In this document: positions 1 through 64,000 of the stretch, piece by piece
How positions within the stretch are numbered: the first letter of the stretch is position 1
How the letters are laid out: every line of letters starts with the position of its first letter
Assembly (NCBI GenBank): GCA_947646735.1
Contig: CANTFK010000189.1
Coordinates: 124,001-188,000 of the forward strand
Direction: 5' to 3'
Origin: Peronospora farinosa
Taxonomy: Eukaryota > Oomycota > Peronosporomycetes > Peronosporales > Peronosporaceae
DNA length: 64,000 nt
Translations under genes and position numbers: made by a program
The notes under the pieces: model-generated
Database searches by the model: none
What the model saw: only the letters and a program-made list of their open reading frames with translations
What the model was told of the DNA's origin: nothing

Positions 1-228
1 AATGCTGTTGACATGCCGAACACGAGGACGCTTTTCATGCGGTTAAAGCAACCCGTTTATATACTCCTACTTTTAACTTTACCACATCCTAAACTACCGT
101 TTAGCGTCGTATGTGACGCGTCAGATTTTGCTGCTGGCAAATTCCTATTAGAAAAGATGATGAAGGTGGTGATACGTCTGCAGACGCTGGAAACTCGGTT
201 GAAGAAACATCTGGACGTTTGTATATGA
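1..228 (+). pseudogene. Gypsy RT/RNase H junction fragment
   Basis: A short stretch around 88-135 encodes [12 protein letters not shown], the start of the RNase H domain in Ty3/Gypsy pol (compare the same motif in the polyprotein at 31436-33451). The reading continues only to a stop near 228 and diverges after the motif, and no RT is visible upstream because the window begins here. This is a truncated retroelement remnant, probably cut off by the minus-strand gag/LTR fragment that follows. The family call is firm for the motif; the element it belonged to cannot be told. Confidence 0.55.
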
Positions 229-420
229 ATTTTACGGTCTGCGTTAAATTCCATCTTCCTTTACATAATTGCCTCCGTTTGGATCCAGGAGGGTTGCCGG
301 ACATCGGCGACATAAAAATCTGACAATAATCAGAAGTGAATCACCATTGGCATTTGACCGTGCAAGCAGCGCAGGAGGGCTGGAACGTTGGGCTCCCAAT
401 GGGGGATCCGGATCTTCATT

Positions 421-1215
421 TCAGCCAGTAGGGCGACCTGCACATACTTGTCCGACCGGGTTTTTGATGAGCGGCGGTACAACACACTCATGATCGGCGT
501 CCAATACATGCACCGATATCGTCGCTAACACGCTGCACTCAGCCTTGCGATACCCTAATCTTCGACAACGAAGGCAAACCATCTGACGCCCTGTATGAGC
601 GTCACCGTTATAGCGAGTGACATGTCGTCGGTCACCTAACGACTCAATTACGTTGATTTTCATAAGCTCCGGACTAGAAGGCCAGGGAAAGATGACGAAC
701 GAGGGTTTGGAATTCCTTAAAGGCCTCAGAGCGGGCAATTGCAAATGCCTACTACAATGTGGCAGGCCACGCGCGCTCGAGCAATAAGCGGGTATGCCCC
801 TCACGCATACCATCCACAAAGACATTAACCTGCATGTACATGTCCATAGGATGAGTGGTAATACACGATGGCAGATGTCTGTCCATCTACACGTAGTCGT
901 GCATCGCCATTATACCCTGTCGCATAGAGAGGAATCTTGATCGCACCAATTTCTCCTCTTTCTGTGGCTCGAAGGCAAGACGAAGATCTTCCTGGATGCC
1001 ATCCAGGGTAGGGAACGCGTGCTCGTCCACAACAAGCTTACCAAGGTACCATTCTTGGCTTGTCCATTAAGGCAGGTAAGGATGAAGCTGATCGTTGCTT
1101 GTGGTGCCTCGGGATGCCTCGAGGTGATTGCGATATCAACTTCTCGAAACCACCGATTCAGCGACAACCGGTCCTTGCCTTCTCCAGAGTAGGAGGAGGT
1201 TTCCATCTTCACGGT
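421..1215 (-). pseudogene. Degenerate Gypsy gag (minus strand)
   Basis: Two minus-strand frames together look like a decayed Gag. The segment 910-1212 encodes a Gag-core-like stretch (YSGEGKDRLSLNRWFREVDI, then a LNGQAKN-like segment), similar in layout to the Gag cores at 28441-28620 and 30100-30330. The segment 421-825 contains CLRCRRLGYRKAEC, a zinc knuckle (C-x2-C-x4-H-x4-C) in which the His is replaced by Tyr. Frames are broken between the two parts. The orientation matches a primer-binding site and LTR-like sequence just to its right (1483-1784), so this is the 5' end of a minus-strand element. No intact Gag can be made here. Confidence 0.5.
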
Positions 1216-1482
1216 CTCATTACGTGAAGGGCGCGAGGGAGTTAAATTTCACCGGTTGGATTCGGCGAGCTCGCGTGCCATAAACTCATGTATGGCGAGA
1301 CGTTGCGCATGAGGGGTCGCTGATCTCATCAGTGACGCGACGAATGCCTCTCCCGATATCGCCGCGAGGCGATTAAGGGCATTTCTCTCAGAATCAGTGA
1401 GATGGGGGAAGGTCGCGTGCTCTAGAAATAAATTATAGCGTCAAAGTAAGACAATTCGCTCAACTAGGGCATAGGTAGGACT

Positions 1483-1784
1483 ACTAAGTGCTACCAGGTG
1501 TAACGGGATTAGAACGTACCGTCACTAGCTCACACATGAGCTTGAGGAAGATTCAAGCCCAAGTATTAGGTGTTAAGTATATTTATCTCTGAATTTTAAG
1601 TTTTTGTTTTAGTTCGTACTATATAGGATTCTTTAGTCGTAATATATACGACAGTATTCCCGCCTTTAGGAAACCAAACATTTCAGGCTTATTATCATTG
1701 GCCCATATTGGGTCTTAAGCCCCAATACTAAACCAATAATACAGACCATGGTGTGCCCGCTATTCGGGCACACACCTGCCTACA
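1483..1784 (-). repeat. Putative LTR with primer-binding site (minus-strand element)
   Basis: Read on the minus strand, TGGTAGCACTTAGTAG at 1481-1496 matches the primer-binding sites of elements 1, 2 and 3 (all TGGTAGCAC). Two bases later the plus strand reads TGTAACGGG (1499), the same edge as the element 1 LTR. The other LTR edge is probably at 1784, where the minus strand would begin TGTAGGCAGGTGTG, close to a GC-rich hairpin (GTGTGCCCG/CGGGCACAC, 1751-1773). The second LTR and a target duplication were not found, so this outer boundary is a guess. Confidence 0.45.
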
Positions 1785-1814
1785 AATATAATTGTTTATT
1801 TCTGTTAATGCTGT

Positions 1815-2308
1815 ATGTGCAATGTGGAACATTACACTTTAAAGGATAAAGGCACCCGACACGAGATCGACCTTGTTCCAGGTACAAAATCTTGGGTCAT
1901 GAAGCAGTGGCCACTGCTTCGGGTACAGGTCGAGGCGATCGACAAGTTCTTTGCCGATCGCCTAGATGCAAGTCATGTGAGGGAGTCAACTTCACCTAAC
2001 AGCTCTCTGACCTTCTGTGGCGCAAGGCCACAGGAGGGTGGCGGATAGTGCACGCGTTCAATAAGCTGAGCGCTGCAACGATACCGGCGCAAGCGCCGAT
2101 ACCGAGAAAGGACTTAATCATAGATGGTATGGCTAAAAGTACCATCTTTTCGTACATAGAAGTGATAGATGGCTTTTATCCGATCCTAATGCGTGAACGG
2201 GACATCCCGTACACAGTAGTGAACACTACCAGTGGTAAGCTCTTAGAGTGAATGGCGTTACAGCACAGGCTCAGTAATGCACCAGCCACATTGAGTAGAT
2301 GTGTTTTA
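1815..2308 (+). pseudogene. Element B, left part: RT fragment
   Basis: Encodes the N-terminal half of a Gypsy RT ([12 protein letters not shown], then FNKLSAATIPAQAPIPRKD, then DGFYPILMRERDIPYTVV), almost identical to the RT of element 3 at 25771-26585 on the other strand. A frame break lies at 2045-2050 and a stop near 2250. The reading ends at the codons for RCVL, where element A begins (TGTGGTGAAGTG, 2309). The rest of the RT resumes at 12164 after element A, minus about 225 bp present in element 3. It also contains the 20-bp palindrome found in element 3 (1901-1920). Confidence 0.7.
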
Positions 2309-3299
2309 TGTGGTGAAGTGCCAAGGAAATCAGAGCTTAAAGGAAATGGGAACAGAGAGCAAAAAATTTCTTGTAACTTCTCGGGGGAGTGACCACGACA
2401 CGGCCTCGCAGATCTACAACCTCACACCAGGCCCCAGCCTTATTAAGAATATAAGGACCCAGACGTGCAGAGCCAGCACATGCCCCAGGTCCCAGGGTAC
2501 AAGGTACAGGGCCCAGGGTCCTGGGCTCAGGGTACAGGGTACAAGGTTGAGGGTACAGGGTACAAGGCCCAGGGTACAGGGCCCAGGGTACAGGGCCCAG
2601 TGCCCAATGCCCGAAGATGCAGAAACGGTACATGGAACCCCGAAGGGTACAGAAAGTACAGATACTAAGGAGCCAGTTCCTTCTCCAAGAGTCGACGCGT
2701 GGCGCTACCAGAGCAAAGGGTTAGAGTTAGGCAAGAAAAAGCATACAAAGTATACGATAAATAAACACACTCGAATTTGCTTTACACGTGGCAGCTCCAA
2801 GCGCCTCCTCTTAGCTTCTACGTCGCTCCACCTCTTCCGGGCGGGATACCCCTTGGCCTCCTGACGTCAGCAGGTGTTAGACGGCATAAGCTACGCAAGT
2901 TGAACCTCAGGATAGCTGGCCGGAGGTGTCAAGTAAGTGTCAAAACACTCAACACCCGCTACAGGAAGCGGTTTTCCTACGGGAACAATAGAGAGGGGTC
3001 GAAAGACCAAGAAACCGTTAGTCACCGAAGGGGTAGGTGCACTGCTCTCGACCCAGTCGATTTAGCCCAAGAAACCCTGGGCCCGAGTGAAGCATATCCA
3101 CTCTTGGCCCCTAAGTCCCTCCATACAAGGACCAAGTCTATAAGTCTTCTGCGTCTAACGAGGAGCAAGACCAGCCAAGCCGACGGGTACACAAGGTGAG
3201 ACCCCACACGATATCGGGGTTCCCCCTCCGTAAGTCGGCAGTCCGGCGCTGTGTGTTTTTGTAATTCTCTCACGTCGTTTGATAATCCACTCCACCACA
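2309..3299 (+). repeat. Element A 5' LTR
   Basis: Begins TGTGGTGAAGTG and ends TCCACCACA directly before the primer-binding site at 3301. From about 2640 to 3299 it aligns with 11340-12163. It lacks about 155 bp present in the other LTR around 11665-11820, and substitutions are frequent (for example 2780-2900 against 11490-11610). It contains a GGGTACA-type minisatellite at 2488-2602. Confidence 0.75.
2488..2602 (+). repeat. GGGTACA/CCCAGG minisatellite in the 5' LTR
   Basis: About 115 bp of variable tandem units built from GGGTACA, GGGCCCA and AGGTACA blocks. The same repeat is about twice as long in the 3' LTR (11088-11332), so the arrays have changed length since insertion. The repeat produces long spurious open frames on both strands. 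Confidence 0.85.
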
Positions 3300-3300
3300 A

Positions 3301-3318
3301 TGGTGCGCGTGCCCGGAT
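3301..3318 (+). promoter_or_regulatory. Element A primer-binding site
   Basis: TGGTGCGCGTGCCCGGAT lies one base after the 5' LTR. It starts with TGG, the complement of a tRNA 3' CCA end, as required for minus-strand priming. It differs from the TGGTAGCAC site of elements 1-3, so element A uses a different tRNA and belongs to another lineage. The tRNA identity was not determined. Confidence 0.65.
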
Positions 3319-3638
3319 CTTCGGAAGACGCGGAAGTTCAACTTGAGTCCCATAAGAAGAAAGATGGACCAAGGGACGACCAAGACACTACAAACAAGAT
3401 CGCCAGTGATCAAGAAGGAAGAAGGATCGGAGGACCTGCAGAGCCCGGGGAGGAGCTCTGCTATTGAGGTCAAGGGGTAATATGAAGAAAAACCACAAAA
3501 TCCTCCCCCTTACGTCTTTGTTAAAAAGACAACATGGGCCATGATAAATATTACGGTCCAAGGGTTCCAAGTTTGACAGCGAAAGCTAAAATGCAAGGGA
3601 CCCCGCAATAAGTCCCCCAAGCCACTACTCAAGAAACT

Positions 3639-5768
3639 TTGGTGCCTAAGAGTAAGATAACGAAGATTGCTAAGCTGAAGGTACTAAGAGGCGGAGACAC
3701 GACGGACGAGTCGGGAGAGAGCCAAGGTGTGGATAGTAGGGACTGGACAGAAGAGGACCTGGAAGAAGCATATCACCAAAGTAAGTTAATGACGTTTTTG
3801 CGAAAAGACTCGGTGATGAAGACGCTCAAGATCAAGCTACTTGACCAGGTCCATGGCCCGATAACGGGCCTGCCCACCGCAACGACAGACCTGAAGGACC
3901 TCAAGGCCTTGATGAACCTGCTTCAGGAAGCCGGGATGGCCGCTGAAAATTCTAATGCTGAGACCCTCTTTAATTTCGGGTTCGAGACCCTGCAGAAGAC
4001 CCTGGCGGCCTTGCATGGTCATATCAAGGCGTTAGTGGGCGAGATTCCCCACAAGGAGGTACCCCGTCATGTGGGCACAGCAGCTGTTCCTGGCCTAGGC
4101 TGTTCAGCAGGTTCCCACGACGAATCATCACCGAGGTCCTAGTATCAGTCGGCCACTTCGTCTATGTTCTTGGTCCTAATGGATACAGTGGATCGGATGC
4201 AGCTGTAGCCAACCGGTGCAGCGTTGCTCGAAGCACGGATTCTCGAAACAGGAAAGATGGATGCAGCAATCCCGAGGACCCAGCCACAAGTACGTGAAGA
4301 TGTGACAGGAGCTCGGTGCAAAGTGGAGCCAGGGTCGCTGGGCACAGGAGTTGATCAGAATGTAAAGCCTGAGTAAGGGTCCCCTGGTTCGTTCCAGTCA
4401 TATTTCGAAAAGGCGATGGCCAAGTTCTAGAGATGCATGGTCCCACCCAAAACGCATCGGACAGGGGACAGATCACGAGAGGCCGAGGTTCACTTTACCC
4501 TGGGCCCTCCCAGAGAGTCGATCACCCGAGTTCACCACGTGAATTTACGGATGTGGACATGGAATCAGCAGAGTCTTCTAATGGAGAGTACGATCCGGAT
4601 GATTTGACGTTTCCGGCTGCCTCGGCACGAGCGACTGTGGCCACGGCTGCAGCAGGGGGGGGGGCCTACGGTTATTCCCCATATACGAGTGTCGGCCTCA
4701 TCGGACTTAAAAGATTTTAACTAGAGGGATCATGATGAGGACCGTGCCCGAAGCTGGAGCGCCAAAGTGAAGACTGCGTTTATCCGAGACCAGGGGCCAG
4801 ACACTGAAAAAAGTCTTATTTTTGGGGGCCTTTTGACGGGTCCTGCTCAAATTGGTACAGACAACTGGGTAGGATGGTACGCGGAGACTGAAGCTACTTT
4901 TACAAAAATTTCAAGCCCACTTATGCGGCCTAGGTGTGCATGTGGCCCGGCAGTATTATCACGCAAGAAAGAGATACGACGAGTCACCGCTGAAATACTT
5001 GTACCGTTTGAATGTAGAGCCAAATTTAAAATATAAACTGGCCCCCCCCCCCCTCAGGTGAAACGTGAACATGTGGAACATTACGTGGAAACTTTGGACG
5101 ATCGCGAATCTGCGGACCAGCTCACCATGCTCAAAATTTCGGATGCAGATGACCTGGAACAAGTTCTGCTAGCTCGCCAGCGAGCGAAGGCGCGTCACGA
5201 AAAGGTCGTGTTCGGTTCCAGCAAGTTTCGTCAAAAGGCCATGACCCCCCCCCCTGACCGAGAGTATACCAAAAATTAACCTAGACGTCCTGTCCAAGCC
5301 ATCCGAGCTACATCGGGAAGCGAAGGTGAGCAAGAGTCCAGCTCCAGTGGATCTGAGGGGGAGGGAGACCTGAGACGAATTGATTCGGCGGCGACCAAAG
5401 CCCACACTGGTAGGACTCGGGACGTGGATGAACCTAGAGACTATCAGGACTCGAATCCGGATCATATCCGATGTGGGCCGGAGGTCCCCGGACAAAGACT
5501 GGGCCCAGAGGCCCCGCCGACGAAGTGTACCCATTGTGGATCCAAGAAGCATGGGGACCTGGACTGTTGGAAGCGACTAGTATACGAACGATGTGGAAAG
5601 AAGGGGCACCCGACCGACCGCTGTTTGTTCGTGTGTCGCGGTTGTAACGAGATCCACGAAGCGGGGAAGTGCCAGATGAAGGCGTGTTACAACTTAATTC
5701 GCCAATGGTACAACCCGACCAAGCATGCGGGGCAGCTGCCGAAGGCTGCCGAGAAGGTGCTAAATTAG
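3639..5768 (+). pseudogene. Element A gag with three zinc knuckles (broken)
   Basis: The Gag region is spread over several frames. The first (3639-4142) is a Glu/Lys-rich segment with helical character. The last (5424-5768) holds three nucleocapsid-type knuckles: CTHCGSKKHGDLDC (complete C-x2-C-x4-H-x4-C), ERCGKKGHPTDRC (first Cys replaced by Tyr) and CRGCNEIHEAGKC (complete). Homopolymer runs at about 4657 (G), 5041 (C) and 5246 (C) coincide with frame changes and may be where the gene broke. In family terms this protein would coat the element RNA in virus-like particles. No ATG start could be fixed; the first frame begins with TTG. Confidence 0.6.
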
Positions 5769-6466
5769 GACGCTCTCCATGTTTGAATCTGGTACAAGCC
5801 GAGCGTTCTGATTGCTACATTTATGCATTTGTGGAGAAGAACCCGGTGGAGAATTTCGTTAACGAGAAAGAATTAGTTGGAAATACATCGGACTTATGTA
5901 TTAATTCTTTAGCTGTTATGGCCAATGCAAGTTTATCCAATGAAAATACACGGGAAGAGCCGGTGATGCTGCTAGCGTTATTTCCAAGAGAATCAAGAGG
6001 ATACCGGAAACATCATGCTCCAAAAAGTTGGTCAAACAGGCTAAGGACTCTGGGAAGGTCAACAATACTCGCGCGAATCTGCTTTTCAATTTCTGGTGCC
6101 GAGGTATTTAGTTTGGATACCGCCTTTGCTCGTAAGGTAAGCTGCCCAATCGATACGAGCGAGAGACAAGAGTGTGTGTGTATTGGAGAAGTGGTATACA
6201 CCACGGAAGGACGAACAAAGGTGAATATTACGCTTAATGGAGTATTGGTATATTTTTTCGACGTATGGGTTGGTTCCCTAATTGGTCAGGATGCACTTTT
6301 GGGGATGTATTATATGGTTCCAGCTGGAATACGATTGGACATGGCAGGTGGAACTATCTGCTTACCAGATGCAGTGCAAATTCAGCTGTCAGGTCGCAAT
6401 ACCTTGTATAACGGATACGTTTCAGAAGTGAAATTGGGCCTAGTATATGAATCTGTCGGTGACTAA
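5669..6466 (+). pseudogene. Element A protease-like segment
   Basis: The C-terminal half reads GRTKVNITLNG, YFFDVWVGSLIGQDALLGM and PAGIRLDMAGGTICLPDAV, the usual region after the retropepsin active site in this oomycete Gypsy lineage. The D-[ST]-G catalytic triplet was not seen; a likely counterpart (FSISGAEVFSLD, near 6085-6120) lacks the Asp. The frame is open for 265 codons but overlaps the preceding Gag frame by 100 bp, so its N-terminal third is probably not coding. It is best read as a protease that has lost its active site. Confidence 0.5.
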
Positions 6467-7295
6467 GTACGTAGAAGTTCCGTTGAAGGGGTTTGTATCA
6501 GATCAGTGTAAATTGGGAATACCCGTGGAAAACAATGGGTGACTACAATGGTACATAGGTATGGACGACGCCAGTGTTCAAGGGTCACCAATGTTAGTGA
6601 AAATGACTTAATTATGCATGAAGACACCAAACTGGGCATTTGGCTAACCAAGGACCGAGTCCTCGATCTCAAGGATTTGTGTCAGTAGGTTCTAGGAGGT
6701 ATGCTGAATGGCATAACCTGGCCTCCAAGCTACCACTGACGAAGAAGACTCCGAAACCTTTCAAGAAGATGAATACCAAGGTCCCAGGGTCGAGAAACCC
6801 CAGTTTAAGACCCCAAAAAGAATATTGTCACGAACAGGAGCCCAAGCCTCAGTGGTTACTACAGTGCGGGGTGTCCATTCGAGGGGCCTCGAGTCAGCAC
6901 CGCCTGACTCGGAGGTAGAAGAAGACACTTTTGACGGGAAGCAACCAGCAGAAGTCAGCCCGAGCAAAGAAACCCCAAGAATTGACAAGTTCGGGGTGGA
7001 GAAGGTTCAATCGCGAAAGGGCCAACAAGATAATGGATTTGGGACAAATATAGCCGATGACCAGGTCTGGGTCCACGAGAGTGGGGAGCTATGTGCTGAA
7101 GATATTGACAAAAACTGGTCGATTATCCCTGAGGTCGCCCCTTCTACAGACGAAGTCACGATGGAAGATATCCAGATGCCAGACCCTGGAGAAACTTCAA
7201 AGGAACAAGTGGACCGTCTCCGCCAGATATTTTGGCAGAAACGACATCTGTTGATGGGAAAAGGCAACGCGTTATCCCCGGCAGCCCGATGAGCG

Positions 7296-8018
7296 ATGTG
7301 CGACATCGATGTGGGAAATGCACGGCCTATCGCCCAACGTGTACGGAAAGTGGCCCCTCAGTTTAGGGAGAAGCTGTCGGACCTAATCAAGGGCCTGCTA
7401 TCGTCTAAGATTATCCTTCATTCTACCTCCCCATGGGCCAGCCCAAGTGTGATCATCGTCAAGAAGAATGGAGAGGATATAAGGCTGTGTATCGATTACC
7501 GGATGGTGAACGAGCTGACACGCCTCATTGTGTACCCTATGCCTCTCGTTAATGAATTGTTGGAGGATTTCTAGAAAGCCCTATGGTATTGCTCGCTGGA
7601 CATGGCCAGTGGTCTTTGGGTAGTTAGTATGACTGAGAGGGCTCGTTTGATTTCGGCATTTGTGACTCCGTTTGGGTTGTTCGAGTGGAGAAGAATGCCG
7701 TTTAGATTAAAGAATGCGCCGCAGATTTATCAGTGGCTGTTGAATAATGCTTTATATGGATTTCTTACGATTTCCTCAGAGCCGGGCTCTGACAAACTAG
7801 AGGACCTGTTTGAGGTGGGCCATCCAGAGGGAGACCTCAAGAAGTCTATATTAGGACGTAGGTCCTATATCGACGACATTTTGGTGACCTCGGAGTCATG
7901 GGATGACTTATGCGTGAAAGTGGAACGACTTTTGGAGGTGTGTGACAAGTGGAACTTATCGATCAGCGCAGTTAAGAGCTCATGGGGCTATTAAAAGGTA
8001 GATTACCTTGGCCACCAA
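7296..8018 (+). pseudogene. Element A reverse transcriptase (broken)
   Basis: Gypsy RT: VGNARPIAQRVRKVAP, WASPSVIIVKKNGEDIRLCIDYR, then after a TAG near 7572 CSLDMASGLWVVSM, FVTPFGLFEWRRMPF and RLKNAPQIYQ, and the catalytic YIDDILVTS at about 7867-7893. A second stop at about 7992 interrupts KSSWGY/KVDYLGHQVSAEGL. Both stops are single-codon breaks. The Asp of SLDMASG and the Asp-Asp pair of YIDD are present. Confidence 0.8.
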
Positions 8019-9200
8019 GTGTCAGCGGAAGGGCTGGAGGACCACTTTGAAAACCTTCAGTTCTTGGTGGACTTACCGTTACCCACCACCCTGAAAGCTA
8101 TGCAGTCGATTCCTGGAATACTACGCCATTTATGCGTCCATCCTGTACGAACTGATGGAAGTGGATTATCACCTATTACAAAACCTACAAGCAGGAATGG
8201 GAACATACAAGAAGATGACCAGGAGGAGGACCGATGGGCCCGGGTGCAGGTGGCATTTGCTATTTTAAAGAATAAGATCGCCACTGCCCCAATCCTCCGC
8301 CATTTTTATCCAGACCGGGAACCCGTCATTATTGTCTATGCTAGCGAGTGGGCCATCTCGGCATCCCTGGTGCAGGAATATGAAGGGGTGTATATGCCGG
8401 TAACTTTCACGAGTCGGACTTTGAAGCCAAACGAGATCAACTATGGGCTGGTGGAGAAGGATTTGCTAGCATTATTGCGAATATTGGACCTTTGCTCTAC
8501 ATTGCTGGTTAACCGATTAATCAAGGTCCTAACTCGACATTACACATTAACGTGGTTGGTCCGGTCACCAGGTCTTCAGGGCCGCCTTGGAAATTGGGCT
8601 GCACTCCTGTTTCAATGGACGTTAGAAGTGGTCAAGTGTAAGCGGAGCGAGGATGAAATACTGGGGACATTGGCAGCCAGCATAACTCCTCGCGAAAACG
8701 TGTACTCCATCTTGTCTTCAATTGTCCCTAGGAAACACCCTCGCCAAACTATCACGGTGATCCCCCCTACGTTTACGCCCGAGGAAAGCCTCTATGTGGT
8801 CAGTTTTGATGAGTCTGCACGAGTTAAGCGTGGAGGAGGGGCCTGCAGTGCTATTGTGTGGCAACTCCCGGGATGGACGGTGGTCGCCGCTGCTTCCCGA
8901 TATTTGACTGAAGCGACAGTATATGAGGCAAAGTATGAAGGCCTATTGTTAGGCTTCCTTTTACTGGAGAACCTAGATCGTAGACGTCTGGTAGTGTGTG
9001 GAGATTCTAACCTGGTCGTGCGGCAGATGCGAGGAGAAGTCGAGTGTAAGGCGCAGCGCCTGACAGTACGACGGTCGAAGGCCCTGGAAAAACTCAGGTC
9101 CTGGCCTGTTTACGAGTTTCTACACATGAAGCGCGAATGGAACAAAGTGCAGACCGACTTGCTAACGCGGCTTTGCACCAGCAACAGGGTGTCGATATAG
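8019..9200 (+). pseudogene. Element A connection region with two RNase H domains
   Basis: An open frame of 393 codons carrying two separate RNase H-like domains. The first (about residues 90-200) is the usual Gypsy RNase H in divergent form (APILRHFYPDREPVIIVYAS, later TSRTLKPNEINYGLVEKDLL); its catalytic residues are partly lost. The second (about residues 265-385) is a complete extra domain: VVSFDESARVKRGGG (Asp), YEAKYEGLLLG (Glu), VVCGDSNLVVRQM (Asp) and a final VQTDLL (Asp). This D-E-D-D set and the layout resemble the archaeal/plant-type RNase H described as a second domain in some LTR elements. A one-base shift near 9130-9140 moves the end of the domain (SADRLANAAL) to the next frame. 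Confidence 0.75.
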
Positions 9201-10144
9201 TGCCGGAAGAAGAGTTCAAGGACCTCGAAGCAATTACCCGTCTACCTGAGCTTTCAATGCCCAAGGACCAGAACCATGCATTGCGAGTTATAGCTGTTAC
9301 GAGATCCCGGGCCCTATCCAGAATACCGACGGAAGTCTTGCAAGATAAAGTGGTGCAACGGATAAGGATTGAACGAATTGCAGCAGCCCAAGATGAAGAG
9401 ATGTGGATACGTGATTTAAAAGTATACCTACGGGGTAACTGGAGTAGTTTATCTGCAGAGGTGGCATTTACGTGTGGAAAGATTGAGATGAACTACGCTT
9501 TAGATGATGACTATCTTCTTCTGTACTGCCCTTACCAAGTAACAGCAGACGAGGACCGTGATAAGTTGATTCGGCTAGTTATACCTACAAGTCTACAACA
9601 AAACTTTACCAAACGAGTCTAGAAGGGGGACACCAGCAAATTGGCCGTACATACCAACGGATCCGGAAACATTTCCATTGGAACGGTTATTCCGGAGTGT
9701 TCAGCGCTATGTTGGACTGTAAGACTGGCAAAGGTGGCCCCATCTTGCGAGGGAAGACCCCAGGAAAAATTCAAGCTACCTACCCGTTCCAAGTTATCGC
9801 GATGGATCATATCCCGTCTTTATTTAAGTCATTCAAGGGTAATACATAGCTGTTGATTTAGGTGGATCTGTTTACGGGATATGTGATTGCCAAGGCTAGC
9901 TCGTCGAGGTCGGCCCAACGTGGCAAAAAGTTACGAAAAGTGCGTATTCCGTCGGTTTGGGGCCAGTGAGGCGATCCGTCACGACAGAGAACCCAGTTAT
10001 ATGTCAGATTTCTTTCGTGCTTTCAATCGCATAATTGGGCAGAAACAGCGAGCTACTATGGCGTATCGACCACAGGCCAATGGCACATCCGAGAGAATGG
10101 TGCAGGCTATTACACGGTCCATCAAATGTATGTGTCCGAGGTAG
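9137..10144 (+). pseudogene. Element A integrase N-terminal and core (broken)
   Basis: After the RNase H end, 9137-9622 encodes a linker (DEEMWIRDLKVYLRG, YCPYQVTADEDRDKLIRLVI) that in this family precedes the integrase zinc finger. The core follows in pieces: PFQVIAMDHIPSLFKSFKGN (first catalytic Asp, about 9788-9845), VDLFTGYVIAKASSS, IRHDREPSYMSDFFRAFNR (second Asp, about 9976-10030) and AYRPQANGTSERMVQ (Glu, about 10060-10105). The three acidic residues are all visible, but stops at about 9620, 9848 and 9858 and frame changes divide the gene. Confidence 0.65.
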
Positions 10145-10677
10145 ATCAGAAGGACTGGGATGCCTATGCAGAAAGGCTCACTTTCGCGTTGAATACGGCC
10201 CAGGACCGGATCCGAAAGGAAACTCCATTTTTCTTGGTACATGGCTGGGATGCCCGAAGTACTCTAGAAGCCACCATACCGTTAGGCAGCACGAAGCGGC
10301 GTGAATGTGAGCCCCGTCGATGGAGATATAGCGTACAACGTCAGTATCGCAGAGCGAGGGAACAAGCCAACGAATTATTACGATCTGCGATGGAAAGTCG
10401 AGCCCAGGCCCACAATGAGGAGGCGGTTGATGGTAGAGTCCCAAGTCTGGTTAAATTCGGACCGGTCCAAGGAGGTTTATGCTCGAAAGCTGCATATCTA
10501 TGGCATGGGTCGTTCCGAGTGAGAGAACTGGCGGGTGACTATGCTGTTTGTTTAGACATCAGTGGAACAGACTTCCGTATATACCCGTTGGTACACGTTT
10601 TAAAATTGAAGATGGTCCGGCAATACCCGGATAGACCAGATACAGTATTGGTGGTAGACGAAGCGGACCAAGTGTGA
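10126..10677 (+). pseudogene. Element A integrase C-terminal region
   Basis: Open for 183 codons: TFALNTAQDRIRKETPFFLV closes the integrase core, followed by RAREQANELLRSA and a C-terminal SH3-like region (AYLWHGSFRVRELAGDYAV, RIYPLVHVLKLKMVRQYPD). This part normally binds DNA and links to the chromodomain, which follows only 17 bp later in another frame. Confidence 0.65.
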
Positions 10678-10693
10678 TTTTGATGAGGCTCTA

Positions 10694-10945
10694 TTGCCAG
10701 AAGACAGTTGGGTTGAAATACTGGAAGATGACGAATACGAAGTGGAGAAAATTCAAGACAGACTTATGGGAAGGAAAACTCGGTACGGACGGATCCATTG
10801 TGAATACCTGGTACAATGGAAAGGATATCCTGACCCGTCATGGGTGGATGAGGTGGACATTAACTGCGGAGGATTGCTTAGGGACTATGAGCGCAGGCAG
10901 TCTACTCGGAACCGATTCGAGGCAGTGCAGAGTCATGAAGAGTAG
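10694..10945 (+). pseudogene. Element A chromodomain
   Basis: An 83-codon segment containing a well preserved chromodomain: EYEVEKIQDRLMGRKTRYG, EYLVQWKGYPDPSWVDEVDI and LLRDYERR, ending with a stop at 10945. In family terms it tethers the integrase to modified histone tails and so directs insertion. The aromatic positions expected for methyl-lysine binding are partly present (Tyr of EYEVEK, Trp of QWKGY). It is separated from the integrase C-terminal frame by a frame change. Only about 120 bp lie between its stop and the 3' LTR, leaving no room for the antisense gene seen in elements 1-3. Confidence 0.8.
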
Positions 10946-11067
10946 TGGGGAGAGTTCATCTTGGGAAGGCCAAGATGATGCAAGAAGGAGACGGTATTTG
11001 TCATACATTTACAAATGGTTCAAGTTATTATATTTGAGAGTGCGGCAGCACAAAAGAGATTGCGAAG

Positions 11068-12163
11068 TATTGTGAGGCCCCGAATGCCGAGGGCCCAGGG
11101 TACAGGGTACAATTTCCAGGGCCCAGGGTACAGGGTACCGGGGCCCAAGGTCCATGGTACAAGGTCCAGGGTACAGGGTACAGGGCCCAGGGTACAGGGC
11201 TCAGGGTACAGGGTACAAGGACGAGGGTACAGGGTACAGGGTACAGGGCTCAGGGTACAGGGTACAAGGACGAGGGTACAGGGCCCAGGGTACAGGGCCC
11301 AGGGTACAAGGCCCAGGGTACAGGGCCCGAAGATGCAGAAACGGTACATGGAACCCCGAAGGGTACAGAAAGTACAGATACTAAGGAGCCAGTTCCTTCT
11401 CCAAGAGTCGACGCGTGGCGCTACCAGAGCAAAGGGTTAGAGTTAGGCAAGAAAAAGCATACAAAGTATACGATAAATAAACACACTCGAATTTGCATTA
11501 CACGTGGCAGATCCAAGCGCTTCCTTCAAGCTTCTCCGTCACCTCACCTATTCCGGGCGGGATACCCTTTGGCCCACCGACGTCAGGTGAGGTGACGGCT
11601 CAAGCAACGAAAGTTGAACCTCAGGATAGTTGGCGTGAGGTGTCAAGTTAGTGTCAAGACTCAAGTGCGAGCTTGTTTCGATCTACACACCTGTTCCGGG
11701 GAAGGGATTTATTTTGGCCCCCCCGTTGAAGACAGACGTGTGGTAAGATTCAAGCTCGAACGAACCCCAGGAAGTATTTTGGCCTGTGGGTTCGTACCCA
11801 TTCCACGACCCGCTATAGGAAGCGGTTTCCCTACGGGGAACAATAGAGAGGGGTCGAAAGACCAAGAAACCGTTAGTCACCGAAGGGGTAGGTGCACTGC
11901 TCTCGACCCAGTCGATTGAGCCCAAGAAACCCTGGGCCCGAGTGAAGCATATCCACTCTTGGCCCCTAAGTCCCTCCATACAAGGACCAAGTCTAAGTCT
12001 TCTGCGTCTAACGAGGAGCAAGACCAGCCAAGCCGACGGGTACACAAGGTGAGACATAAGGTTGACGCGACACGATATCGGGGTACCCCCTCCGTAAGTC
12101 GGCAGTCCGGCGCTGTGTGTGTTTGTGGTTCTCTCACGTCTTTTGAGAATCCACTTCACCACA
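11068..12163 (+). repeat. Element A 3' LTR (left edge unresolved)
   Basis: Aligns with 2488-3299 from the minisatellite onward and ends CACTTCACCACA at 12163. The expected start TGTGGTGAAGTG is absent; a purine-rich tract (AGTAGTGGGGAGAG, 10942-10955) marks a possible polypurine tract, and 10956-11087 does not resemble the first 180 bp of the 5' LTR. The LTR start is therefore deleted or replaced. It includes about 155 bp (11665-11820) missing from the 5' LTR and a longer minisatellite (11088-11332). Confidence 0.65.
11088..11332 (+). repeat. GGGTACA/CCCAGG minisatellite in the 3' LTR
   Basis: About 245 bp of variable units (GGGTACA, GGGCCCA, AGGACGA blocks), including near-perfect higher-order repeats of about 48 bp around 11200-11290. 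It is about twice as long as the matching array at 2488-2602. Confidence 0.85.
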
Positions 12164-12425
12164 GGTGCATCGTCGTAAAGAACGGCGTACGCCCTGATCC
12201 AGAGAAGACAAAGGCGATTTTCGACTGGTCAGTGCCAGTCGATGTCTAATGTTTAAGTAAATTCCTTGGACTAGCGGAGTACTTGCATAAGTACTCATGC
12301 AACTACGCAGAGATGACAATACCTCTTTCTTGTTTACTCAAGAAGAATGTAAAGTGTAATTGGAACGCTAACTGTTAGCGTTCTTTGAACGTATCAAGCA
12401 AAACTTGATGCATCGCCGGTATGTC
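12164..12425 (+). pseudogene. Element B, right part: RT C-terminal fragment
   Basis: Resumes the RT interrupted at 2308: GCIVVKNGVRPDPEKTKAIF, DWSVPVDV, then after a stop FLGLAEYLHKYSCNYAEMT and LSCLLKKNVKCNW. It matches the element 3 segment at 25670-25870 on the other strand. Similarity fades near 12425 with no RNase H. The join with element A lacks a target duplication. Confidence 0.7.
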
Positions 12426-13679
12426 TGACGTATAGGCGCACGCGGACTATATATATTAATTTAAATTACATGAAAAGGACGGATTTATGGTGTGTCAAAC
12501 AGCTTTCTTATAACTTTTTTAGCCTGGGAAGATGCTTAACCCTTTTATAGAGATCTGCTTGCGTTAATATGCAAAACTTCGCGAAGTTAAGTAAAGATTG
12601 TCTACACATTTAGCCAAACCGAATGCCCAAAAATAATCGCAGCGCCAACTTTACGCCTTCTTCGCGTCTACTACCACTGTGTTCTAAAATTATTATAAAC
12701 CGTCGGACGCACAAACGCAGGTAATTAACAACATCTACCAGCAGGCCATCGACAAAGAGCTTATAAACTTGCGATATGATGTACAATCAAAGCTAGTGAA
12801 TCCACACGTGAGAAAAGCGAAAATGTATCTATATGCGGAAGCACCGGCAACGACTGCTGCGCGACTGCGTTATTGTAAGAACATTTTGTAGTCAAACATG
12901 TTTAATATGTAAGCCTATCAGTTTCAAGAGCCTTTTGGGCTGGCCTAGTTCTTCTCAAGGCACTTGCGGTGTATATGCTGGAATCGACATACGTGTGAAA
13001 CGTCGACGGGATTCGCGCGGCACACGCTCATCAATATTTGTATTTAACTTCTACTATGATTAGTGGAGATGTGCATGATCAGATGTGGTCACGGTCCTTG
13101 ATGACGATCAAGTCAGTAATGTATCGGAAGGCTGCTATAATCATAAAGTCATTCTCCTGATGTTGGTGCTCAATCATGCAAAGGGTCACTACTACGGTGT
13201 CTAGTATGAGCGACACTTCCAGAACTACCCCGCGTTGCCCGGACCAGACATGAGGGCCAGATTGGATACGGTACATTAGCAAGTACGTTCTCCGATTCTC
13301 AATGCGAGTTACTATAATAAGAGATCACTAGTGGAAACTGCACATGAGAAAAAATCCCGTATCTTGGATGAGTTGGGGCTCGATGTCTACGCTACTACAC
13401 GGGGATCGCTGGAGGTAAAGACGACATACCAGTGGAACGATACGTCTTGAGGTGCGAACATCACTTCACACTATAGTTTATTACGCAAATACATGACGCT
13501 ATTTATTAATACCAGCTATCTATTTCAGACAGATGCATTGTACAATGGCTACGCATACTAAACCTGGCGGCGTTTCAAGACTGGACAAGGACACATAAAA
13601 AAAATTGTCTTACTGAACAAGCATTGCTGGAAAGAGGCATGGCTCGAATATATTAAGTGAATACTAAAACATTTAATTG
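12426..13679. other. Unassigned AT-rich spacer
   Basis: About 1.25 kb with only short open frames on either strand (the longest is about 76 codons, 12833-13063) and no recognisable domain, LTR edge or tRNA. It is continuous with 21801-22206 once element 1 is removed, because element 1 inserted at CGCTT. The pre-insertion locus also shows no clear gene. Confidence 0.5.
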
Positions 13680-13684
13680 CGCTT
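13680..13684. repeat. Target site duplication of element 1
   Basis: CGCTT immediately left of the left LTR is repeated at 21796-21800 right of the right LTR. A 5-bp duplication is normal for Ty3/Gypsy integrases. Confidence 0.9.
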
Positions 13685-14284
13685 TGTAGACGGGCACTTC
13701 TACGAAGTTGCCTCGTGCTACTAGCACACACCTTATGCACAAGCGAGGAAGCGGTTTGACCGTCTTACCTTCGCGTGCGAGGGTGGTTAGGAGGTTGGTC
13801 GACTGCTTAAGCAGTCGTACCACCAGTTGCCTCTCGCTTAAGCGAGAGTGCAACGAACTTCTTAACAAGAAGGCACCGACGCCACGCAGAAGCTTTTCAG
13901 CTTCTCGTGCGTGGTGCGTATGTTTAAGCAAATTCAAGACTGAGCTATATTTAATTAATTATAACTAAATATGTACTTAACTACTGACTGGCTATATATA
14001 TATAGAGAGAGATCGAATACGCGACTCTTTAGAAGCGTATCCTGTCGCATGATCTTAAATCTAGATTTGAGATCGCAACTGACGTCCTTCTGGACGTCGC
14101 GATGCCTAGCTTCAACTAGCGTCATCCCTTCTCATGTGAATCCATCAATGGATATCACATTCACGAGGTGGATCACATTTGTGTATCGCACCCAAGTGAC
14201 AGGTCAAAAGTAATCATGGATACTTTTAGACCAAACATTAAGTATATTACTTAATTTTTACGTGTAACTAGGTACCCTGTTACA
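13685..14284 (-). repeat. Element 1 3' LTR
   Basis: Starts TGTAGACGGG and ends CTGTTACA on the plus strand. It is packed with perfect inverted repeats: CGACTGCTTAAGCAGTCG (13800-13817), CTCTCGCTTAAGCGAGAG (13831-13848), CTTCTT/AAGAAG (13858-13872), CCACGCA/TGCGTGG enclosing GAAGCT/AGCTTC (13882-13914) and GACGTCC/GGACGTC (14081-14098). The other LTR keeps all of these. This LTR is also the likely promoter region for the plus-strand gene at 14390. Confidence 0.95.
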
Positions 14285-14298
14285 CCATCCCCCGTTTT
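14285..14298 (-). promoter_or_regulatory. Element 1 polypurine tract
   Basis: On the minus strand AAAACGGGGGATGG abuts the LTR start TGTAACAGGG. This is the normal position and composition of the plus-strand primer of LTR retrotransposons, and it fixes the direction of the element. Confidence 0.8.
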
Positions 14299-14389
14299 AG
14301 AACGATGTTTACATTTTGTAAAACATCGCCTAGGAGACAGAGAGACTACGAGCCGTTATAAACGCGCCGCTTTAGTCTACTCAATTCTC

Positions 14390-15646
14390 ATGCCACCTAA
14401 ACGTGGTAAGGCTGATGGGTCGCCTGCAAAGGCACCCATGCAGTCCAGCACTAAGCGCACGCGCCGCGATTTATCGCAGCCGTCGCAAAGTGCGTCAGGC
14501 ACTGGGGTGAATCTTTCATCTCACTGTAATGTGGATGAAGATCCATCTTTCATTGTAGACTACAATGAGACCACACCACTGCCATCACCCCAAAGTGGCG
14601 ATGAGCATAGTGCATTGATGGGACATATGTCCCCATCATTTGAGGCATCCGTCCTTGAGGAAGCATCTATGCTTCCTACTAGCGAAGGTAAAACCCCGTC
14701 GTCTGCGCCTACGAGCGCAGCGACTAAGACTGAGCACGCTACTTCGAAAGGAGTAGTCGCGACTCAGTCAGATGTAACTTCTCAAGCTGATGTCTTGACA
14801 ATCCATAATGGAGAGTCAGACTCAGGTGAGTGTGAGCTTAAAGCTCCACCAAGTACACCTTCGGCCTCACTAGCCCGCCGTCGCGAGGGCAGCTACGTGA
14901 GTGGTGGCTTGCCAACAATGCCACCTCCATCCGAGTGGATAAACTCGAAGGCGTCGAGTGCAGCGCTTTTGCAGCGTGCAACTATTGACGCTCAAAAGTT
15001 TTATAGCGTCTTTCCGTTGTGGAAAAAGCAGAGCAAAGCACTTGGTCGTGCTTTCCCAATTCCTGTCGTGCTGCGTTCTAACGAAACAGCCGACGAATAT
15101 GAAGCTGAACTTCGGCGCCGTGTAACGTTGCATGAAGATGCAACGAAACAGCGGTCGCAGCGAATCAGCTTCGCCATGAAGCGTGCGCATGAAATCTTGG
15201 GTGGTAAGCGACCCCCAATTAATTCTCACCACGCTTCTGCTGATAGTCCTTCCGGACCTAGCAGAAAGAAGACAGCTGGTGCTGCTTCACATAAGCAGCC
15301 ACCAGCCCAGGCACGTCGACGCGCAAAGCGTCCACAGGATCCCACGAGTCAAAGCTCGTTGGGTAACCCTTCCACTGGACCAGGATTTGAAGCTTTCGCT
15401 TCACAAACCGGTGTGCCAACAGCCTTCCAACAAGGAAGCACATGTTCCCTTCCGCGTCCACCAACACAGGTGGCGCCCGATAGGAGTGGCGATTACGCCC
15501 ACCTACTCGCGGCTGCCTACCCTGCTGCTGTTCAGTCGCAGGCTGAGTCCGCTGCGCTGAAGAGGCAGGTGACAGATCTCGAGTCAAGTCTCGCGACTGA
15601 ACTAGGATTTGCGCGATGTGAGGGCGAGATACCATCAGGGGTATGA
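14390..15646 (+). CDS. Antisense accessory gene of element 1 (418 aa)
   Basis: A complete ATG-to-stop frame on the strand opposite to gag-pol, starting 105 bp from the LTR edge and ending inside pol. I do not recognise a family. Visible parts: N-terminal basic cluster (KRTRRD, residues 22-27); Ser/Thr/Pro-rich, low-complexity residues 30-185; a probably folded, helix-rich block (about 186-275: SEWINSKASSAALLQRATID, FPIPVVLRSNETADEYE, then Arg/Lys-rich helices); a bipartite basic stretch (RKKTAGAASHKQPPAQARRR, 292-311) that could be a nuclear signal; a Pro/Gln-rich linker; and a C-terminal coiled-coil-like helix (about 366-406, SAALKRQVTDLESSLATEL). The last 390 bp are antisense to the chromodomain and integrase linker. 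A 418-codon frame free of stops, next to sense genes with at least six breaks, argues that it is a real gene. Elements 2 and 3 have counterparts at the same place. Function unknown. Confidence 0.75.
   Translation: MPPKRGKADGSPAKAPMQSSTKRTRRDLSQPSQSASGTGVNLSSHCNVDEDPSFIVDYNETTPLPSPQSGDEHSALMGHMSPSFEASVLEEASMLPTSEGKTPSSAPTSAATKTEHATSKGVVATQSDVTSQADVLTIHNGESDSGECELKAPPSTPSASLARRREGSYVSGGLPTMPPPSEWINSKASSAALLQRATIDAQKFYSVFPLWKKQSKALGRAFPIPVVLRSNETADEYEAELRRRVTLHEDATKQRSQRISFAMKRAHEILGGKRPPINSHHASADSPSGPSRKKTAGAASHKQPPAQARRRAKRPQDPTSQSSLGNPSTGPGFEAFASQTGVPTAFQQGSTCSLPRPPTQVAPDRSGDYAHLLAAAYPAAVQSQAESAALKRQVTDLESSLATELGFARCEGEIPSGV
15258..15635 (-). pseudogene. Element 1 chromodomain segment
   Basis: Residues about 56-118 of this minus-strand frame read PPVLVDAEGNMCFLVGRLL, KRKLQILVQWKGYPTSFDSW and LRVDVPGLVAAYV, a clear chromodomain. 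It lies in another frame from the integrase C-terminus (15532-15963), so a frame break separates them. The whole segment is antisense to the 418-aa gene at 14390-15646. Confidence 0.75.
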
Positions 15647-16829
15647 CCGCCTGAAGACCCGTTTGGACATCTTAGAGCGACTGGTGATGAGAGACCCGCG
15701 CCAAGCGCGGAGTCCTCCTCGATCGCCGAGTCCTCTATCGCCTCGTTCGTATACGGGAAGCCTCTCGGCTTCCTCGTCGCCTGATAGGTCGCGACGCTCG
15801 ACTCACAGTCGACATCACCATCGGTCTCGTTAGACCGATGTGTACATGTGATCTCTTTTGGATCCACATACCGTTTCAGACGACCCACGTAAAATACGGG
15901 GTGCGTCTTAATATACGGTGGGAGAGTGAGCCTATAATTTAGGTCTCCAACTTCTTCAACCACTGTAAAGGGCCCAATGAATCGGGGCGATAGTTTAGTA
16001 GTACCACCAGGTAGTACATAAATTGCATGTTTAGGTAGGGTAGCAGTACTTTGTCCCCCACACTAAAGTGTTCATTGTTTTTGCGACCATGTTGGTCTGC
16101 ATATTGTTTTTGCTTGTCCTGTGCGCTTGCCATCGCGTCACGGACTTTACGTGTGATGGCTAATCGCTCATCCACAAAGCGCTGAGCTTCGCTCACGCTT
16201 TTAGCATCCAGCTCGCCTATGACGCCTCCAAGAGGTCGTTCATGGGTCGACGCTGTTGATAACACTATAGTGTCATCATCAAGGAGCACTGGCATTTCTT
16301 GCCGTGTCTCCTCTGTGACACCTATAGGTGACGTGATCACTGCTAAATGAGCAGTGTCACTAGGGCAACCTTGGCCCTTTTTGGTATTCGCACAGAGCGA
16401 AGTGAGGGGCCCTCCCCCACTAAGACTCGGGTTGCGTACAAACGAGACTGGCGTTCGAGGATGACGCAGTCCATTAATGTAAAACGGTGTTTCATCCGTA
16501 CTGGCGTGAACACTGTTATTAATAGCGAGCTCCACTAATGGCAATTGCTTGCTCCATTCTTTGGGAGTCGCTACTGTGCGCAACACATCCGCCACAACTT
16601 GATTGGCCCTTTCTGTTTGGCCATAGGTCTGGGGATGATCAGCGGTTGACATGTGGAGCTTGCTTCCCAGCAGCTCAAACACATGTCGCCAAAACCCCGA
16701 CGTAAAACGCGGATCCCGGTCCGATGCTATGGACTCGGGCATCCCGTGTAGTCGATACACGTGATCCAGAAACAAGAGGGCAGCCTCTTTTCCTGAGATC
16801 TTGGTGCTACATGGTGCCAAATGCACCAT
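15532..16829 (-). pseudogene. Element 1 integrase core and C-terminus (broken)
   Basis: Two minus-strand frames. 15939-16829 holds the core: LFLDHVYRLHGMPESIASDR (second catalytic Asp in SDRDPRF), STADHPQTYGQTERANQVV (catalytic Glu) and PLVELAINNSVHASTDETPF. 15532-15963 continues with VEEVGDLNYRLTLPP and YIKTHPVFYVGRLKRYV, the C-terminal SH3-like module. A frame break near 15950 separates them. The first catalytic Asp is in the neighbouring frame at 16807-17616. Confidence 0.8.
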
Positions 16830-17616
16830 CTTGCTCAGTTTTGTCTACAAAGACGACGAGCCCCATCCTGCCTTTATGGTCAGGCGGTACGCCAAACATG
16901 AAGTCCAAAGTGACCGACTTCCAACATTCATTTGGAATCGGCAGTGGCTTCAGTGGCGCACTGTTCGAAGGTACAGGCTTTATGCGCTGACACTCTTCGC
17001 AAGAGCGAATATAGTTGTCCACCCACCGATATAGGTGGGGCCACCAAAATTCCTCTGACACTCGTAAGAATGTCTTTTCACGGCCCAGATGCCCACTAGA
17101 TGGCGCATCATGGCACTCGTGAAGTATCATCAGCTTGAGATCTGTGTCATGAGGGATATAGATTCTCAAGGGATCACAACGTGACATTTGATGCCATAAC
17201 AGGCCATCACTGTAACTAAAGCGATTTAGTGTCGCTTTGAGGTGCGACGGAAGGGTAACCTTGCGTCCACCAAAATGATCCAACAGCAGGCGACAATGTT
17301 CGTCCTGACTGTAACACTCCTTGATATCGGAGGCCATTGAGCTCGTCAGATGATAGGCCTTCATGGCTGCCAATGTGGACGACTCAACTTGTGCTTTCGC
17401 ACGAGACACACTATCCTGGTGTCTTGCCTCGAAGTCTGGTCTGCGCGATAACACGTCAGCCAAGACATTCGACTTACCCGGCTTATATTCCACTTTGAGA
17501 TTAAATTCAGATAAGAATGTTAGCCATCTTGCCATTATCGGCGAGAGGTGCGGTGAATTTATAGAGGTCCGCAGTGATGCGTGATCCGTATAAACCACAA
17601 AAGGTTCGGTGCCCAA
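16807..17616 (-). pseudogene. Element 1 RNase H end and integrase zinc finger
   Basis: A 269-codon frame: [20 protein letters not shown] and VEYKPGKSNVLADVLSRRPD (end of RNase H), the HHCC zinc-binding domain (LHECHDAPSSGHLGREKT and RSCEECQRIKP) and the start of the integrase core with the first catalytic Asp (SVTLDFMFGVPPDHKGR). The zinc ligands are intact. The next frame starts near 16829. Confidence 0.8.
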
Positions 17617-17729
17617 GAGGTGAACGCAAAACTTTACAAGAGCATACTCAATTGAAGTAGCTCCTTATCATGCACAGGGTCATTCAGCTCTGCCGCTTAT
17701 AAAAGCCTAGACGGATACGAAATGACACG

Positions 17730-18777
17730 TTAAACGCCGTTGTCATCCTTTTGCATGAGCGCGCTGCCGATTGCGAAATTGCTTGCATCGCAGACGACGC
17801 TAAAGGGCTTATCCGCGTCTGGAAATGCCAAGACCGGTGCTTCTACAAGAGATTGCTTCACTGAAGTGAACGCATCTTCTTGTTCCTTTGACCAAGTCCA
17901 TTCTGTATCCTTTTTTCTAAAGGTCAGAGAATGGCTTGGTCTGCTCCGCATAATTCTTGCTGTACTTATGCAAATCTTTAGCGAGTCCAAGGAATTGGCG
18001 CAGATCCTTCACATTACGTGGGACTGGCCATTCCTTTACAGCCTTTACCTTTTCTGCGTCTGCTCGTTTGCCGTGTGCACCAACAATGCAGCCCAGTACA
18101 GGTATCTCGGGGACCCTTATTACGCACTTTTGCAAGTTCACGTATAATTGGGCGTCACCCAGAGTCTGCAAAACAGCGTCTAAATGACGCTTGTGCGACT
18201 CTATCGCGCTCAGACCGTCCTCCGCCCTACTATGCACGAATACATCATCAAAGTAATGGGGCGCGTAGGCACGGTGCTGACGCATCACGTGAGCCACTAC
18301 TCGGTTGAATGTTGCTGGAGCATTTTTCAACCCTTGTGGCATCACAAGCCACTCCCACAGCATACCGCTTGGGGTGCTTAGTGCCGTTTTGGCTACATCA
18401 ATATCTCTCATGAGAACTTGATAGTAGCCATCCTTCAGATCCAACGCGGAAAAGAAAGTTGACTTTCCCATGGAATTCAACAAGACACCTTTCCGCGGGA
18501 TCGGCGTTTGAGCTGGAATGGTGGCCGTGTTCAACTTATTATAAGCATGAACCACGCGCCATCCACCCGTGGCTTTACGCACACAGAAGGTCGGGCTGCA
18601 GTGCGGCGACTTGCTCTCACGTACATTACCCGCCTTGGCTCGCTTGGTGAAGAACTTAGCGATGTAATCGACTTGTTCCTTCGGCAACGTCCATTGCCAG
18701 GTCACACAATACTTGGTGCCAGGAGTCAGGTCAATTTCGTGGCTGGTGCTCCTATCGGCCGGTAGGCGGCTCGGCAC
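17730..18777 (-). pseudogene. Element 1 reverse transcriptase and RNase H start (broken)
   Basis: Two overlapping minus-strand frames. 17917-18777 (286 codons) is [57 protein letters not shown] (catalytic Asp), [16 protein letters not shown] and APHYFDDVFVHSRA (catalytic YFDD). 17730-17990 continues with VEAPVLAFPDADKPFSVVCD, the first RNase H Asp. The joint near 17950 is a frame break, and further pieces of RNase H (17620-17730) are also shifted. Confidence 0.85.
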
Positions 18778-20011
18778 TTCTGCGGAAACAAATCACGGTG
18801 TTTCCACAGAACATCATAGAACGGGCTGTCCTTCAAGGCATCCCAGCCTTGAGCAGCGAACCGTTTCTTTTTGTCGGTCTCCAAGACGCTCTCATCCATT
18901 GTAGATGAAAAGCAACAGTCCACCACGTTCTCTTCTGGAACTGGTGCGACTATCTCGTGGATCTTTCCTTCCTTTAGTTCGGACAGGAACAGATCCCACG
19001 TCATCTCAAAGAGATTTACTATCTCCTCGGCAGATGCCAAGACACTTTGGAGCACCTCAACTGAGGATGCCTCCGGCACTTTGTCTTCGACGGCCTCGAA
19101 AAACTCGTTCGTAGGTCCGTCCTCTTGGACCGAGACTGATCCAAGGGTCACTCGTTTCGACGTGCCTTTGGTCGTCTTAATACGTCTGGTGCTCGTTCTT
19201 CGAGTCACCACGACCTTTGACCTGGAAGAAGGTGTCGTTGCTATCTCAGCTAACGCACTCCTTCCAACCGCACCATGCTTATGGTTCTGTGCCGGTTCTT
19301 GTGGCGCTTGACTTCCTGTCAGCCCACCATCAACTGCCACAGGCTCTCGGCTTTTTGCAGGACTATTGGACGCACGACTACCTGTCATCGCCCCATTCAC
19401 TACATTAGTCTCCTCGAGCTGAATAGGAATATGTTTCATCGGACTTGCTGTCAAGACACTTCCAACTACACCACTCCTTTCGATTTGGGTAGTACCTAAT
19501 GCCGATTGACATACCGTCATCGCACCCTCGACTGTGTTGGACACAGCATCAGTCACATAAGCCTCTCGCAAGAGCACATCCTTTCCGATATCCTGCGTAG
19601 AGTTAGCGACTGTGCATGTACGCCAGTCTATCCATGGTTGGTGTTTAGCCGACCAAGGCATGCCTAGGATGAGGTCATACGGACTCTCCATGTCTAGCAC
19701 TGTTAACTCTCTTTACAAGAGAAGTCACTGAAACTGAAGGCGAGTTCAACTTGAACTCCCTCCGATTTAACGAGCGCGCCGTTCGCTAAACGAACGATCA
19801 CCTCTTCTCGTTTGTCATCTCGGCAAAGCGACTCAGAACTCGCCAGACTCCTTTTCAGAGCCGCGAATTTCACAAAGTTTTGTGATGCACCCGAATCCAC
19901 GAGAAGAGTTATCACTTGGTCATAGCCTCGTACTCGAGCGCTATAGACCAAAAGGGTTGAGGTCCGACCTTTCGGAACCTCAGGGACTATGCTACCCATT
20001 TGTTCGATCAC
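18726..20011 (-). pseudogene. Element 1 protease and protease-RT linker (broken)
   Basis: 19703-20011 contains the retropepsin active site (ITLLVDSGASQNFVKFAAL). After a one-base break near 19700-19715, 18726-19700 continues with VLDMESPYDLILGMPWSAKH and DWRTC, the second half of the fold, then a long Ser/Thr/Glu-rich linker into RT. The Asp-Ser-Gly triplet is intact. The enzyme would process Gag and Pol; here it is interrupted. Confidence 0.8.
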
Positions 20012-20061
20012 TCTGAACTTAGGGGTAGCTTCAGAGTCCTCGACAGTAGTGCATCCCGCTC

Positions 20062-21135
20062 CTAATGCGCTCCCGCATTTCCCGACCCATCTTGGGCAGG
20101 TGCTGAACCCGTGCGACGTGCACGGTTCTTCGAACCACCCTTCGGGTTGGGCGACCTTTTGCTGGCTGCCTTAGCACCAGCAGCTACTTTGGCATAGCAG
20201 CGAGCCATAATATGGTCTCGCTTGCCGTACTTGTAGCAGATCACATCTGCATTGCCTAACTCTATAGATGTGGCATCAGACCTTTCGGCCGACGGCCTGT
20301 AATAGGCTGTCGCCGAGGCGCTGTTGTAGGATTGCTCCTCAACTAAGGTAATGTCGATTGTCTCCTTCATCGTCGCTGGCACCTTTCTGAAAAGGGCCTG
20401 ACGCGATGGGCCGTGCCTAAGGCCATTCATGAACGTGGCCACCTTGATACGTTCCGGTATCGGACCCACATTAATGGACGCCGACAGCGAACGCATCTCC
20501 TGCACAAATTCTTTCAGAGAGCGTTTCGCCTGTCGTGCTCCAAAGAAGCGCGCCATAAGCAACACTTCGTTGTTAGGCAGCTGATACATGGCGCGAATCT
20601 TTGTTTTAAAGATCGCCCATGATGGAAATGCATCAGCATTAGCCATCAGCGCAGAGTATGCCCACTCTGACGCTTTGCCACGCAAGTTGGACATGGCATA
20701 CGACACTATTCTGGTGTCGTCTTCGATGAGCTGCGCCACTCCACATTGCTCAACTGCTAATAGCCAGTAAACAATTGTGTGAGGGCTAGTTCCATCGAAC
20801 TTCGGAGGGTCCATCCGAATGGGCCTCGGTTGATTAGGCCGGGCAGAAAGCGTCTCAACAGTTCTGTTGAGCACATCATTATGTGCCTGCTTAAGCCTAA
20901 GCTCATCCTGAGTCTTATTGATGGACTCAGCCGTGCCTTGGCTGTTTGCCTCGGACGCGTTTCTGGGCTGTCCGAGCACAAACGCCTCAAATTGCTCCAA
21001 CTGAGCAACATGTTGCTCAGGAGTACAACCCAAGCGATTGGCCAGGGCTTGTTCACCAAGTCCCTGCGCCATATGCTCTGCCTGCTGCCTTTGGGAGAGG
21101 TGAAGTAAGTATCTCCAGTCCATATTAAGGACCAT
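20062..21135 (-). CDS. gag: Element 1 Gag
   Basis: The longest surviving sense frame of element 1. The most likely start is the ATG at 21135 or the next at 21123 (MDWRYLLHLS); the frame upstream reaches the primer-binding site. An N-terminal helical region rich in Gln and Glu is followed by the Gag core (MDPPKFDGTSPHTIVYWLLA, SNLRGKASEWAYSALMAN, FKTKIRAMYQLPNNEVLLMA, LKEFVQEMRSL) and a Lys/Arg-rich tail. The zinc knuckle is damaged: CYKYGKRDHIMARC has Tyr in place of the second Cys, so RNA packaging would probably be weakened. It ends one frame away from the protease. Confidence 0.75.
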   Translation of the reverse strand: MVLNMDWRYLLHLSQRQQAEHMAQGLGEQALANRLGCTPEQHVAQLEQFEAFVLGQPRNASEANSQGTAESINKTQDELRLKQAHNDVLNRTVETLSARPNQPRPIRMDPPKFDGTSPHTIVYWLLAVEQCGVAQLIEDDTRIVSYAMSNLRGKASEWAYSALMANADAFPSWAIFKTKIRAMYQLPNNEVLLMARFFGARQAKRSLKEFVQEMRSLSASINVGPIPERIKVATFMNGLRHGPSRQALFRKVPATMKETIDITLVEEQSYNSASATAYYRPSAERSDATSIELGNADVICYKYGKRDHIMARCYAKVAAGAKAASKRSPNPKGGSKNRARRTGSAPAQDGSGNAGAH

Positions 21136-21174
21136 CTTAACCACACGCACGCTCAGAGAGACGAGTCGTGGCGA

Positions 21175-21192
21175 GGACTACTAGTGCTACCA
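21175..21192 (-). promoter_or_regulatory. Element 1 primer-binding site
   Basis: On the minus strand TGGTAGCACTAGTAGTCC lies two bases from the 5' LTR (right LTR). The first nine bases are identical to the sites of element 2 (29806-29814) and element 3 (29007-29015), so the three elements use the same or a similar tRNA primer. Confidence 0.75.
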
Positions 21193-21194
21193 AG

Positions 21195-21795
21195 TGTAAC
21201 GGGCACTTCTACGAAGTTGTCTCGTGCTACTAGCACACACCTTATGCACAAGCGAGGAAGCGGTTTGACCGTCTTACCTTCGCGTGCGAGGGTGGTTAGG
21301 AGGTTGGTCGACTGCTTAAGCAGTCGTACCACCAGTTGCCTCTCGCTTAAGCGAGAGTGCAACGAACTTCTTAACAAGAAGGCACCGACACCACGCAGAA
21401 GCTTTTCAGCTTCTCGTGCGTGGTGCGTATGTTTAAGCAAATTCAAGACTGAGCTATATTTAATTAATTATAACTAAATATGTACTTAACTACTGACTGG
21501 CTATATATATATATAGAGAGAGATCGAATACGCGACTCTTTAGAAGCGTATCCTGTCGCATGATCTTAAATCTAGATTTGAGATCGCAACTGACGTCCTT
21601 CTGGACGTCGCGATGCCTAGCTTCAACTAGCGTCATCCCTTCTCATGTGAATCCATCAATGGATATCACATTCACGAGGGTGGATCACATTTGTGTATCG
21701 CACCCAAGTGACAGGTCAAAAGTAATCATGGATACTTTTAGACCAAACATTAAGTATATTACTTAATGTTACATGTAACTAGATGCCTTGTTACA
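21195..21795 (-). repeat. Element 1 5' LTR
   Basis: Starts TGTAACGGG and ends CTTGTTACA on the plus strand, followed by the target duplication CGCTT (21796-21800). It differs from 13685-14284 by a few substitutions and short indels, including a TA-repeat length change near 21505 and one extra G near 21680. Confidence 0.95.
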
Positions 21796-21800
21796 CGCTT

Positions 21801-22206
21801 TACCACGCATTCAGTCTTCCCCCTTATCAGAGATTGTGGCGCAACAGTACCCAGACGATTGGCTGGTAAAGCGGAAGAGGAAGTGCTCATACATTAAATG
21901 CTGATCATCAGGAGCAAAGCAGCTGGTGGGGAGAGCGATGACAGGGCAAAACTACATTGTCATTTGTGGCTGAAGCAGTGCAAACTGGAATTAATCGAGG
22001 ATTCGTAAGCGTACGCTGCTTCCGCAGTAAATTTGCGAGATCTAGGGAGGTATGTGGATGTCTCTCTTCTACGATCGAAACCACCTGGAATACCACAACA
22101 CTAACTTCGGCTACAGAATCTGCTTTATTCAGTACAAGATTGGGTCAGCATTATAATGTCGCGGGAACCGGAAGCCTTTCTAGTATCTATATACACAGTA
22201 CCACAT
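21801..22206. other. Short spacer between elements 1 and 3
   Basis: About 400 bp of sequence that joined 12426-13679 before element 1 inserted. Only short open frames occur and no domain or LTR edge was recognised. Confidence 0.5.
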
Positions 22207-22655
22207 TGTAAAGGGGCACCCTCCAATTATACTCTTAGAGTATAATTCACCTTCACTGTCTACGTGCCTTAATACTTCACGTACACTTAACAGAGGCAGA
22301 TAAGTAACTTAACAAACGCTTGGTTGAGAAGAAAAGAGAACTGTATGTAATATAGTTAAACTATCTAATAAACTAAATCATTAATAACGTTGTCTTAACT
22401 ATATATTTAAGTACAAATATATATGTTTCATTTGTTCCCTCCATTTATTGCGCGCGTCCATCGGTCATTGCCCGACGCCCTAGTTGATATAATGGCCTAT
22501 ATCAACCAGTTAAGAGGGCATCTCCAACTTCAAGGAGATGCAGGGACAATATTGTAGAAAAAGGCAATATTGTTATATATTATTAGTTATGAGAATATTT
22601 TGTATTGACACTTCATAGAAGTGTCAATACTATGTAACGGACTCATTCCGTTACA
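22207..22655 (-). repeat. Element 3 left (3') LTR
   Basis: Plus-strand edges TGTAAAGGGG (22207) and TTCCGTTACA (22655). It contains a 13-bp perfect stem (GTATTGACACTTC/GAAGTGTCAATAC, 22602-22630, loop 3), GTTGATAT/ATATCAAC (22483-22506) and GCATCTCC/GGAGATGC (about 22520-22543). The matching hairpins in 36930-37251 differ by paired changes. Confidence 0.8.
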
Positions 22656-22669
22656 TCACCTCCCCTCTC
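22656..22669 (-). promoter_or_regulatory. Element 3 polypurine tract
   Basis: Minus-strand GAGAGGGGAGGTGA directly precedes the LTR start TGTAACGGAA. It fixes the left LTR as the 3' LTR. Confidence 0.8.
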
Positions 22670-22743
22670 AGCAAACAGTCACATTAGTAACTGTTTAGTG
22701 ACTAGCACTTGTTAATTTTTTTTATTTAAACAACTGTAACGCA

Positions 22744-23652
22744 ATGACCAAGTCAATGCGCGTTACTGCCAAGGCGGCAGAGAGTTCGACTGCACGCCTG
22801 TATGCAGCCGCTGCTGAGGCTTCACAGACTCAGCCAGTAGACACTAATGTGTGTGCTGGAAGCCATTACTAGCCTGCAACATCTGTCGTAGGTTCACGTG
22901 GCGCTTCGCCATGTAAGAATGTTGACCCAGAGTTAGTCGTTGACTATTGTGCGAATAATTTTGCACTAAGAATGATATCACATCAATGCATTTCTTCAGT
23001 AGCGATGGTACAACCCACACCATAAGCGTGAAGCTGACGCGATACCCCAAGCTTAAACCGCATTTATTCTCAACGTTCTAAACGTTGGACGTGATCCTTG
23101 GTTTCAAAAACTTACTTCTAATAGCAATAGGTTTAAGAAACAATAACTCGTCCGACGTCTCTTCACGTCACGATGGTTCAGCAAGCGCTTTATAAAAAAA
23201 GCGCTTACCACCGTTCGAGTCCACCAGCGAATGCGGTGGTGGAGGTAAAACCCTGTCCGATTCTTTTATCGGACTTGTCTGCTGAGTTAGGCGGGGTTGA
23301 CCGCGTAACTCGTGAGCTTCGTCGTGATCTTGATCACGAGTGGGGTAAGCGTTGCCGCTTGATGTACATTGTGCGACAGCTTGAGTATAAACATGAGAAG
23401 TATAGGGTTAACAATGCTGTCGCACTGTTGAAAAATGAACGGCGACTTTATTATCTGAGTAATGAGCTGGCGACAGCTCGTCAGGAGATCGTCCAATATC
23501 ATGGGAAGATCTCATCTCTACACGACCAGATATCGTACCTGGTTCGTGACTACAAAAATCTGAAGGGGATTCTTGAGAGTAATGGCTATCTTCGTCGTTC
23601 GAAGAAGCCGTGTACTGAACGTACGGACGAAGACGTCCCACGTAAAACGTAG
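22744..23652 (+). pseudogene. Antisense accessory gene remnant of element 3
   Basis: On the strand opposite to gag-pol, an ATG at 22744, 88 bp from the LTR edge, opens a frame of 42 codons (Ala/Ser-rich) ending in TAG. The same frame is open again from the ATG at 23173 for 159 codons to 23652, with several stops between. The 159-codon part is largely one long helix-forming, heptad-like segment (residues about 45-135: RELRRDLDHEWGKRCRLMY, LLKNERRLYYLSNELATARQ, ISYLVRDYKNLKGILES) with a basic end. It is antisense to the integrase C-terminus and the integrase-chromodomain linker, as in elements 1 and 2. I read it as a decayed copy of the same type of gene. No known family recognised. Confidence 0.55.
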
Positions 23653-24880
23653 GATGCGTACGCATCCTGCGTGGCAACTCGATCGTGTATGCGTTGCCTA
23701 GGCGGCGCAATACACGAAACGGGCCGATGTACTTGGGCAACAATTTATTGCTGCCCACGTTAGTCACTACCTGTTTAGGTAGGTTTACTGTTGACAGTAA
23801 AACTAAATCACCTTCAATAAATGTCTGAGCATTTGCCCTTCCATTATTGTCTGCGTTTCGCTTTTTCTTATCCACCGCTTCTTCGATGGAGTCTTGCACG
23901 AAACGGACTACCGCTTCACGAGTCAGCAGGAAATCCTCATCTGACTCGTTGCTTTTTTCTGCAGTGCATTCACAATGCACTGCAGAGATATTTGTAACTT
24001 ACTCAACGAGAACATCAGTGTTCTCGCTAGTAATGTCTCGAACGATGCTGGCGTTGTAAGCATCATCTTAAGTAAGAGCGTCGTCGCTCTTACTTTCTTC
24101 CTCTTCACCGAAGTCGAATGGTACGACTTCGGTTACTTTTGCGTCGACCATAACGTCGTCGCGTGATGAGCAAGAACCAGATTGGTTCTCGCTCGAGCGA
24201 GCCCCCCCCCCATTAAAATAGGAGTCACCTTCAACTAAGGTGGGGACACGTGAATGGCGAAGATCAATTACGTATAACGGTGTACGGGTCGTGGACGCAT
24301 GCACCGAGTTGTTGATGGCTAATTCGGCCATCGCCAAGAACTTACTCCAACTCGTTGACGATTGGACATACCCCCGAAGTATCTCTTCTAGTACGCGATT
24401 GGCGCTTCAGTCTGACCATGGGTTTTGGATGGCCAGAAGTAGACATTGTAAGCGGTGTTCCAAGATTTTAAACACGGAACGCCAAAACTCAGCCGTGAAC
24501 CGGGGGTCCCTATCGGACACAAGTTCACGGGGAAACGTACAATCGAAATACTGTATTTTTTAAAATTTAGCAAAGTCCTTTGCTGTAATCGATTTAGGTA
24601 CAGCAACAAGATGTACCATCTTGCTGAACCTGTCTACAAACACGAGAATACCATTATTCCCGTGAGCGTTTTTGGGTAACCCAAAGAAGAAGACCATTGA
24701 TACGGACTTCCAGCGCTCTCCTGGAACAGGTAGAAGCCGCAACGGTGTACGAAGTGAAGGACTAGGCTTCACTCGTTGACACACCTCGCAAGACGTACTT
24801 GCGCACGAGCTTATACTGGCGTGGCCAGTAAAAGCCGCGACTGACCGTGAGGTAAGTCTTCTCACGGCCGCGATGCCCAC
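23408..24880 (-). pseudogene. Element 3 integrase (broken)
   Basis: 24560-24880 holds part of the zinc finger (CEVCQRVKP) and the core start, SVSMVFFFGLPKNAHGNNG, in which the first catalytic Asp is replaced by Val. 24068-24337 holds AELAINNSVHAST and RTPLYVIDLRHSRVP. 23408-23980 holds the C-terminal module (KYIGPFRVLRRLGNAYTIEL, RTHPTFYVGRLRPYV). Frames change at least three times. Chromodomain traces continue to about 23020 (LVDSNGGKRFF, LLNHRDVKRRRTSY in different frames). Confidence 0.7.
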
Positions 24881-25066
24881 TTATTGGTGCATCGTGACAC
24901 TCAAACATGATTCTTAGCCTGGTATAATGTTGAGCGGGTAGGTGTGTCGCCGTTTACGGCTGTGTAGTACAGTAAGCCGTTCCGCTGTGTGTATCGAACT
25001 GTAGGAGATCGATCATGGCAGGCAAGCGCGTCTTAGATTGCTTGGATGGATCCTTGAGGTACTCCA

Positions 25067-25746
25067 TCAGCGTACATGATCACTTTCTGGTGCGCATGCC
25101 ACTCTAATGTCGTCGAGTCTACTCGACCACAAAACGCTTGTACGCAGCGTGACGACAGTGGTGTTCACATCACCATCGGATTGCATAGTCGGCTCTCGGT
25201 CATGACGACGTGAAAGAGCATCTGCGACGACGTTAAGGCGTCCCGGCTTATACTCCACGGAGAAGTTGTACTCCGCGAAGAATGACAACCATCTCGCCAT
25301 TCGTTGCGAGAGGTGTGGACTATTTACAGCCGTGCGTAGTGACGCATGGTCTGTATATACAATGAACGGTCTATCTCCTAAGAGATAGACGAGAACTTAT
25401 CCAGTGCATACTTTATGGCAAGGAGTTCCTTGCCATACACCGGGTAATTGCGCTCAGCCGGTTGCAGCTGACGCGATCTATAACAGACGACACGCTCTGC
25501 GCCGTCTGTATCATATTGCATCAGTGCGCAGCCGATTGCAAAATCACTAGCGTCACAGACCACATGAAATGGTCTGTCTTGATCTTCAATCGCCAATACT
25601 GGCGATTGTATCAAGGTTTGCTTGATACGTTTAATGTAACGCTGACAGTGAGCGCTCCAATTCCAATTTACATTTTTCTTGAGTAAACAAGAAAGATGTA
25701 CTGTCATTTCGGCGCATTTGCGTAAGTACTTATGCAAGTACTCCAC
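25067..25746 (-). pseudogene. Element 3 RNase H and RT C-terminus (broken)
   Basis: 25378-25746 encodes MEYLHKYLRKCAEMT and LLKKNVNWNWSAHCQR (RT end) and [20 protein letters not shown] (RNase H start). 25067-25300 encodes [20 protein letters not shown] and LNVVADALSRRHDREP. The two are separated by a frame break. Three perfect hairpins follow each other within 73 bp at 25555-25627. Confidence 0.75.
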
Positions 25747-25770
25747 TAGTACAAAGAATTTACATAAACA

Positions 25771-26585
25771 TTAGACATCAACTGGCACTGACCAGTCGAA
25801 AAATTCCCCTAATCTTTTCTGGATCAAGGCGTACGCCGTTCTTTTCGACAATGCACCCAAGAAGTGGAATTTCGCTTGCTGCGAATATACACTTCTTGAG
25901 GTTGGCGTACAACTTATGCTCGCGCAAAAGTGTAAGAACCTTACGGACGTGGAGCTATGGACTTCCACGTCTATTTTTCCATCCATAGTCCGGCTATGGA
26001 CGAACACATCATTGAAGTAACTCGGCGTAAAATCGCGCACCGGTCTTAATAGATGTAAAACACATCTATTCAATGTGTCTGGTGCATTACTAAGCCTGTG
26101 CTGTAACGCCAACCATTCCCACAGCTTACCACTGGTAGTGTTCACTACTGTGTACGGGATGTCCCGTTCACGCATTAGGATCGGATAAAAGCCATCTATC
26201 AGTTTTATGTACGAAAAGATGGTACTCTTAGCCATACCATCTATGATTACGTCCTTTCTCGGTATCGGCGCTTGCGCCGATATCGATGCAGCGCTCAACT
26301 TATTGGACGCGTGTACTATCCGCCACCCTCCTGTGGCCTTGCGCCACAGAAGGTCAGAGAGCTGTTAGGTGAAGTTGACTCCCTCACATGACTTGCATCT
26401 AGGCGATCGGCAAAGAACTTGTCGATCGCCTCGACCTGTACCCGAAGCAGTGGCCACTGCTTCATGACCCAAGATTTTGTGCCTGAAACTAGGTCAATCT
26501 CGTGTCGAGTACCTTTTTCTTTTAGTGACTCACACGGTACGGATTTAGAGTATACATCCCTAAATTTGATCAAATCCTTATACAA
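25771..26585 (-). pseudogene. Element 3 reverse transcriptase (broken)
   Basis: Pieces match the RTs of elements 1 and 2: GTRHEIDLVSGTKSWVMKQW, SAASISAQAPIPRKDVIIDG, SNAPDTLNRCVLHLLRP and TPSYFNDVFVHSRT, in which the catalytic YxDD box reads YFND (first Asp lost). There are frame breaks near 26300 and 25980. Element B is a copy of the same family on the plus strand. The segment contains the 20-bp palindrome at 26444-26463. Confidence 0.75.
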
Positions 26586-26964
26586 AGGATTTGGCTTCAG
26601 TGAATCACATGATTGCGATGTGTATCTCTCAATCCGAGTCTTCTCATCAAGGACACTTTCGTTTATTGATGAGCTGCTGAGAACTCGTTTAATTTCGGCG
26701 AATACTGTTGCTTACCTGATATCGGTCACGTATTCGTCCTCTGCGACGATTACACTGATCTGCTCGACTTTGCCGCTACGCAGATCGTGCGAGAACCTTT
26801 AAGGCTCAAGCACAGGCAACTGAAGTATCTCCGAAGTTAACTTTAAAGGCGAAATCAGATCAAGCGTACATGCGCCTACGTTTGATCCGTCATTTACCAA
26901 GACGTTCAACGTCTCAGTTACTTCCTGGCGACTTATTCCCGCAGGCTCGATGGAACTTTTTCAA

Positions 26965-28330
26965 TCGAATTCCTCTTGCTGTGGCTGCGCAACCACAGCG
27001 AGATCCTCTACGATCAACTATCCAGTTGATCTAGTATTACCGTGTTACCGCTTCTGGGCAACCGGTTTGCTCTTCTGTAAATGCTGCCCCCTAGGCGAGC
27101 ATTCATGTCCCGGTCCTCTCGACTTATTCGAGTGGTGGAACTTCGGCGCTGCCTGTGCTTTTGCACAGCCGCCGGCAGCTTGCTCCACAGTGTGACTGTC
27201 GGTCACACTGAGTTCTTGTGCAGTCGTACTAGCGACAGAAACACAAGTGAGTCCATCACCCTCACTCGTAGTACATTTACACGCTTGTAAACGCTCCAGA
27301 CGTTCATTGGATGGCCATCTGATGAACAAGCGACAGGCATCTTCACAGCTCGATGCTGCCAGCTGACCCATGGCTTGTACCTTCTGAGCCATGGTAATCC
27401 TAGGATGACATCAAATTTGTCATCCAGGTCGAGTACGATGAAATCATCATCGTACTTTTTGCCTTCAAGCGTGTAGTGAATTCCCACTACACGTTTCTTT
27501 ACTGTTACGGATGCGCAAGTTGCAAGGCGCACCGTCAGTCTCGTTGGAAGGGTCTTGCACTTAACATATGTGAGCCTTCGATCATCTAGCGACTGGCATC
27601 GAACAAAGTAGTTCGACGCCCCAGAATCAACTAGGGTGCGAAGTGACATGTTCTGTGTCACTTCGATCTTCAAGGTGATGAGGGATACCTAACTACTAGG
27701 AGCGGCAAACAACACAGTGACTGTGTGTTTTTTAAGCAGCCATCGTCAGGAGTCCCGTAGAGTTTCTTAACGTTAATGGATCAGTAGGGCATCCCTCTGA
27801 CCCCGACCGTTTTTTATGGTCCACCAAGTTGTTGCGATTTTGCAGCAGCGTGGGTCCCACGTCTCTAGCCCTTATTGGAAGACGAACGATCGTCACTCCC
27901 ATTGTTACGAGACACAGGGTGTGAGCACTACACTCATAAACGTAGTTACCCATCTTTTGACAGCAATTGCACTTATGCGATCGCTTGTATCCTGGAGAGC
28001 GAGCGACCTCGCTCTCTACATAGGAGAGGTCCAGTGGCTCTGGACATCCGCTTTCCTGTTTTCACGGTGGACGATAGTATCCCGAGTGGGCATGAGCCTC
28101 TTGCAGGCTGAAGTCGTCCTTTTTCGATGCAGAGATCGCTTAATCAAGCGACTCCAATCCCAAGCGGAACAGGTGGGTCTTGACAAGAACATCTGTCAGG
28201 CCCATGATGAGTACAGTAATTTGCGTGTGTTCATCTATTCAATTAAGCACGATACAACTAACAAGGTATCGCACGTGTTAATCGTAAGCGTGCATATCAC
28301 GCTTACATTATATCATGTGAAGTGAGCCCT
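26965..28330 (-). repeat. Inverted repeat arm 1 (element 3 gag/protease)
   Basis: About 1.35 kb that recurs almost unchanged, in opposite orientation, at 38316-39655. Only scattered single-base differences were seen, plus a small length difference at one end near 28290-28320. The arms are about 10 kb apart, with element 2 and the right LTR of element 3 between them. Confidence 0.85.
27203..27673 (-). pseudogene. Element 3 protease
   Basis: A 156-codon frame with the retropepsin active site (SLRTLVDSGASNYFVRCQSL) and second half (DDKFDVILGLPWLRRYKPWV). The fold elements and catalytic triplet look intact, but gag upstream and RT downstream are in other frames. The nearly identical copy at 38953-39423 differs at a few residues (Thr to Ala before the active site, Leu to Arg near the end). 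Confidence 0.75.
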
Positions 28331-28895
28331 GCATCGTCGCAAGGCAGTATTATTTAGAAACGTGTGCTCAAGCTGCGCTTGGAGACATTTTTACGTTGGG
28401 AAAACGTATGGGTCATGCAGTTTGAGCCCTAAGGCCAAGCTTTGGCACGTCCTGCCAAGTTCGACATGACGAACTTGACCTTCATCGCATCGTCATCGAT
28501 GCGACGAGCCTCAATGGCATCGTCGAGCTCGACGAACCATCTTAACAAGGAGTCGCTTTCGACTGCCTTGTACTTGGAGGGATCAATCTTCAAGGACTCG
28601 GGTCGACGTTTATACGTCTACCCAGCAGCAACAGCACTAGCCTGCTGTTGTCTCGACAGTTCAGACTGTTGAGCACCCTGCTGCATCAACAAGTCAGCTT
28701 GTTGAGCGCCTTGTTTAACAACAGGTATACCAATTGAGAACCTTGCTCCTCTAGCAAGGTGAGCTTCTTTACAACTTCGTCAAGTTCATGTTGTATGAGC
28801 TTAACGATGGTCGCATGGTGTTCGTCTCCGCTAAGATAGAGAAACATGGCACCGACGGTGGCATCGCCGACAGTTTCAGCTATACGCTGTACCAT
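27732..28895 (-). pseudogene. Element 3 gag (broken)
   Basis: The start is probably the ATG at 28895 (MVQRIAETVGDATVGAMFLY), 112 bp from the PBS; 69 codons are open. The core is visible at 28441-28620 in other frames (DPSKYKAVESDSLLRWFVEL, DDAMKVKFVMSNLAGRAKAW). The zinc knuckle near 27940-27985 reads CNCCQKMGNYVYEC, with Asn where the His should be; the inverted copy at 38660-38700 has the same change, so it predates the duplication. Confidence 0.65.
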
Positions 28896-29006
28896 TTTTT
28901 ATTCAAGATCACATAAATGGCAAAAGTATTCACGCGATGCGTGTTGACTAGCTACATCCGCTGGTTCTATAGCGGATGAGTCGTTGATCTTTAAGAGGAG
29001 CACGAA

Positions 29007-29015
29007 GTGCTACCA
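29007..29015 (-). promoter_or_regulatory. Element 3 primer-binding site
   Basis: TGGTAGCAC on the minus strand, two bases from the right LTR edge near 29018, identical in its first nine bases to those of elements 1 and 2. Confidence 0.65.
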
Positions 29016-29017
29016 GG

Positions 29018-29163
29018 TTAGACGGAGCACCCTCTGATAATACTGCCACATCAAAGTTTACTCACAATGAAACAGTGCAAACAGGTGCTCGTAATCTTAC
29101 GTACATAGAGACAGCTGTATAGATAAACGACACGCTTAGATATAATAAAAGAGAGAGCTGTAT
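29018..29163 (-). repeat. Element 3 right (5') LTR, first part
   Basis: Begins TTAGACGGAGCACCCTC, matching TGTAAAGGGGCACCCTCC at 22207 with the first bases lost, and stops at CTGTAT where element 2 is inserted. The LTR continues at 36930 (CTTATATAGTTAAAC), matching CTGTATGTAATATAGTTAAAC in the left LTR. Confidence 0.7.
29159..29163. repeat. Target site duplication of element 2
   Basis: TGTAT left of the 5' LTR is repeated at 36925-36929 right of the 3' LTR. Confidence 0.9.
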
Positions 29164-29803
29164 TGTAACGGGGTTACACGACGGTTGTAGCGTCTTTCCG
29201 AGAGTTTACGCTTAAACTCTCCTTTCTATTGCATATAATGCATTATTATACTTCTCTTTAGAGAGGTATTAAGTATGAGCGTTAAAGATACGGTATTCGG
29301 TAATACCGTATCTTATCGATTGGGATTCGATAAATCACTAACGCTGTATTAAGTACATATACACAGATGTTTAGACGATACGTCGTCCAATAGCAAAGTC
29401 TGCATATAATAATTACTATTATAGTAATTAATCTAGTGTAGTGTACTTAGAGTAGGACTATTCATAAAATCTTAAAGCATAAATATAATCAGTTCTCCTT
29501 TTGAGTTTAAGATCGCAAGTCGTTCTGACTTGTTCTCTTGTGCACTTCGTGCGTTGGTTCTCTGAACCCTTAAGCTTCTAGCTTGTTCTTGCACTCTGTG
29601 CGTTGGTTCTCTGAACCTTAAGCTTATTGCTAGACTGACTAAAGTTTCTTTCCTAGTTCCTTAGAACAGGGTGACTTTAAGTCGTTTAATTAGTTCCTTA
29701 GAACTAAGTGGATTTTAGCCTTAACTCTATTTAGTTCTCTAGAACTAAGAGGATTCCAGCCGAAAGTCTTCGTCTGGCTAAGGAGCTGTGTAGCTCCGCT
29801 ACA
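29164..29803 (+). repeat. Element 2 5' LTR
   Basis: Starts TGTAACGGGGTTACA (itself an inverted repeat) and ends AGCTCCGCTACA. It contains a 12-bp perfect stem, AGATACGGTATT/AATACCGTATCT (29286-29313, loop 4), followed by TTATCGA/TCGATAA (29313-29333), both enclosed by AGCGTTA/TAACGCT. Two degenerate repeats with GCACTTCGTGCGTTGGTTCT-like units lie near 29540-29625. Confidence 0.95.
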
Positions 29804-29805
29804 CT

Positions 29806-29814
29806 TGGTAGCAC
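29806..29814 (+). promoter_or_regulatory. Element 2 primer-binding site
   Basis: TGGTAGCAC two bases after the 5' LTR, shared with elements 1 and 3; the following bases (TTGTAGTC) differ slightly. Confidence 0.75.
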
Positions 29815-29863
29815 TTGTAGTCAATCCTACACCTGAGTCCTTAAGGACTGACCCTCTGTGAGA

Positions 29864-30606
29864 ATGGAGAATCAAAATCACCTCTCTGAGGCACAACGAC
29901 TCGCCTTAGATAAACTATCTGCGTTCGTCGGGCCTGATCAAATCGAGGCCCTTTTGGCCCAAGGCCCCGAGGTTCTAAATGCTCGCCTTGAGGCCTTTAT
30001 GCGTTATGAGGCGACGCTCCTCGGGCAGGTCCATGACCAGGCAGCGTCAGCTGCGCCTACACAGTACATTCCGGTACCTGTGCCCGATGCAGAGCCAAAG
30101 GCTCGTCCACTTGTTTTAAATGTAAAGACCTTCGAGGGGAAGGAGGGAGAGAACCTTCTCCTCTGGATCCGAGAAGTTGAAATGGCAATGGATGCCGCCA
30201 TGCTTGTATCCGATAAGCAACGAGTTGGCTTGGCCATTTCAAAGCTCGGTGGAAGAGCTAGAGAGTGGGCTCTAACGAGCGATGTCTCTGTAAATGCTGC
30301 ATTCCCCACATGGGAACTGCTTAAAAACAATTAACTTGTGTGTTTGCACCGCCTAATCAGGCTTATCGTGTGCGCTCACGCTTCTTAGCTACCCGACAGG
30401 GTAAGAAAGAATTGTCGGACTATGTCCAAGAGTTGAGAACTCTCATTGCTGCTATGCAGCAGGACCCACTGGCAGAGGAAGTCCGAGTAACCATTTTTAT
30501 GGAGGGACTTCGCACTGGGGTCGCCAGGACGGAAGTTTTCCGTGTCCAGCCTTCAACTTTTGAGGAGGCAGTAAGCGTAGCATTTAACGCTAAATTTAAT
30601 TTTTAA
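29864..30606 (+). pseudogene. gag: Element 2 Gag core (one frameshift)
   Basis: ATG at 29864 ([20 protein letters not shown]). The first frame runs to a stop at 30334 ([44 protein letters not shown]); the second picks up at about 30340 and runs to 30606 (FAPPNQAYRVRSRFLATRQG, KKELSDYVQELRTLIAAM, TIFMEGLRTGVARTEVF). The break is a small indel near 30330. Gag would form the particle shell. The zinc knuckle lies further on in another frame, at about 30725-30766. Confidence 0.75.
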
Positions 30607-30724
30607 TCTGCTCGATATGGTATGCCTTGGTATAAATCAAATACCTCTAATAGGGCGGAACCCATGGATCTCAGCCATGCTGAAGAAGCTTAGCTTCAAG
30701 CTGCTGAACAGCAAGGTAACATCC

Positions 30725-30766
30725 GTAGATGTTATATGTGCGGAAGCACTAGGCATCTCCGCCCTA
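30725..30766 (+). pseudogene. Element 2 nucleocapsid zinc knuckle
   Basis: CYMCGSTRHLRPSC is a complete C-x2-C-x4-H-x4-C knuckle, in a frame different from the Gag core, with a basic tail (LRKQ). It is preceded by a stop-containing Gln/Ala stretch and followed by a Pro/Asn-rich spacer into the protease. Confidence 0.7.
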
Positions 30767-30950
30767 GCTGTCCGTTGCGAAAGCAACCTTCAAATCGGCA
30801 AAGCCGAAACCCTGCTCCTAACCAAAAGGCGAGCACCGCAGGGGAAAACGTCAACTCCCAGTAGGCGCGGGGCGCCCTACTGGGAAAGAACTAAGTTCTG
30901 CTGGATCTTTAGGAGGTAAAGGTAAACAGGGCTTAGCCCCAGGTGGTTCT

Positions 30951-31421
30951 GTGGATGCTCCCATAGAACAAGATTACAAGCCAGGCTTGTTGGTTGTGTC
31001 GGCAACCGTTAAGGGTTTTGAGAAACCATGGTCAATTTTTATTGACTCAGGGGCGTCAGGTAATTATGTCCGACGTCGTTCCCTTGAAGGGAGTCAGCTG
31101 TATGCTGAGGCGCTAGAAGCGCAAGAGGGTGACAGTATAACCGTACGTCTCGCAACAGGTGTACGTGTCACCGTTCCTAAAGTTCCGTTGAACTTAAGTG
31201 TGAAGTTCTTAGACTTCAATAGCGTTGAACGCTGTCTTGTCCTAGATTTGGACTCGAGATATGATCTCATTTTTGATATGACCTGGCTGGAACGCCACGA
31301 GCCATGGATCGATTGGAGATCCAATACCTTAGGCGCAACGCGCAATGTTCCTAGCGAAGCTTTGGAGAGTCATGAACCCACCTTCGCTAGGAAAAAAAGT
31401 GCTATTGGCGCGAGCCATTAA
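30951..31421 (+). pseudogene. Element 2 protease
   Basis: A 156-codon frame: PWSIFIDSGASGNYVRRRSL (active site Asp-Ser-Gly), GVRVTVPKVPLNLSV and YDLIFDMTWLERHEPWIDWR (second half; other copies have LGMPW here). It ends with a stop at 31421, just before the long RT frame. It starts without ATG, as expected inside a polyprotein. Confidence 0.75.
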
Positions 31422-31435
31422 CTGATTCAGTTAGT

Positions 31436-33451
31436 GTGCTGGACATTGGAGTGTCTGAGTTGATAAACTCCGATGTCAACAATAATAGTGTCGAGCAGAG
31501 CTCAATGACACTTAGTGGAGCGGCACGTACTTCGTTGAGTGATACTCAAAGTAATATGGAGACACTGGATGTCGGTAATGACATCGGCTCTCGTATAGAG
31601 CAAGTGAAGGTCGATGACCTTGTTAGTGAAGTCACTGGTACTAGTGACCCACTGGGTGTCGGTAATGACATCGGCCCTCGCATAGGGCAAGTAAACGACA
31701 AGGGGTCTGTTGACCTTGGGGATGATAATATCCCAAGTACTTTAAAAAGTACGGTCTCTTCAATGAGACGGCAGCGTCGCCAGATGGCGGCTGCGAGACG
31801 CAAAGCGTCTGTTTTATCGCATAGTAATGTTAATGACCAGTTGTACACCCTGGTCAACGGAGTGACAGGTGATGTAGATGGTGAGGTTGACCTTAAGGCC
31901 CTCCCATCATTAAATGCTCTTTTAGAGCTAGACGAAATGTCTGTGGATGAATTTCATCAGGCCTTGAAGGCAGGTGCTCTATCCGATATGGTGGTCATTC
32001 GACCTAACCTCGAGCTGAACTCATCCTCGCTTGTCGATGAGACAGTCCTTGAAGATACCAAAGCGGCACTAAGTGCACGTATTGGGGCATCTATTCTGAA
32101 AAACCCTTCAGATCCCTACTATCCTTTGGTAAAGGAATTCCAGGACGTGGTGTGTCACGATCCACCGTCGGTTCTACCACCTGATAGGGGCGTACGTCAT
32201 AAAATTGACTTGGTTCCCGGAACCAAATACTGTGTAACACGGCAGTGGCCTTTACCCAAAGAACAGTGTGACGTCATTGACGAGTTCTTTCGTGCAAAGC
32301 ACGCGGCGGGCATGGTGCGTGAGAGTAAATCCCCGCACTCGACACCCACTTTCTGTGTTAAGAAACCAAATGGTAAATGGCGTATCGTTCATGCTTATAA
32401 TAAGCTCAATGCGGCCACTATACCTGCACAGACACCGATACCTAGAAAGGATGTTCTTCAGAACAATATGGTCGATTGTACCATGTACAGTGCGCTCGAC
32501 TTAGTCGATGGTTATTACCAATTGCTCATGCGAGCTAGCGATATTCCGCTTACTGCTGTTAGTAATCCGAGCGGTATGCTCTGGGAGTGGTTAGTAATGC
32601 CCCAGGGGCTATCTAATGCTCCGGCTACGTTTAACCGGTTGGTGACGCAATTGATTCGACCCCATCGAAGTTATGCACAGACGTACTTTGATGACATTTT
32701 TGTCCATAGCCGAGCTGAACATGGGCGGTCAGATATTGAGAGCCATATTGTTCATTTACGAGCAGTGCTCGAGTGCATGCGCACTAATAAACTATATGCT
32801 AATGCATCTAAGTGCATCTTCGGGGCCGAAGAGATTCCCTTTCTAGGGTGCTTCATTGGGAAGCGGGGCCTACGAGCGGATCCCGCCAAAGTCAAAGCCA
32901 TAGTCGATTGGCCTGTTCCACAGTCTCAAAAGGACTTGCGTAAATGGCTTGGCCTTGCCAATTACTTACACAAGTACAGCGAGAATTACGCTGATATGGC
33001 TCGGCCGTTATCCAATCTCCTTAAAAAGGATGTGGAATGGTGTTGGCATGCCGAAGACGAAGATGCTTTTCAAGCGGTGAAGGCGAGCCTTCTACATGCT
33101 CCTATTTTGGCTTTGCCAGACCCTGACCGACCGTTTAGCGTCGTCTGTGACGCATCGGACTTTGCCATTGGCAGTGCTCTGTTACAATCAGATGATAAAG
33201 GCCGTGAGCGTGTAATCGCTTTTGAATCTCGCCAGCTGAAAGCTGCACAAAAGAACTATCCAGTTCATGACAAAGAGCTACTTGCGATGAAGTATGCCCT
33301 GGTCAAATTCAGAGTTCATCTGCTGGGCTCAAAGCCTTTTGTGATTTATACCGATCATGCGTCGTTACGCACTGCGACTCAGTCGCCGCATCTCTCGCAG
33401 AGAATGGCCAGATGGCTGTCATTCTTTGCCGAATATAATTTTGAGGTATAA
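31436..33451 (+). pseudogene. pol: Element 2 linker, reverse transcriptase and RNase H
   Basis: A 671-codon frame. Residues 1-230 form an acidic linker with a short internal repeat ([35 protein letters not shown]). RT follows at about 250-560: [89 protein letters not shown] (catalytic YFDD) and [15 protein letters not shown]. RNase H starts with [20 protein letters not shown] and reaches [20 protein letters not shown]. The frame ends at a TAA (33449-33451) where sister copies have Glu in VEYKPG, so this is a point nonsense change. RT active residues are intact. Confidence 0.85.
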
Positions 33452-33475
33452 TATAAGCCGAGCAAGCAAACTGCT

Positions 33476-33871
33476 TTGGCTGATGCGTTGTCACGCAGAC
33501 CTGACTATGAGCTTGCTCATGTGACGACGTTTTCGTCTTCTATCACAGATCTCATTCGTACGGCGTATGCTAAAGATGATCACTGTATAGCGTTGCTACA
33601 TGCTCTTGGCAGTGAGGAGTTTAAAGACACGGACATTAAATTGTCGGCACGATTATGTGCAAGCCTCCATCGATATTCTATCGATGAGGGGCTGTTGTAC
33701 TATCGTACAGATGTAGCGGATCCTCCGCGTATTGTGGTTCCTCATGACGAGGACCTGAAGTATCGTATCCTCAATGAGGTACATGACACCGCCATCGGTG
33801 GTCATTTGGGTCGCGAAAAGACCTATGGGGCAGTATGCCAAAGTTATTGGTGGCCCAAATTATACAAATGA
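33476..33871 (+). pseudogene. Element 2 RNase H end and integrase zinc finger
   Basis: In the same frame class as the upstream polyprotein after its stop: ADALSRRPDYELAHV, then SLHRYSIDEGLLYYRTD, PHDEDLKYRILNEVHDTAIG and GHLGREKTYGAVCQSYWWPK. It ends in a TGA at 33869-33871 directly after the codons for LYK, where element 1 has Trp (YRWVDNYI), a second single-base nonsense change. The His ligands of the HHCC motif are here; the two Cys are in the next segment. Confidence 0.75.
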
Positions 33872-34687
33872 GTGAGTACATATGTGCGCACGTGTGAAAC
33901 GTGTCAACGGGTGAAACCCTGGCCCCATTCGGCAGCGCCGCTGGCTAGCTTGCCTATTCCCACTGGGTGCTGGGAGTCCATTAGTATGGACTTTGTATTT
34001 GGCCTACCAAACGATTCGCAGGGCAATACAGGTATTGTGGTCTTTGTTGACCGTTTGAGCAAGATGGCTCACTTAGCGGCTGTGCCAGATTCGATCGATG
34101 GTATGGGTACAGCGGAGCTGTTTATCGATCGGGTGTTTCGCCAACATGGCTTGCCAGTGGCAATTGTTTCTGATCGTGATCCGCGTTTTACGAGTAAATT
34201 TTGGAAGTCCGTCTTCCAGGTGCTGGGCACCCGTTTGGACATGTCCACAGCGGATCATCCGCAGACCGATGGTCAAACTGAACGCGTAAATCGCGTTGTT
34301 GAAGATATCCTACGCAGCGTTTGTGCTGAAACGCCTAAGCGTTGGAGCGCTATGCTCCCTGTAGTTGAGTTTGCTCTCAATAACTCCGTGCACGCCTCTA
34401 CCGGCTACACTCCGTTCTATGTGAATGGTCTTACACACCCACGCGTTCCGTTAACGCTACCACCGAGTGGTTCAGGGCTTGGTGGGGGAGAGGTTGCCGA
34501 TCGGCTTGCTGATGTCAGCCCTAATACTGTAAAGAAACAGGTGAATGCGTTTCTCGCAACGAGACTGAATGTCTTACGACATGTGCGTGACGCAATGACC
34601 GATAGGCAAGAAAACAAAAAGAACATGCGTATGCTAAAAGCAGAAGTTGTATTAATGATTATGAGGTCGGAGACCAAGTATTATTAA
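33872..34687 (+). pseudogene. Element 2 integrase core
   Basis: Continues in frame after the TGA for 271 codons: VRTCETCQRVKPWPHSAA (Cys ligands), SISMDFVFGLPNDSQGN (first Asp), VAIVSDRDPRFTSKFW (second Asp), DHPQTDGQTERVNRVVEDIL (Glu), VVEFALNNSVHASTGYTPFY. The D-D-E triad and zinc ligands are intact. The frame ends at 34687, shifted from the C-terminal segment. Confidence 0.8.
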
Positions 34688-34737
34688 ATGCTAAAAATCT
34701 ACCTACCAATGTAGTATCCGCTGTCTCTACGACGAAG

Positions 34738-35310
34738 TTGCGCCCGCGCTTTATCGGACCCTTTAAGGTCATTGCCAAGAAAGGCACAGCGTATACGCTT
34801 AACTTGCCGCGCAAATTGCGTACACATCCTGTGTTCTATGTCGCCATGTTGAAACCTTATCGGGATCCGTCCCAAATAGACGCTAAGGCGCTCGCGCCGA
34901 GCCCATTGGCATTGTCGCGGGACGAAGCATCTGCGCCAACATGTCAAGCTGACCCTGCATTCGGGTCCGACTCTCTTCCAGGGACTCCAGCCGGGAGTTC
35001 ATCGTCTGCCTCTCCTCACGAAGGGACCGCACCTCCTGAACAAGCTCGGCATGAGCTTGTACCGATACACCGGCCTCCTCCTCCTTTGCTCGATGCGCAG
35101 GGGAACCTGCAGTTCCACGTGGAGCGTCTACTGCAGAAGCGTCGCCTCCATGGCCAAAACCAGTATCTGGTGAAGTGGCGGGGTTATCCCGAATCGTGGA
35201 ATTCATGGGAGTTTGAGACTCCCCTTCGGCAGGACTGCTCATACGCCGTGGACGTTTTTGAGCGTCGTGCGAAGGGTCTGCCTGTTGGCGCTGACGCTTC
35301 TCACCAGTAA
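34738..35310 (+). pseudogene. Element 2 integrase C-terminus and chromodomain
   Basis: A 190-codon frame: RFIGPFKVIAKKGTAYTLNL and RTHPVFYVAMLKPYRDPSQ (C-terminal module), a Ser/Ala/Pro-rich linker (about residues 45-118), then the chromodomain PPLLDAQGNLQFHVERLLQK, GQNQYLVKWRGYPESWNSWE and YAVDVFERR. The chromodomain looks intact. From 34883 on, the segment is antisense to the 435-codon gene. Confidence 0.75.
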
Positions 35311-36252
35311 TGGTGGGCGTGGGCGTGGGCGGGTTAGCGGCCTCGGCCTGTCGTGGACTCGCGGCTACAGGGGTAGCCGAAACATTAGGCTGCTGGGTAG
35401 CAGGCGCATAATGCGTTCGTTGGGATTTCAACTTTCCCCGGGCCTTCAATTTAGCGTAATCATAACGCATCTTCCGCTCAAGTCGAACATCTGCCACATC
35501 GGCACTTGTCCGTAGGGCCCACATGCTGCTTAAACGTCGCGCATAATGCGCCCAGCGGCTGAAAGCCGTGTCTTCTTCGTCCTCGGTTTCCCCCGCGAAC
35601 AGAAGGATGGGAACACCCTTTATGGGAGGGACTGGCGCACCGCGCACTTGCCTTATAAGGCATGCCAAGTATTGGCTTTGTGTAGTGATGTGGGGTTCCA
35701 GATATCGTTGTCGAAGTGCCGTGCGCGTGGCAACATCCTCAGGAGAAATGGCCTCAGGCCTAATGGTCCAACCAGAAAGGGAATGCCCAGATGCTTCCTT
35801 TAGGCGTTCTTCCACTGTAGGTGGCTTGAACCTGTACTGTCGGTGGTCCTGCAGTCTTGTCATATTCTTCGTCCGGCGCTTGGCGCCTTCCTCTTGGTCG
35901 ATGGACCGCTGTTGCTGCTCGTCGAGTGGGTTAGTAACCGTCGCCGTTGATGATACGTCAGGCGGGTCACGTAACGCTGTTAGCGCATCTGCTGCACCAC
36001 GTTCAGGGAACGGATTCGGTGCATGACGAGTGTCATCTTCACCCGTGAGGGTGGCTAAAGGGGACCCATCGGGTCCCACAAAGACGGTGTCACTTTCGTA
36101 ATCAACCGCTTCGTCAAGGTCGTCTTCAATGAGGTCCCGAAGAGTCTGTGACTCACTATCGGGAGGCGTCGTGTTATGTGCCGTGAACAAACCGTGAGTT
36201 TTTAAACGTTCGCTAAAGCACTACCTCTACGAGGAAAGATGTCGAGTGACAT
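34883..36252 (-). CDS. Antisense accessory gene of element 2 (about 435 aa)
   Basis: On the strand opposite to gag-pol, between pol and the 3' LTR, a frame of 435 codons is open from about 36190 to 34883. It has no ATG at its left edge. An ATG at 36252, 32 bp from the LTR, opens a 16-codon frame (MSLDIFPRRGSALANV) that would enter the long frame if one base changed in the T run near 36199-36203, so the start is probably frameshifted; the next in-frame ATG is at residue 110. Layout: acidic N-terminus (1-100), basic patch (EGAKRRTKNM), helical core (about 115-255, with VPILLFAGETEDEEDTAF), a basic bipartite stretch (EKRQRQQADPSHDAQKRPRR, 297-316), a disordered part, and a C-terminal coiled coil (about 366-423: AELVQEVRSLREERQTMNSR, MQGQLDMLAQML). 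The order of parts matches the element 1 gene, and PVVLRSNETADEYE there resembles PILLFAGETEDEED here. Family unknown. Confidence 0.7.
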
Positions 36253-36270
36253 TCTATGGGAACGTCAGTC

Positions 36271-36283
36271 TGGTGTGGGAGGG
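36271..36283 (+). promoter_or_regulatory. Element 2 polypurine tract
   Basis: TGGTGTGGGAGGG directly precedes the 3' LTR start TGTAACGGGG. Confidence 0.75.
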
Positions 36284-36924
36284 TGTAACGGGGTTACACG
36301 ACGGTTGTAGCGTCTTTCCGAGAGTTTACGCTTAAACTCTCCTTTCTATTGCATATAATGCATTATTATACTTCTCTTTAGAGAGGTATTAAGTATGAGC
36401 GTTATAATACGGTATTCGGTAATACCGTATCTTATCGATTGGGATTCGATAAATCACTAACGCTGTATTAAGTACATCATACACAGATGTTTAGACGATA
36501 CGTCGTCCAATAGCAAAGTCTGCATATAATAATTACTATTATAGTAATTAATCTAGTGTAGTGTACTTAGAGTAGGACTATTCATAAAATCTTAAAGCAT
36601 AAATATAATCAGTTCTCCTTTTGAGTTTAAGATCGCAAGTCGTTCTGACTTGTTCTCTTGTGCACTTCGTGCGTTGGTTCTCTGAACCCTTAAGCTTCTA
36701 GCTTGTTCTTGCACTCTGTGCGTTGGTTCTCTGAACCTTAAGCATATTGCTTGATTGATTAAAAGTCTCTTTCCTAGTTCCTTAGAACAGGGTGACTTTA
36801 AGTCGTTTAATTAGTTCCTCAGAACTAAGTGGCTTTTAGCCTTCACTCTATTTAGTTCTCTAGAACTAAGAGGCTTCCAGCCGAAAGTCTTCCTCTGGCT
36901 AAAGAGCTGTGTAGCTCCGCTACA
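36284..36924 (+). repeat. Element 2 3' LTR
   Basis: Same edges as the 5' LTR. About 17 differences were seen, including several clustered near 36742-36900 and a change that shortens the long stem from 12 to 10 bp (36411-36430 region). Confidence 0.95.
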
Positions 36925-36929
36925 TGTAT

Positions 36930-37251
36930 CTTATATAGTTAAACTACTAATGTGTTATAACTTGTCTTAACTATATCAAACTACAACTATATATGTCGAC
37001 TACTTGCCCTCCACTCATTGCGCGCGTCCATCCTTCATTGGCCAGCGCTTTGGCTGATATCATGGCTTATATCAGCCAGTAAGATGGGCGCATCTTCAAC
37101 TTTTAAAGATACGACGACAATTTTTGCATAAAGGTAAAAATGTTGAATAATATTAGTTAAGATGATTTTGAGAATATTATTACCTAAGATAATAATCACA
37201 TTGGCACTTTATGTTTGTGCCAATGTCATGTAACGGACTCACCTCGCTACA
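36930..37251 (-). repeat. Element 3 right (5') LTR, second part
   Basis: Continues the LTR interrupted by element 2 and ends CTCGCTACA at 37251. Hairpins TGGCTGATAT/ATATCAGCCA (37051-37078) and ACATTGGCAC/GTGCCAATGT (37198-37226) correspond to hairpins in the left LTR with paired base changes. Confidence 0.75.
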
Positions 37252-38270
37252 ATGAATTATTGCATCCAGCCATGCGGTGAAATACTTCTACGATTAATAA
37301 CAAAGTTATTCTGCCACGACTGAAATGCTATTAGCATAGCGGTAGTCAATTACTCATCGAATGAGAATATTCAAATTTTCGCTTCGGAGCCATTCGGCGC
37401 GTTTGGGGAACTTGATATATTTCTTTACAATCTCAAAAATATTAGAGACCCATGAAGAGTTCGATTCGTCTATACCTCCTTTTCGTATAGTTTTTAAACA
37501 AATTGCTGCAGTGCGTCCTGCTTAACCTTCGAAAGATCGAAGGGAGCACGAAAGCTTGGGACCACATCAGGCTTCATTTGCAACTGGAAGTTAAATGATT
37601 GCGCTTAAAAATTTAATGGGGAGGTGTTTCGGAAATTTGTCCTTGCACTTGCCAGACTGGTTTCAACTCCTGCCGTATTTATGATTTTTCTACGTTGGTA
37701 ACCATCAAAGTGATAAGCTCCATCAAAGGGGCATTTTTTATCTTCTTTTGGAAGGTCATACCATTTACGCCTTCGAACTTCTTGTTGGCTACAACTATAA
37801 TATGTTGTGTACGCCACCTATCTGTAAGTTGTTCTTGGTGAACCATAATTGACCAAATATTGAGCCATGTGTCTTATTCCGCAAACTGCATCAATAGGAA
37901 ATCTATACCATCTATATGAATGACATCTTCCACTCTCTTCGTTGGATAATTTAATTTTTACGTTCCATTGAATGACGCGATTGTACCTTCTGCGCGCTTA
38001 GGACTTTTGATGTCATACTAGGTTTTATTAGGTATACTAACGCACCAAAGTCGGACAAAATTTGACGAATTTGTTCTAATGACACTATCCCGCACTAGAA
38101 GTCGGCTTTGAGCTGGTATGTCCGATCCAAAGCTACTATATTCTAAGCCAATAGATTCTACCCCAGTCTTTATTTGGACCTCTACAATATTAATCGTGAC
38201 ACGCGTGGAAACAAATGATTCTTGTTCGTCCTTTTCGTCTTCAAAACTGTCCATATTGTTGACATCCTCC
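37252..38270 (-). pseudogene. Degenerate RT-bearing retroelement remnant of another family
   Basis: Minus-strand pieces in several frames resemble the N-terminal part of a reverse transcriptase unlike those of elements 1-3 and A: PDVVPSFRAPFDLSKVKQDA (about 37510-37580), GIDESNSSWVSNIFEIVKK (about 37410-37470) and IDYRYANSISVVAE (about 37307-37350, the R-x-x-[IV]-D-Y-R box). Between 37600 and 38254 further short frames (for example KWYDLPKEDKKCPFDGAYHF) may be the part before RT; I cannot assign them. Many stops; clearly dead. Confidence 0.5.
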
Positions 38271-38315
38271 TACGCACAGCTCAACCATACCTTTAATCGC
38301 CTCGCGCCATTATAG

Positions 38316-39655
38316 GGCTCATTAAGGGTGATATAGACGCTTACGATTAACACGTGCGATACCTTGTTAGTTGTATCGTGCTTAATTGAATAGATGAACA
38401 CACGCAAATTACTGTACTCATCAAGGGTCTGACAGATGTTCTTGTCAAGACCCACCTGTTCCGTTTGGGATTGGAGTCGCTTGATTAAGCGATCTCTGCA
38501 TCGAAAAAGGACGACTTCAGCCTGCAAGAGGCTCATGCCCACTCGGGATACTATCGTCCACCGTGAAAACAGGAAAGCGGATGTCCAGAGCCACTGGACC
38601 TCTCCTATGTAGAGAGCGAGGTCGCTCGCTCTCCAGGATACAAGCGATCGCATAAGTGCAATTGCTGTAAAAAGATGGGTAACTACGTTTATGAGTGTAG
38701 TGCCCACACCCTGTGTCTCGTAACAATGGGAGTGACGATCGTTCGTCTTCCAATAAGGGCTAGAGACGTGGGACCCACGCTGCTGCAAAATCGCAACAAC
38801 TTGGTGGACCATAAAAAACGGTCGGGGTCAGAGGGATGCCCTACTGATCCATTAACGTTAAGAAACTTTACGGGACTCCTGACGATGGCTGCTTAAAAAA
38901 CACACAGTCACTGTGTGTTGCCGCTCCTAGTAGTTAGGTATCCCTCATCACCTTGAAGATCGAAGTGACACAGAACATGTCACTTCGCGCCCTAGTTGAT
39001 TCTGGGGCGTCGAACTACTTTGTTCGATGCCAGTCGCTAGATGATCGAAGGCTCACATATGTTAAGTGCAAGACCCTTCCAACGAGGCTGACGGTGCGCC
39101 TTGCAACTTGCGCATCCGTAACAGTAAAGAAACGTGTAGTGGGAATTCACTACACGCTTGAAGGCAAAAAGTACGATGATGATTTCATCGTACTCGACCT
39201 GGATGACAAATTTGATGTCATCCTAGGATTACCATGGCTCAGAAGGTACAAGCCATGGGTCAGCTGGCAGCATCGAGCTGTGAAGATGCCTGTCGCTTGT
39301 TCATCAGATGGCCATCCAATGAACGTCTGGAGCGTTTACAAGCGTGTAAATGTACTACGAGTGAGGGTGATGGACTCACTTGTGTTTCGGTCGCTAGTAC
39401 GACTGCACAAGAACTCAGTGTGACCGACAGTCACACTGTGGAGCAATCTGCCGGCGGCTGTGCAAAAGCACAGGCAGCGCCGAAGTTCCACCACTCGAAT
39501 AAGTCGAGAGGACCGGGACATGAATGCTCGCCTAGGGGGCAGCATTTACAGAAGAGCAAACCGGTTGCCCAGAAGCGGTAACACGGTAATACTAGATCAA
39601 CTGGATAGTTGATCGTAGAGGATCTCGCTGTGGTTGCGCAGCCACAGCATGAGGA
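38316..39655 (+). repeat. Inverted repeat arm 2 (copy of element 3 gag/protease)
   Basis: A nearly identical reverse copy of 26965-28330 containing the gag end with the His-less knuckle and the protease. It has no LTR, PBS or pol around it: one end stops near the RT remnant, the other 420 bp upstream of the glycosyltransferase gene. It is therefore a duplicated fragment and not an independent full insertion. Confidence 0.85.
38953..39423 (+). pseudogene. Protease of the inverted fragment
   Basis: A 156-codon copy of the element 3 protease with active site SLRALVDSGASNYFVRCQSL and KFDVILGLPWLRRYKPWV. It is isolated from gag and RT, so it cannot act in a polyprotein. The frame remains open, which fits a young duplication. 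Confidence 0.7.
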
Positions 39656-40076
39656 AGTCTATGGAATTAGTTTCATCGATTTTGAGGGAATAACTCCCCA
39701 GTAAAAAGTACTAACCTTTGGCGCGATTGAGCTAAAGTTCGATTGCTAATCTAAGCATTTATAATGGTGGTAGTCAATAGCATTAGATTGTGTATAATTC
39801 CAAGCCTTCTTTGTTCACAACGTTCCTGCACCAGCATGGCACGAAATTTGATGAAATTTTACCTAATAATGTATGGCTGATGTTTTCTGTAAAATATTAG
39901 AAAAGCGAATATTTGCTTTAATACTATCTTTTCGAAGTGAATTGTTTATACTACAGTATAAGAAGTACTACTGTATGCAGTACTATAAAAAGCTCTATTA
40001 AGTAAATGCAAAAAATCTACTCATATAAGTACTTCCCGTCCTATAACGTATTAATCGTCCCCTCAGTCAAAGCATA
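39656..40076. other. Upstream region of the glycosyltransferase gene
   Basis: About 420 bp of AT-rich sequence between the retroelement fragment and the gene at 40077. No open frame or repeat of note. It must hold the promoter, so the retroelement fragment ends just upstream of a host gene. No clear initiator motif could be singled out. Confidence 0.4.
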
Positions 40077-41708
40077 ATGACAAACGATACACGTAGAAGC
40101 ACGTCCTGCGTAATCCGCTGGGGTCTTTTGAAGACGCTGGCGCTCGTGTTGCTTCTCCTCGGCGCACTTACGACAATCCTTCGGATCGCGGAAATATCGA
40201 GTATCATTTCTTTAAACGCGATGGAATCGACAGTAACACAACTAAAGAACAACCGTGTAAAACGTATTGAAACGCCCTATGTCTATAAAGATAAAAAGAT
40301 TCAGCAAATGTGCTTTACTTCTCGAGATATGGGAATTTTTTCAGCCATACGCCAAGCAGCCAATAATTTCTGCATGGAGGGAGGGTGGGATCGTGCAAAA
40401 GAGGGTCCAGTAAGTATAAAGAAGGCAACAAAAGTGTCGCTTTATCAAGTTGAGGGAGGAATTGAAACGGCGATATTTCAAAACTTAATGTTGGATTTTG
40501 TGGGTGTAGCCATCTATCGTCCTATTAAAACTATGGCACATGACGGAGGACGTCATGATCCGAGATTTGTCTTTAATCTGAGATTGATTAATTGTGTATG
40601 TGATGAACTTGCTGAATATTATAGTAACCGTCTAGGATCTCAAGAAGGTAGCATACAACAGATTTGGTATCAAAGGTTAGTGTCGCTACCGCAAAATTCA
40701 TATCCAATGGCGACCATTTGTTCTCCAAATACGAGACGATCGGAGTGGGATTTTGTCAAATATCCAAGAAAAGGACCAGATTATAACGAGACAGTGGTGT
40801 TTGAAGACCCCGTGGTGCTCATAGCACGTAGAGACGACCATAACCCTTTTTTTCAGATTGCGGCTGCGTTTAACGTGTGGATTATGTTCAAGGCACTGAA
40901 TTGGGATATTACCAAGACCCGTGTCATTCATTTGGATGCTGGCTATCCTACACCGATAGATACATTGCACAAGGCTTTGCTAGGGCCAAACCATGAGATT
41001 GTTGACGGAGCGACGTTAATGGGTAAACGCGTGCACTTCCGTGGCAGCGTGTTACTTGCACCTTATGAGAATACGGGTCCTATGATGCAACATTTAAATG
41101 ACCATGAGCCGTGCCATGAGTCGGAACTGATCGAGACATTTCGCGCCGAGTCTCTTCAAGCCCTTAATATAACACCGGATATTGAACGCGAGCTTGGCGT
41201 TACTAAGATCCGGCCACTAATGGTGACGGTAATTAGTCGTCGGCCATATGGAGGACGTATCATGCACCGCGTCTGGGAAAATGAGGATGAGGTAATCGCG
41301 AGCATGCAGGCTGAGTACAAGGATCTAAACGCGGGGTTTCGCTCGATCGACTACGTAAACTTAACGCTACACGAACAGATAAAAAATACCATCGAGAGCG
41401 ACATGATCATTAGCATGCACGGTGCTGGTCTCGCGAATGTAATTTGGACACGTCCGATGACTACAGTGGTGGAGATTTTCCCGAAGCCGAAGAAACGTTG
41501 GGGTTACCGAAATATGTGTCAGTTCATGGGTTGCGACTGGCACCAATTTCGCGGTGGTCAGGACATTATTTTTAACAAAGACGACCTAAACGATGTGAAT
41601 AAGGTCATCCCGTACGACGAGTGGATGGCTTTCTTCCACCCGTTATTCCAAAAAGCCTATGGCGCTTTTAACGAGCAACAAGCATTGTTACGCGGAGAAG
41701 CATCGTAA
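40077..41708 (+). CDS. Type II membrane glycosyltransferase, DUF563/GT61 family
   Basis: A 543-residue protein in one exon. Residues about 14-36 form one hydrophobic anchor after a short basic N-terminus (WGLLKTLALVLLLLGALTT), so it is probably a type II Golgi/ER membrane protein with a lumenal catalytic domain. The C-terminal third carries the GT61 signature: VTVISRRPYGGRIMHRVWEN (about 398-417), then NLTLHEQIKNTIESDMI, SMHGAGLANVIW (446-457) and TTVVEIFPKP, where the donor nucleotide-sugar would bind. Known relatives transfer xylose, GlcNAc or arabinose to glycans (EOGT- and plant XYLT-like enzymes); the substrate here cannot be told. Several Cys in the lumenal part could form disulfides. 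The start ATG at 40077 is the first in frame and gives the anchor. Confident for family, not for substrate. Confidence 0.85.
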   Translation: MTNDTRRSTSCVIRWGLLKTLALVLLLLGALTTILRIAEISSIISLNAMESTVTQLKNNRVKRIETPYVYKDKKIQQMCFTSRDMGIFSAIRQAANNFCMEGGWDRAKEGPVSIKKATKVSLYQVEGGIETAIFQNLMLDFVGVAIYRPIKTMAHDGGRHDPRFVFNLRLINCVCDELAEYYSNRLGSQEGSIQQIWYQRLVSLPQNSYPMATICSPNTRRSEWDFVKYPRKGPDYNETVVFEDPVVLIARRDDHNPFFQIAAAFNVWIMFKALNWDITKTRVIHLDAGYPTPIDTLHKALLGPNHEIVDGATLMGKRVHFRGSVLLAPYENTGPMMQHLNDHEPCHESELIETFRAESLQALNITPDIERELGVTKIRPLMVTVISRRPYGGRIMHRVWENEDEVIASMQAEYKDLNAGFRSIDYVNLTLHEQIKNTIESDMIISMHGAGLANVIWTRPMTTVVEIFPKPKKRWGYRNMCQFMGCDWHQFRGGQDIIFNKDDLNDVNKVIPYDEWMAFFHPLFQKAYGAFNEQQALLRGEAS

Positions 41709-42141
41709 AAATAGCGGTTATTTGCGCAGACTATATACTCCAGCTTTCACTAAGACTTGGATTCTAGACCGCCATGGAGGATGAACAACGCGAGCATTGG
41801 CTTATTTTGACGAAGCAGTAAAGCGAAATAGTACGAATGTGACCTCAATCAAGAAGAAGCCCTTGGTAAGGTTATACTTGGAGTACTTGAATGCAGGGCT
41901 GTAGAGTGAATGAAGCGTTACTCTCTCTTTCTTACGTTTGTTCAAGTACTTCATTAAACCATATGTGAATTGCATTGATATATATTCTAACGTTGACAAT
42001 TACGTGTCGGGGTTTCTAATGTGTATGTATGTGTGTTGCGAAGTATTGCAGGTGCTAGCGTCGTAGCAAGTTCTGAATTGGCAGTAGCAACTTAATCTGC
42101 CTCAAAATAAAGTCCTTCAATACATGAAGGTCTCTTGAGTA
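41709..42141. other. Spacer between convergent genes
   Basis: About 430 bp between the glycosyltransferase stop and the end of the minus-strand Cys/His-repeat gene; it contains the 3' UTRs of both. Nothing else recognised. Confidence 0.4.
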
Positions 42142-42861
42142 TTAGCATTTGTGCTGGTGGTACTGAGTGATGTTGATGTTGTTGTGCACCTGTGCAATGT
42201 ACTGCTTCTCTTCGAAATGCAACGTGCACAGGTGGTCGGTACGTTCGTAGGCCGGACGTGCACAGCTTTCCATGGCGCAGCGCTTGCCACCACCGTGGGC
42301 CCAGCAAACACCGTTGGAAACGGAGATAGTTGTGCAGCCAAGGGAGGCGCAGAGTGTACCACCGCCATGGGACCAGCAGACACCTTTGGTCTTGGCGCGG
42401 TTGGCGCAGTCCGGGACCTTGCACTTGACCGAGCCACCGTGGCGCCAGCAGCGACGTGCATGTTTGGCTCGACTTGTGCAGCCGTCAATCATGCAGTACT
42501 TGCTGCCTTTTTTGACGACCGTGCCATTTGCGAGCGCTATTCCAGCCTTGCCTGATACTTTCGAGCTACCATTGGACACACTGATATTCTGGAGCCGGCG
42601 GCGTTTGGCGATTTTGCATTGACCAGAGGGAGGTGCCAGTACTGGAGCAAATGTCTTGTTTGATGATCCTCGCTGCGGCGAAGTCCATGGGAACGAAGGC
42701 AACAACACTGGCTTCGCGATGACCTTGTCGTTTGACAGGATGAAATCAAGAGAGCACTTGTTGACCGGCTTTGATTGCAATTTTGGTTTGAGGCCAAGCA
42801 GCTGTGGCATCTCGATGAAGCTTTGCTGGGAAAGCGGGAGGAATGTGCGGAAGGACATCAT
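42142..42861 (-). CDS. Cys/His-repeat (WRKY19-type zinc finger) protein, intronless
   Basis: The frame is open for 299 codons from 43041, but the more likely start is the double ATG at 42861 (MMSFRTFLPLSQQSF), giving 239 residues. After a basic, Ser/Pro-rich N-terminal half it has four tandem C-x4-C-x9/11-C-x2-H units: YCMIDGCTSRAKHARRCWRH, KCKVPDCANRAKTKGVCWSH, LCASLGCTTISVSNGVCWAH and RCAMESCARPAYERTDHLCT followed by LH. Such repeats, often annotated as WRKY19-like from similarity to a plant protein, are common in oomycetes and are thought to bind zinc. A basic cluster (KIAKRRRLQ) could be a nuclear signal. The paralogue at 56304-57129 has two introns within the repeats that this gene lacks. 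The role, possibly nuclear, is inferred. Confidence 0.75.
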   Translation of the reverse strand: MMSFRTFLPLSQQSFIEMPQLLGLKPKLQSKPVNKCSLDFILSNDKVIAKPVLLPSFPWTSPQRGSSNKTFAPVLAPPSGQCKIAKRRRLQNISVSNGSSKVSGKAGIALANGTVVKKGSKYCMIDGCTSRAKHARRCWRHGGSVKCKVPDCANRAKTKGVCWSHGGGTLCASLGCTTISVSNGVCWAHGGGKRCAMESCARPAYERTDHLCTLHFEEKQYIAQVHNNINITQYHQHKC

Positions 42862-43041
42862 TATGGCGATATAGGGAGGGGATCGTTGTACTCCTGTGGT
42901 AGAGTGGAAAAATTGAGATGTGGGATTTCTGAGCAGTGGACGTGAGATCACCGAGAGCATTTTGTGTGCTGGGTTGACTAACTGTTCAGTCGCGAAGGGA
43001 CCCGAAAGGCGTTGCTTGACATGGAATATTCCACTTGACAT

Positions 43042-45480
43042 GCGTTATCGGTTCCTGGCGTCCTTTTTGTTATCGCCTGGCCTCGTGGTGTCATAAGGTC
43101 AGCAGCAACCGTGCCGCTCCAAAAACTAATATGCATCCCCGACCACAACAGACAAGGCAAACGGATGCCTCGACCGATAAAATGTTACAATCAGTGTCAA
43201 CCCTTCTAGTCAGGAGCATGCTCGGTGTATTGTATATCGACATGTATCGCTTGGTTTCTTCCTCCTTATCAGCGGAAGCAGTTTCTTACGCGCTTTCGTA
43301 GACCGTTTTTCTCTTGTAAGTAGAGGTCAGTCCAGGTCGCTGTTGGCAGGGCGAACCAGACTACTTGGTCGCGACTGGTGCGCTATTTGTCTTTAGTATT
43401 GTGCGCGAAGAGGCACGAAACTGAACTTGAAGTTATAGTACCACTCCGACCGTTGAATCGTACAGCTTCACGTACATGTATATCAAGTCAACCGTAACCT
43501 GGGTCGTTGAGACAAGAGACACGAAAACGATACTAGGGGCGAATCAGCAAACTCCATGATTCTGGTGTGCTGCCTAGGGGCAAGTTGCAAAGTGTGTGTC
43601 ATGTTTCCAGCCAAAAACGAAGAAGGTGCCAACTTAATGATAGGCCGGTCACAAAAGTCGCAAGTAAAGAAATTGCTTTGTGCCAGGAATGGCTTCATTA
43701 TTAGCACATACGGGCAAAAAAAGTTGGAGAACCAGCATGTTCGCATGAACAGCAGGCTGGAACAGGATGATCTTCCCTGCGTCTAGCAATTGAATGCTAG
43801 TTTGTAGAGGATCGTAGCTGCCTCGCTCGCCATCGTTTTGGTCAGTCGTGACCACTTATTGTGAAGCCATTCGTAGATCCTGTAGGTAGCCGTTACTAAG
43901 CTTGTGCTTGGAATGTGCAAGCTGACCTCCTTGAAAAAGTCGTCGTACGTGACCGCGCAAGCCGTTAAAGTCCTTTTCTTCAAGTTTCGACAAATGCCTC
44001 TTCCTGACCCGATATCTCATTTCTCATGGGCGCATATACGCAGCAGCTTCAACCAATTCTCGAATTTGAAATGCCTTCGCACTGGACGCAATCAGTGCTG
44101 ATGTGATTGCCGTGCTATCATTAATTCATTAAGCTTCCTGTAGCTATTCCTAGGATGAAGTGACGCTATGAACAATGACAAGATGACTTGTTTGTTGGTT
44201 TGTTTTCGTATGTAATACGCAACGTTAATTGCACTTTGCCAAGCTGAACTTTTGTGGTCCGACCTCAGCTCAGAAAACTGAACCTTGAAACGACCCGAGC
44301 ACGATGTCTTCTTAAACTGACAGGCGACACGGAAAGTTTCCTACAGGTTTTGTCTATAGTCTTGCGGGACATCGGAGTGGTGACAGCTTGTTGTTTACTT
44401 CAGGAAGGTAGAAGTACAGAATAAGCGCTTCGAAGATCCACGAGACTCCGTGCTGCTCTAGCGCAGTCTTTTGTGTCTTAGTAAATCTGTTATTGCCGAG
44501 ACAGCTCTTGGCGGCACTTTGACTTGAGATGCAAGTTTTGTGGCATGTCCGGACTCTCGATCCAAGAAAATTGTTTTGCTCCTCATGCAATTTCTCGTTC
44601 TCCTATCAATATCTGCAACGTCTTTTCGAAACGAAGCAGCTTTTGTGCGTTGTACCTGCCTATGTAGATGAATTCATATGTCAAGAAAGATTTTCTGGTT
44701 CTGACAGACGGGAGGTGTCGACGGCTTCGTCTTCGTCGTGAGACGTTAGTAAGTAGGTTGTGGTGACGGACGCAGATGAACCTGACCATTTGCACGAAGA
44801 AAGTTATACGGACGAGAAACCCGCTTCACCCTTCGTTCTTGTATCGACCCAAAAACGTACGAGTTTATCTGTTGGCGACAAACATTTGCGTCATCATGCA
44901 CGACCTCCAAGAAGTAAGTCCTTTTTGTCCATACGTCTCCAGTGGGCTCAATTACTGATCATTACTGAGGACCTTGTGCCTGTTTCTGGAAGCGTGCGTG
45001 CCTTACATGAGCAGAGAAGCTTTTACAGAGAACAAAACGAGGAAATACGTTGCGATATATTCTACTCCAAAAAGTAAGTAGGCCGCTCTGTCCACACGCT
45101 TTTGCGTGGATCCTACTCGGTTGCTCGATGCGACTATGACAAATTGTTGTCGCTAACTAGCTCAGGACACTGTCAGGTATTTATTACTGCTCGCTGGTCT
45201 TCACTGCACTATCTTCCAGAACCTCCTCCTCTGCCCGAAGCCCTGACTTGTCAATGATTCATATCTACTACGCCGGAATCTACATATATGACTATTGCTA
45301 AGTGCTACCTACAACACAAATCCAGTGGTGTAATATGCAGTACCATTCATTCTTAAGCAACTCTTCTTGACGTTCCTGACAATGATCGATGCCCGATCAC
45401 GAAAAAAATCCCTATGCGAGGCCTATTCAAATGGTTCATTAGATATTCCCTTCATCTCGTCCACCATATCGGGGCGTCAG
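43042..45480. other. Gene-poor spacer
   Basis: About 2.4 kb with only short frames. The most protein-like is a minus-strand frame at 43783-43983 (TYDDFFKEVSLHIPSTSLVT), of 66 codons with no recognised family and no extension on either side. No RNA gene, LTR or repeat was seen. Treated as intergenic, possibly with decayed gene fragments. Confidence 0.45.
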
Positions 45481-45750
45481 ACAGAGGACTGGCTCAAGGC
45501 CGAAAAGAGTTTTGACGACGTTTGAAATATTTTGGAGTTGAACGGGCTGACCGGCGATGCTCTCAACCCAGCTACTACGAACTACAAATACTTCAAGTAC
45601 TTTGAAAATGCTAAACGAAAGCAGCTGGTGGAAGACCTTCTGCGCAGAAATATCTCCCCACACAACGTCTGGAACGAGATGAAGCTAGATGACTCATTAA
45701 CTCGGAAGACGACGACGGCTTTAAAACGTTTCAACGCTATGCAGAGATGA
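45481..45750 (+). pseudogene. WY-domain (RxLR-effector-like) pseudogene fragment
   Basis: A 90-codon stretch with the W and Y motifs of the WY fold found in many oomycete RxLR effectors: TEDWLKAEKSFDDV before, and NPATTNYKYFKYFENA after, an in-frame TGA near 45523-45525. A second, weaker unit follows (NISPHNVWNEMKLDDS), then a stop at 45750. Upstream sequence (45361-45480) is open but shows no signal peptide, RxLR or EER motif, so the N-terminal half is missing or lies beyond another break. This is a dead effector-like fragment. Family assignment rests on the motif pattern only. Confidence 0.5.
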
Positions 45751-45756
45751 AGACAA

Positions 45757-46405
45757 CAAGTTGCAGTTAATCAGTATAATGATAATCGTGGCCTAGATAT
45801 TGTCATTGACGTTAGAGATGGACATCAAGAGCTGACAGTAAATGTGGAAGTGTGGGTTAAGTAAGTCCTTTGTGTAATCGATTCACTCGCAATGGCGACG
45901 TTTCGTAATGAAGCAATACTTTACCATGTTGCCACCCAGAAGTTTTATGAACAGAAATTTCAAGTTGTTATGAAGCATACACCACCATTACTATCAATGC
46001 TACTGAGGATGACCATTTGGAACGGATGCGGCAAGAGCTGGCCATGCTATCGGTTTTATAAACAGCTTTAAGGTGGACTGTGGACTTTCAAATGACACGA
46101 TGACAGCGACCTGCTAGCGCAATCGTAATGCTGCAATCATAAAAACTTCCATGAATGTGTAGCTATCCGTGGATAAGTAATGACACCTTCATCGCATTTG
46201 TTCAACAGATACAATAGGAACGCGGAAGCAAACAAAACGGTCACTTTACCCGGTACACTTGGTTGTATTCCGGGCAGCTTCAAACTCTCGAGTGATGGAA
46301 TTATTTAAAATTTGACCTTCTTATGGTTGTTATCGAGATGTTGATTGACATGCAGATACTCCAGCTACATGTTAGCTACAGTTATTGTTTTTGCGTAACT
46401 TGATC
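45757..46405. other. Spacer
   Basis: About 650 bp following the WY fragment. A frame at 45757-45860 stays open after the fragment's stop (ends VNVEVWVK) and runs into a GTAAGT that could be a splice donor, but no partner exon was found. Otherwise no feature. Confidence 0.35.
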
Positions 46406-49179
46406 TCAAGTCCGCTCATGATCCACTTCATCGTTTACGTCCACCACTAACTCCGTCTCCTTCTTCACGTCTGATTTGGTGCTCTCGTCTTCATCATCAA
46501 CGCTGCCATTCGTGCTACTTTCGTCGGCATTCTTTTCCTGGTGACCTTCCTTTTGTTCTATCTCATCAGCTTGATCGGTTTGGTGCTGCTCTTCCAGCTC
46601 ATTCGGTCTACGCTCTTCTTGAACCTCAGCCCCGGCAGGAATATCTACATGGCTTTCTTCTAAAACTTGTGCGTCCGACTCGTCATCCTTTGTGTCACCG
46701 TCTAAGATTTCTCCGCTCTCCTGTTTGTTTGCTGCGAGTGTCGCGTCTATGCTACTCACGGCAGCTTTTGAGGATAAGTTAACTTCCTCAAACTCCCACT
46801 TTTCTCCCACAACCCCGTCCTTCACTTGATCGTTCACTTTGGCCAGGTCCTGGTGTGCAGATTCCGCAACGTTTACTGCATCATCGGTCGCTGCTAAAAC
46901 GTCCTTCTCAGCCAACATTCGCGGCTCTACACGGCACACCAACTCCTCTTCACGTTTCTCAACGGATATGGCTCCATTTTCTTCCAGCTCGTTTAGCGAA
47001 GCCAGTACTAATTGACCCTCCTTCATTTCATCCGTTTCAGCGTCGGTTAGCTTCATAAGCAGAGATGCAATTCGAACAAGTGTGTCCACAAACTCTTCCT
47101 TGTTGTTGTCACTAAGGAATACCACGAGTGCTGCGACGACACGGTCATCGCGCGCTTTGACCATTTGCACAAGACGCTCTGCCCTATCGCGAGGTAGCTT
47201 TCCACATCGTGTCAACGCGGGGATCCAATCGACTACCATTGCACGGCAGTGACGCTCCCAAGCTGCCAATTCAACCAAGATTTCGAGCGTGTCCGCAAGT
47301 TCAGTCGTGTCTTGATCCTCTCTGTATACATCAACTGCAGCAAGTAAACGAGGATCGTGAGACTTCAACAGCAATATCAACAACTGAATCTGCCACAAAT
47401 CTAGACGTTTGCTCGTTCCAAAATCCGCAAGTAGCTGTAATATAGCCTGCATCTCATCAACGGACTCGTCTTTCTCTTTCTCACGTCCAAAGCGCGCATG
47501 CTTCACCACTAGTAACAAAGTGTCTTCCAACTCGTGGACATCACCATCAGCGTGAAAAGCCTCATTGGCAGCTTGCAGAGCTTCGTTTTTACCACGAAAC
47601 AATACCAAAAGTCCGGCGGCATCACCACTCTGTAACACACCGCGCTGCTGCATTGCGCGTACGACATCTTCGAGGTTCAGACCGCTGGCAGGCGCACCAT
47701 CTAGACCAATTTGCTCACCCTGGCAGTGTTTAATCTGCCGCTGCAGTTTAGCCACACGTTGCAATGTATCCAAAAGCTCATTTTCATCACCATCACCTGC
47801 AAAGACCTCGTAAGCGCTCTCCAACAAGTTGTGTCGCTGATTAACCATTTGAAGCAACGCGGTCACATCAGCTGATGTTAGCTGTTGTTGCGTTTGCCAT
47901 TGTCCTAATAGGAAGCTCAAGTGTCGTTGCCACTCGAACGAGCCACTGTTGTCGTCGCTATCTTCCAATTGATTCACTTCTCGAACAGCGTCATCCATAC
48001 CATGTGCAAAAGCAGCAGCTGCTTTCTCCTCGTCACCAAGTTCCATTGTAATCTCCTCCACGATACTCACCAATGCATTTCGAAGTATCTTTACATCACC
48101 ATAATCGCTTTGTTTAAAAACTCGCAGTATCTGCAATACTTGATAATCTTCTTGCTCAATCAGAGCCTTTAGAATATCCAACTCCAAGCTCGTCAGCAAG
48201 TGTTGAGCATGCAAAGAGGTCACGAGATCCACTTCAGAAGTACCAAAAGCGTTTCTTCCCCTTTTTTTACGAGCCAATTGCCTTGTTTGATTCCTTTTCT
48301 CAGACTTTTTCCTTTATTTTTCTTGCTTAAAATTGGCTTGACTGGTTCACAGCCGACTAGTGAAAGTCTCTTGGCTATTGTATTCAAGTCCACCATATTA
48401 TCTCCATCATCAACACTATAGCTCTGTAGTGTTTTCCACAGGACTTTATCCTCATTTACAATAAGCTCCAATAAATTTGCACCGTGTTTCTCTGACAGCA
48501 TGTGTTTATCCAGTAATTTTTCAATTATTGCCAATAATTTCATGGTTTCAATAAATTGATGGTACTTCATCACTTGAGACTTGCAAAATTTCTGTCGAAT
48601 GTCATCAGCTAAAGCCAAAATTTGTATCTGAACCTGTGAACTTGAGCTTTTCATGCCAATAGAAACCACTTTCTTGGCCATGAGTTCCATATAAAGCACT
48701 TTTTTCGTCGTTTCCAAGTCATTAAATTGAGGTTTATTGGACGTTGAAGATTCGTGATCCTGTAACATCGGTTCGTCATGGAAATGTCTCAGCAGAGCCG
48801 ACTTGTGGTCGGTTTCAAATGATTGCACCATTTGTTGCAATTGTTCCGTTTCTGTGTTGAGCAAATTTCCCTTTTGGGAGGTTGCCGATGGCATAAAAAG
48901 GACAGTCACGTGTCCAACAAGAAGTTGTGGGACTTGACACGCAACAGAAAGCGGGACCAGACGTGGCATTACTGAAGAAGGACGTTTTTTGTATCGATTG
49001 GAACGAAAGGATGACGACGGCTCGTACGTTACTTGGAAGCCACGACAGACATCATTGGGATGTTGCAAAGCTGCACGGACCAACAACTCAAGTTCCTGTG
49101 GCTCCATACCAGCGTAAAGACCGATGGTCGCCTTGGACGAAGCATCCGAGAGCTCCACATATGTGACGTCACTTCCCAT
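46406..49179 (-). CDS. Large helical-repeat protein with acidic tail, split by one frame break
   Basis: Two minus-strand frames form one gene. The upstream frame starts at ATG 49179 (MGSDVTYVELSDASSKATIG; an ATG at 49305 is also possible) and runs to 48220. The downstream frame covers 48277-46406 (about 620 codons) but begins without ATG, and its basic start overlaps the end of the first. An N-terminal domain (LYAGMEPQELELLVRAALQH, PLSVACQVPQLL) is followed by at least six copies of a 70-105 residue helical repeat, one in the upstream frame (LSEKHGANLLELIVNEDKVL) and five in the other, with pattern L-x-x-L-[IV]-x9-A-x-x-x-[FY]-x-x-D-x-D-x-x-E-[LF]-x-D-T-L. The last 200 residues are very acidic (Glu/Asp-rich). 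The break lies among A runs at about 48262-48310 and may be a frameshift or a short unseen intron. The family is not recognised. Confidence 0.65.
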
Positions 49180-49305
49180 GCGAACGAAAATGACTTGGGA
49201 TTTGTATGGAAACGATCTAGTGGCAGAATAACGGATACTAGGTAATATGGTGTGGACGACGTGATTGTACCAATTTGTAGCTTTAATACCGGTATGAGGC
49301 AGCAT

Positions 49306-52088
49306 ATGACTTTTTACTTATATTATTATTTTGAATCTACTTACTACTTTTAGTAATACTTTTTTTTATATGATACACGTTGATGCGTAAAAATTAGTAC
49401 ACATATCAGTCATATAATACATGCACCCGGAACGAAAGCGCGAAACTGCTTGAATATTATAATACATACGATCATACGCTTGCAGATGTTCTTGTACATA
49501 TTTTAGACCTGCTTGCAACAAACTGGTAGATTACATCGAAGCTCACAATTTGATTCCCGTATACGTCAATATGTAATTCTGGCATTAGAGGACTCAATTT
49601 TACTGATGTGGACAAGTTCCATTACCTGGCGCGGGAGTGTTTGGTATTTTGATATTTTTAGCTCACGATATAAGCACAAAGTATGAATATGTACATTTAC
49701 GACATGTATTAACAGCGCTGACAAAAGGCTACATAGTTATATTGCCACATAACTTCCACTTGATTATTGACCACATCGTTGACGTCATGCACAACGTTAA
49801 AATCTACTCAGCAGGTCTTTTTGTCAATACTCAAGCGTATACAACATCGACGAGTTCCTATTATTGTTTGTTATCATGACCTTAGCAATAATACTAGACA
49901 AACTTGCTGCTCTATCCTTAAGATTGTCTGTTCCAAGGTACAACTCAACCAGCTTCAATCGTTTCAAAACCACTCATCGGCGCCAAAACACCGACGTCTT
50001 TTCATTTTCAGCATCATTTTACCACTGCAATAATCGCAGCTCTGATGCCGACAAACAAGATACGCTGACACATTCTCCGTGCCAAAGCTTTTATACAAAA
50101 AGTACGTCAGCGTCTGCTAGCGCATCATTTTCCTTCTCCTCGTAATTGTTCTACAAGATAGCCCGTCTTCAAATAGCACTAGCGTTCGCAGCAGTCGAGA
50201 ATGGTCAAACTATACCACCCCTAGCTGATTCAGCAGCTTCGCACAAACTATTGTTTGTATTCTTTACTTTCGACATCATCGATATATCCATTGGGCGTCA
50301 TGCAACACAATTTTCATCGTAATTTTCAGCTTGCTGGAAAGCCAAACCAAACGCTGCAAATTGTTAAAAGCTCTTGTAAGCAATATCAAGTGAATGAGGA
50401 GAACAGTCATAGTTGCATCTCGGGCTAGTACGTAGACACAATATTAAACTACGGCATATAAGGTCAAATGGTTGATTGTCTCTGTAACATGGCTTTGTCT
50501 ACTCACTTTGATCTTCAGTTTGAGGCATCAACCATGTCGCGGACCAGCAAGTTCAGACGGTGAAATATACTTGTCCGTTTCATTAGATCACTTGAATTGA
50601 TATCAAGGCGTTATACTGGTTAAACTGCTACAATCTCAACGATATCGTTTCCGAGGAACACACCTGACGAGTGGACGTGTCTGCATGACGCTGACCATGC
50701 CGGCCGTACATGCCAAATACGGCGTTACTATTCAACATGACGCTCATTTGATTGTGCGTCGTCAGGATTATAAACTTGAGAGATCCTTTCTATTCTTATC
50801 CTGGCCCTCTTCACTAAAGCGGCGTAACAATTCTTTACTTTATAATACGCTCTGAGCGCGCGGCCTCCGTAAGGTGTAGTAGGTAGCGACGTGAGTCAGT
50901 TTGCGTAACGCGCAAGACTCATTACTGTGAAGTTGCATCTCAGAACTGTGCAATAAGCATTGACATGACCTGAGATGGCTATTGGGCAACCTTCAGACCT
51001 CGTACAGAGCCAAAAGTGCCGCTTTGAAGAACCCAGCACGATTCTGAAACGTCACCACCGGCAATAAATCATATTTGTCTGAAAAGAGCGTGCTCGCACC
51101 TCATCGATGAATTGGCAGTGCGCCATCGAGTTACACAAGCTGTGTAGTATTCCTCTCCTATCCGAAAGGTTTTCGCTGGTGCTTTGTCTAGTCAACGTTG
51201 TGATAGATTGGGCTTAAAGAAGTTGAATGGTTACGAAAACCATAGCAAAAAAATCAAAACACCCCACACCCACACGCGTCGATTTGAGCTTTTGACGTTT
51301 ATTTTCAGCTACCTGACGCGCGATCATTATTATCCGAAGAGATGCACACATGCTTACTAAGAGGCAATAAATACGAAGCTGAGGAGGAAGTACAGGAACC
51401 GACCGGTACATGTATTGTAAGCACAAGGAGGCTGAATCAATGAAGCTCCAAGAAATTGGACTTGCTAATAAAAAAGTGCAATCATTTTAACTGGTCTATG
51501 TGTGAGCAGCTTATGGTATAGGATTGGAGTGTCATCACCGGTGAGCTGTCGGGAAGGTGATACATCACGGGACCTTCAAGAATCATGCATCATTGTACAG
51601 GTCATGTGATAGTGTAAATAGTAAGGCTATGATATGACCTGTTCGATTATATACCAGCACTAGTATGAGACTCGGCGTATAATCTCATCTAAAAACTTAA
51701 ACTATGGAGCCGTCAACCGAACTCGTTCGACCATACAGTGGTCATTCGGATTTCTTTGTGTGCTTACGGATACGTTGTCTATAATTCAACGGCTATTTTT
51801 CGGAAAGCTTCTGCCGTTTGGCGAAGAATTTTTGTATAGTATAATAATGAGAATTCTTGCTGGTATCTCTTCTATAGTGGAGGCTAAGGGCTACTTTGAA
51901 GGATAACATCTTAATTGAGCCATTAACAAGAACCCGGCCAAGCGCTTTTGCTGCTGACACGTTTTGTTTAACTTCATGTTTATAAGAAGCTACAGGGTAT
52001 AGCATCAACCTTAAAACAAAGCGCGATGGTAAAAATTGGCGTGTAAATTTATATATATACTTGGCGACAACGACAACGACATTGAGTA
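49306..52088. other. Gene-poor spacer of 2.8 kb
   Basis: AT-rich, with no open frame above about 100 codons. The longest (51793-52095, minus) is low complexity and hydrophobic at one end and has no homology I recognise. No repeat, tRNA or LTR edge was seen. Confidence 0.45.
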
Positions 52089-53021
52089 TCACCACGACCG
52101 AAGAAGTCTGCTAAACGACAGAGACTTGTCCTGATTCCTTCTAAGACCACGAGATGCCTTCGTCCGATCGAGTGTCTTCTGCTGCGTCCTGAAATACCCC
52201 CATTTTTCTTCAACATCTCTCCCCTCCGCTGTCTTCCGGAGGAAGTCAGTAATCTTGGTGTTGCACTCGGCCATCATGTTTGGATGTGCGGCTCGGAGCT
52301 CTGAAGAGGAGCAGAGGTCAGCCAAAACGTGTACGATTTCAATGTGCTCCATGGCCACCGCATTCTTTAATGCGCGAGTGACGTTTTGTTGTCGGAGGTT
52401 CACCGTCAAGAGAAGTGTCACGATGCCTGTCATACCTTGAGACGCGGCATCTTCAAGAGCTTGACCTACATAGTACCAGCTGCAGTTTTCACGCAAAATT
52501 ACTCGTAAAGCGTCCGTGTCACCAGTACGTGCAATAGCTTGCACCCCGTTGGTAATCACGAACGGAGCTTGTCCACGATTGCGGCGGCACAGCCACTTCA
52601 CCACATCAACATGACCATTTTCCGCCGCAGCGTTCAAAGCACAACTTGAACACCTCCTGACATAATGCTTGGAAAGCCACTTCACCACTTTCAAATGTCC
52701 ATTTCTTGCCGCTCCGTCGATAGCAGCGGTTGTGCAGCCCTCACTTCGAACTACCGACAGCCATTTCACAAGATCGAGTCGTCCTCTGGTAGCAGAGCCA
52801 TCCATTGCCTTTACAGTCCATCGTCTTGTAGCTCCATGCACACGAAGAATATATTGGCAGTCGTTGTAAACAGCAGCATCGATAGTCACCGGCATAATGA
52901 ATTCATTAATCCGTTCAACTACATGAGAAAGTGCCTTGACGTGCTCTGGGAGGGCATGTGCAACACAAGTGAGCAGTATCATGGTCCTGCTAATTTGAAA
53001 ATGAGCGTTCATATCTTGCAT
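52089..53021 (-). CDS. Ankyrin-repeat protein
   Basis: 310 residues in one exon from ATG 53021. Residues about 70-255 contain ankyrin-type repeats with the typical oomycete form of the second helix: GSATRGRLDLVKWLSVV, DGAARNGHLKVVKWLSKH, NAAAENGHVDVVKWLCRR, then more diverged units (AIARTGDTDALRVIL, DAASQGMTGIVTLLL, NAVAMEHIEIVHVLADL). Ankyrin repeats bind protein partners; this type is a large expanded group in oomycete genomes and no specific role can be assigned. The N-terminal 60 residues (hydrophobic near 12-25, MILLTCVAHALPEHV) are not a clear signal peptide. The C-terminus is basic (KASRGLRRNQDKS). No catalytic domain. Confidence 0.75.
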   Translation of the reverse strand: MQDMNAHFQISRTMILLTCVAHALPEHVKALSHVVERINEFIMPVTIDAAVYNDCQYILRVHGATRRWTVKAMDGSATRGRLDLVKWLSVVRSEGCTTAAIDGAARNGHLKVVKWLSKHYVRRCSSCALNAAAENGHVDVVKWLCRRNRGQAPFVITNGVQAIARTGDTDALRVILRENCSWYYVGQALEDAASQGMTGIVTLLLTVNLRQQNVTRALKNAVAMEHIEIVHVLADLCSSSELRAAHPNMMAECNTKITDFLRKTAEGRDVEEKWGYFRTQQKTLDRTKASRGLRRNQDKSLSFSRLLRSW

Positions 53022-56000
53022 TCCTTATCTGCGGGACGAGGCGCTAATGTCTCTCATGTTTCAGCAACCCTATTGTACAACTGAATCGACGAAAACGTTA
53101 ATCTCGATTTACTGTCGTTGTTGGTGCTGTTAATTGAAAAGCTGGTAGCTCTTGTTGGTCACTTGAACTATATTACTGGAAGCTATTGGTGAGACTACCG
53201 ATACATGCAGGTCTATTTGGGCGTAAAAGCCTTCGTGATGGTCGTTTCTTCCGACCAAAGCTAACTTTTAAGGCATTATCAATCAGTGATCAAACTGGAT
53301 TCCTTGTGCGTGGCACCATATTAAGGTTGGTTGTCAGTTTATGCGGGTATGGGGGGGGGGAGAAAAATTTGAGCGTCATGATCAGCGACCACGAAGTGCA
53401 ACGTATTTGTGCCTGAAACGTCTGGTTGCATTGACATATTCACGTAGTGCTCGGGGCGCACAGTCGTCACCCTTATATTTCCAGCTGAAGCGCGATTGAA
53501 ATCGAAGCTGCAGGACAAACGATACATTTGGAAACGGCACTGCGACTGCAGAATGAAGAGATCATCGCCGACAATTTGGTCAAGGCCCCCTCCATAGCAG
53601 GCCTCCTGATTTACTTGCCGACGGTCTGGCCTAATCTCTTGGACTAAATAGCGGAAGACGCTATCACGGAACAGCTTTGCCGCTTGTTTCCCGTGATTCT
53701 GTCCGGGATAGGAGCAAGATAAATCATCTTGCTCTGGTGGACACGATCACACCATGTGGCCTAGTTATCGTTCGTAAGGCTGACGATAAAGTCGGGTCTC
53801 AATGTTCGAACGAATTGCCAGAACACGATTGCTATGCGGACATCGATGCTGTGCACATAGTTTAGAAATTGATATCTGTATTGCCGATACGGGATGTGAC
53901 CCAGATTTTGGAGTCCAAGTGTACGTGCGGATTTTCAAGAGAGATGGACGTCAAGATGCTGACGATACCTAATTGTCCGGGTCCGGAAATCGCTTTAATA
54001 TTCATGTTCATTAGCGCTGGCACCTCGCCGGAATCCAATACAGATAACTGGTTTTTCGTCTTCAAAGACTTCCAGGATCCTGGTGTCGCTCCATTTTTTG
54101 CTATGTGAAACCTCGTCATAGTCACAGCCATCGTAATACAGTCTGTCACTTTCATTATCGCTTTGCTTTGTCATAGAAGAACTGGAGTAGGCAGTACGAC
54201 TATGTCCATCTGCAAAAGCCTTCGAGGAAGAACAAAGGTGCTACAAAGGTGCTACAGAACCATCAGGCTTGTCTTCCACATCGTTCAGTGGGCGAAGAAT
54301 TTGTCGGGAGAGCAAACTTGAAAAGGTTGAACACCATGATCACATCTCGTATTGACGCCACATGCCCAACATTGCTTTCCATATATTCAGTTCAGCAGCA
54401 GTCGACACTTGCAAAGGTAAGATCTCATTGTGTTTATTTTAATGTTTCTCTTTGCGATGGGTATAGCTGCCATCGATAATGACAACTCGACCAAAGCCAA
54501 GCTGGGGCGCAGCACTGGCAGCACCTGTATGGTGTCGAAGTATGCCGAATTCGACTAGAGTTCCAACTCGACGATGACTGTGGAAGAGTGGCAAGCGATT
54601 GAGCATTAGACCTTAAGCCGAGACGTGCTGACCACTCACTTGTTTCAGAGCTACATTTCCAGCTTTTTCTTCGACGAAACAATCGGAAGGGCCGCATTAC
54701 AGCCTGATATATCGATTCACAACATATAATGTTTGCATTAGTTCGACTCATGGTTCAATATCTTGGACGACTATAACTTCGATCACTTTTATAGTTTTCT
54801 GCTAAGATCAGAGCAATCACTAATAATGTTACCGTGGAGCCTGTCAACAATCAACCAGACATTGTCGCTACCGTGCAATATCATCGATAAAAACCGCGCC
54901 TGACCGAAATAAGCATACCTCAGGTAATATAGGTATATGGCGTGAAGCTGACGACTACTCATTTTCGTAATTTGTAAGCAAGAACAAGTCTTGATAATAG
55001 TTTATAATCTTCCTTACTCGATACTACTATTTCATTCAGCACATTTGCTGGCTTCGTAAATATAAAATTGTTTGACAATCCCATGAATGTTTTTCTATAA
55101 TGTGTGTAAGAACAAGTAGGTTTAAGCAAGTATTTTTCTATCATATACAATATTCCGAAAATGCCATTAAAGATTTGCGCAGCAATTTATTGCCGTTTTT
55201 TTATAATGTGTGGTGCGATATAAAAGTATTAGGCAAATGTTCTACCATTCCAATCAATACATTTGAGCAGCTATTATATTTCCAGAATCACCCTTGATTC
55301 CATCGCTTGTCGAGAAGTTGTGTCGTTGAAAACAACAGTTGTTGCAAAAGAACTATTTAGAACTGTCTTGTTTAGACTTCGGTGAGAACAGGACCTATGT
55401 AGGTAATATACATTAGCGGCAGTCATGATTACTACAGCGTTCAGGTCATTTGCTTGCTTTTGGACAAGCAAGGTAGACTTCGTGCCGTCAATTTGTTTCT
55501 TGCTTCAAGATCCTGGATTGATGCGACGTTTGTCCGGCTTCTACGACGAAGGGCGGCTAGATGAAGCACTTGATATCGTATAAAATCTGTTTTTTCCTAT
55601 CTGCGCTACTGTCGGGCTTGCATGAGTCTGCCTCGTATTTGTGCACCGAAGACTGACGCAACCCGGACATTTCTGATTCAATTCCACTGTTTGCGATCCA
55701 TGTTGCCATCTGGAGCCGAGTCCAGCGCCTAATGCACATCAGCGGGACATTAAGAGCAACGAAGATTTCTGCTTAGCAAGCTGTTTGATAATGCTTTTTA
55801 GATACGGCCAACTTTACTACAAGCGACATAGGCAAGTGGACCGTTTAGTGAGTTAAATCAATAATGATAACCGGCCTTTCAAGCAGCTTGTTTGTAAACT
55901 CGTGGAAGGTACAGATACACGAACTACCCACATGTTGTAGTGCATGCATGTCGTCTTGTATGCGTTCGTAGTTTTTAATGATAAATACCTCTGTGCTCGG

Positions 56001-56303
56001 GCAGATCGCAGGTGTCGGTGCCTCGCATCGCCTTGTACCATTCATCTGCTCTGCGCTGAAGCCGAGCCGCTAAGATGTCTGTCGGTGCAAGCGCTGGTCG
56101 TCGGCGTTCAGTTGATCACGGTCTCACCAGATAAAATTTCCGACTGATCTTGTACGGTTTTTGACGCATTTGTGGTGGCGCTCAGCACGTTGAGCGTCAA
56201 GCGTGCTCCGTCAACTTTTTCGTCAATATATTATCATCACACATTCTTTTTCGGTAAAGCCAAGAGCGGTTTTGTAAAGCGTAAGACACTGAGACTCATA
56301 CAA
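53022..56303. other. Gene-poor spacer with short unassigned frames
   Basis: About 3.3 kb. Short frames occur on both strands; those at 53339-53527 (minus), 53862-54155 (minus) and 54249-54479 (plus) have protein-like composition but no domain I recognise and no extension. A G homopolymer (GTATGGGGGGGGGGAG) lies at about 53347-53361. No RNA gene or repeat recognised. Possibly decayed genes or unmodelled exons. Confidence 0.4.
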
Positions 56304-57129
56304 ATGGCCGCACAAGACGGTGTAGTGAGTAGCACCGTGAATCACGAAGGCAATGAGGATCAGGATTCGGCTGCTAGCTCACAACAATCGATCAAGAATT
56401 CACTCTGCTTTATCTTGGACAATGAAGTTGTAACTAGCAAGCGTACCAGTAGTATCGATCAACTGGATGGAGTTGATGAATCGACCGATGCCAAACGTAA
56501 CAGATCGTTGGTATCCGCTAACAATATCAGTAGTTTATTGGCGCCGGTCGCCTCAATTGTCGATGAAAAGGCAGCACAGAACACTAATGTAACAACTCCG
56601 CCGTCGGAACGAAAGGTACTTTGATCCGTGTGACTACTAAACGAGTTCTGATACTTATGGTACAATCTCTACAGGCTAGCAGATACTGCATTGTTGAAGG
56701 CTGCAATAGCCGAGCCAAGCATGCGCGACGCTGTTGGAAGCATGGTGAGCAATGTGCTGCAGTGAGGTTGAGGTGTACTACATGAACTAACGTACACAAT
56801 TGCAGGCGGTTCGGTGAAATGCAAGATTGTTGAGTGTCAGAATCGCGCCAAGTCCAAAGGCGTGTGCTGGTCACACGGGGGCGGAACAATTTGCAGTTCA
56901 GATCAGTGCTTGAAAATCGCTGTGTCGAATGGAGTCTGCTGGGCCCATGGTGGAGGTAAGTCTGCCGAATTAACTTTCTCACCTTCGTATACTAAAACAG
57001 GTCTGTTATTTCCTGGCAGGAAAGCGTTGTGTGACGCTGGGGTGCTTTCGGCCCGCGTTTGAGCGGACAGGGAATTTGTGCCCGATGCACTACAACGCGG
57101 GCTCATCCACTAAGTCTGCACCATCTTAA
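56304..57129 (+). CDS. Cys/His-repeat (WRKY19-type zinc finger) protein with three introns
   Basis: Exons 56304-56615, 56675-56744, 56806-56955 and 57020-57129, joined by GT..AG introns of 59, 61 and 64 bp (phases 0, 1, 1); about 213 residues. The start ATG at 56304 (MAAQDGVVSSTV) has purines upstream; an in-frame ATG at 56172 would add 44 residues. Residues 1-105 are acidic/Ser-rich (NEDQDSAASSQQSIKNSLCF). The last 110 hold four units, C-x4-C-x9/11-C-x2-H: YCIVEGCNSRAKHARRCWKH, KCKIVECQNRAKSKGVCWSH, ICSSDQCLKIAVSNGVCWAH and RCVTLGCFRPAFERTGNLCP followed by MH. It is clearly paralogous to 42142-42861. Both phase-1 introns fall at the same place in consecutive repeats (within HG|G), suggesting the repeat arose by exon duplication. 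Zinc binding is inferred from the family. Confidence 0.8.
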
Positions 57130-58490
57130 GAGTACAGTGTAACGTTGGATCGCTCGTAAGTTGGCTCTCGGCTAATCTTATGTAGTGTGTATCTTTCTAA
57201 GAAGTAGCTTCCCGTGATTCTCTCTCTCTCTCATGCAAAATTTCTGCCTGTACAGTGGTGTTTTAACGATGCAGATGATCATGATGAGCTAATTTTGCAG
57301 TTTGGCGAGATGAGCATGAGCACTGGTTCGACTTTAATGGTCGCTCGTCGAGACTGCTGTCCCTACCGAATATTAATTAGCTCTACGTGTACATCATCGC
57401 GAAAGCGGTGGTGGTTGATGATTAGAAGCCTAGCGGTTCCATCGCAATTGTAATATTCGTCAATGAGTTAAGAATTGTAGATCGGTGTATGTTATTGCAT
57501 AAGTCGTTCATTCCAGGCTCACTTTGACGGAACGATTTAAGCTTTACCATCTTGTCGATACCAGGCTCATCTGCGTTCTCCAAGCGACTCTGCTGCATCA
57601 TCTCGTCCAGCTTGACCACTACCTTGGCATTATGTATTTGCCATCAAGCTTGATTCCCTACGTTTCTTCGTCTAATCGGGTAGCAAAACTACGCCTCCAC
57701 TGCTAAATAGGCGTGCCCAACAACGTGGACATAATCTATTTAATATCGAAATATCAAGTCGAAGCTGTCAAATCTCTCGCACGATCACGAATTGCGACTC
57801 GTACACGACCAGTTGACGCTGGAAAGGTAAAAAAGAACAGTTTTCTAACATTTCTTGTCATGTTTTTGGGCTTACAATAATTGAGTCGCTTTAAGTTGAA
57901 TGTTCCAGTATCAATCAATGTTTACGAGAAGCTGTGGCTTGCACGGCCATTAAATTCCACCTCTTACTAGTGCTACCAAGACGAAGGATCACCTGTTGCG
58001 TGGTCCTTTTGGTTAAATGCGGCGAGAAATTAATTGTTGCAGGGTGACACTGGGTGTTTATACAAACTATTAGCAGCACATCACACCAAGCGAATGTCTT
58101 GGTGAACAACTAAAAAATTGGCAAAAAAGGAATGTTGTTAAAAAAAAGGAAGGCTTTGCGTGTCATCCATCAGCTTGAAGTCACTGTGATAGCCATCCTC
58201 GCTCAAAAACAACGGTAGACCAATGTGTCAAACGGATCCCGGAGGCCATTATATGTCATGTAAGAGAAAGCGAAGTGAAACGAAGCAACCACTCGAAATA
58301 TCTCCACAGTTCTCAAAATTCCAAATCATCCATTCAATTCACATGCGTCCACTTGCTTGGCAACACGGCTTCCCCCGACGCTTGTCAAAGCACACCTGAG
58401 ATCTCCAGTATTGACGCTCTCATCCATCCTACTTCTATTCTTTCCATTCGCTAAATTTGGTCCTAGTATGTACACAAACCGCTCATTTGA
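57130..58490. other. Spacer between convergent genes
   Basis: About 1.36 kb. A minus-strand frame at 57422-57619 (LDEMMQQSRLENADEPGIDK) looks protein-like but has no recognised family. A CT-rich run (about 57216-57232) and an A-rich tract near 58135-58150 are the only low-complexity parts. Confidence 0.4.
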
Positions 58491-60341
58491 CTAAACAGAT
58501 CCGCTGTACACAGGCTGTTCCTCAAGATCAGCATTATGATGCCTTCGGCCGTGAGGTCCATGCCAATGTCCATTGGATTTGCCGTTTCCGTGACTGTGGC
58601 TGTGGCCATGCTCAGTAGTCTGTCCGTTGGTGAATCCGTTTGCGTACCCAGTTGTAAGCCCAATATCACGGTCGCTTGATGATGTATACTGCAATGGGGT
58701 ATGCTCGTTTTCGTGGTCTTGGAAGCTTTTTTGATTAAAAGTATTGTACGAACGGCCTTGCGGTGACAGTGGCATAAGCGCACCAAAATGACCCGTCAAA
58801 TGTGCACGACGACTCGGAGTAGCGTGCGCTGGATCATCCGGAGCATCGACTTCTCTTTCACCATGTTTTGCCAGCAGGTAAATGCCAACGATAATAACTA
58901 AAGGAATCACAACAATCCATCGTTAGCAAATTAACGTTAAGGGACACTGACATATGAATAGCTTACACGCTAGTGCGATCGGTAAGCAAATCCAGTCAAA
59001 AAGCAAGAATCGCATGTACTTTTCGTAGAACACCACGCCACCAATGACACTGGACTAAGTTGACATGACAATACATAGAACAGTGTCAATTTTGTAATAG
59101 TAAAACATTCTTACCATATAACAAGAATTGTAGACCCACCCCAATCCAGAAGCATTGGAACATTGGAAAAACACTGAGTGTATCTCCACTCATAATAGCA
59201 CGATTCAATAAATCCGTTTGTAGTATCAGCGTACAAATCATACCGCCCATGAACAAGTACGTCGTACAGTAGACGAATTGATTATCTCCACTGCACGTTA
59301 ATATAAGCAGGATCGATGCACACTATTGAAGAGAATAAAAAAGAGAGGCATAGTAATAAAAAGTTAAGGAAAAATAATCATCATCACATCACCCCACAAC
59401 ACTATCTTTTGTTCTTGTCGTACCTTGGCTAACAACACCGAGAAGGAGCCAAAGATACCTGACGCCGTGGCGTACATGAAAGGCAGTAACCTGTACTTGG
59501 ACTCGTTCTGTGCTCTTGGGAGTCTCAATATAGCTTCAATCTGTCCAAAAATGCTGACTAGGACAGCTGTCTGCAATTACAATTCAGAACATTTTTGTCC
59601 TTTAGATATGATAATCAGTTAATTGGCTTACATGTCTCAGTAATGCTCACCATAACACCAAGATAGATAAAAAAACCAAGCTGAAAAAACTGTTTCTCCA
59701 GCTCCACAAGTGACATTTGCTCGTCTGGTTCGTTGGCGACAGTACTAAGTACGACGCCTATAATGATAAGCAACGTACCCAGCACATCTGTCTTGGTCAG
59801 GATCTGCCCCAACCACAAGTGGGCGAAAAACACGTTGGCCAACACAGTAAAACCGCCACCTACTGCTGCTACCAGAGCCTGAGGAGCAAAACCTAGCGCC
59901 TCAAAGTCCCCAATCGCACCCAGAGCGATTAAGATCAAGCCAATCAGCCATAATGGACGGGTGTAGTATGTCTGTCGCTCTAACACGGGCTTCTCTTCCT
60001 CCTAACAAATAATAAGCAAGGCCACAAAAATTACATATTAGAGGTTCAACTCAGCTACGTATATCATGTATCTCGAGTGCGCACTGAAGTTATATCATGT
60101 ATCTCGAGTGCGCACTGAAGTTATATCATGTATCTCGAGTGTGCACTCGATGCGCATCGGTAATTAAGAGGGTTAGGGTCGGTCGTACCCGCACGTGAGA
60201 GAGCTTCTGCACGTTCACGCCGAGATTGGAGAGCACAGCAGAGGCAATAACGATACCCAGGCCAATCCATTTACCTTGGACGTTGTCTGCGTCATCGTCG
60301 GTGACGACTGCAGCGCTCAGGAAGTGCACCACGTCTACCAT
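58491..60341 (-). CDS. NIPA-like magnesium transporter family protein
   Basis: Six exons on the minus strand: 60189-60341, 59651-60001, 59424-59570, 59140-59322, 58967-59054 and 58491-58897. They splice in frame to 442 codons plus stop (introns 187, 80, 101, 85 and 69 bp, all GT..AG). The start is ATG 60341 (MVDVVHFLSAAVVTDDD). Domain: NIPA/DUF803, related to the drug/metabolite transporter fold, with about nine membrane helices: WIGLGIVIASAVLSNLGVNV, LWLIGLILIALGAIGDFEAL, FTVLANVFFAHLWLGQILTK, VLGTLLIIIGVVLSTVA, FGSFSVLLAK, VYCTTYLFMGGMICTLIL, FPMFQCFWIG, SSVIGGVVFYEKYMRFLLFD and ILVVIPLVIIVGIYLLAKHG-like at the end. The C-terminal cytosolic tail is His-rich (EHGHSHSHGNGKSNGHWHG), which may bind metal. 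Family members carry Mg2+ across plasma or endosomal membranes; the substrate here is inferred. Intron 1 contains a tandem repeat. Confidence 0.85.
60061..60148. repeat. 31-bp tandem repeat in NIPA intron 1
   Basis: Nearly three copies of a 31-bp unit, starting ATATCATGTATCTCGAGTGC and ending CTGAAGTT, at 60061-60091, 60092-60122 and 60123-60148. The last copy is incomplete and has GTGTGCACTCGA at its end. It explains the greater length of this intron (187 bp) compared with the others. Confidence 0.9.
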
Positions 60342-61692
60342 TGAAAGCCAGCAAAGAAAAGCACCTGGTCGTTCTATTGTAAAGTATTTTGTAGGTCTTT
60401 TAAGATCTGAGTGCAAAACTTGATCTTTTGCGGGAAGGGATTGGACCGTTGAAAGGGCGTCAAAATTCAAAGTGACAATTTTATCCGAACAGAGAAATTG
60501 TTGTCGCAATCGATGCATCGAAAGTATCCAGGACAATGTCGCGCCTTGGCGAATGGCCACAAGATTCTCTATGCTCAGCAGCAGCCAATGATAGACGTAT
60601 GTTACAATACTTTGTGGTGTTGTGCATTGGTAAGACTCTTTTTGTAGTTGCCGTCTCTTTGGACGCGAACACGTAGTTAAAAAAACACGCAAAAACTCGA
60701 GCCTTTTATTGAATGTGATGAATACCATTTTCATCGCAGTGTCGTTGTTTAAGCTATAGTTGCAGTTTATGATTGAAAAAAGCAGTGACAGAACATGTGC
60801 TGCTATGCAATAGTAATAATAGGAAGTCGGATCATCAAAAAAGAACAAACTTGACACTGGAGTATGCTATTTTGTAGGTAGCAACAATAGTGGGCATATA
60901 ACTTGACGGTGGCTTAGGGACCGGCTCATGCTGTCCGTCATCGCAATGGTAATTATGTTGTATACTTTGCACTGCCGCAGTTGCTGCACCTCGACGCACA
61001 CTTGGCTTCATGGTTTTTTGACCACATTTTTGAACGACACATCGGTTGCGCTTTTTATAAACTCTCATTTGGAAGTAGGAAACACAACAGTGAGATAACT
61101 GTACTAGGCTTCGTCCAAAAGGAACTATTTTTTTACGCTTGCCCAGTGATGTCAATGTCGATTGCGAGCTCAATCCACTTGAATTTACGCAGCGCATCAC
61201 AACTTTTGGCTTCCAGCTCTTCAACTAATGGAGATCGACAACTCAGCAAACATGACACACCTCTCTCATTATAGAAGGTGATGGTACATTGGGCTTTTCA
61301 TCTTTTTGAGCAGACACGTTTCATACTTATTCGAAAATCAAAGTCGTTGCAGATAACTCAAATATATGGGAAACGTTTGTATAGTGTTTACTGTTGCGGA
61401 GTGTCAACAAGTGCAGCACTGCTGCGTCTAGATAGTCATTGTGCAAGTTATGAGGATATTTTTTTACCCTTATTCTCTTCGATAGAAGAGTTACTCCGAC
61501 CAAAAAGCCGTTGAGCTGTTGCAATAACATTGGTCGCTAAGATTACAGTCCACAGAACATGACTTACTATGTAAGAAAATCACATATAATAGGGAGGCGC
61601 TATTCGTCACGCAGACATCACACACTTCAGACCTATCAAAAATTGATGTTCAGCACCCTCGACGTCGATAGCAAACAAGACGAACTATAACA
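60342..61692. other. Upstream region of the NIPA gene
   Basis: About 1.35 kb. Minus-strand frames upstream of the NIPA start (to 60857, and 60835-61224) are open but have no recognised domain. The latter has a short basic Cys-containing stretch (YKKRNRCVVQKCGQKTMKP). They could be an extra 5' exon or chance frames. The plus-strand remnant at 61693 begins at the right edge. Confidence 0.4.
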
Positions 61693-61917
61693 ATGAATAG
61701 CCTTGCACCACCTCCGCATCTTATATATGCATCCCTGGAACAAGCAAGAGCCGCAATTAATACTCATATACAGCAGGAAGGTTGTGGTGTTATGATCAAA
61801 CGCACAAAAGGATCGGCAATTAGAAAGACGGTGAGGTCAAAGTTTATTCTAGTCTGCTTGACCATCTTTGGATTGGCTGTCCTAGAGGCAAGTATTTACA
61901 GTCATATTCACGTTTAG
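61693..61917 (+). pseudogene. MULE/FAR1-type transposase N-terminal remnant
   Basis: 74 codons from ATG. Residues 12-50 (YASLEQARAAINTHIQQEGC, GVMIKRTKGSAIRKTV) resemble the N-terminal DNA-binding segment of Mutator-like (FAR1-type) transposase-related proteins of oomycetes. After that the frame becomes hydrophobic (FILVCLTIFGLAVLEAS) and stops, with no transposase core downstream. Probably a truncated fragment. A possible splice donor, GTGAGGTC, at about 61830 was considered, but no continuing exon was found. Confidence 0.4.
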
Positions 61918-62568
61918 ATACGCGGCCGGCCAACGGGGTCACCACAGCGACTTCTGTAACAGTTTAAGCATAGCCGCTGCTTAAAAGCTCCTGTGCAACG
62001 CCGGCAATGGCGGATTTGCCAATACACTAGATACAATGCCCGAACATGCCGTCGTCAAGCACCAGCACCAGCACCAGCGCAGTAGATCTAGAAGCAGTAA
62101 ATTCATGAAAATCGTGACAATTTTTTAATGAGGTGTTCCGTATGATAAAATGAACACCCTGTAGATTGCATTTTCGTACACATCCGAAAGTTCTTCGTCT
62201 TTAATACGCATTGCTTCAAAATTAAATTATAATAATGTGGTGTTGCAGGGGTCCTTCGAACAGAGACAGTGACAGGTACCTGTGCGCCAAAAAATTAATC
62301 TGGTAAGGCATTTTCATAAGACACGCAAACCCCCCTTGATTGCAAAGAGTAAATGGTTTTAAATTCACTCGAATATTTTTTCTTAGCCTAATGTTGACTA
62401 CGTCAGTTGAATCCTTCCATCGTATCCAGAGAAAGCAGTCACAAAGTTTCACTTCCGTTAATAACCTTAATAGAATCGGGCTTTCAAGAGTTAGTCTGTT
62501 ATGAGGAAGCATGGTCAAATTGATTCTGGCAAAGCTTCGTTCATCGCGGAATCGTTCTGCTGGTTCGG
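61918..62568. other. Spacer with short CACCAG repeat
   Basis: About 650 bp between the transposase remnant and the WY-repeat gene. It includes a short CACCAG repeat at about 62058-62077. It contains the 3' UTR of the minus-strand gene and nothing else recognised. Confidence 0.4.
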
Positions 62569-63639
62569 TTATAATTTTTTCAAGGCTTGTTGCAGTTTTG
62601 TAGCTAGAGATTTTATCCATTTGGTCGATGCCGTGCTTCCCTCATTTAGAACCCGGTCCAGATTTTCCTTGTAGACAAGTTTAAGAACAAAGAGCATCGT
62701 CTTAGTTGCTTCTTTATCATGCGACGATATTGACCTGACGTAGTGGACCCACGCGGAGAAGACCGGGTTATCGAAAAGTCCGCTCTCTATCAGGTGGAGA
62801 TCCAAAATTCTGAAAACGTCGGCCGCAGAAGTCTCACCTTCTTTCCACTTGACGAACTGGTAATTAAGTAAGTTTCGGGCAGTAACTCCCAAACGAGGGG
62901 TAACTAGCGCGCCAACTAGCGCACTTATCAGAGCATTCATGCTCTTGTAATTAGATAATAAATGCTCGAGCATCACCTTGTATGCCTCTTTCGGGAACAG
63001 CTTTAGTTTCTTTTCGACAAAGTTGACCCAATGAAAAAAGAGTGGGCTTTTCAAAGGGTCATTCGTCTTGCCGAGCTCCAAAAGCTTATATACTTCGTCC
63101 TTATTTAGATTGCTGCTTTCCCAATATTCGATCTGGAGGTCTAGCAATTTGTTAGCAATCTTTCCATTGGTCCGTAAATTTATTGCCAAAAGTAGAGCAC
63201 TGGCGAGAACATGATCGTATAAGAAATGACTTGCCAATACCTCGAATATCACCTTATCTTCTTGACCTGGTAACAACTTTCCTATGTAGTCCATCCAGGC
63301 AGCAAAGACTTTGCCTTTCAATATATTGGGACTGTCTTTTACTTTAAAATACCCGATCTTGATGTCATTAATTAACTTAATCTTGTCATTCTTCTCAATT
63401 TCATTTAGATTTTCAAACATATCTGGTCTGAACTTCCTCAGTATGCCTTCAATATCAACTGTTCTCTCATCGAGATTGTTGTCAAAGTAATTCGATGCCA
63501 TGTTCGCGTCTGAGACCGAGTCTAGGGTGTAAGTAGTATTCAATGTAGTATAGTCGTAGGTGGTGCGCATGTCTTTTTCATGCATCGCGGAGGCCATGCT
63601 CGCAGCTGACCAACCGATCAGCGCTAAAACAATTAGCAT
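62569..63639 (-). CDS. Secreted WY-repeat effector-like protein without a clear RxLR motif
   Basis: 356 residues in one exon from ATG 63639. Residues 1-18 form a signal peptide (MLIVLALIGWSAASMASA), with cleavage likely near 18. No RxLR is present; the only EER-like trace is NNLDERTVD (54-62). The rest is helical with repeated WY/LWY modules: a Y-motif unit at about 112-121 (FAAWMDYIGK), a full unit at about 170-212 (YWESSNLNKDEVYKLLELGK, then SPLFFHWVNFVEKK), a second at about 262-305 (FVKWKEGETSAADVFRILDL, then NPVFSAWVHYVRSI), and a last partial Trp at 341. Module spacing is about 92 residues. WY proteins of plant-pathogenic oomycetes are typically delivered into host cells and bind host proteins; that role is inferred and no target can be named. 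The gene stands alone, with 650 bp and over 360 bp of spacer on its sides. Confidence 0.75.
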   Translation of the reverse strand: MLIVLALIGWSAASMASAMHEKDMRTTYDYTTLNTTYTLDSVSDANMASNYFDNNLDERTVDIEGILRKFRPDMFENLNEIEKNDKIKLINDIKIGYFKVKDSPNILKGKVFAAWMDYIGKLLPGQEDKVIFEVLASHFLYDHVLASALLLAINLRTNGKIANKLLDLQIEYWESSNLNKDEVYKLLELGKTNDPLKSPLFFHWVNFVEKKLKLFPKEAYKVMLEHLLSNYKSMNALISALVGALVTPRLGVTARNLLNYQFVKWKEGETSAADVFRILDLHLIESGLFDNPVFSAWVHYVRSISSHDKEATKTMLFVLKLVYKENLDRVLNEGSTASTKWIKSLATKLQQALKKL

Positions 63640-64000
63640 CGTCGTGGGCTGCGCTTAACGCAAGTGCACAGAGGTCTGGCAGGCAAAATGTAAAGTGGGA
63701 AGGCTGGGTGTGACCCCGACTGGCTGTCGATACCTTGAATTGGTTGGAAGGGCAAACATCAACACCGCCAAGATCGCCTGGCTATTCTTTAAGGTATTGG
63801 CCTTTTTAGCTGTACCACGGAAGTATCTCAAGGGACTGAGCACATCGGAAACCGTATCATTATCGTCAATACGTAGAACAAAAAGCAGTGTTTACATTCT
63901 TCATGGATAATACTAGAGCTGATTATTTCTATGTCCCCTTCTCGTCGCCGACCCGTTCTCCGGTCGCAATCCTATACAATCCACGCCATGTCAGTTCGCC
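63640..64000. other. Upstream region of the WY-repeat gene, to window end
   Basis: About 360 bp with only short frames (about 60-70 codons) and no recognisable product. It presumably holds the effector gene's promoter; no defined motif could be fixed. Confidence 0.4.

Follow-up and report, generated by a model that had tools for sequence, protein, structure and literature searches.

Introduction

Antisense genes have been described in LTR elements of plants and a fungus and in retroviruses, and a review of the plant cases presents their role in retrotransposons as an open question (PMC7264820). The closest described systems are the antisense additional ORFs termed aORF-3R, in which a Gypsy element carries an antisense gene on its 3' LTR side that is kept in most copies; examples are maize Grande gene23, rice RIRE2, Silene Retand, PvRetro13 and Botrytis Boty (PMC7264820, PMC11963269). 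As these sources describe them, the plant and fungal ORFs lie between pol and the 3' LTR (Retand, 2.9-6.6 kb), the Grande protein is nuclear and its gene is transcribed from its own promoter upstream, and a TRP28 domain is encoded by 97% of Retand clusters (PMC7264820, PMC11963269). In retroviruses, HTLV-1 HBZ and the APH proteins are encoded by antisense genes near the 3' LTR and are described as having an N-terminal activation domain and a C-terminal zipper (PMC3185765). Among LTR retrotransposons, Cer1 of C. elegans encodes a nuclear accessory protein, CERV, which, unlike the product of the gene described here, is made from sense mRNA after splicing and functions in RNA export (PMC10309623). 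Finally, in the Chronos elements, which are Gypsy elements of oomycetes, pol ends with a chromodomain and the RNase H is dual; the word "antisense" is absent from the main text of that paper (PMC5348765).

Here we report that a chromodomain Ty3/Gypsy lineage of downy mildews carries a genuine antisense gene, that is, a protein gene under selection, a reading to which we assign a probability of roughly 95%. Like aORF-3R, the oomycete frame lies beside the 3' LTR on the strand opposite to gag-pol and is kept in many copies with selection of the kind seen on element proteins. Unlike the aORF-3R of these sources, it is overprinted on the chromodomain and the integrase-chromodomain linker for 422-671 nt, so that its N-terminal 60-67% occupies unique DNA between pol and the 3' LTR and the C-terminal rest lies on the end of pol; the host, moreover, is an oomycete rather than a plant or a fungus. 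In contrast to the Retand type, hmmscan of the window proteins and five relatives found no Pfam domain in the antisense proteins and thus no match to TRP28 (Transposase_28, PF04195), to which they may still be remotely related. The first-pass annotation had drawn a parallel with plant antisense ORFs and with HTLV, which is fair as an analogy: as in HBZ, an acidic N-terminal part is followed by a basic region and a predicted C-terminal coiled coil. The likeness is claimed without sequence relation, since Pfam scans of the window proteins and five relatives found no bZIP domain and a coiled coil is predicted instead. As in Chronos, the element E3 has a chromodomain after the integrase; compared with the dual RNase H of Chronos, the stretches of E3 that were scanned (E3 is damaged, and its frames were scanned in part) contain one RNase H followed by an integrase zinc domain. 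The oomycete genes can be classed as a variant of aORF-3R, a kind already known elsewhere, and the oomycete case is apparently undescribed, as no antisense gene of an oomycete retrotransposon was found in the open-licence literature at title and abstract level.

Antisense genes in the window

The window, by which we mean the whole 64,000-nucleotide stretch analysed, holds copies of three antisense families (E1, E2 and E3 for families 1, 2 and 3, respectively) and a further Gypsy element, Element A. The gag-pol of E1 is on the minus strand, and its 3' LTR is therefore on the left.

13685..14285, minus: E1 3' LTR, 98.0% identical to 21195-21796 over 604 columns
14286..14389, plus: leader sequence from the E1 LTR edge to the antisense ATG
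14390..15646, plus: antisense gene of E1 (418 codons), whose frame breaks after codon 402
15576..15764, plus: remainder of the coiled coil of family 1 and beginning of the tail, in a shifted frame, 90% identical to P0001 residues 397-459
21195..21796, minus: E1 5' LTR, paired with 13685..14285
22714..23652, plus: remnant of the E2 antisense gene, three fragments matching family 2
22714-22959, plus: E2 fragment 1, N-terminal part (P0066 residues 8-88)
22976-23143, plus: E2 fragment 2, core (P0066 residues 247-302)
23185-23649, plus: E2 fragment 3, C-terminal part (P0066 residues 434-588)
29164..29803, plus: E3 5' LTR, 97.7% identical to 36284-36924 over 642 columns
34738..35310, plus: end of the E3 sense pol, comprising the SH3-like domain at the integrase C-terminus, the linker and the chromodomain (Pfam matches to SH3_Tf2-1 and Chromo that pass the cut-off)
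34883..36190, minus: 435-codon antisense gene of E3, opening with TTG; the ATG of open relatives is missing
36284..36924, plus: E3 3' LTR, paired with 29164..29803

Antisense genes beside the 3' LTR had been proposed for all three elements, and long frames are present in E1 (14390-15646) and E3 (34883-36190), whereas E2 retains fragments only; its frame at 23137-23652 (plus strand) is a related fragment. The 418- and 435-codon copies had been called intact. However, E1 departs from the family-1 frame after codon 402 (its relatives have about 481 codons) and E3 begins with TTG, and none of the three window copies of the antisense gene is intact. The gene of E3 overlaps the sense frame at 34883-35310. 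Element A had been said to lack such a gene, and indeed a search of the window with six antisense proteins (E 1e-3) matched only E1, E2 and E3. The reverse transcriptase region of Element A is 21-29% identical to those of E1, E2 and E3, which are 43-65% identical among themselves.

Position of the gene and its start region

In open copies the start of the gene lies some 50-110 bp in from the edge of the 3' LTR, and the frame then reads over the chromodomain into the integrase-chromodomain linker, as the first reading of the sequence had it. From LTR edge to ATG we measured 105-106 bp in 11 of 12 family-1 copies (no edge was found for the remaining one), 110 bp in all seven family-3 copies and 46-48 bp in all three family-2 copies. 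The earlier reading is corrected for E3, where the ATG 32 bp from the LTR lies in a different frame that stops after 16 codons. All three families overlap pol in one and the same phase, as seen in 17 of 17 loci listed.

The leader of E1 has a TATAAA about 33 bp before the antisense ATG, which is a candidate promoter. TATAAA or TATATA is found at -33/-34 from the ATG in 11 of 12 open family-1 relatives, and a TATA-like box inside the LTR edge was seen in families 1 and 3 only, both being counts made without a background. An oomycete initiator motif (YTCANTYY) turned up in two of the 12 copies of family 1 but in no copy of the other two families, and we gave it no weight.

Copies and homologues of the antisense gene

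Families 1 and 3 each have about 100 scored copies in the same assembly, and family 2 has 150 matches. The match was free of stops in 34 of the 50 best rows in one list of copies and in 31 of the 44 best rows in a second; as copies were found with the antisense protein itself, best scores first, these figures are biased toward conserved copies. Homologous proteins numbered 13 for family 1, 52 for family 3 and 189 for family 2 in searches that needed shared exact words and scored about 8000 candidates each. The names among them were Peronospora effusa, P. farinosa, P. matthiolae and P. destructor, as well as Hyaloperonospora arabidopsidis and H. brassicae, with no Phytophthora name among the named matches listed (for family 2, the best 120 of 189). 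Downy mildew proteomes list the products of these genes as "uncharacterized" proteins, one 90% cluster comprising 1335 member sequences, so that naming them would clean the annotation.

Open frames and selection outside and within pol

That the frames are chance by-products held open by the sense gene is a reading that we consider very improbable. Against it, 286-364 antisense codons lie beyond any sense gene, and in this part the frame was open in none of 2000 dinucleotide shuffles for each of six copies. Purifying selection is also seen there, with a dN/dS of 0.24 between family-3 subfamilies, in agreement with the value below 1 that had been proposed as a check. Together, the shuffles and the purifying selection refute chance open frames for the part outside pol. 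Within the overlap, the frames of families 1 and 2 stay open in excess of what resampling under the sense protein predicts. In family 3 the sense gene explains much of the openness of the overlap, which taken alone does not stand out clearly from chance (476 and 402 open out of 5000 resamplings), and the antisense dN/dS among its young copies is 1.9 there, both of which favour the by-product reading for that segment. The young-copy values came from copies picked because their frames are open (12, 7 and 3 in families 1, 3 and 2); L045 and L049, both among the 12, have altered C-terminal frames. Within the linker between integrase and chromodomain, conservation is higher in the antisense frame than in the sense frame.

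Shared and singleton variants were compared at 23, 17 and 12 loci, window copies among them; codon columns filled in less than 70% of rows were excluded, as were codons that differed at more than one position. Amino-acid changes were fewer among shared variants (pooled odds 0.55, p 0.004), whereas the same contrast in control frames gave odds of 1.16 and 1.29; family by family the test was weak (p 0.17, 0.036 and 0.13), and in the pooled overlap it was not significant (odds 0.69, p 0.25). Shared stops were absent from the antisense frame (0/146) compared with 16/282 in control frames (p 0.002), and singleton stops did not differ between them (p 0.30). L062 and L063 sit on one contig with the same score and are possibly duplicates, in which case some late changes may have been counted as shared. 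The proposal of an antisense accessory gene thus receives strong support from homologues in other species, selection and avoidance of stops.

These results also bear on whether the antisense transcript itself is what matters, through double-stranded RNA, interference with the sense transcript or self-limited copy number, with the open frame secondary. Retroelement antisense RNAs without coding capacity are known (PMC7264820), yet the codon-position pattern, the dN/dS outside pol, the absence of shared stops and the conservation of the protein across species require a selected protein, and we consider this explanation improbable. A selected protein is compatible with an additional RNA effect.

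As a separate observation, one dinucleotide shuffle of the copy L014 had a different frame fully open.

Relationship among the three families

A common origin had been suggested for all three genes. For families 1 and 3 this is supported by a profile-profile match outside pol (score 41, E 7e-5, hhalign probability 63), compared with a best score of 18.4 in 20 column shuffles (none reaching 41) and 20.5 for the reversed profile; the match includes the P-[VI]-[VL]-L..ET stretch noted earlier as common to both. These two families probably share a homologous core outside pol, with some doubt left by the hhalign value. For family 2 the suggestion did not hold up equally, as outside pol it matches families 1 and 3 with scores of 21.0 and 19.9, over a short acidic DPxLxVDYxxES-like motif only. 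At whole length, families 1 and 2 gave a score of 43 that none of 14 shuffles reached. However, this match lies in the part antisense to the chromodomain, where the sense protein forces similarity from the opposite strand, and outside pol it shrinks to the short motif; we therefore rejected it as evidence of homology. Families 2 and 3 at whole length scored 25.1, inside the shuffle range (best 30.8).

It is thus quite conceivable, although we lean somewhat against it, that the antisense genes arose separately, at least in family 2, by repeated overprinting at the same place. The gap between the score of families 1 and 3 and those of family 2, together with the position of the whole-length match, argues for separate origins; the place, overlap phase and charge layout, on the other hand, are the same across families, the acidic motif is similar, and each of its scores is slightly above the highest of 20 shuffles (18.2 and 19.2).

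Predicted protein and its possible role

From N- to C-terminus, the proteins of all three families are predicted to have an acidic part, a helical core that is basic, basic patches and a coiled coil, and charge, taken from one protein per family, goes from -13/-14/-13 to +8/+8/+9 (the charge and layout analysis covered 5 of 6, 12 of 42 and 8 of 35 rows for families 1, 3 and 2). A C-terminal helix with a heptad pattern is predicted in each family, in line with the coiled-coil ending first noticed in the window and predicted in proteins of open copies. Pfam and fold searches gave no match pointing to the function of the antisense proteins.

We propose that the gene would be transcribed from the integrated copy, with its promoter inside or next to the 3' LTR, and that its product would self-associate through the C-terminal coiled coil, enter the nucleus by means of the basic patches and bind host transcription, chromatin or RNA factors with its acidic N-terminal part and basic helical core. 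The outcome might be a tuning of the element's expression, silencing or integration, as HBZ does for HTLV. We regard this proposal as a whole, from genuine gene through LTR-side promoter to self-associating nuclear regulator, as evenly poised. That the protein is a nuclear regulator of its element, comparable to HTLV HBZ or to Grande gene23, a role suggested by the basic patches and by analogy, seems to us plausible at slightly under even odds.

Alternatively, the protein might act in the particle or pre-integration complex, pairing through its coiled coil with Gag, integrase or chromodomain and aiding nuclear entry or target choice. The gene is located at the chromodomain end of pol, with which it evolves, and the review of plant aORF-3R proposes a part in retrotransposition or nuclear import (PMC7264820). 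Since the opposite strand would not be packaged or read from genomic RNA, however, an antisense transcript of integrated DNA would be needed, which we infer to be a better fit to a regulator, and we consider a particle role unlikely. Returning to the nuclear regulator, we suggest only tentatively, and with more doubt than belief, that it is HBZ-like, that it arose in oomycete Gypsy elements independently of retroviruses and plants by overprinting of the pol end, and that constraint on the linker is mainly antisense, the backward protein shaping pol there.

This lineage has hundreds of copies in a single genome, relatives in two genera of downy mildews and an extensive overlap in which selection on the two strands can be compared, so that the idea of antisense nuclear regulators evolving repeatedly in retroelements becomes directly testable.

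Antisense genes in the window and their relatives

The window belongs to an assembly of 46.85 Mb in 274 contigs. Within it lie E1, E2 and E3, three related Gypsy elements with a chromodomain, whose antisense genes represent families 1, 2 and 3. In the RT region the three share 43-65% identity among themselves and 21-29% with element A, a Gypsy element of another lineage.

Elements and antisense frames in the window
13685-14285 and 21195-21796: LTRs of E1, 98.0% identical; gag-pol on the - strand
14390-15646, + strand: antisense frame of E1, 418 codons
about 22.4-28.9 kb: E2, a remnant
within 22714-23652, + strand: fragments of the E2 antisense gene
29164-29803 and 36284-36924: LTRs of E3, 97.7% identical; gag-pol on the + strand
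34883-36190, - strand: antisense frame of E3, 435 codons

The first-pass annotation had called the 418- and 435-codon frames intact. Comparison with relatives revealed instead that all three window copies are damaged: E1 loses the family frame after codon 402, its remaining coiled coil lying in another frame, E3 is without the start codon present in open relatives, and E2 is broken into pieces. Copies free of these faults are present among the relatives. In the same assembly, scoring covered 100 of 1180 candidates for family 1, 97 of 658 for family 3 and 150 of 249 for family 2, all of them lower bounds, and the match was stop-free in 34 of the 50 best family-1 matches and 31 of the 44 best for family 3. 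The usual full length is 481 codons in family 1 (9 of 12 copies inspected), 427 in family 3 (7/7) and 588 in family 2 (3/6). The top named matches were Peronospora effusa proteins (89%, 92% and 80% identity for families 1, 3 and 2), which suggests a Peronospora host near P. effusa. Family-2 antisense proteins have expanded greatly in a public proteome of Peronospora matthiolae, where the 90% clusters P0077 and P0081 comprise 1335 and 524 members.

Position and openness of the antisense frame

Among relatives, the distance from LTR edge to ATG was 105-106 bp in family 1 (11/12), 110 bp in family 3 (7/7) and 46-48 bp in family 2 (3/3). The sense frame ends within the antisense gene, giving overlaps of 572 nt in family 1 (8 of 12 copies), 422 nt in family 3 (7/7) and 671 nt in family 2 (5/6); where the length differs, the sense or the antisense frame is altered. 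The relative phase of the two frames is identical in all 17 loci listed, a tight geometry that sets the wobble base of either strand against the other strand's second codon base. In raw counts uncorrected for background, 11 of 12 family-1 copies have TATAAA or TATATA 33-34 bp upstream of the ATG, and 6 of 7 family-3 copies have TTTAAA at -34; these boxes are only a lead towards a promoter. No TATA-like box preceded the ATG in the three family-2 copies inspected.

Outside pol the gene spans 290 (family 1), 286 (family 3) and 364 (family 2) codons, and there the antisense frame was open in none of 2000 dinucleotide shuffles for each of six copies. A different frame was fully open once, among the shuffles of a family-3 copy. 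For the overlap we redrew synonymous sense codons by their usage in the rest of pol (5000 resamplings, two copies per family), which left the antisense frame open 40 and 46 times in family 1, 476 and 402 in family 3, and 21 and 9 in family 2. When synonymous codons were instead permuted inside the overlap, again 5000 times, the counts were 23 and 17, 402 and 311, and 2 and 7, respectively. Openness of the overlap thus exceeds what the sense protein explains in families 1 and 2; the family-3 overlap, taken alone, shows no clear excess.

Selection on the antisense frame

The first-pass annotation had proposed dN/dS below 1 as a check on the antisense frame, and this holds outside pol. Two family-3 subfamilies, represented by copies L010 and L065, are 54% identical there, with pS 0.63, pN 0.27, dN/dS 0.24 and 75/78/153 differences by codon position. 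Other pairs with older copies gave 0.22 to 0.54, the maximum involving the stop-bearing copy L067, and within-family values were 0.17 (family 3, 7 copies), 0.54 (family 1, 12) and 0.47 (family 2, 3).

Changes made during element activity are expected to be shared among copies and later ones to be private. Over 23 family-1, 17 family-3 and 12 family-2 loci, amino-acid changes in the antisense frame were relatively rarer among shared than singleton variants (pooled odds 0.55, p 0.004; by family, in the same order, 0.64, 0.46 and 0.53, p 0.17, 0.036 and 0.13). Two control frames showed no such contrast (odds 1.16 and 1.29; p 0.62 and 0.39). Shared stops numbered 0 of 146 antisense variants versus 16 of 282 in control frames (p 0.002), and singleton stops did not differ (p 0.30). 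All these p-values are rough because the copies are mutually related.

Within the overlap, the sense strand dominates among young family-3 copies (antisense dN/dS 1.9; 54/152/36 differences by antisense codon position). In the pooled overlap data, shared and singleton variants of the antisense frame did not differ significantly (odds 0.69, p 0.25). Between subfamilies (L010 and L015 versus L065, effectively a single independent pair), the first 200 nt, on the chromodomain side, are better conserved in sense (64% versus 55% identity; dN/dS 0.30 versus 0.64-0.67), whereas the linker, the rest of the overlap, is better conserved in antisense (49-54% versus 37%; 0.58-0.74 versus 0.90-0.95). Over the whole overlap the frames are about equal (antisense 0.62-0.69, sense 0.55-0.56). 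At the protein level, the family-1 coiled coil, inside the overlap, is the best conserved part of its protein (mean identity 0.76 versus 0.65 for the core); in family 3 (0.45 versus 0.59) and family 2 (0.37 versus 0.55) the coiled coil falls below the core.

Protein layout, possible common origin and possible role

One protein of each family was examined, and all have the same layout. The N-terminal part is acidic (net charge -13, -14 and -13 in families 1, 2 and 3) and the core basic (+8, +8 and +9); there are basic patches, and the C-terminus is a coiled coil. Hydrophobic residues fall into a heptad register more often than in most shuffles, with 79, 37, 12, 6 and 112 of 5000 shuffles reaching the observed level in five proteins. 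AlphaFold2 gave confident cores at about residues 80-250 in family 3 and over most of 200-375 in family 2, plus long helices (369-414 and 460-565, respectively), with much of the remainder disordered. Family-1 proteins such as P0001, P0008 and P0011 carry an Arg-Ser/Pro-rich C-terminal tail. In family-2 proteins a stretch at about residues 299-332 of P0066 (FEKR..G..Y.LHRLSR..GL.CL.W.D.CP.C) is strongly conserved; it contains a single His plus three or four Cys, is possibly a metal site, and had no family match. Family and fold searches of the antisense proteins returned no match pointing to function.

A common origin had been proposed for all three families and is supported for two. With the overlap excluded, families 1 and 3 share a 74-column match around IPVVLxxNET / VPILLxxGET (score 41.1, E 7e-5, probability 63), against 20.5 when reversed and at most 18.4 in 20 column shuffles; it includes the proline-led motif noted earlier. 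For family 2, the similarity is confined to a short acidic motif, which scores 21.0 with family 1 and 19.9 with family 3 (18.2 and 19.2 in the best shuffles). A longer match between families 1 and 2 was rejected as proof of homology, being antisense to the chromodomain and accounted for by the sense protein.

Starting from the observed position, overlap, protein-frame selection and layout, our tentative reading, at somewhat below even odds (about 0.45), is that the antisense protein is a nuclear, self-associating regulator. An antisense transcript of integrated copies, read from the 3' LTR side, would encode it, and the protein would enter the nucleus, meet its partners and act on the element. 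The main rivals to this reading are action in the pre-integration complex and a purely RNA role. For the regulator reading there are known parallels: HTLV HBZ is described as a nuclear repressor of sense transcription that carries an activation domain at its N-terminus and a zipper at its C-terminus (PMC3185765), and CERV of Cer1 illustrates that a retrotransposon accessory protein can serve RNA export in the nucleus (PMC10309623).

Antisense ORFs as such are already known: maize Grande, rice RIRE2, Retand, PvRetro13 and Boty are reported to carry an antisense additional ORF (aORF-3R) between pol and the 3' LTR that has no known function, and the Grande protein is described as nuclear, with its own promoter (PMC7264820, PMC11963269). 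Oomycete Gypsy elements have been surveyed, in a paper whose main text does not contain the word "antisense" (PMC5348765), and we found no antisense gene in an oomycete retrotransposon in the open-licence literature searched. Unlike the known cases, the genes described here belong to a new host group, are heavily overprinted on chromodomain and linker, and encode domains unrelated to known ones as far as tested; these three features are what is new.

Other features of the window

On either side of E3 stands an E2-type gag-protease segment, the two copies being inverted and 97-98% identical (26922-28305 and 38323-39704), and E3 or its surroundings may lie inside a rearranged nest of family-2 copies. 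At 40077-41708 (+ strand), a frame of 543 codons that encodes a Glycosyltransferase 61 domain (Pfam E 3.6e-16) is probably a host gene beside the element nest. In element A, 14-bp units form a minisatellite that lies in or at each of the two LTRs (2454-2642 and 11086-11358).
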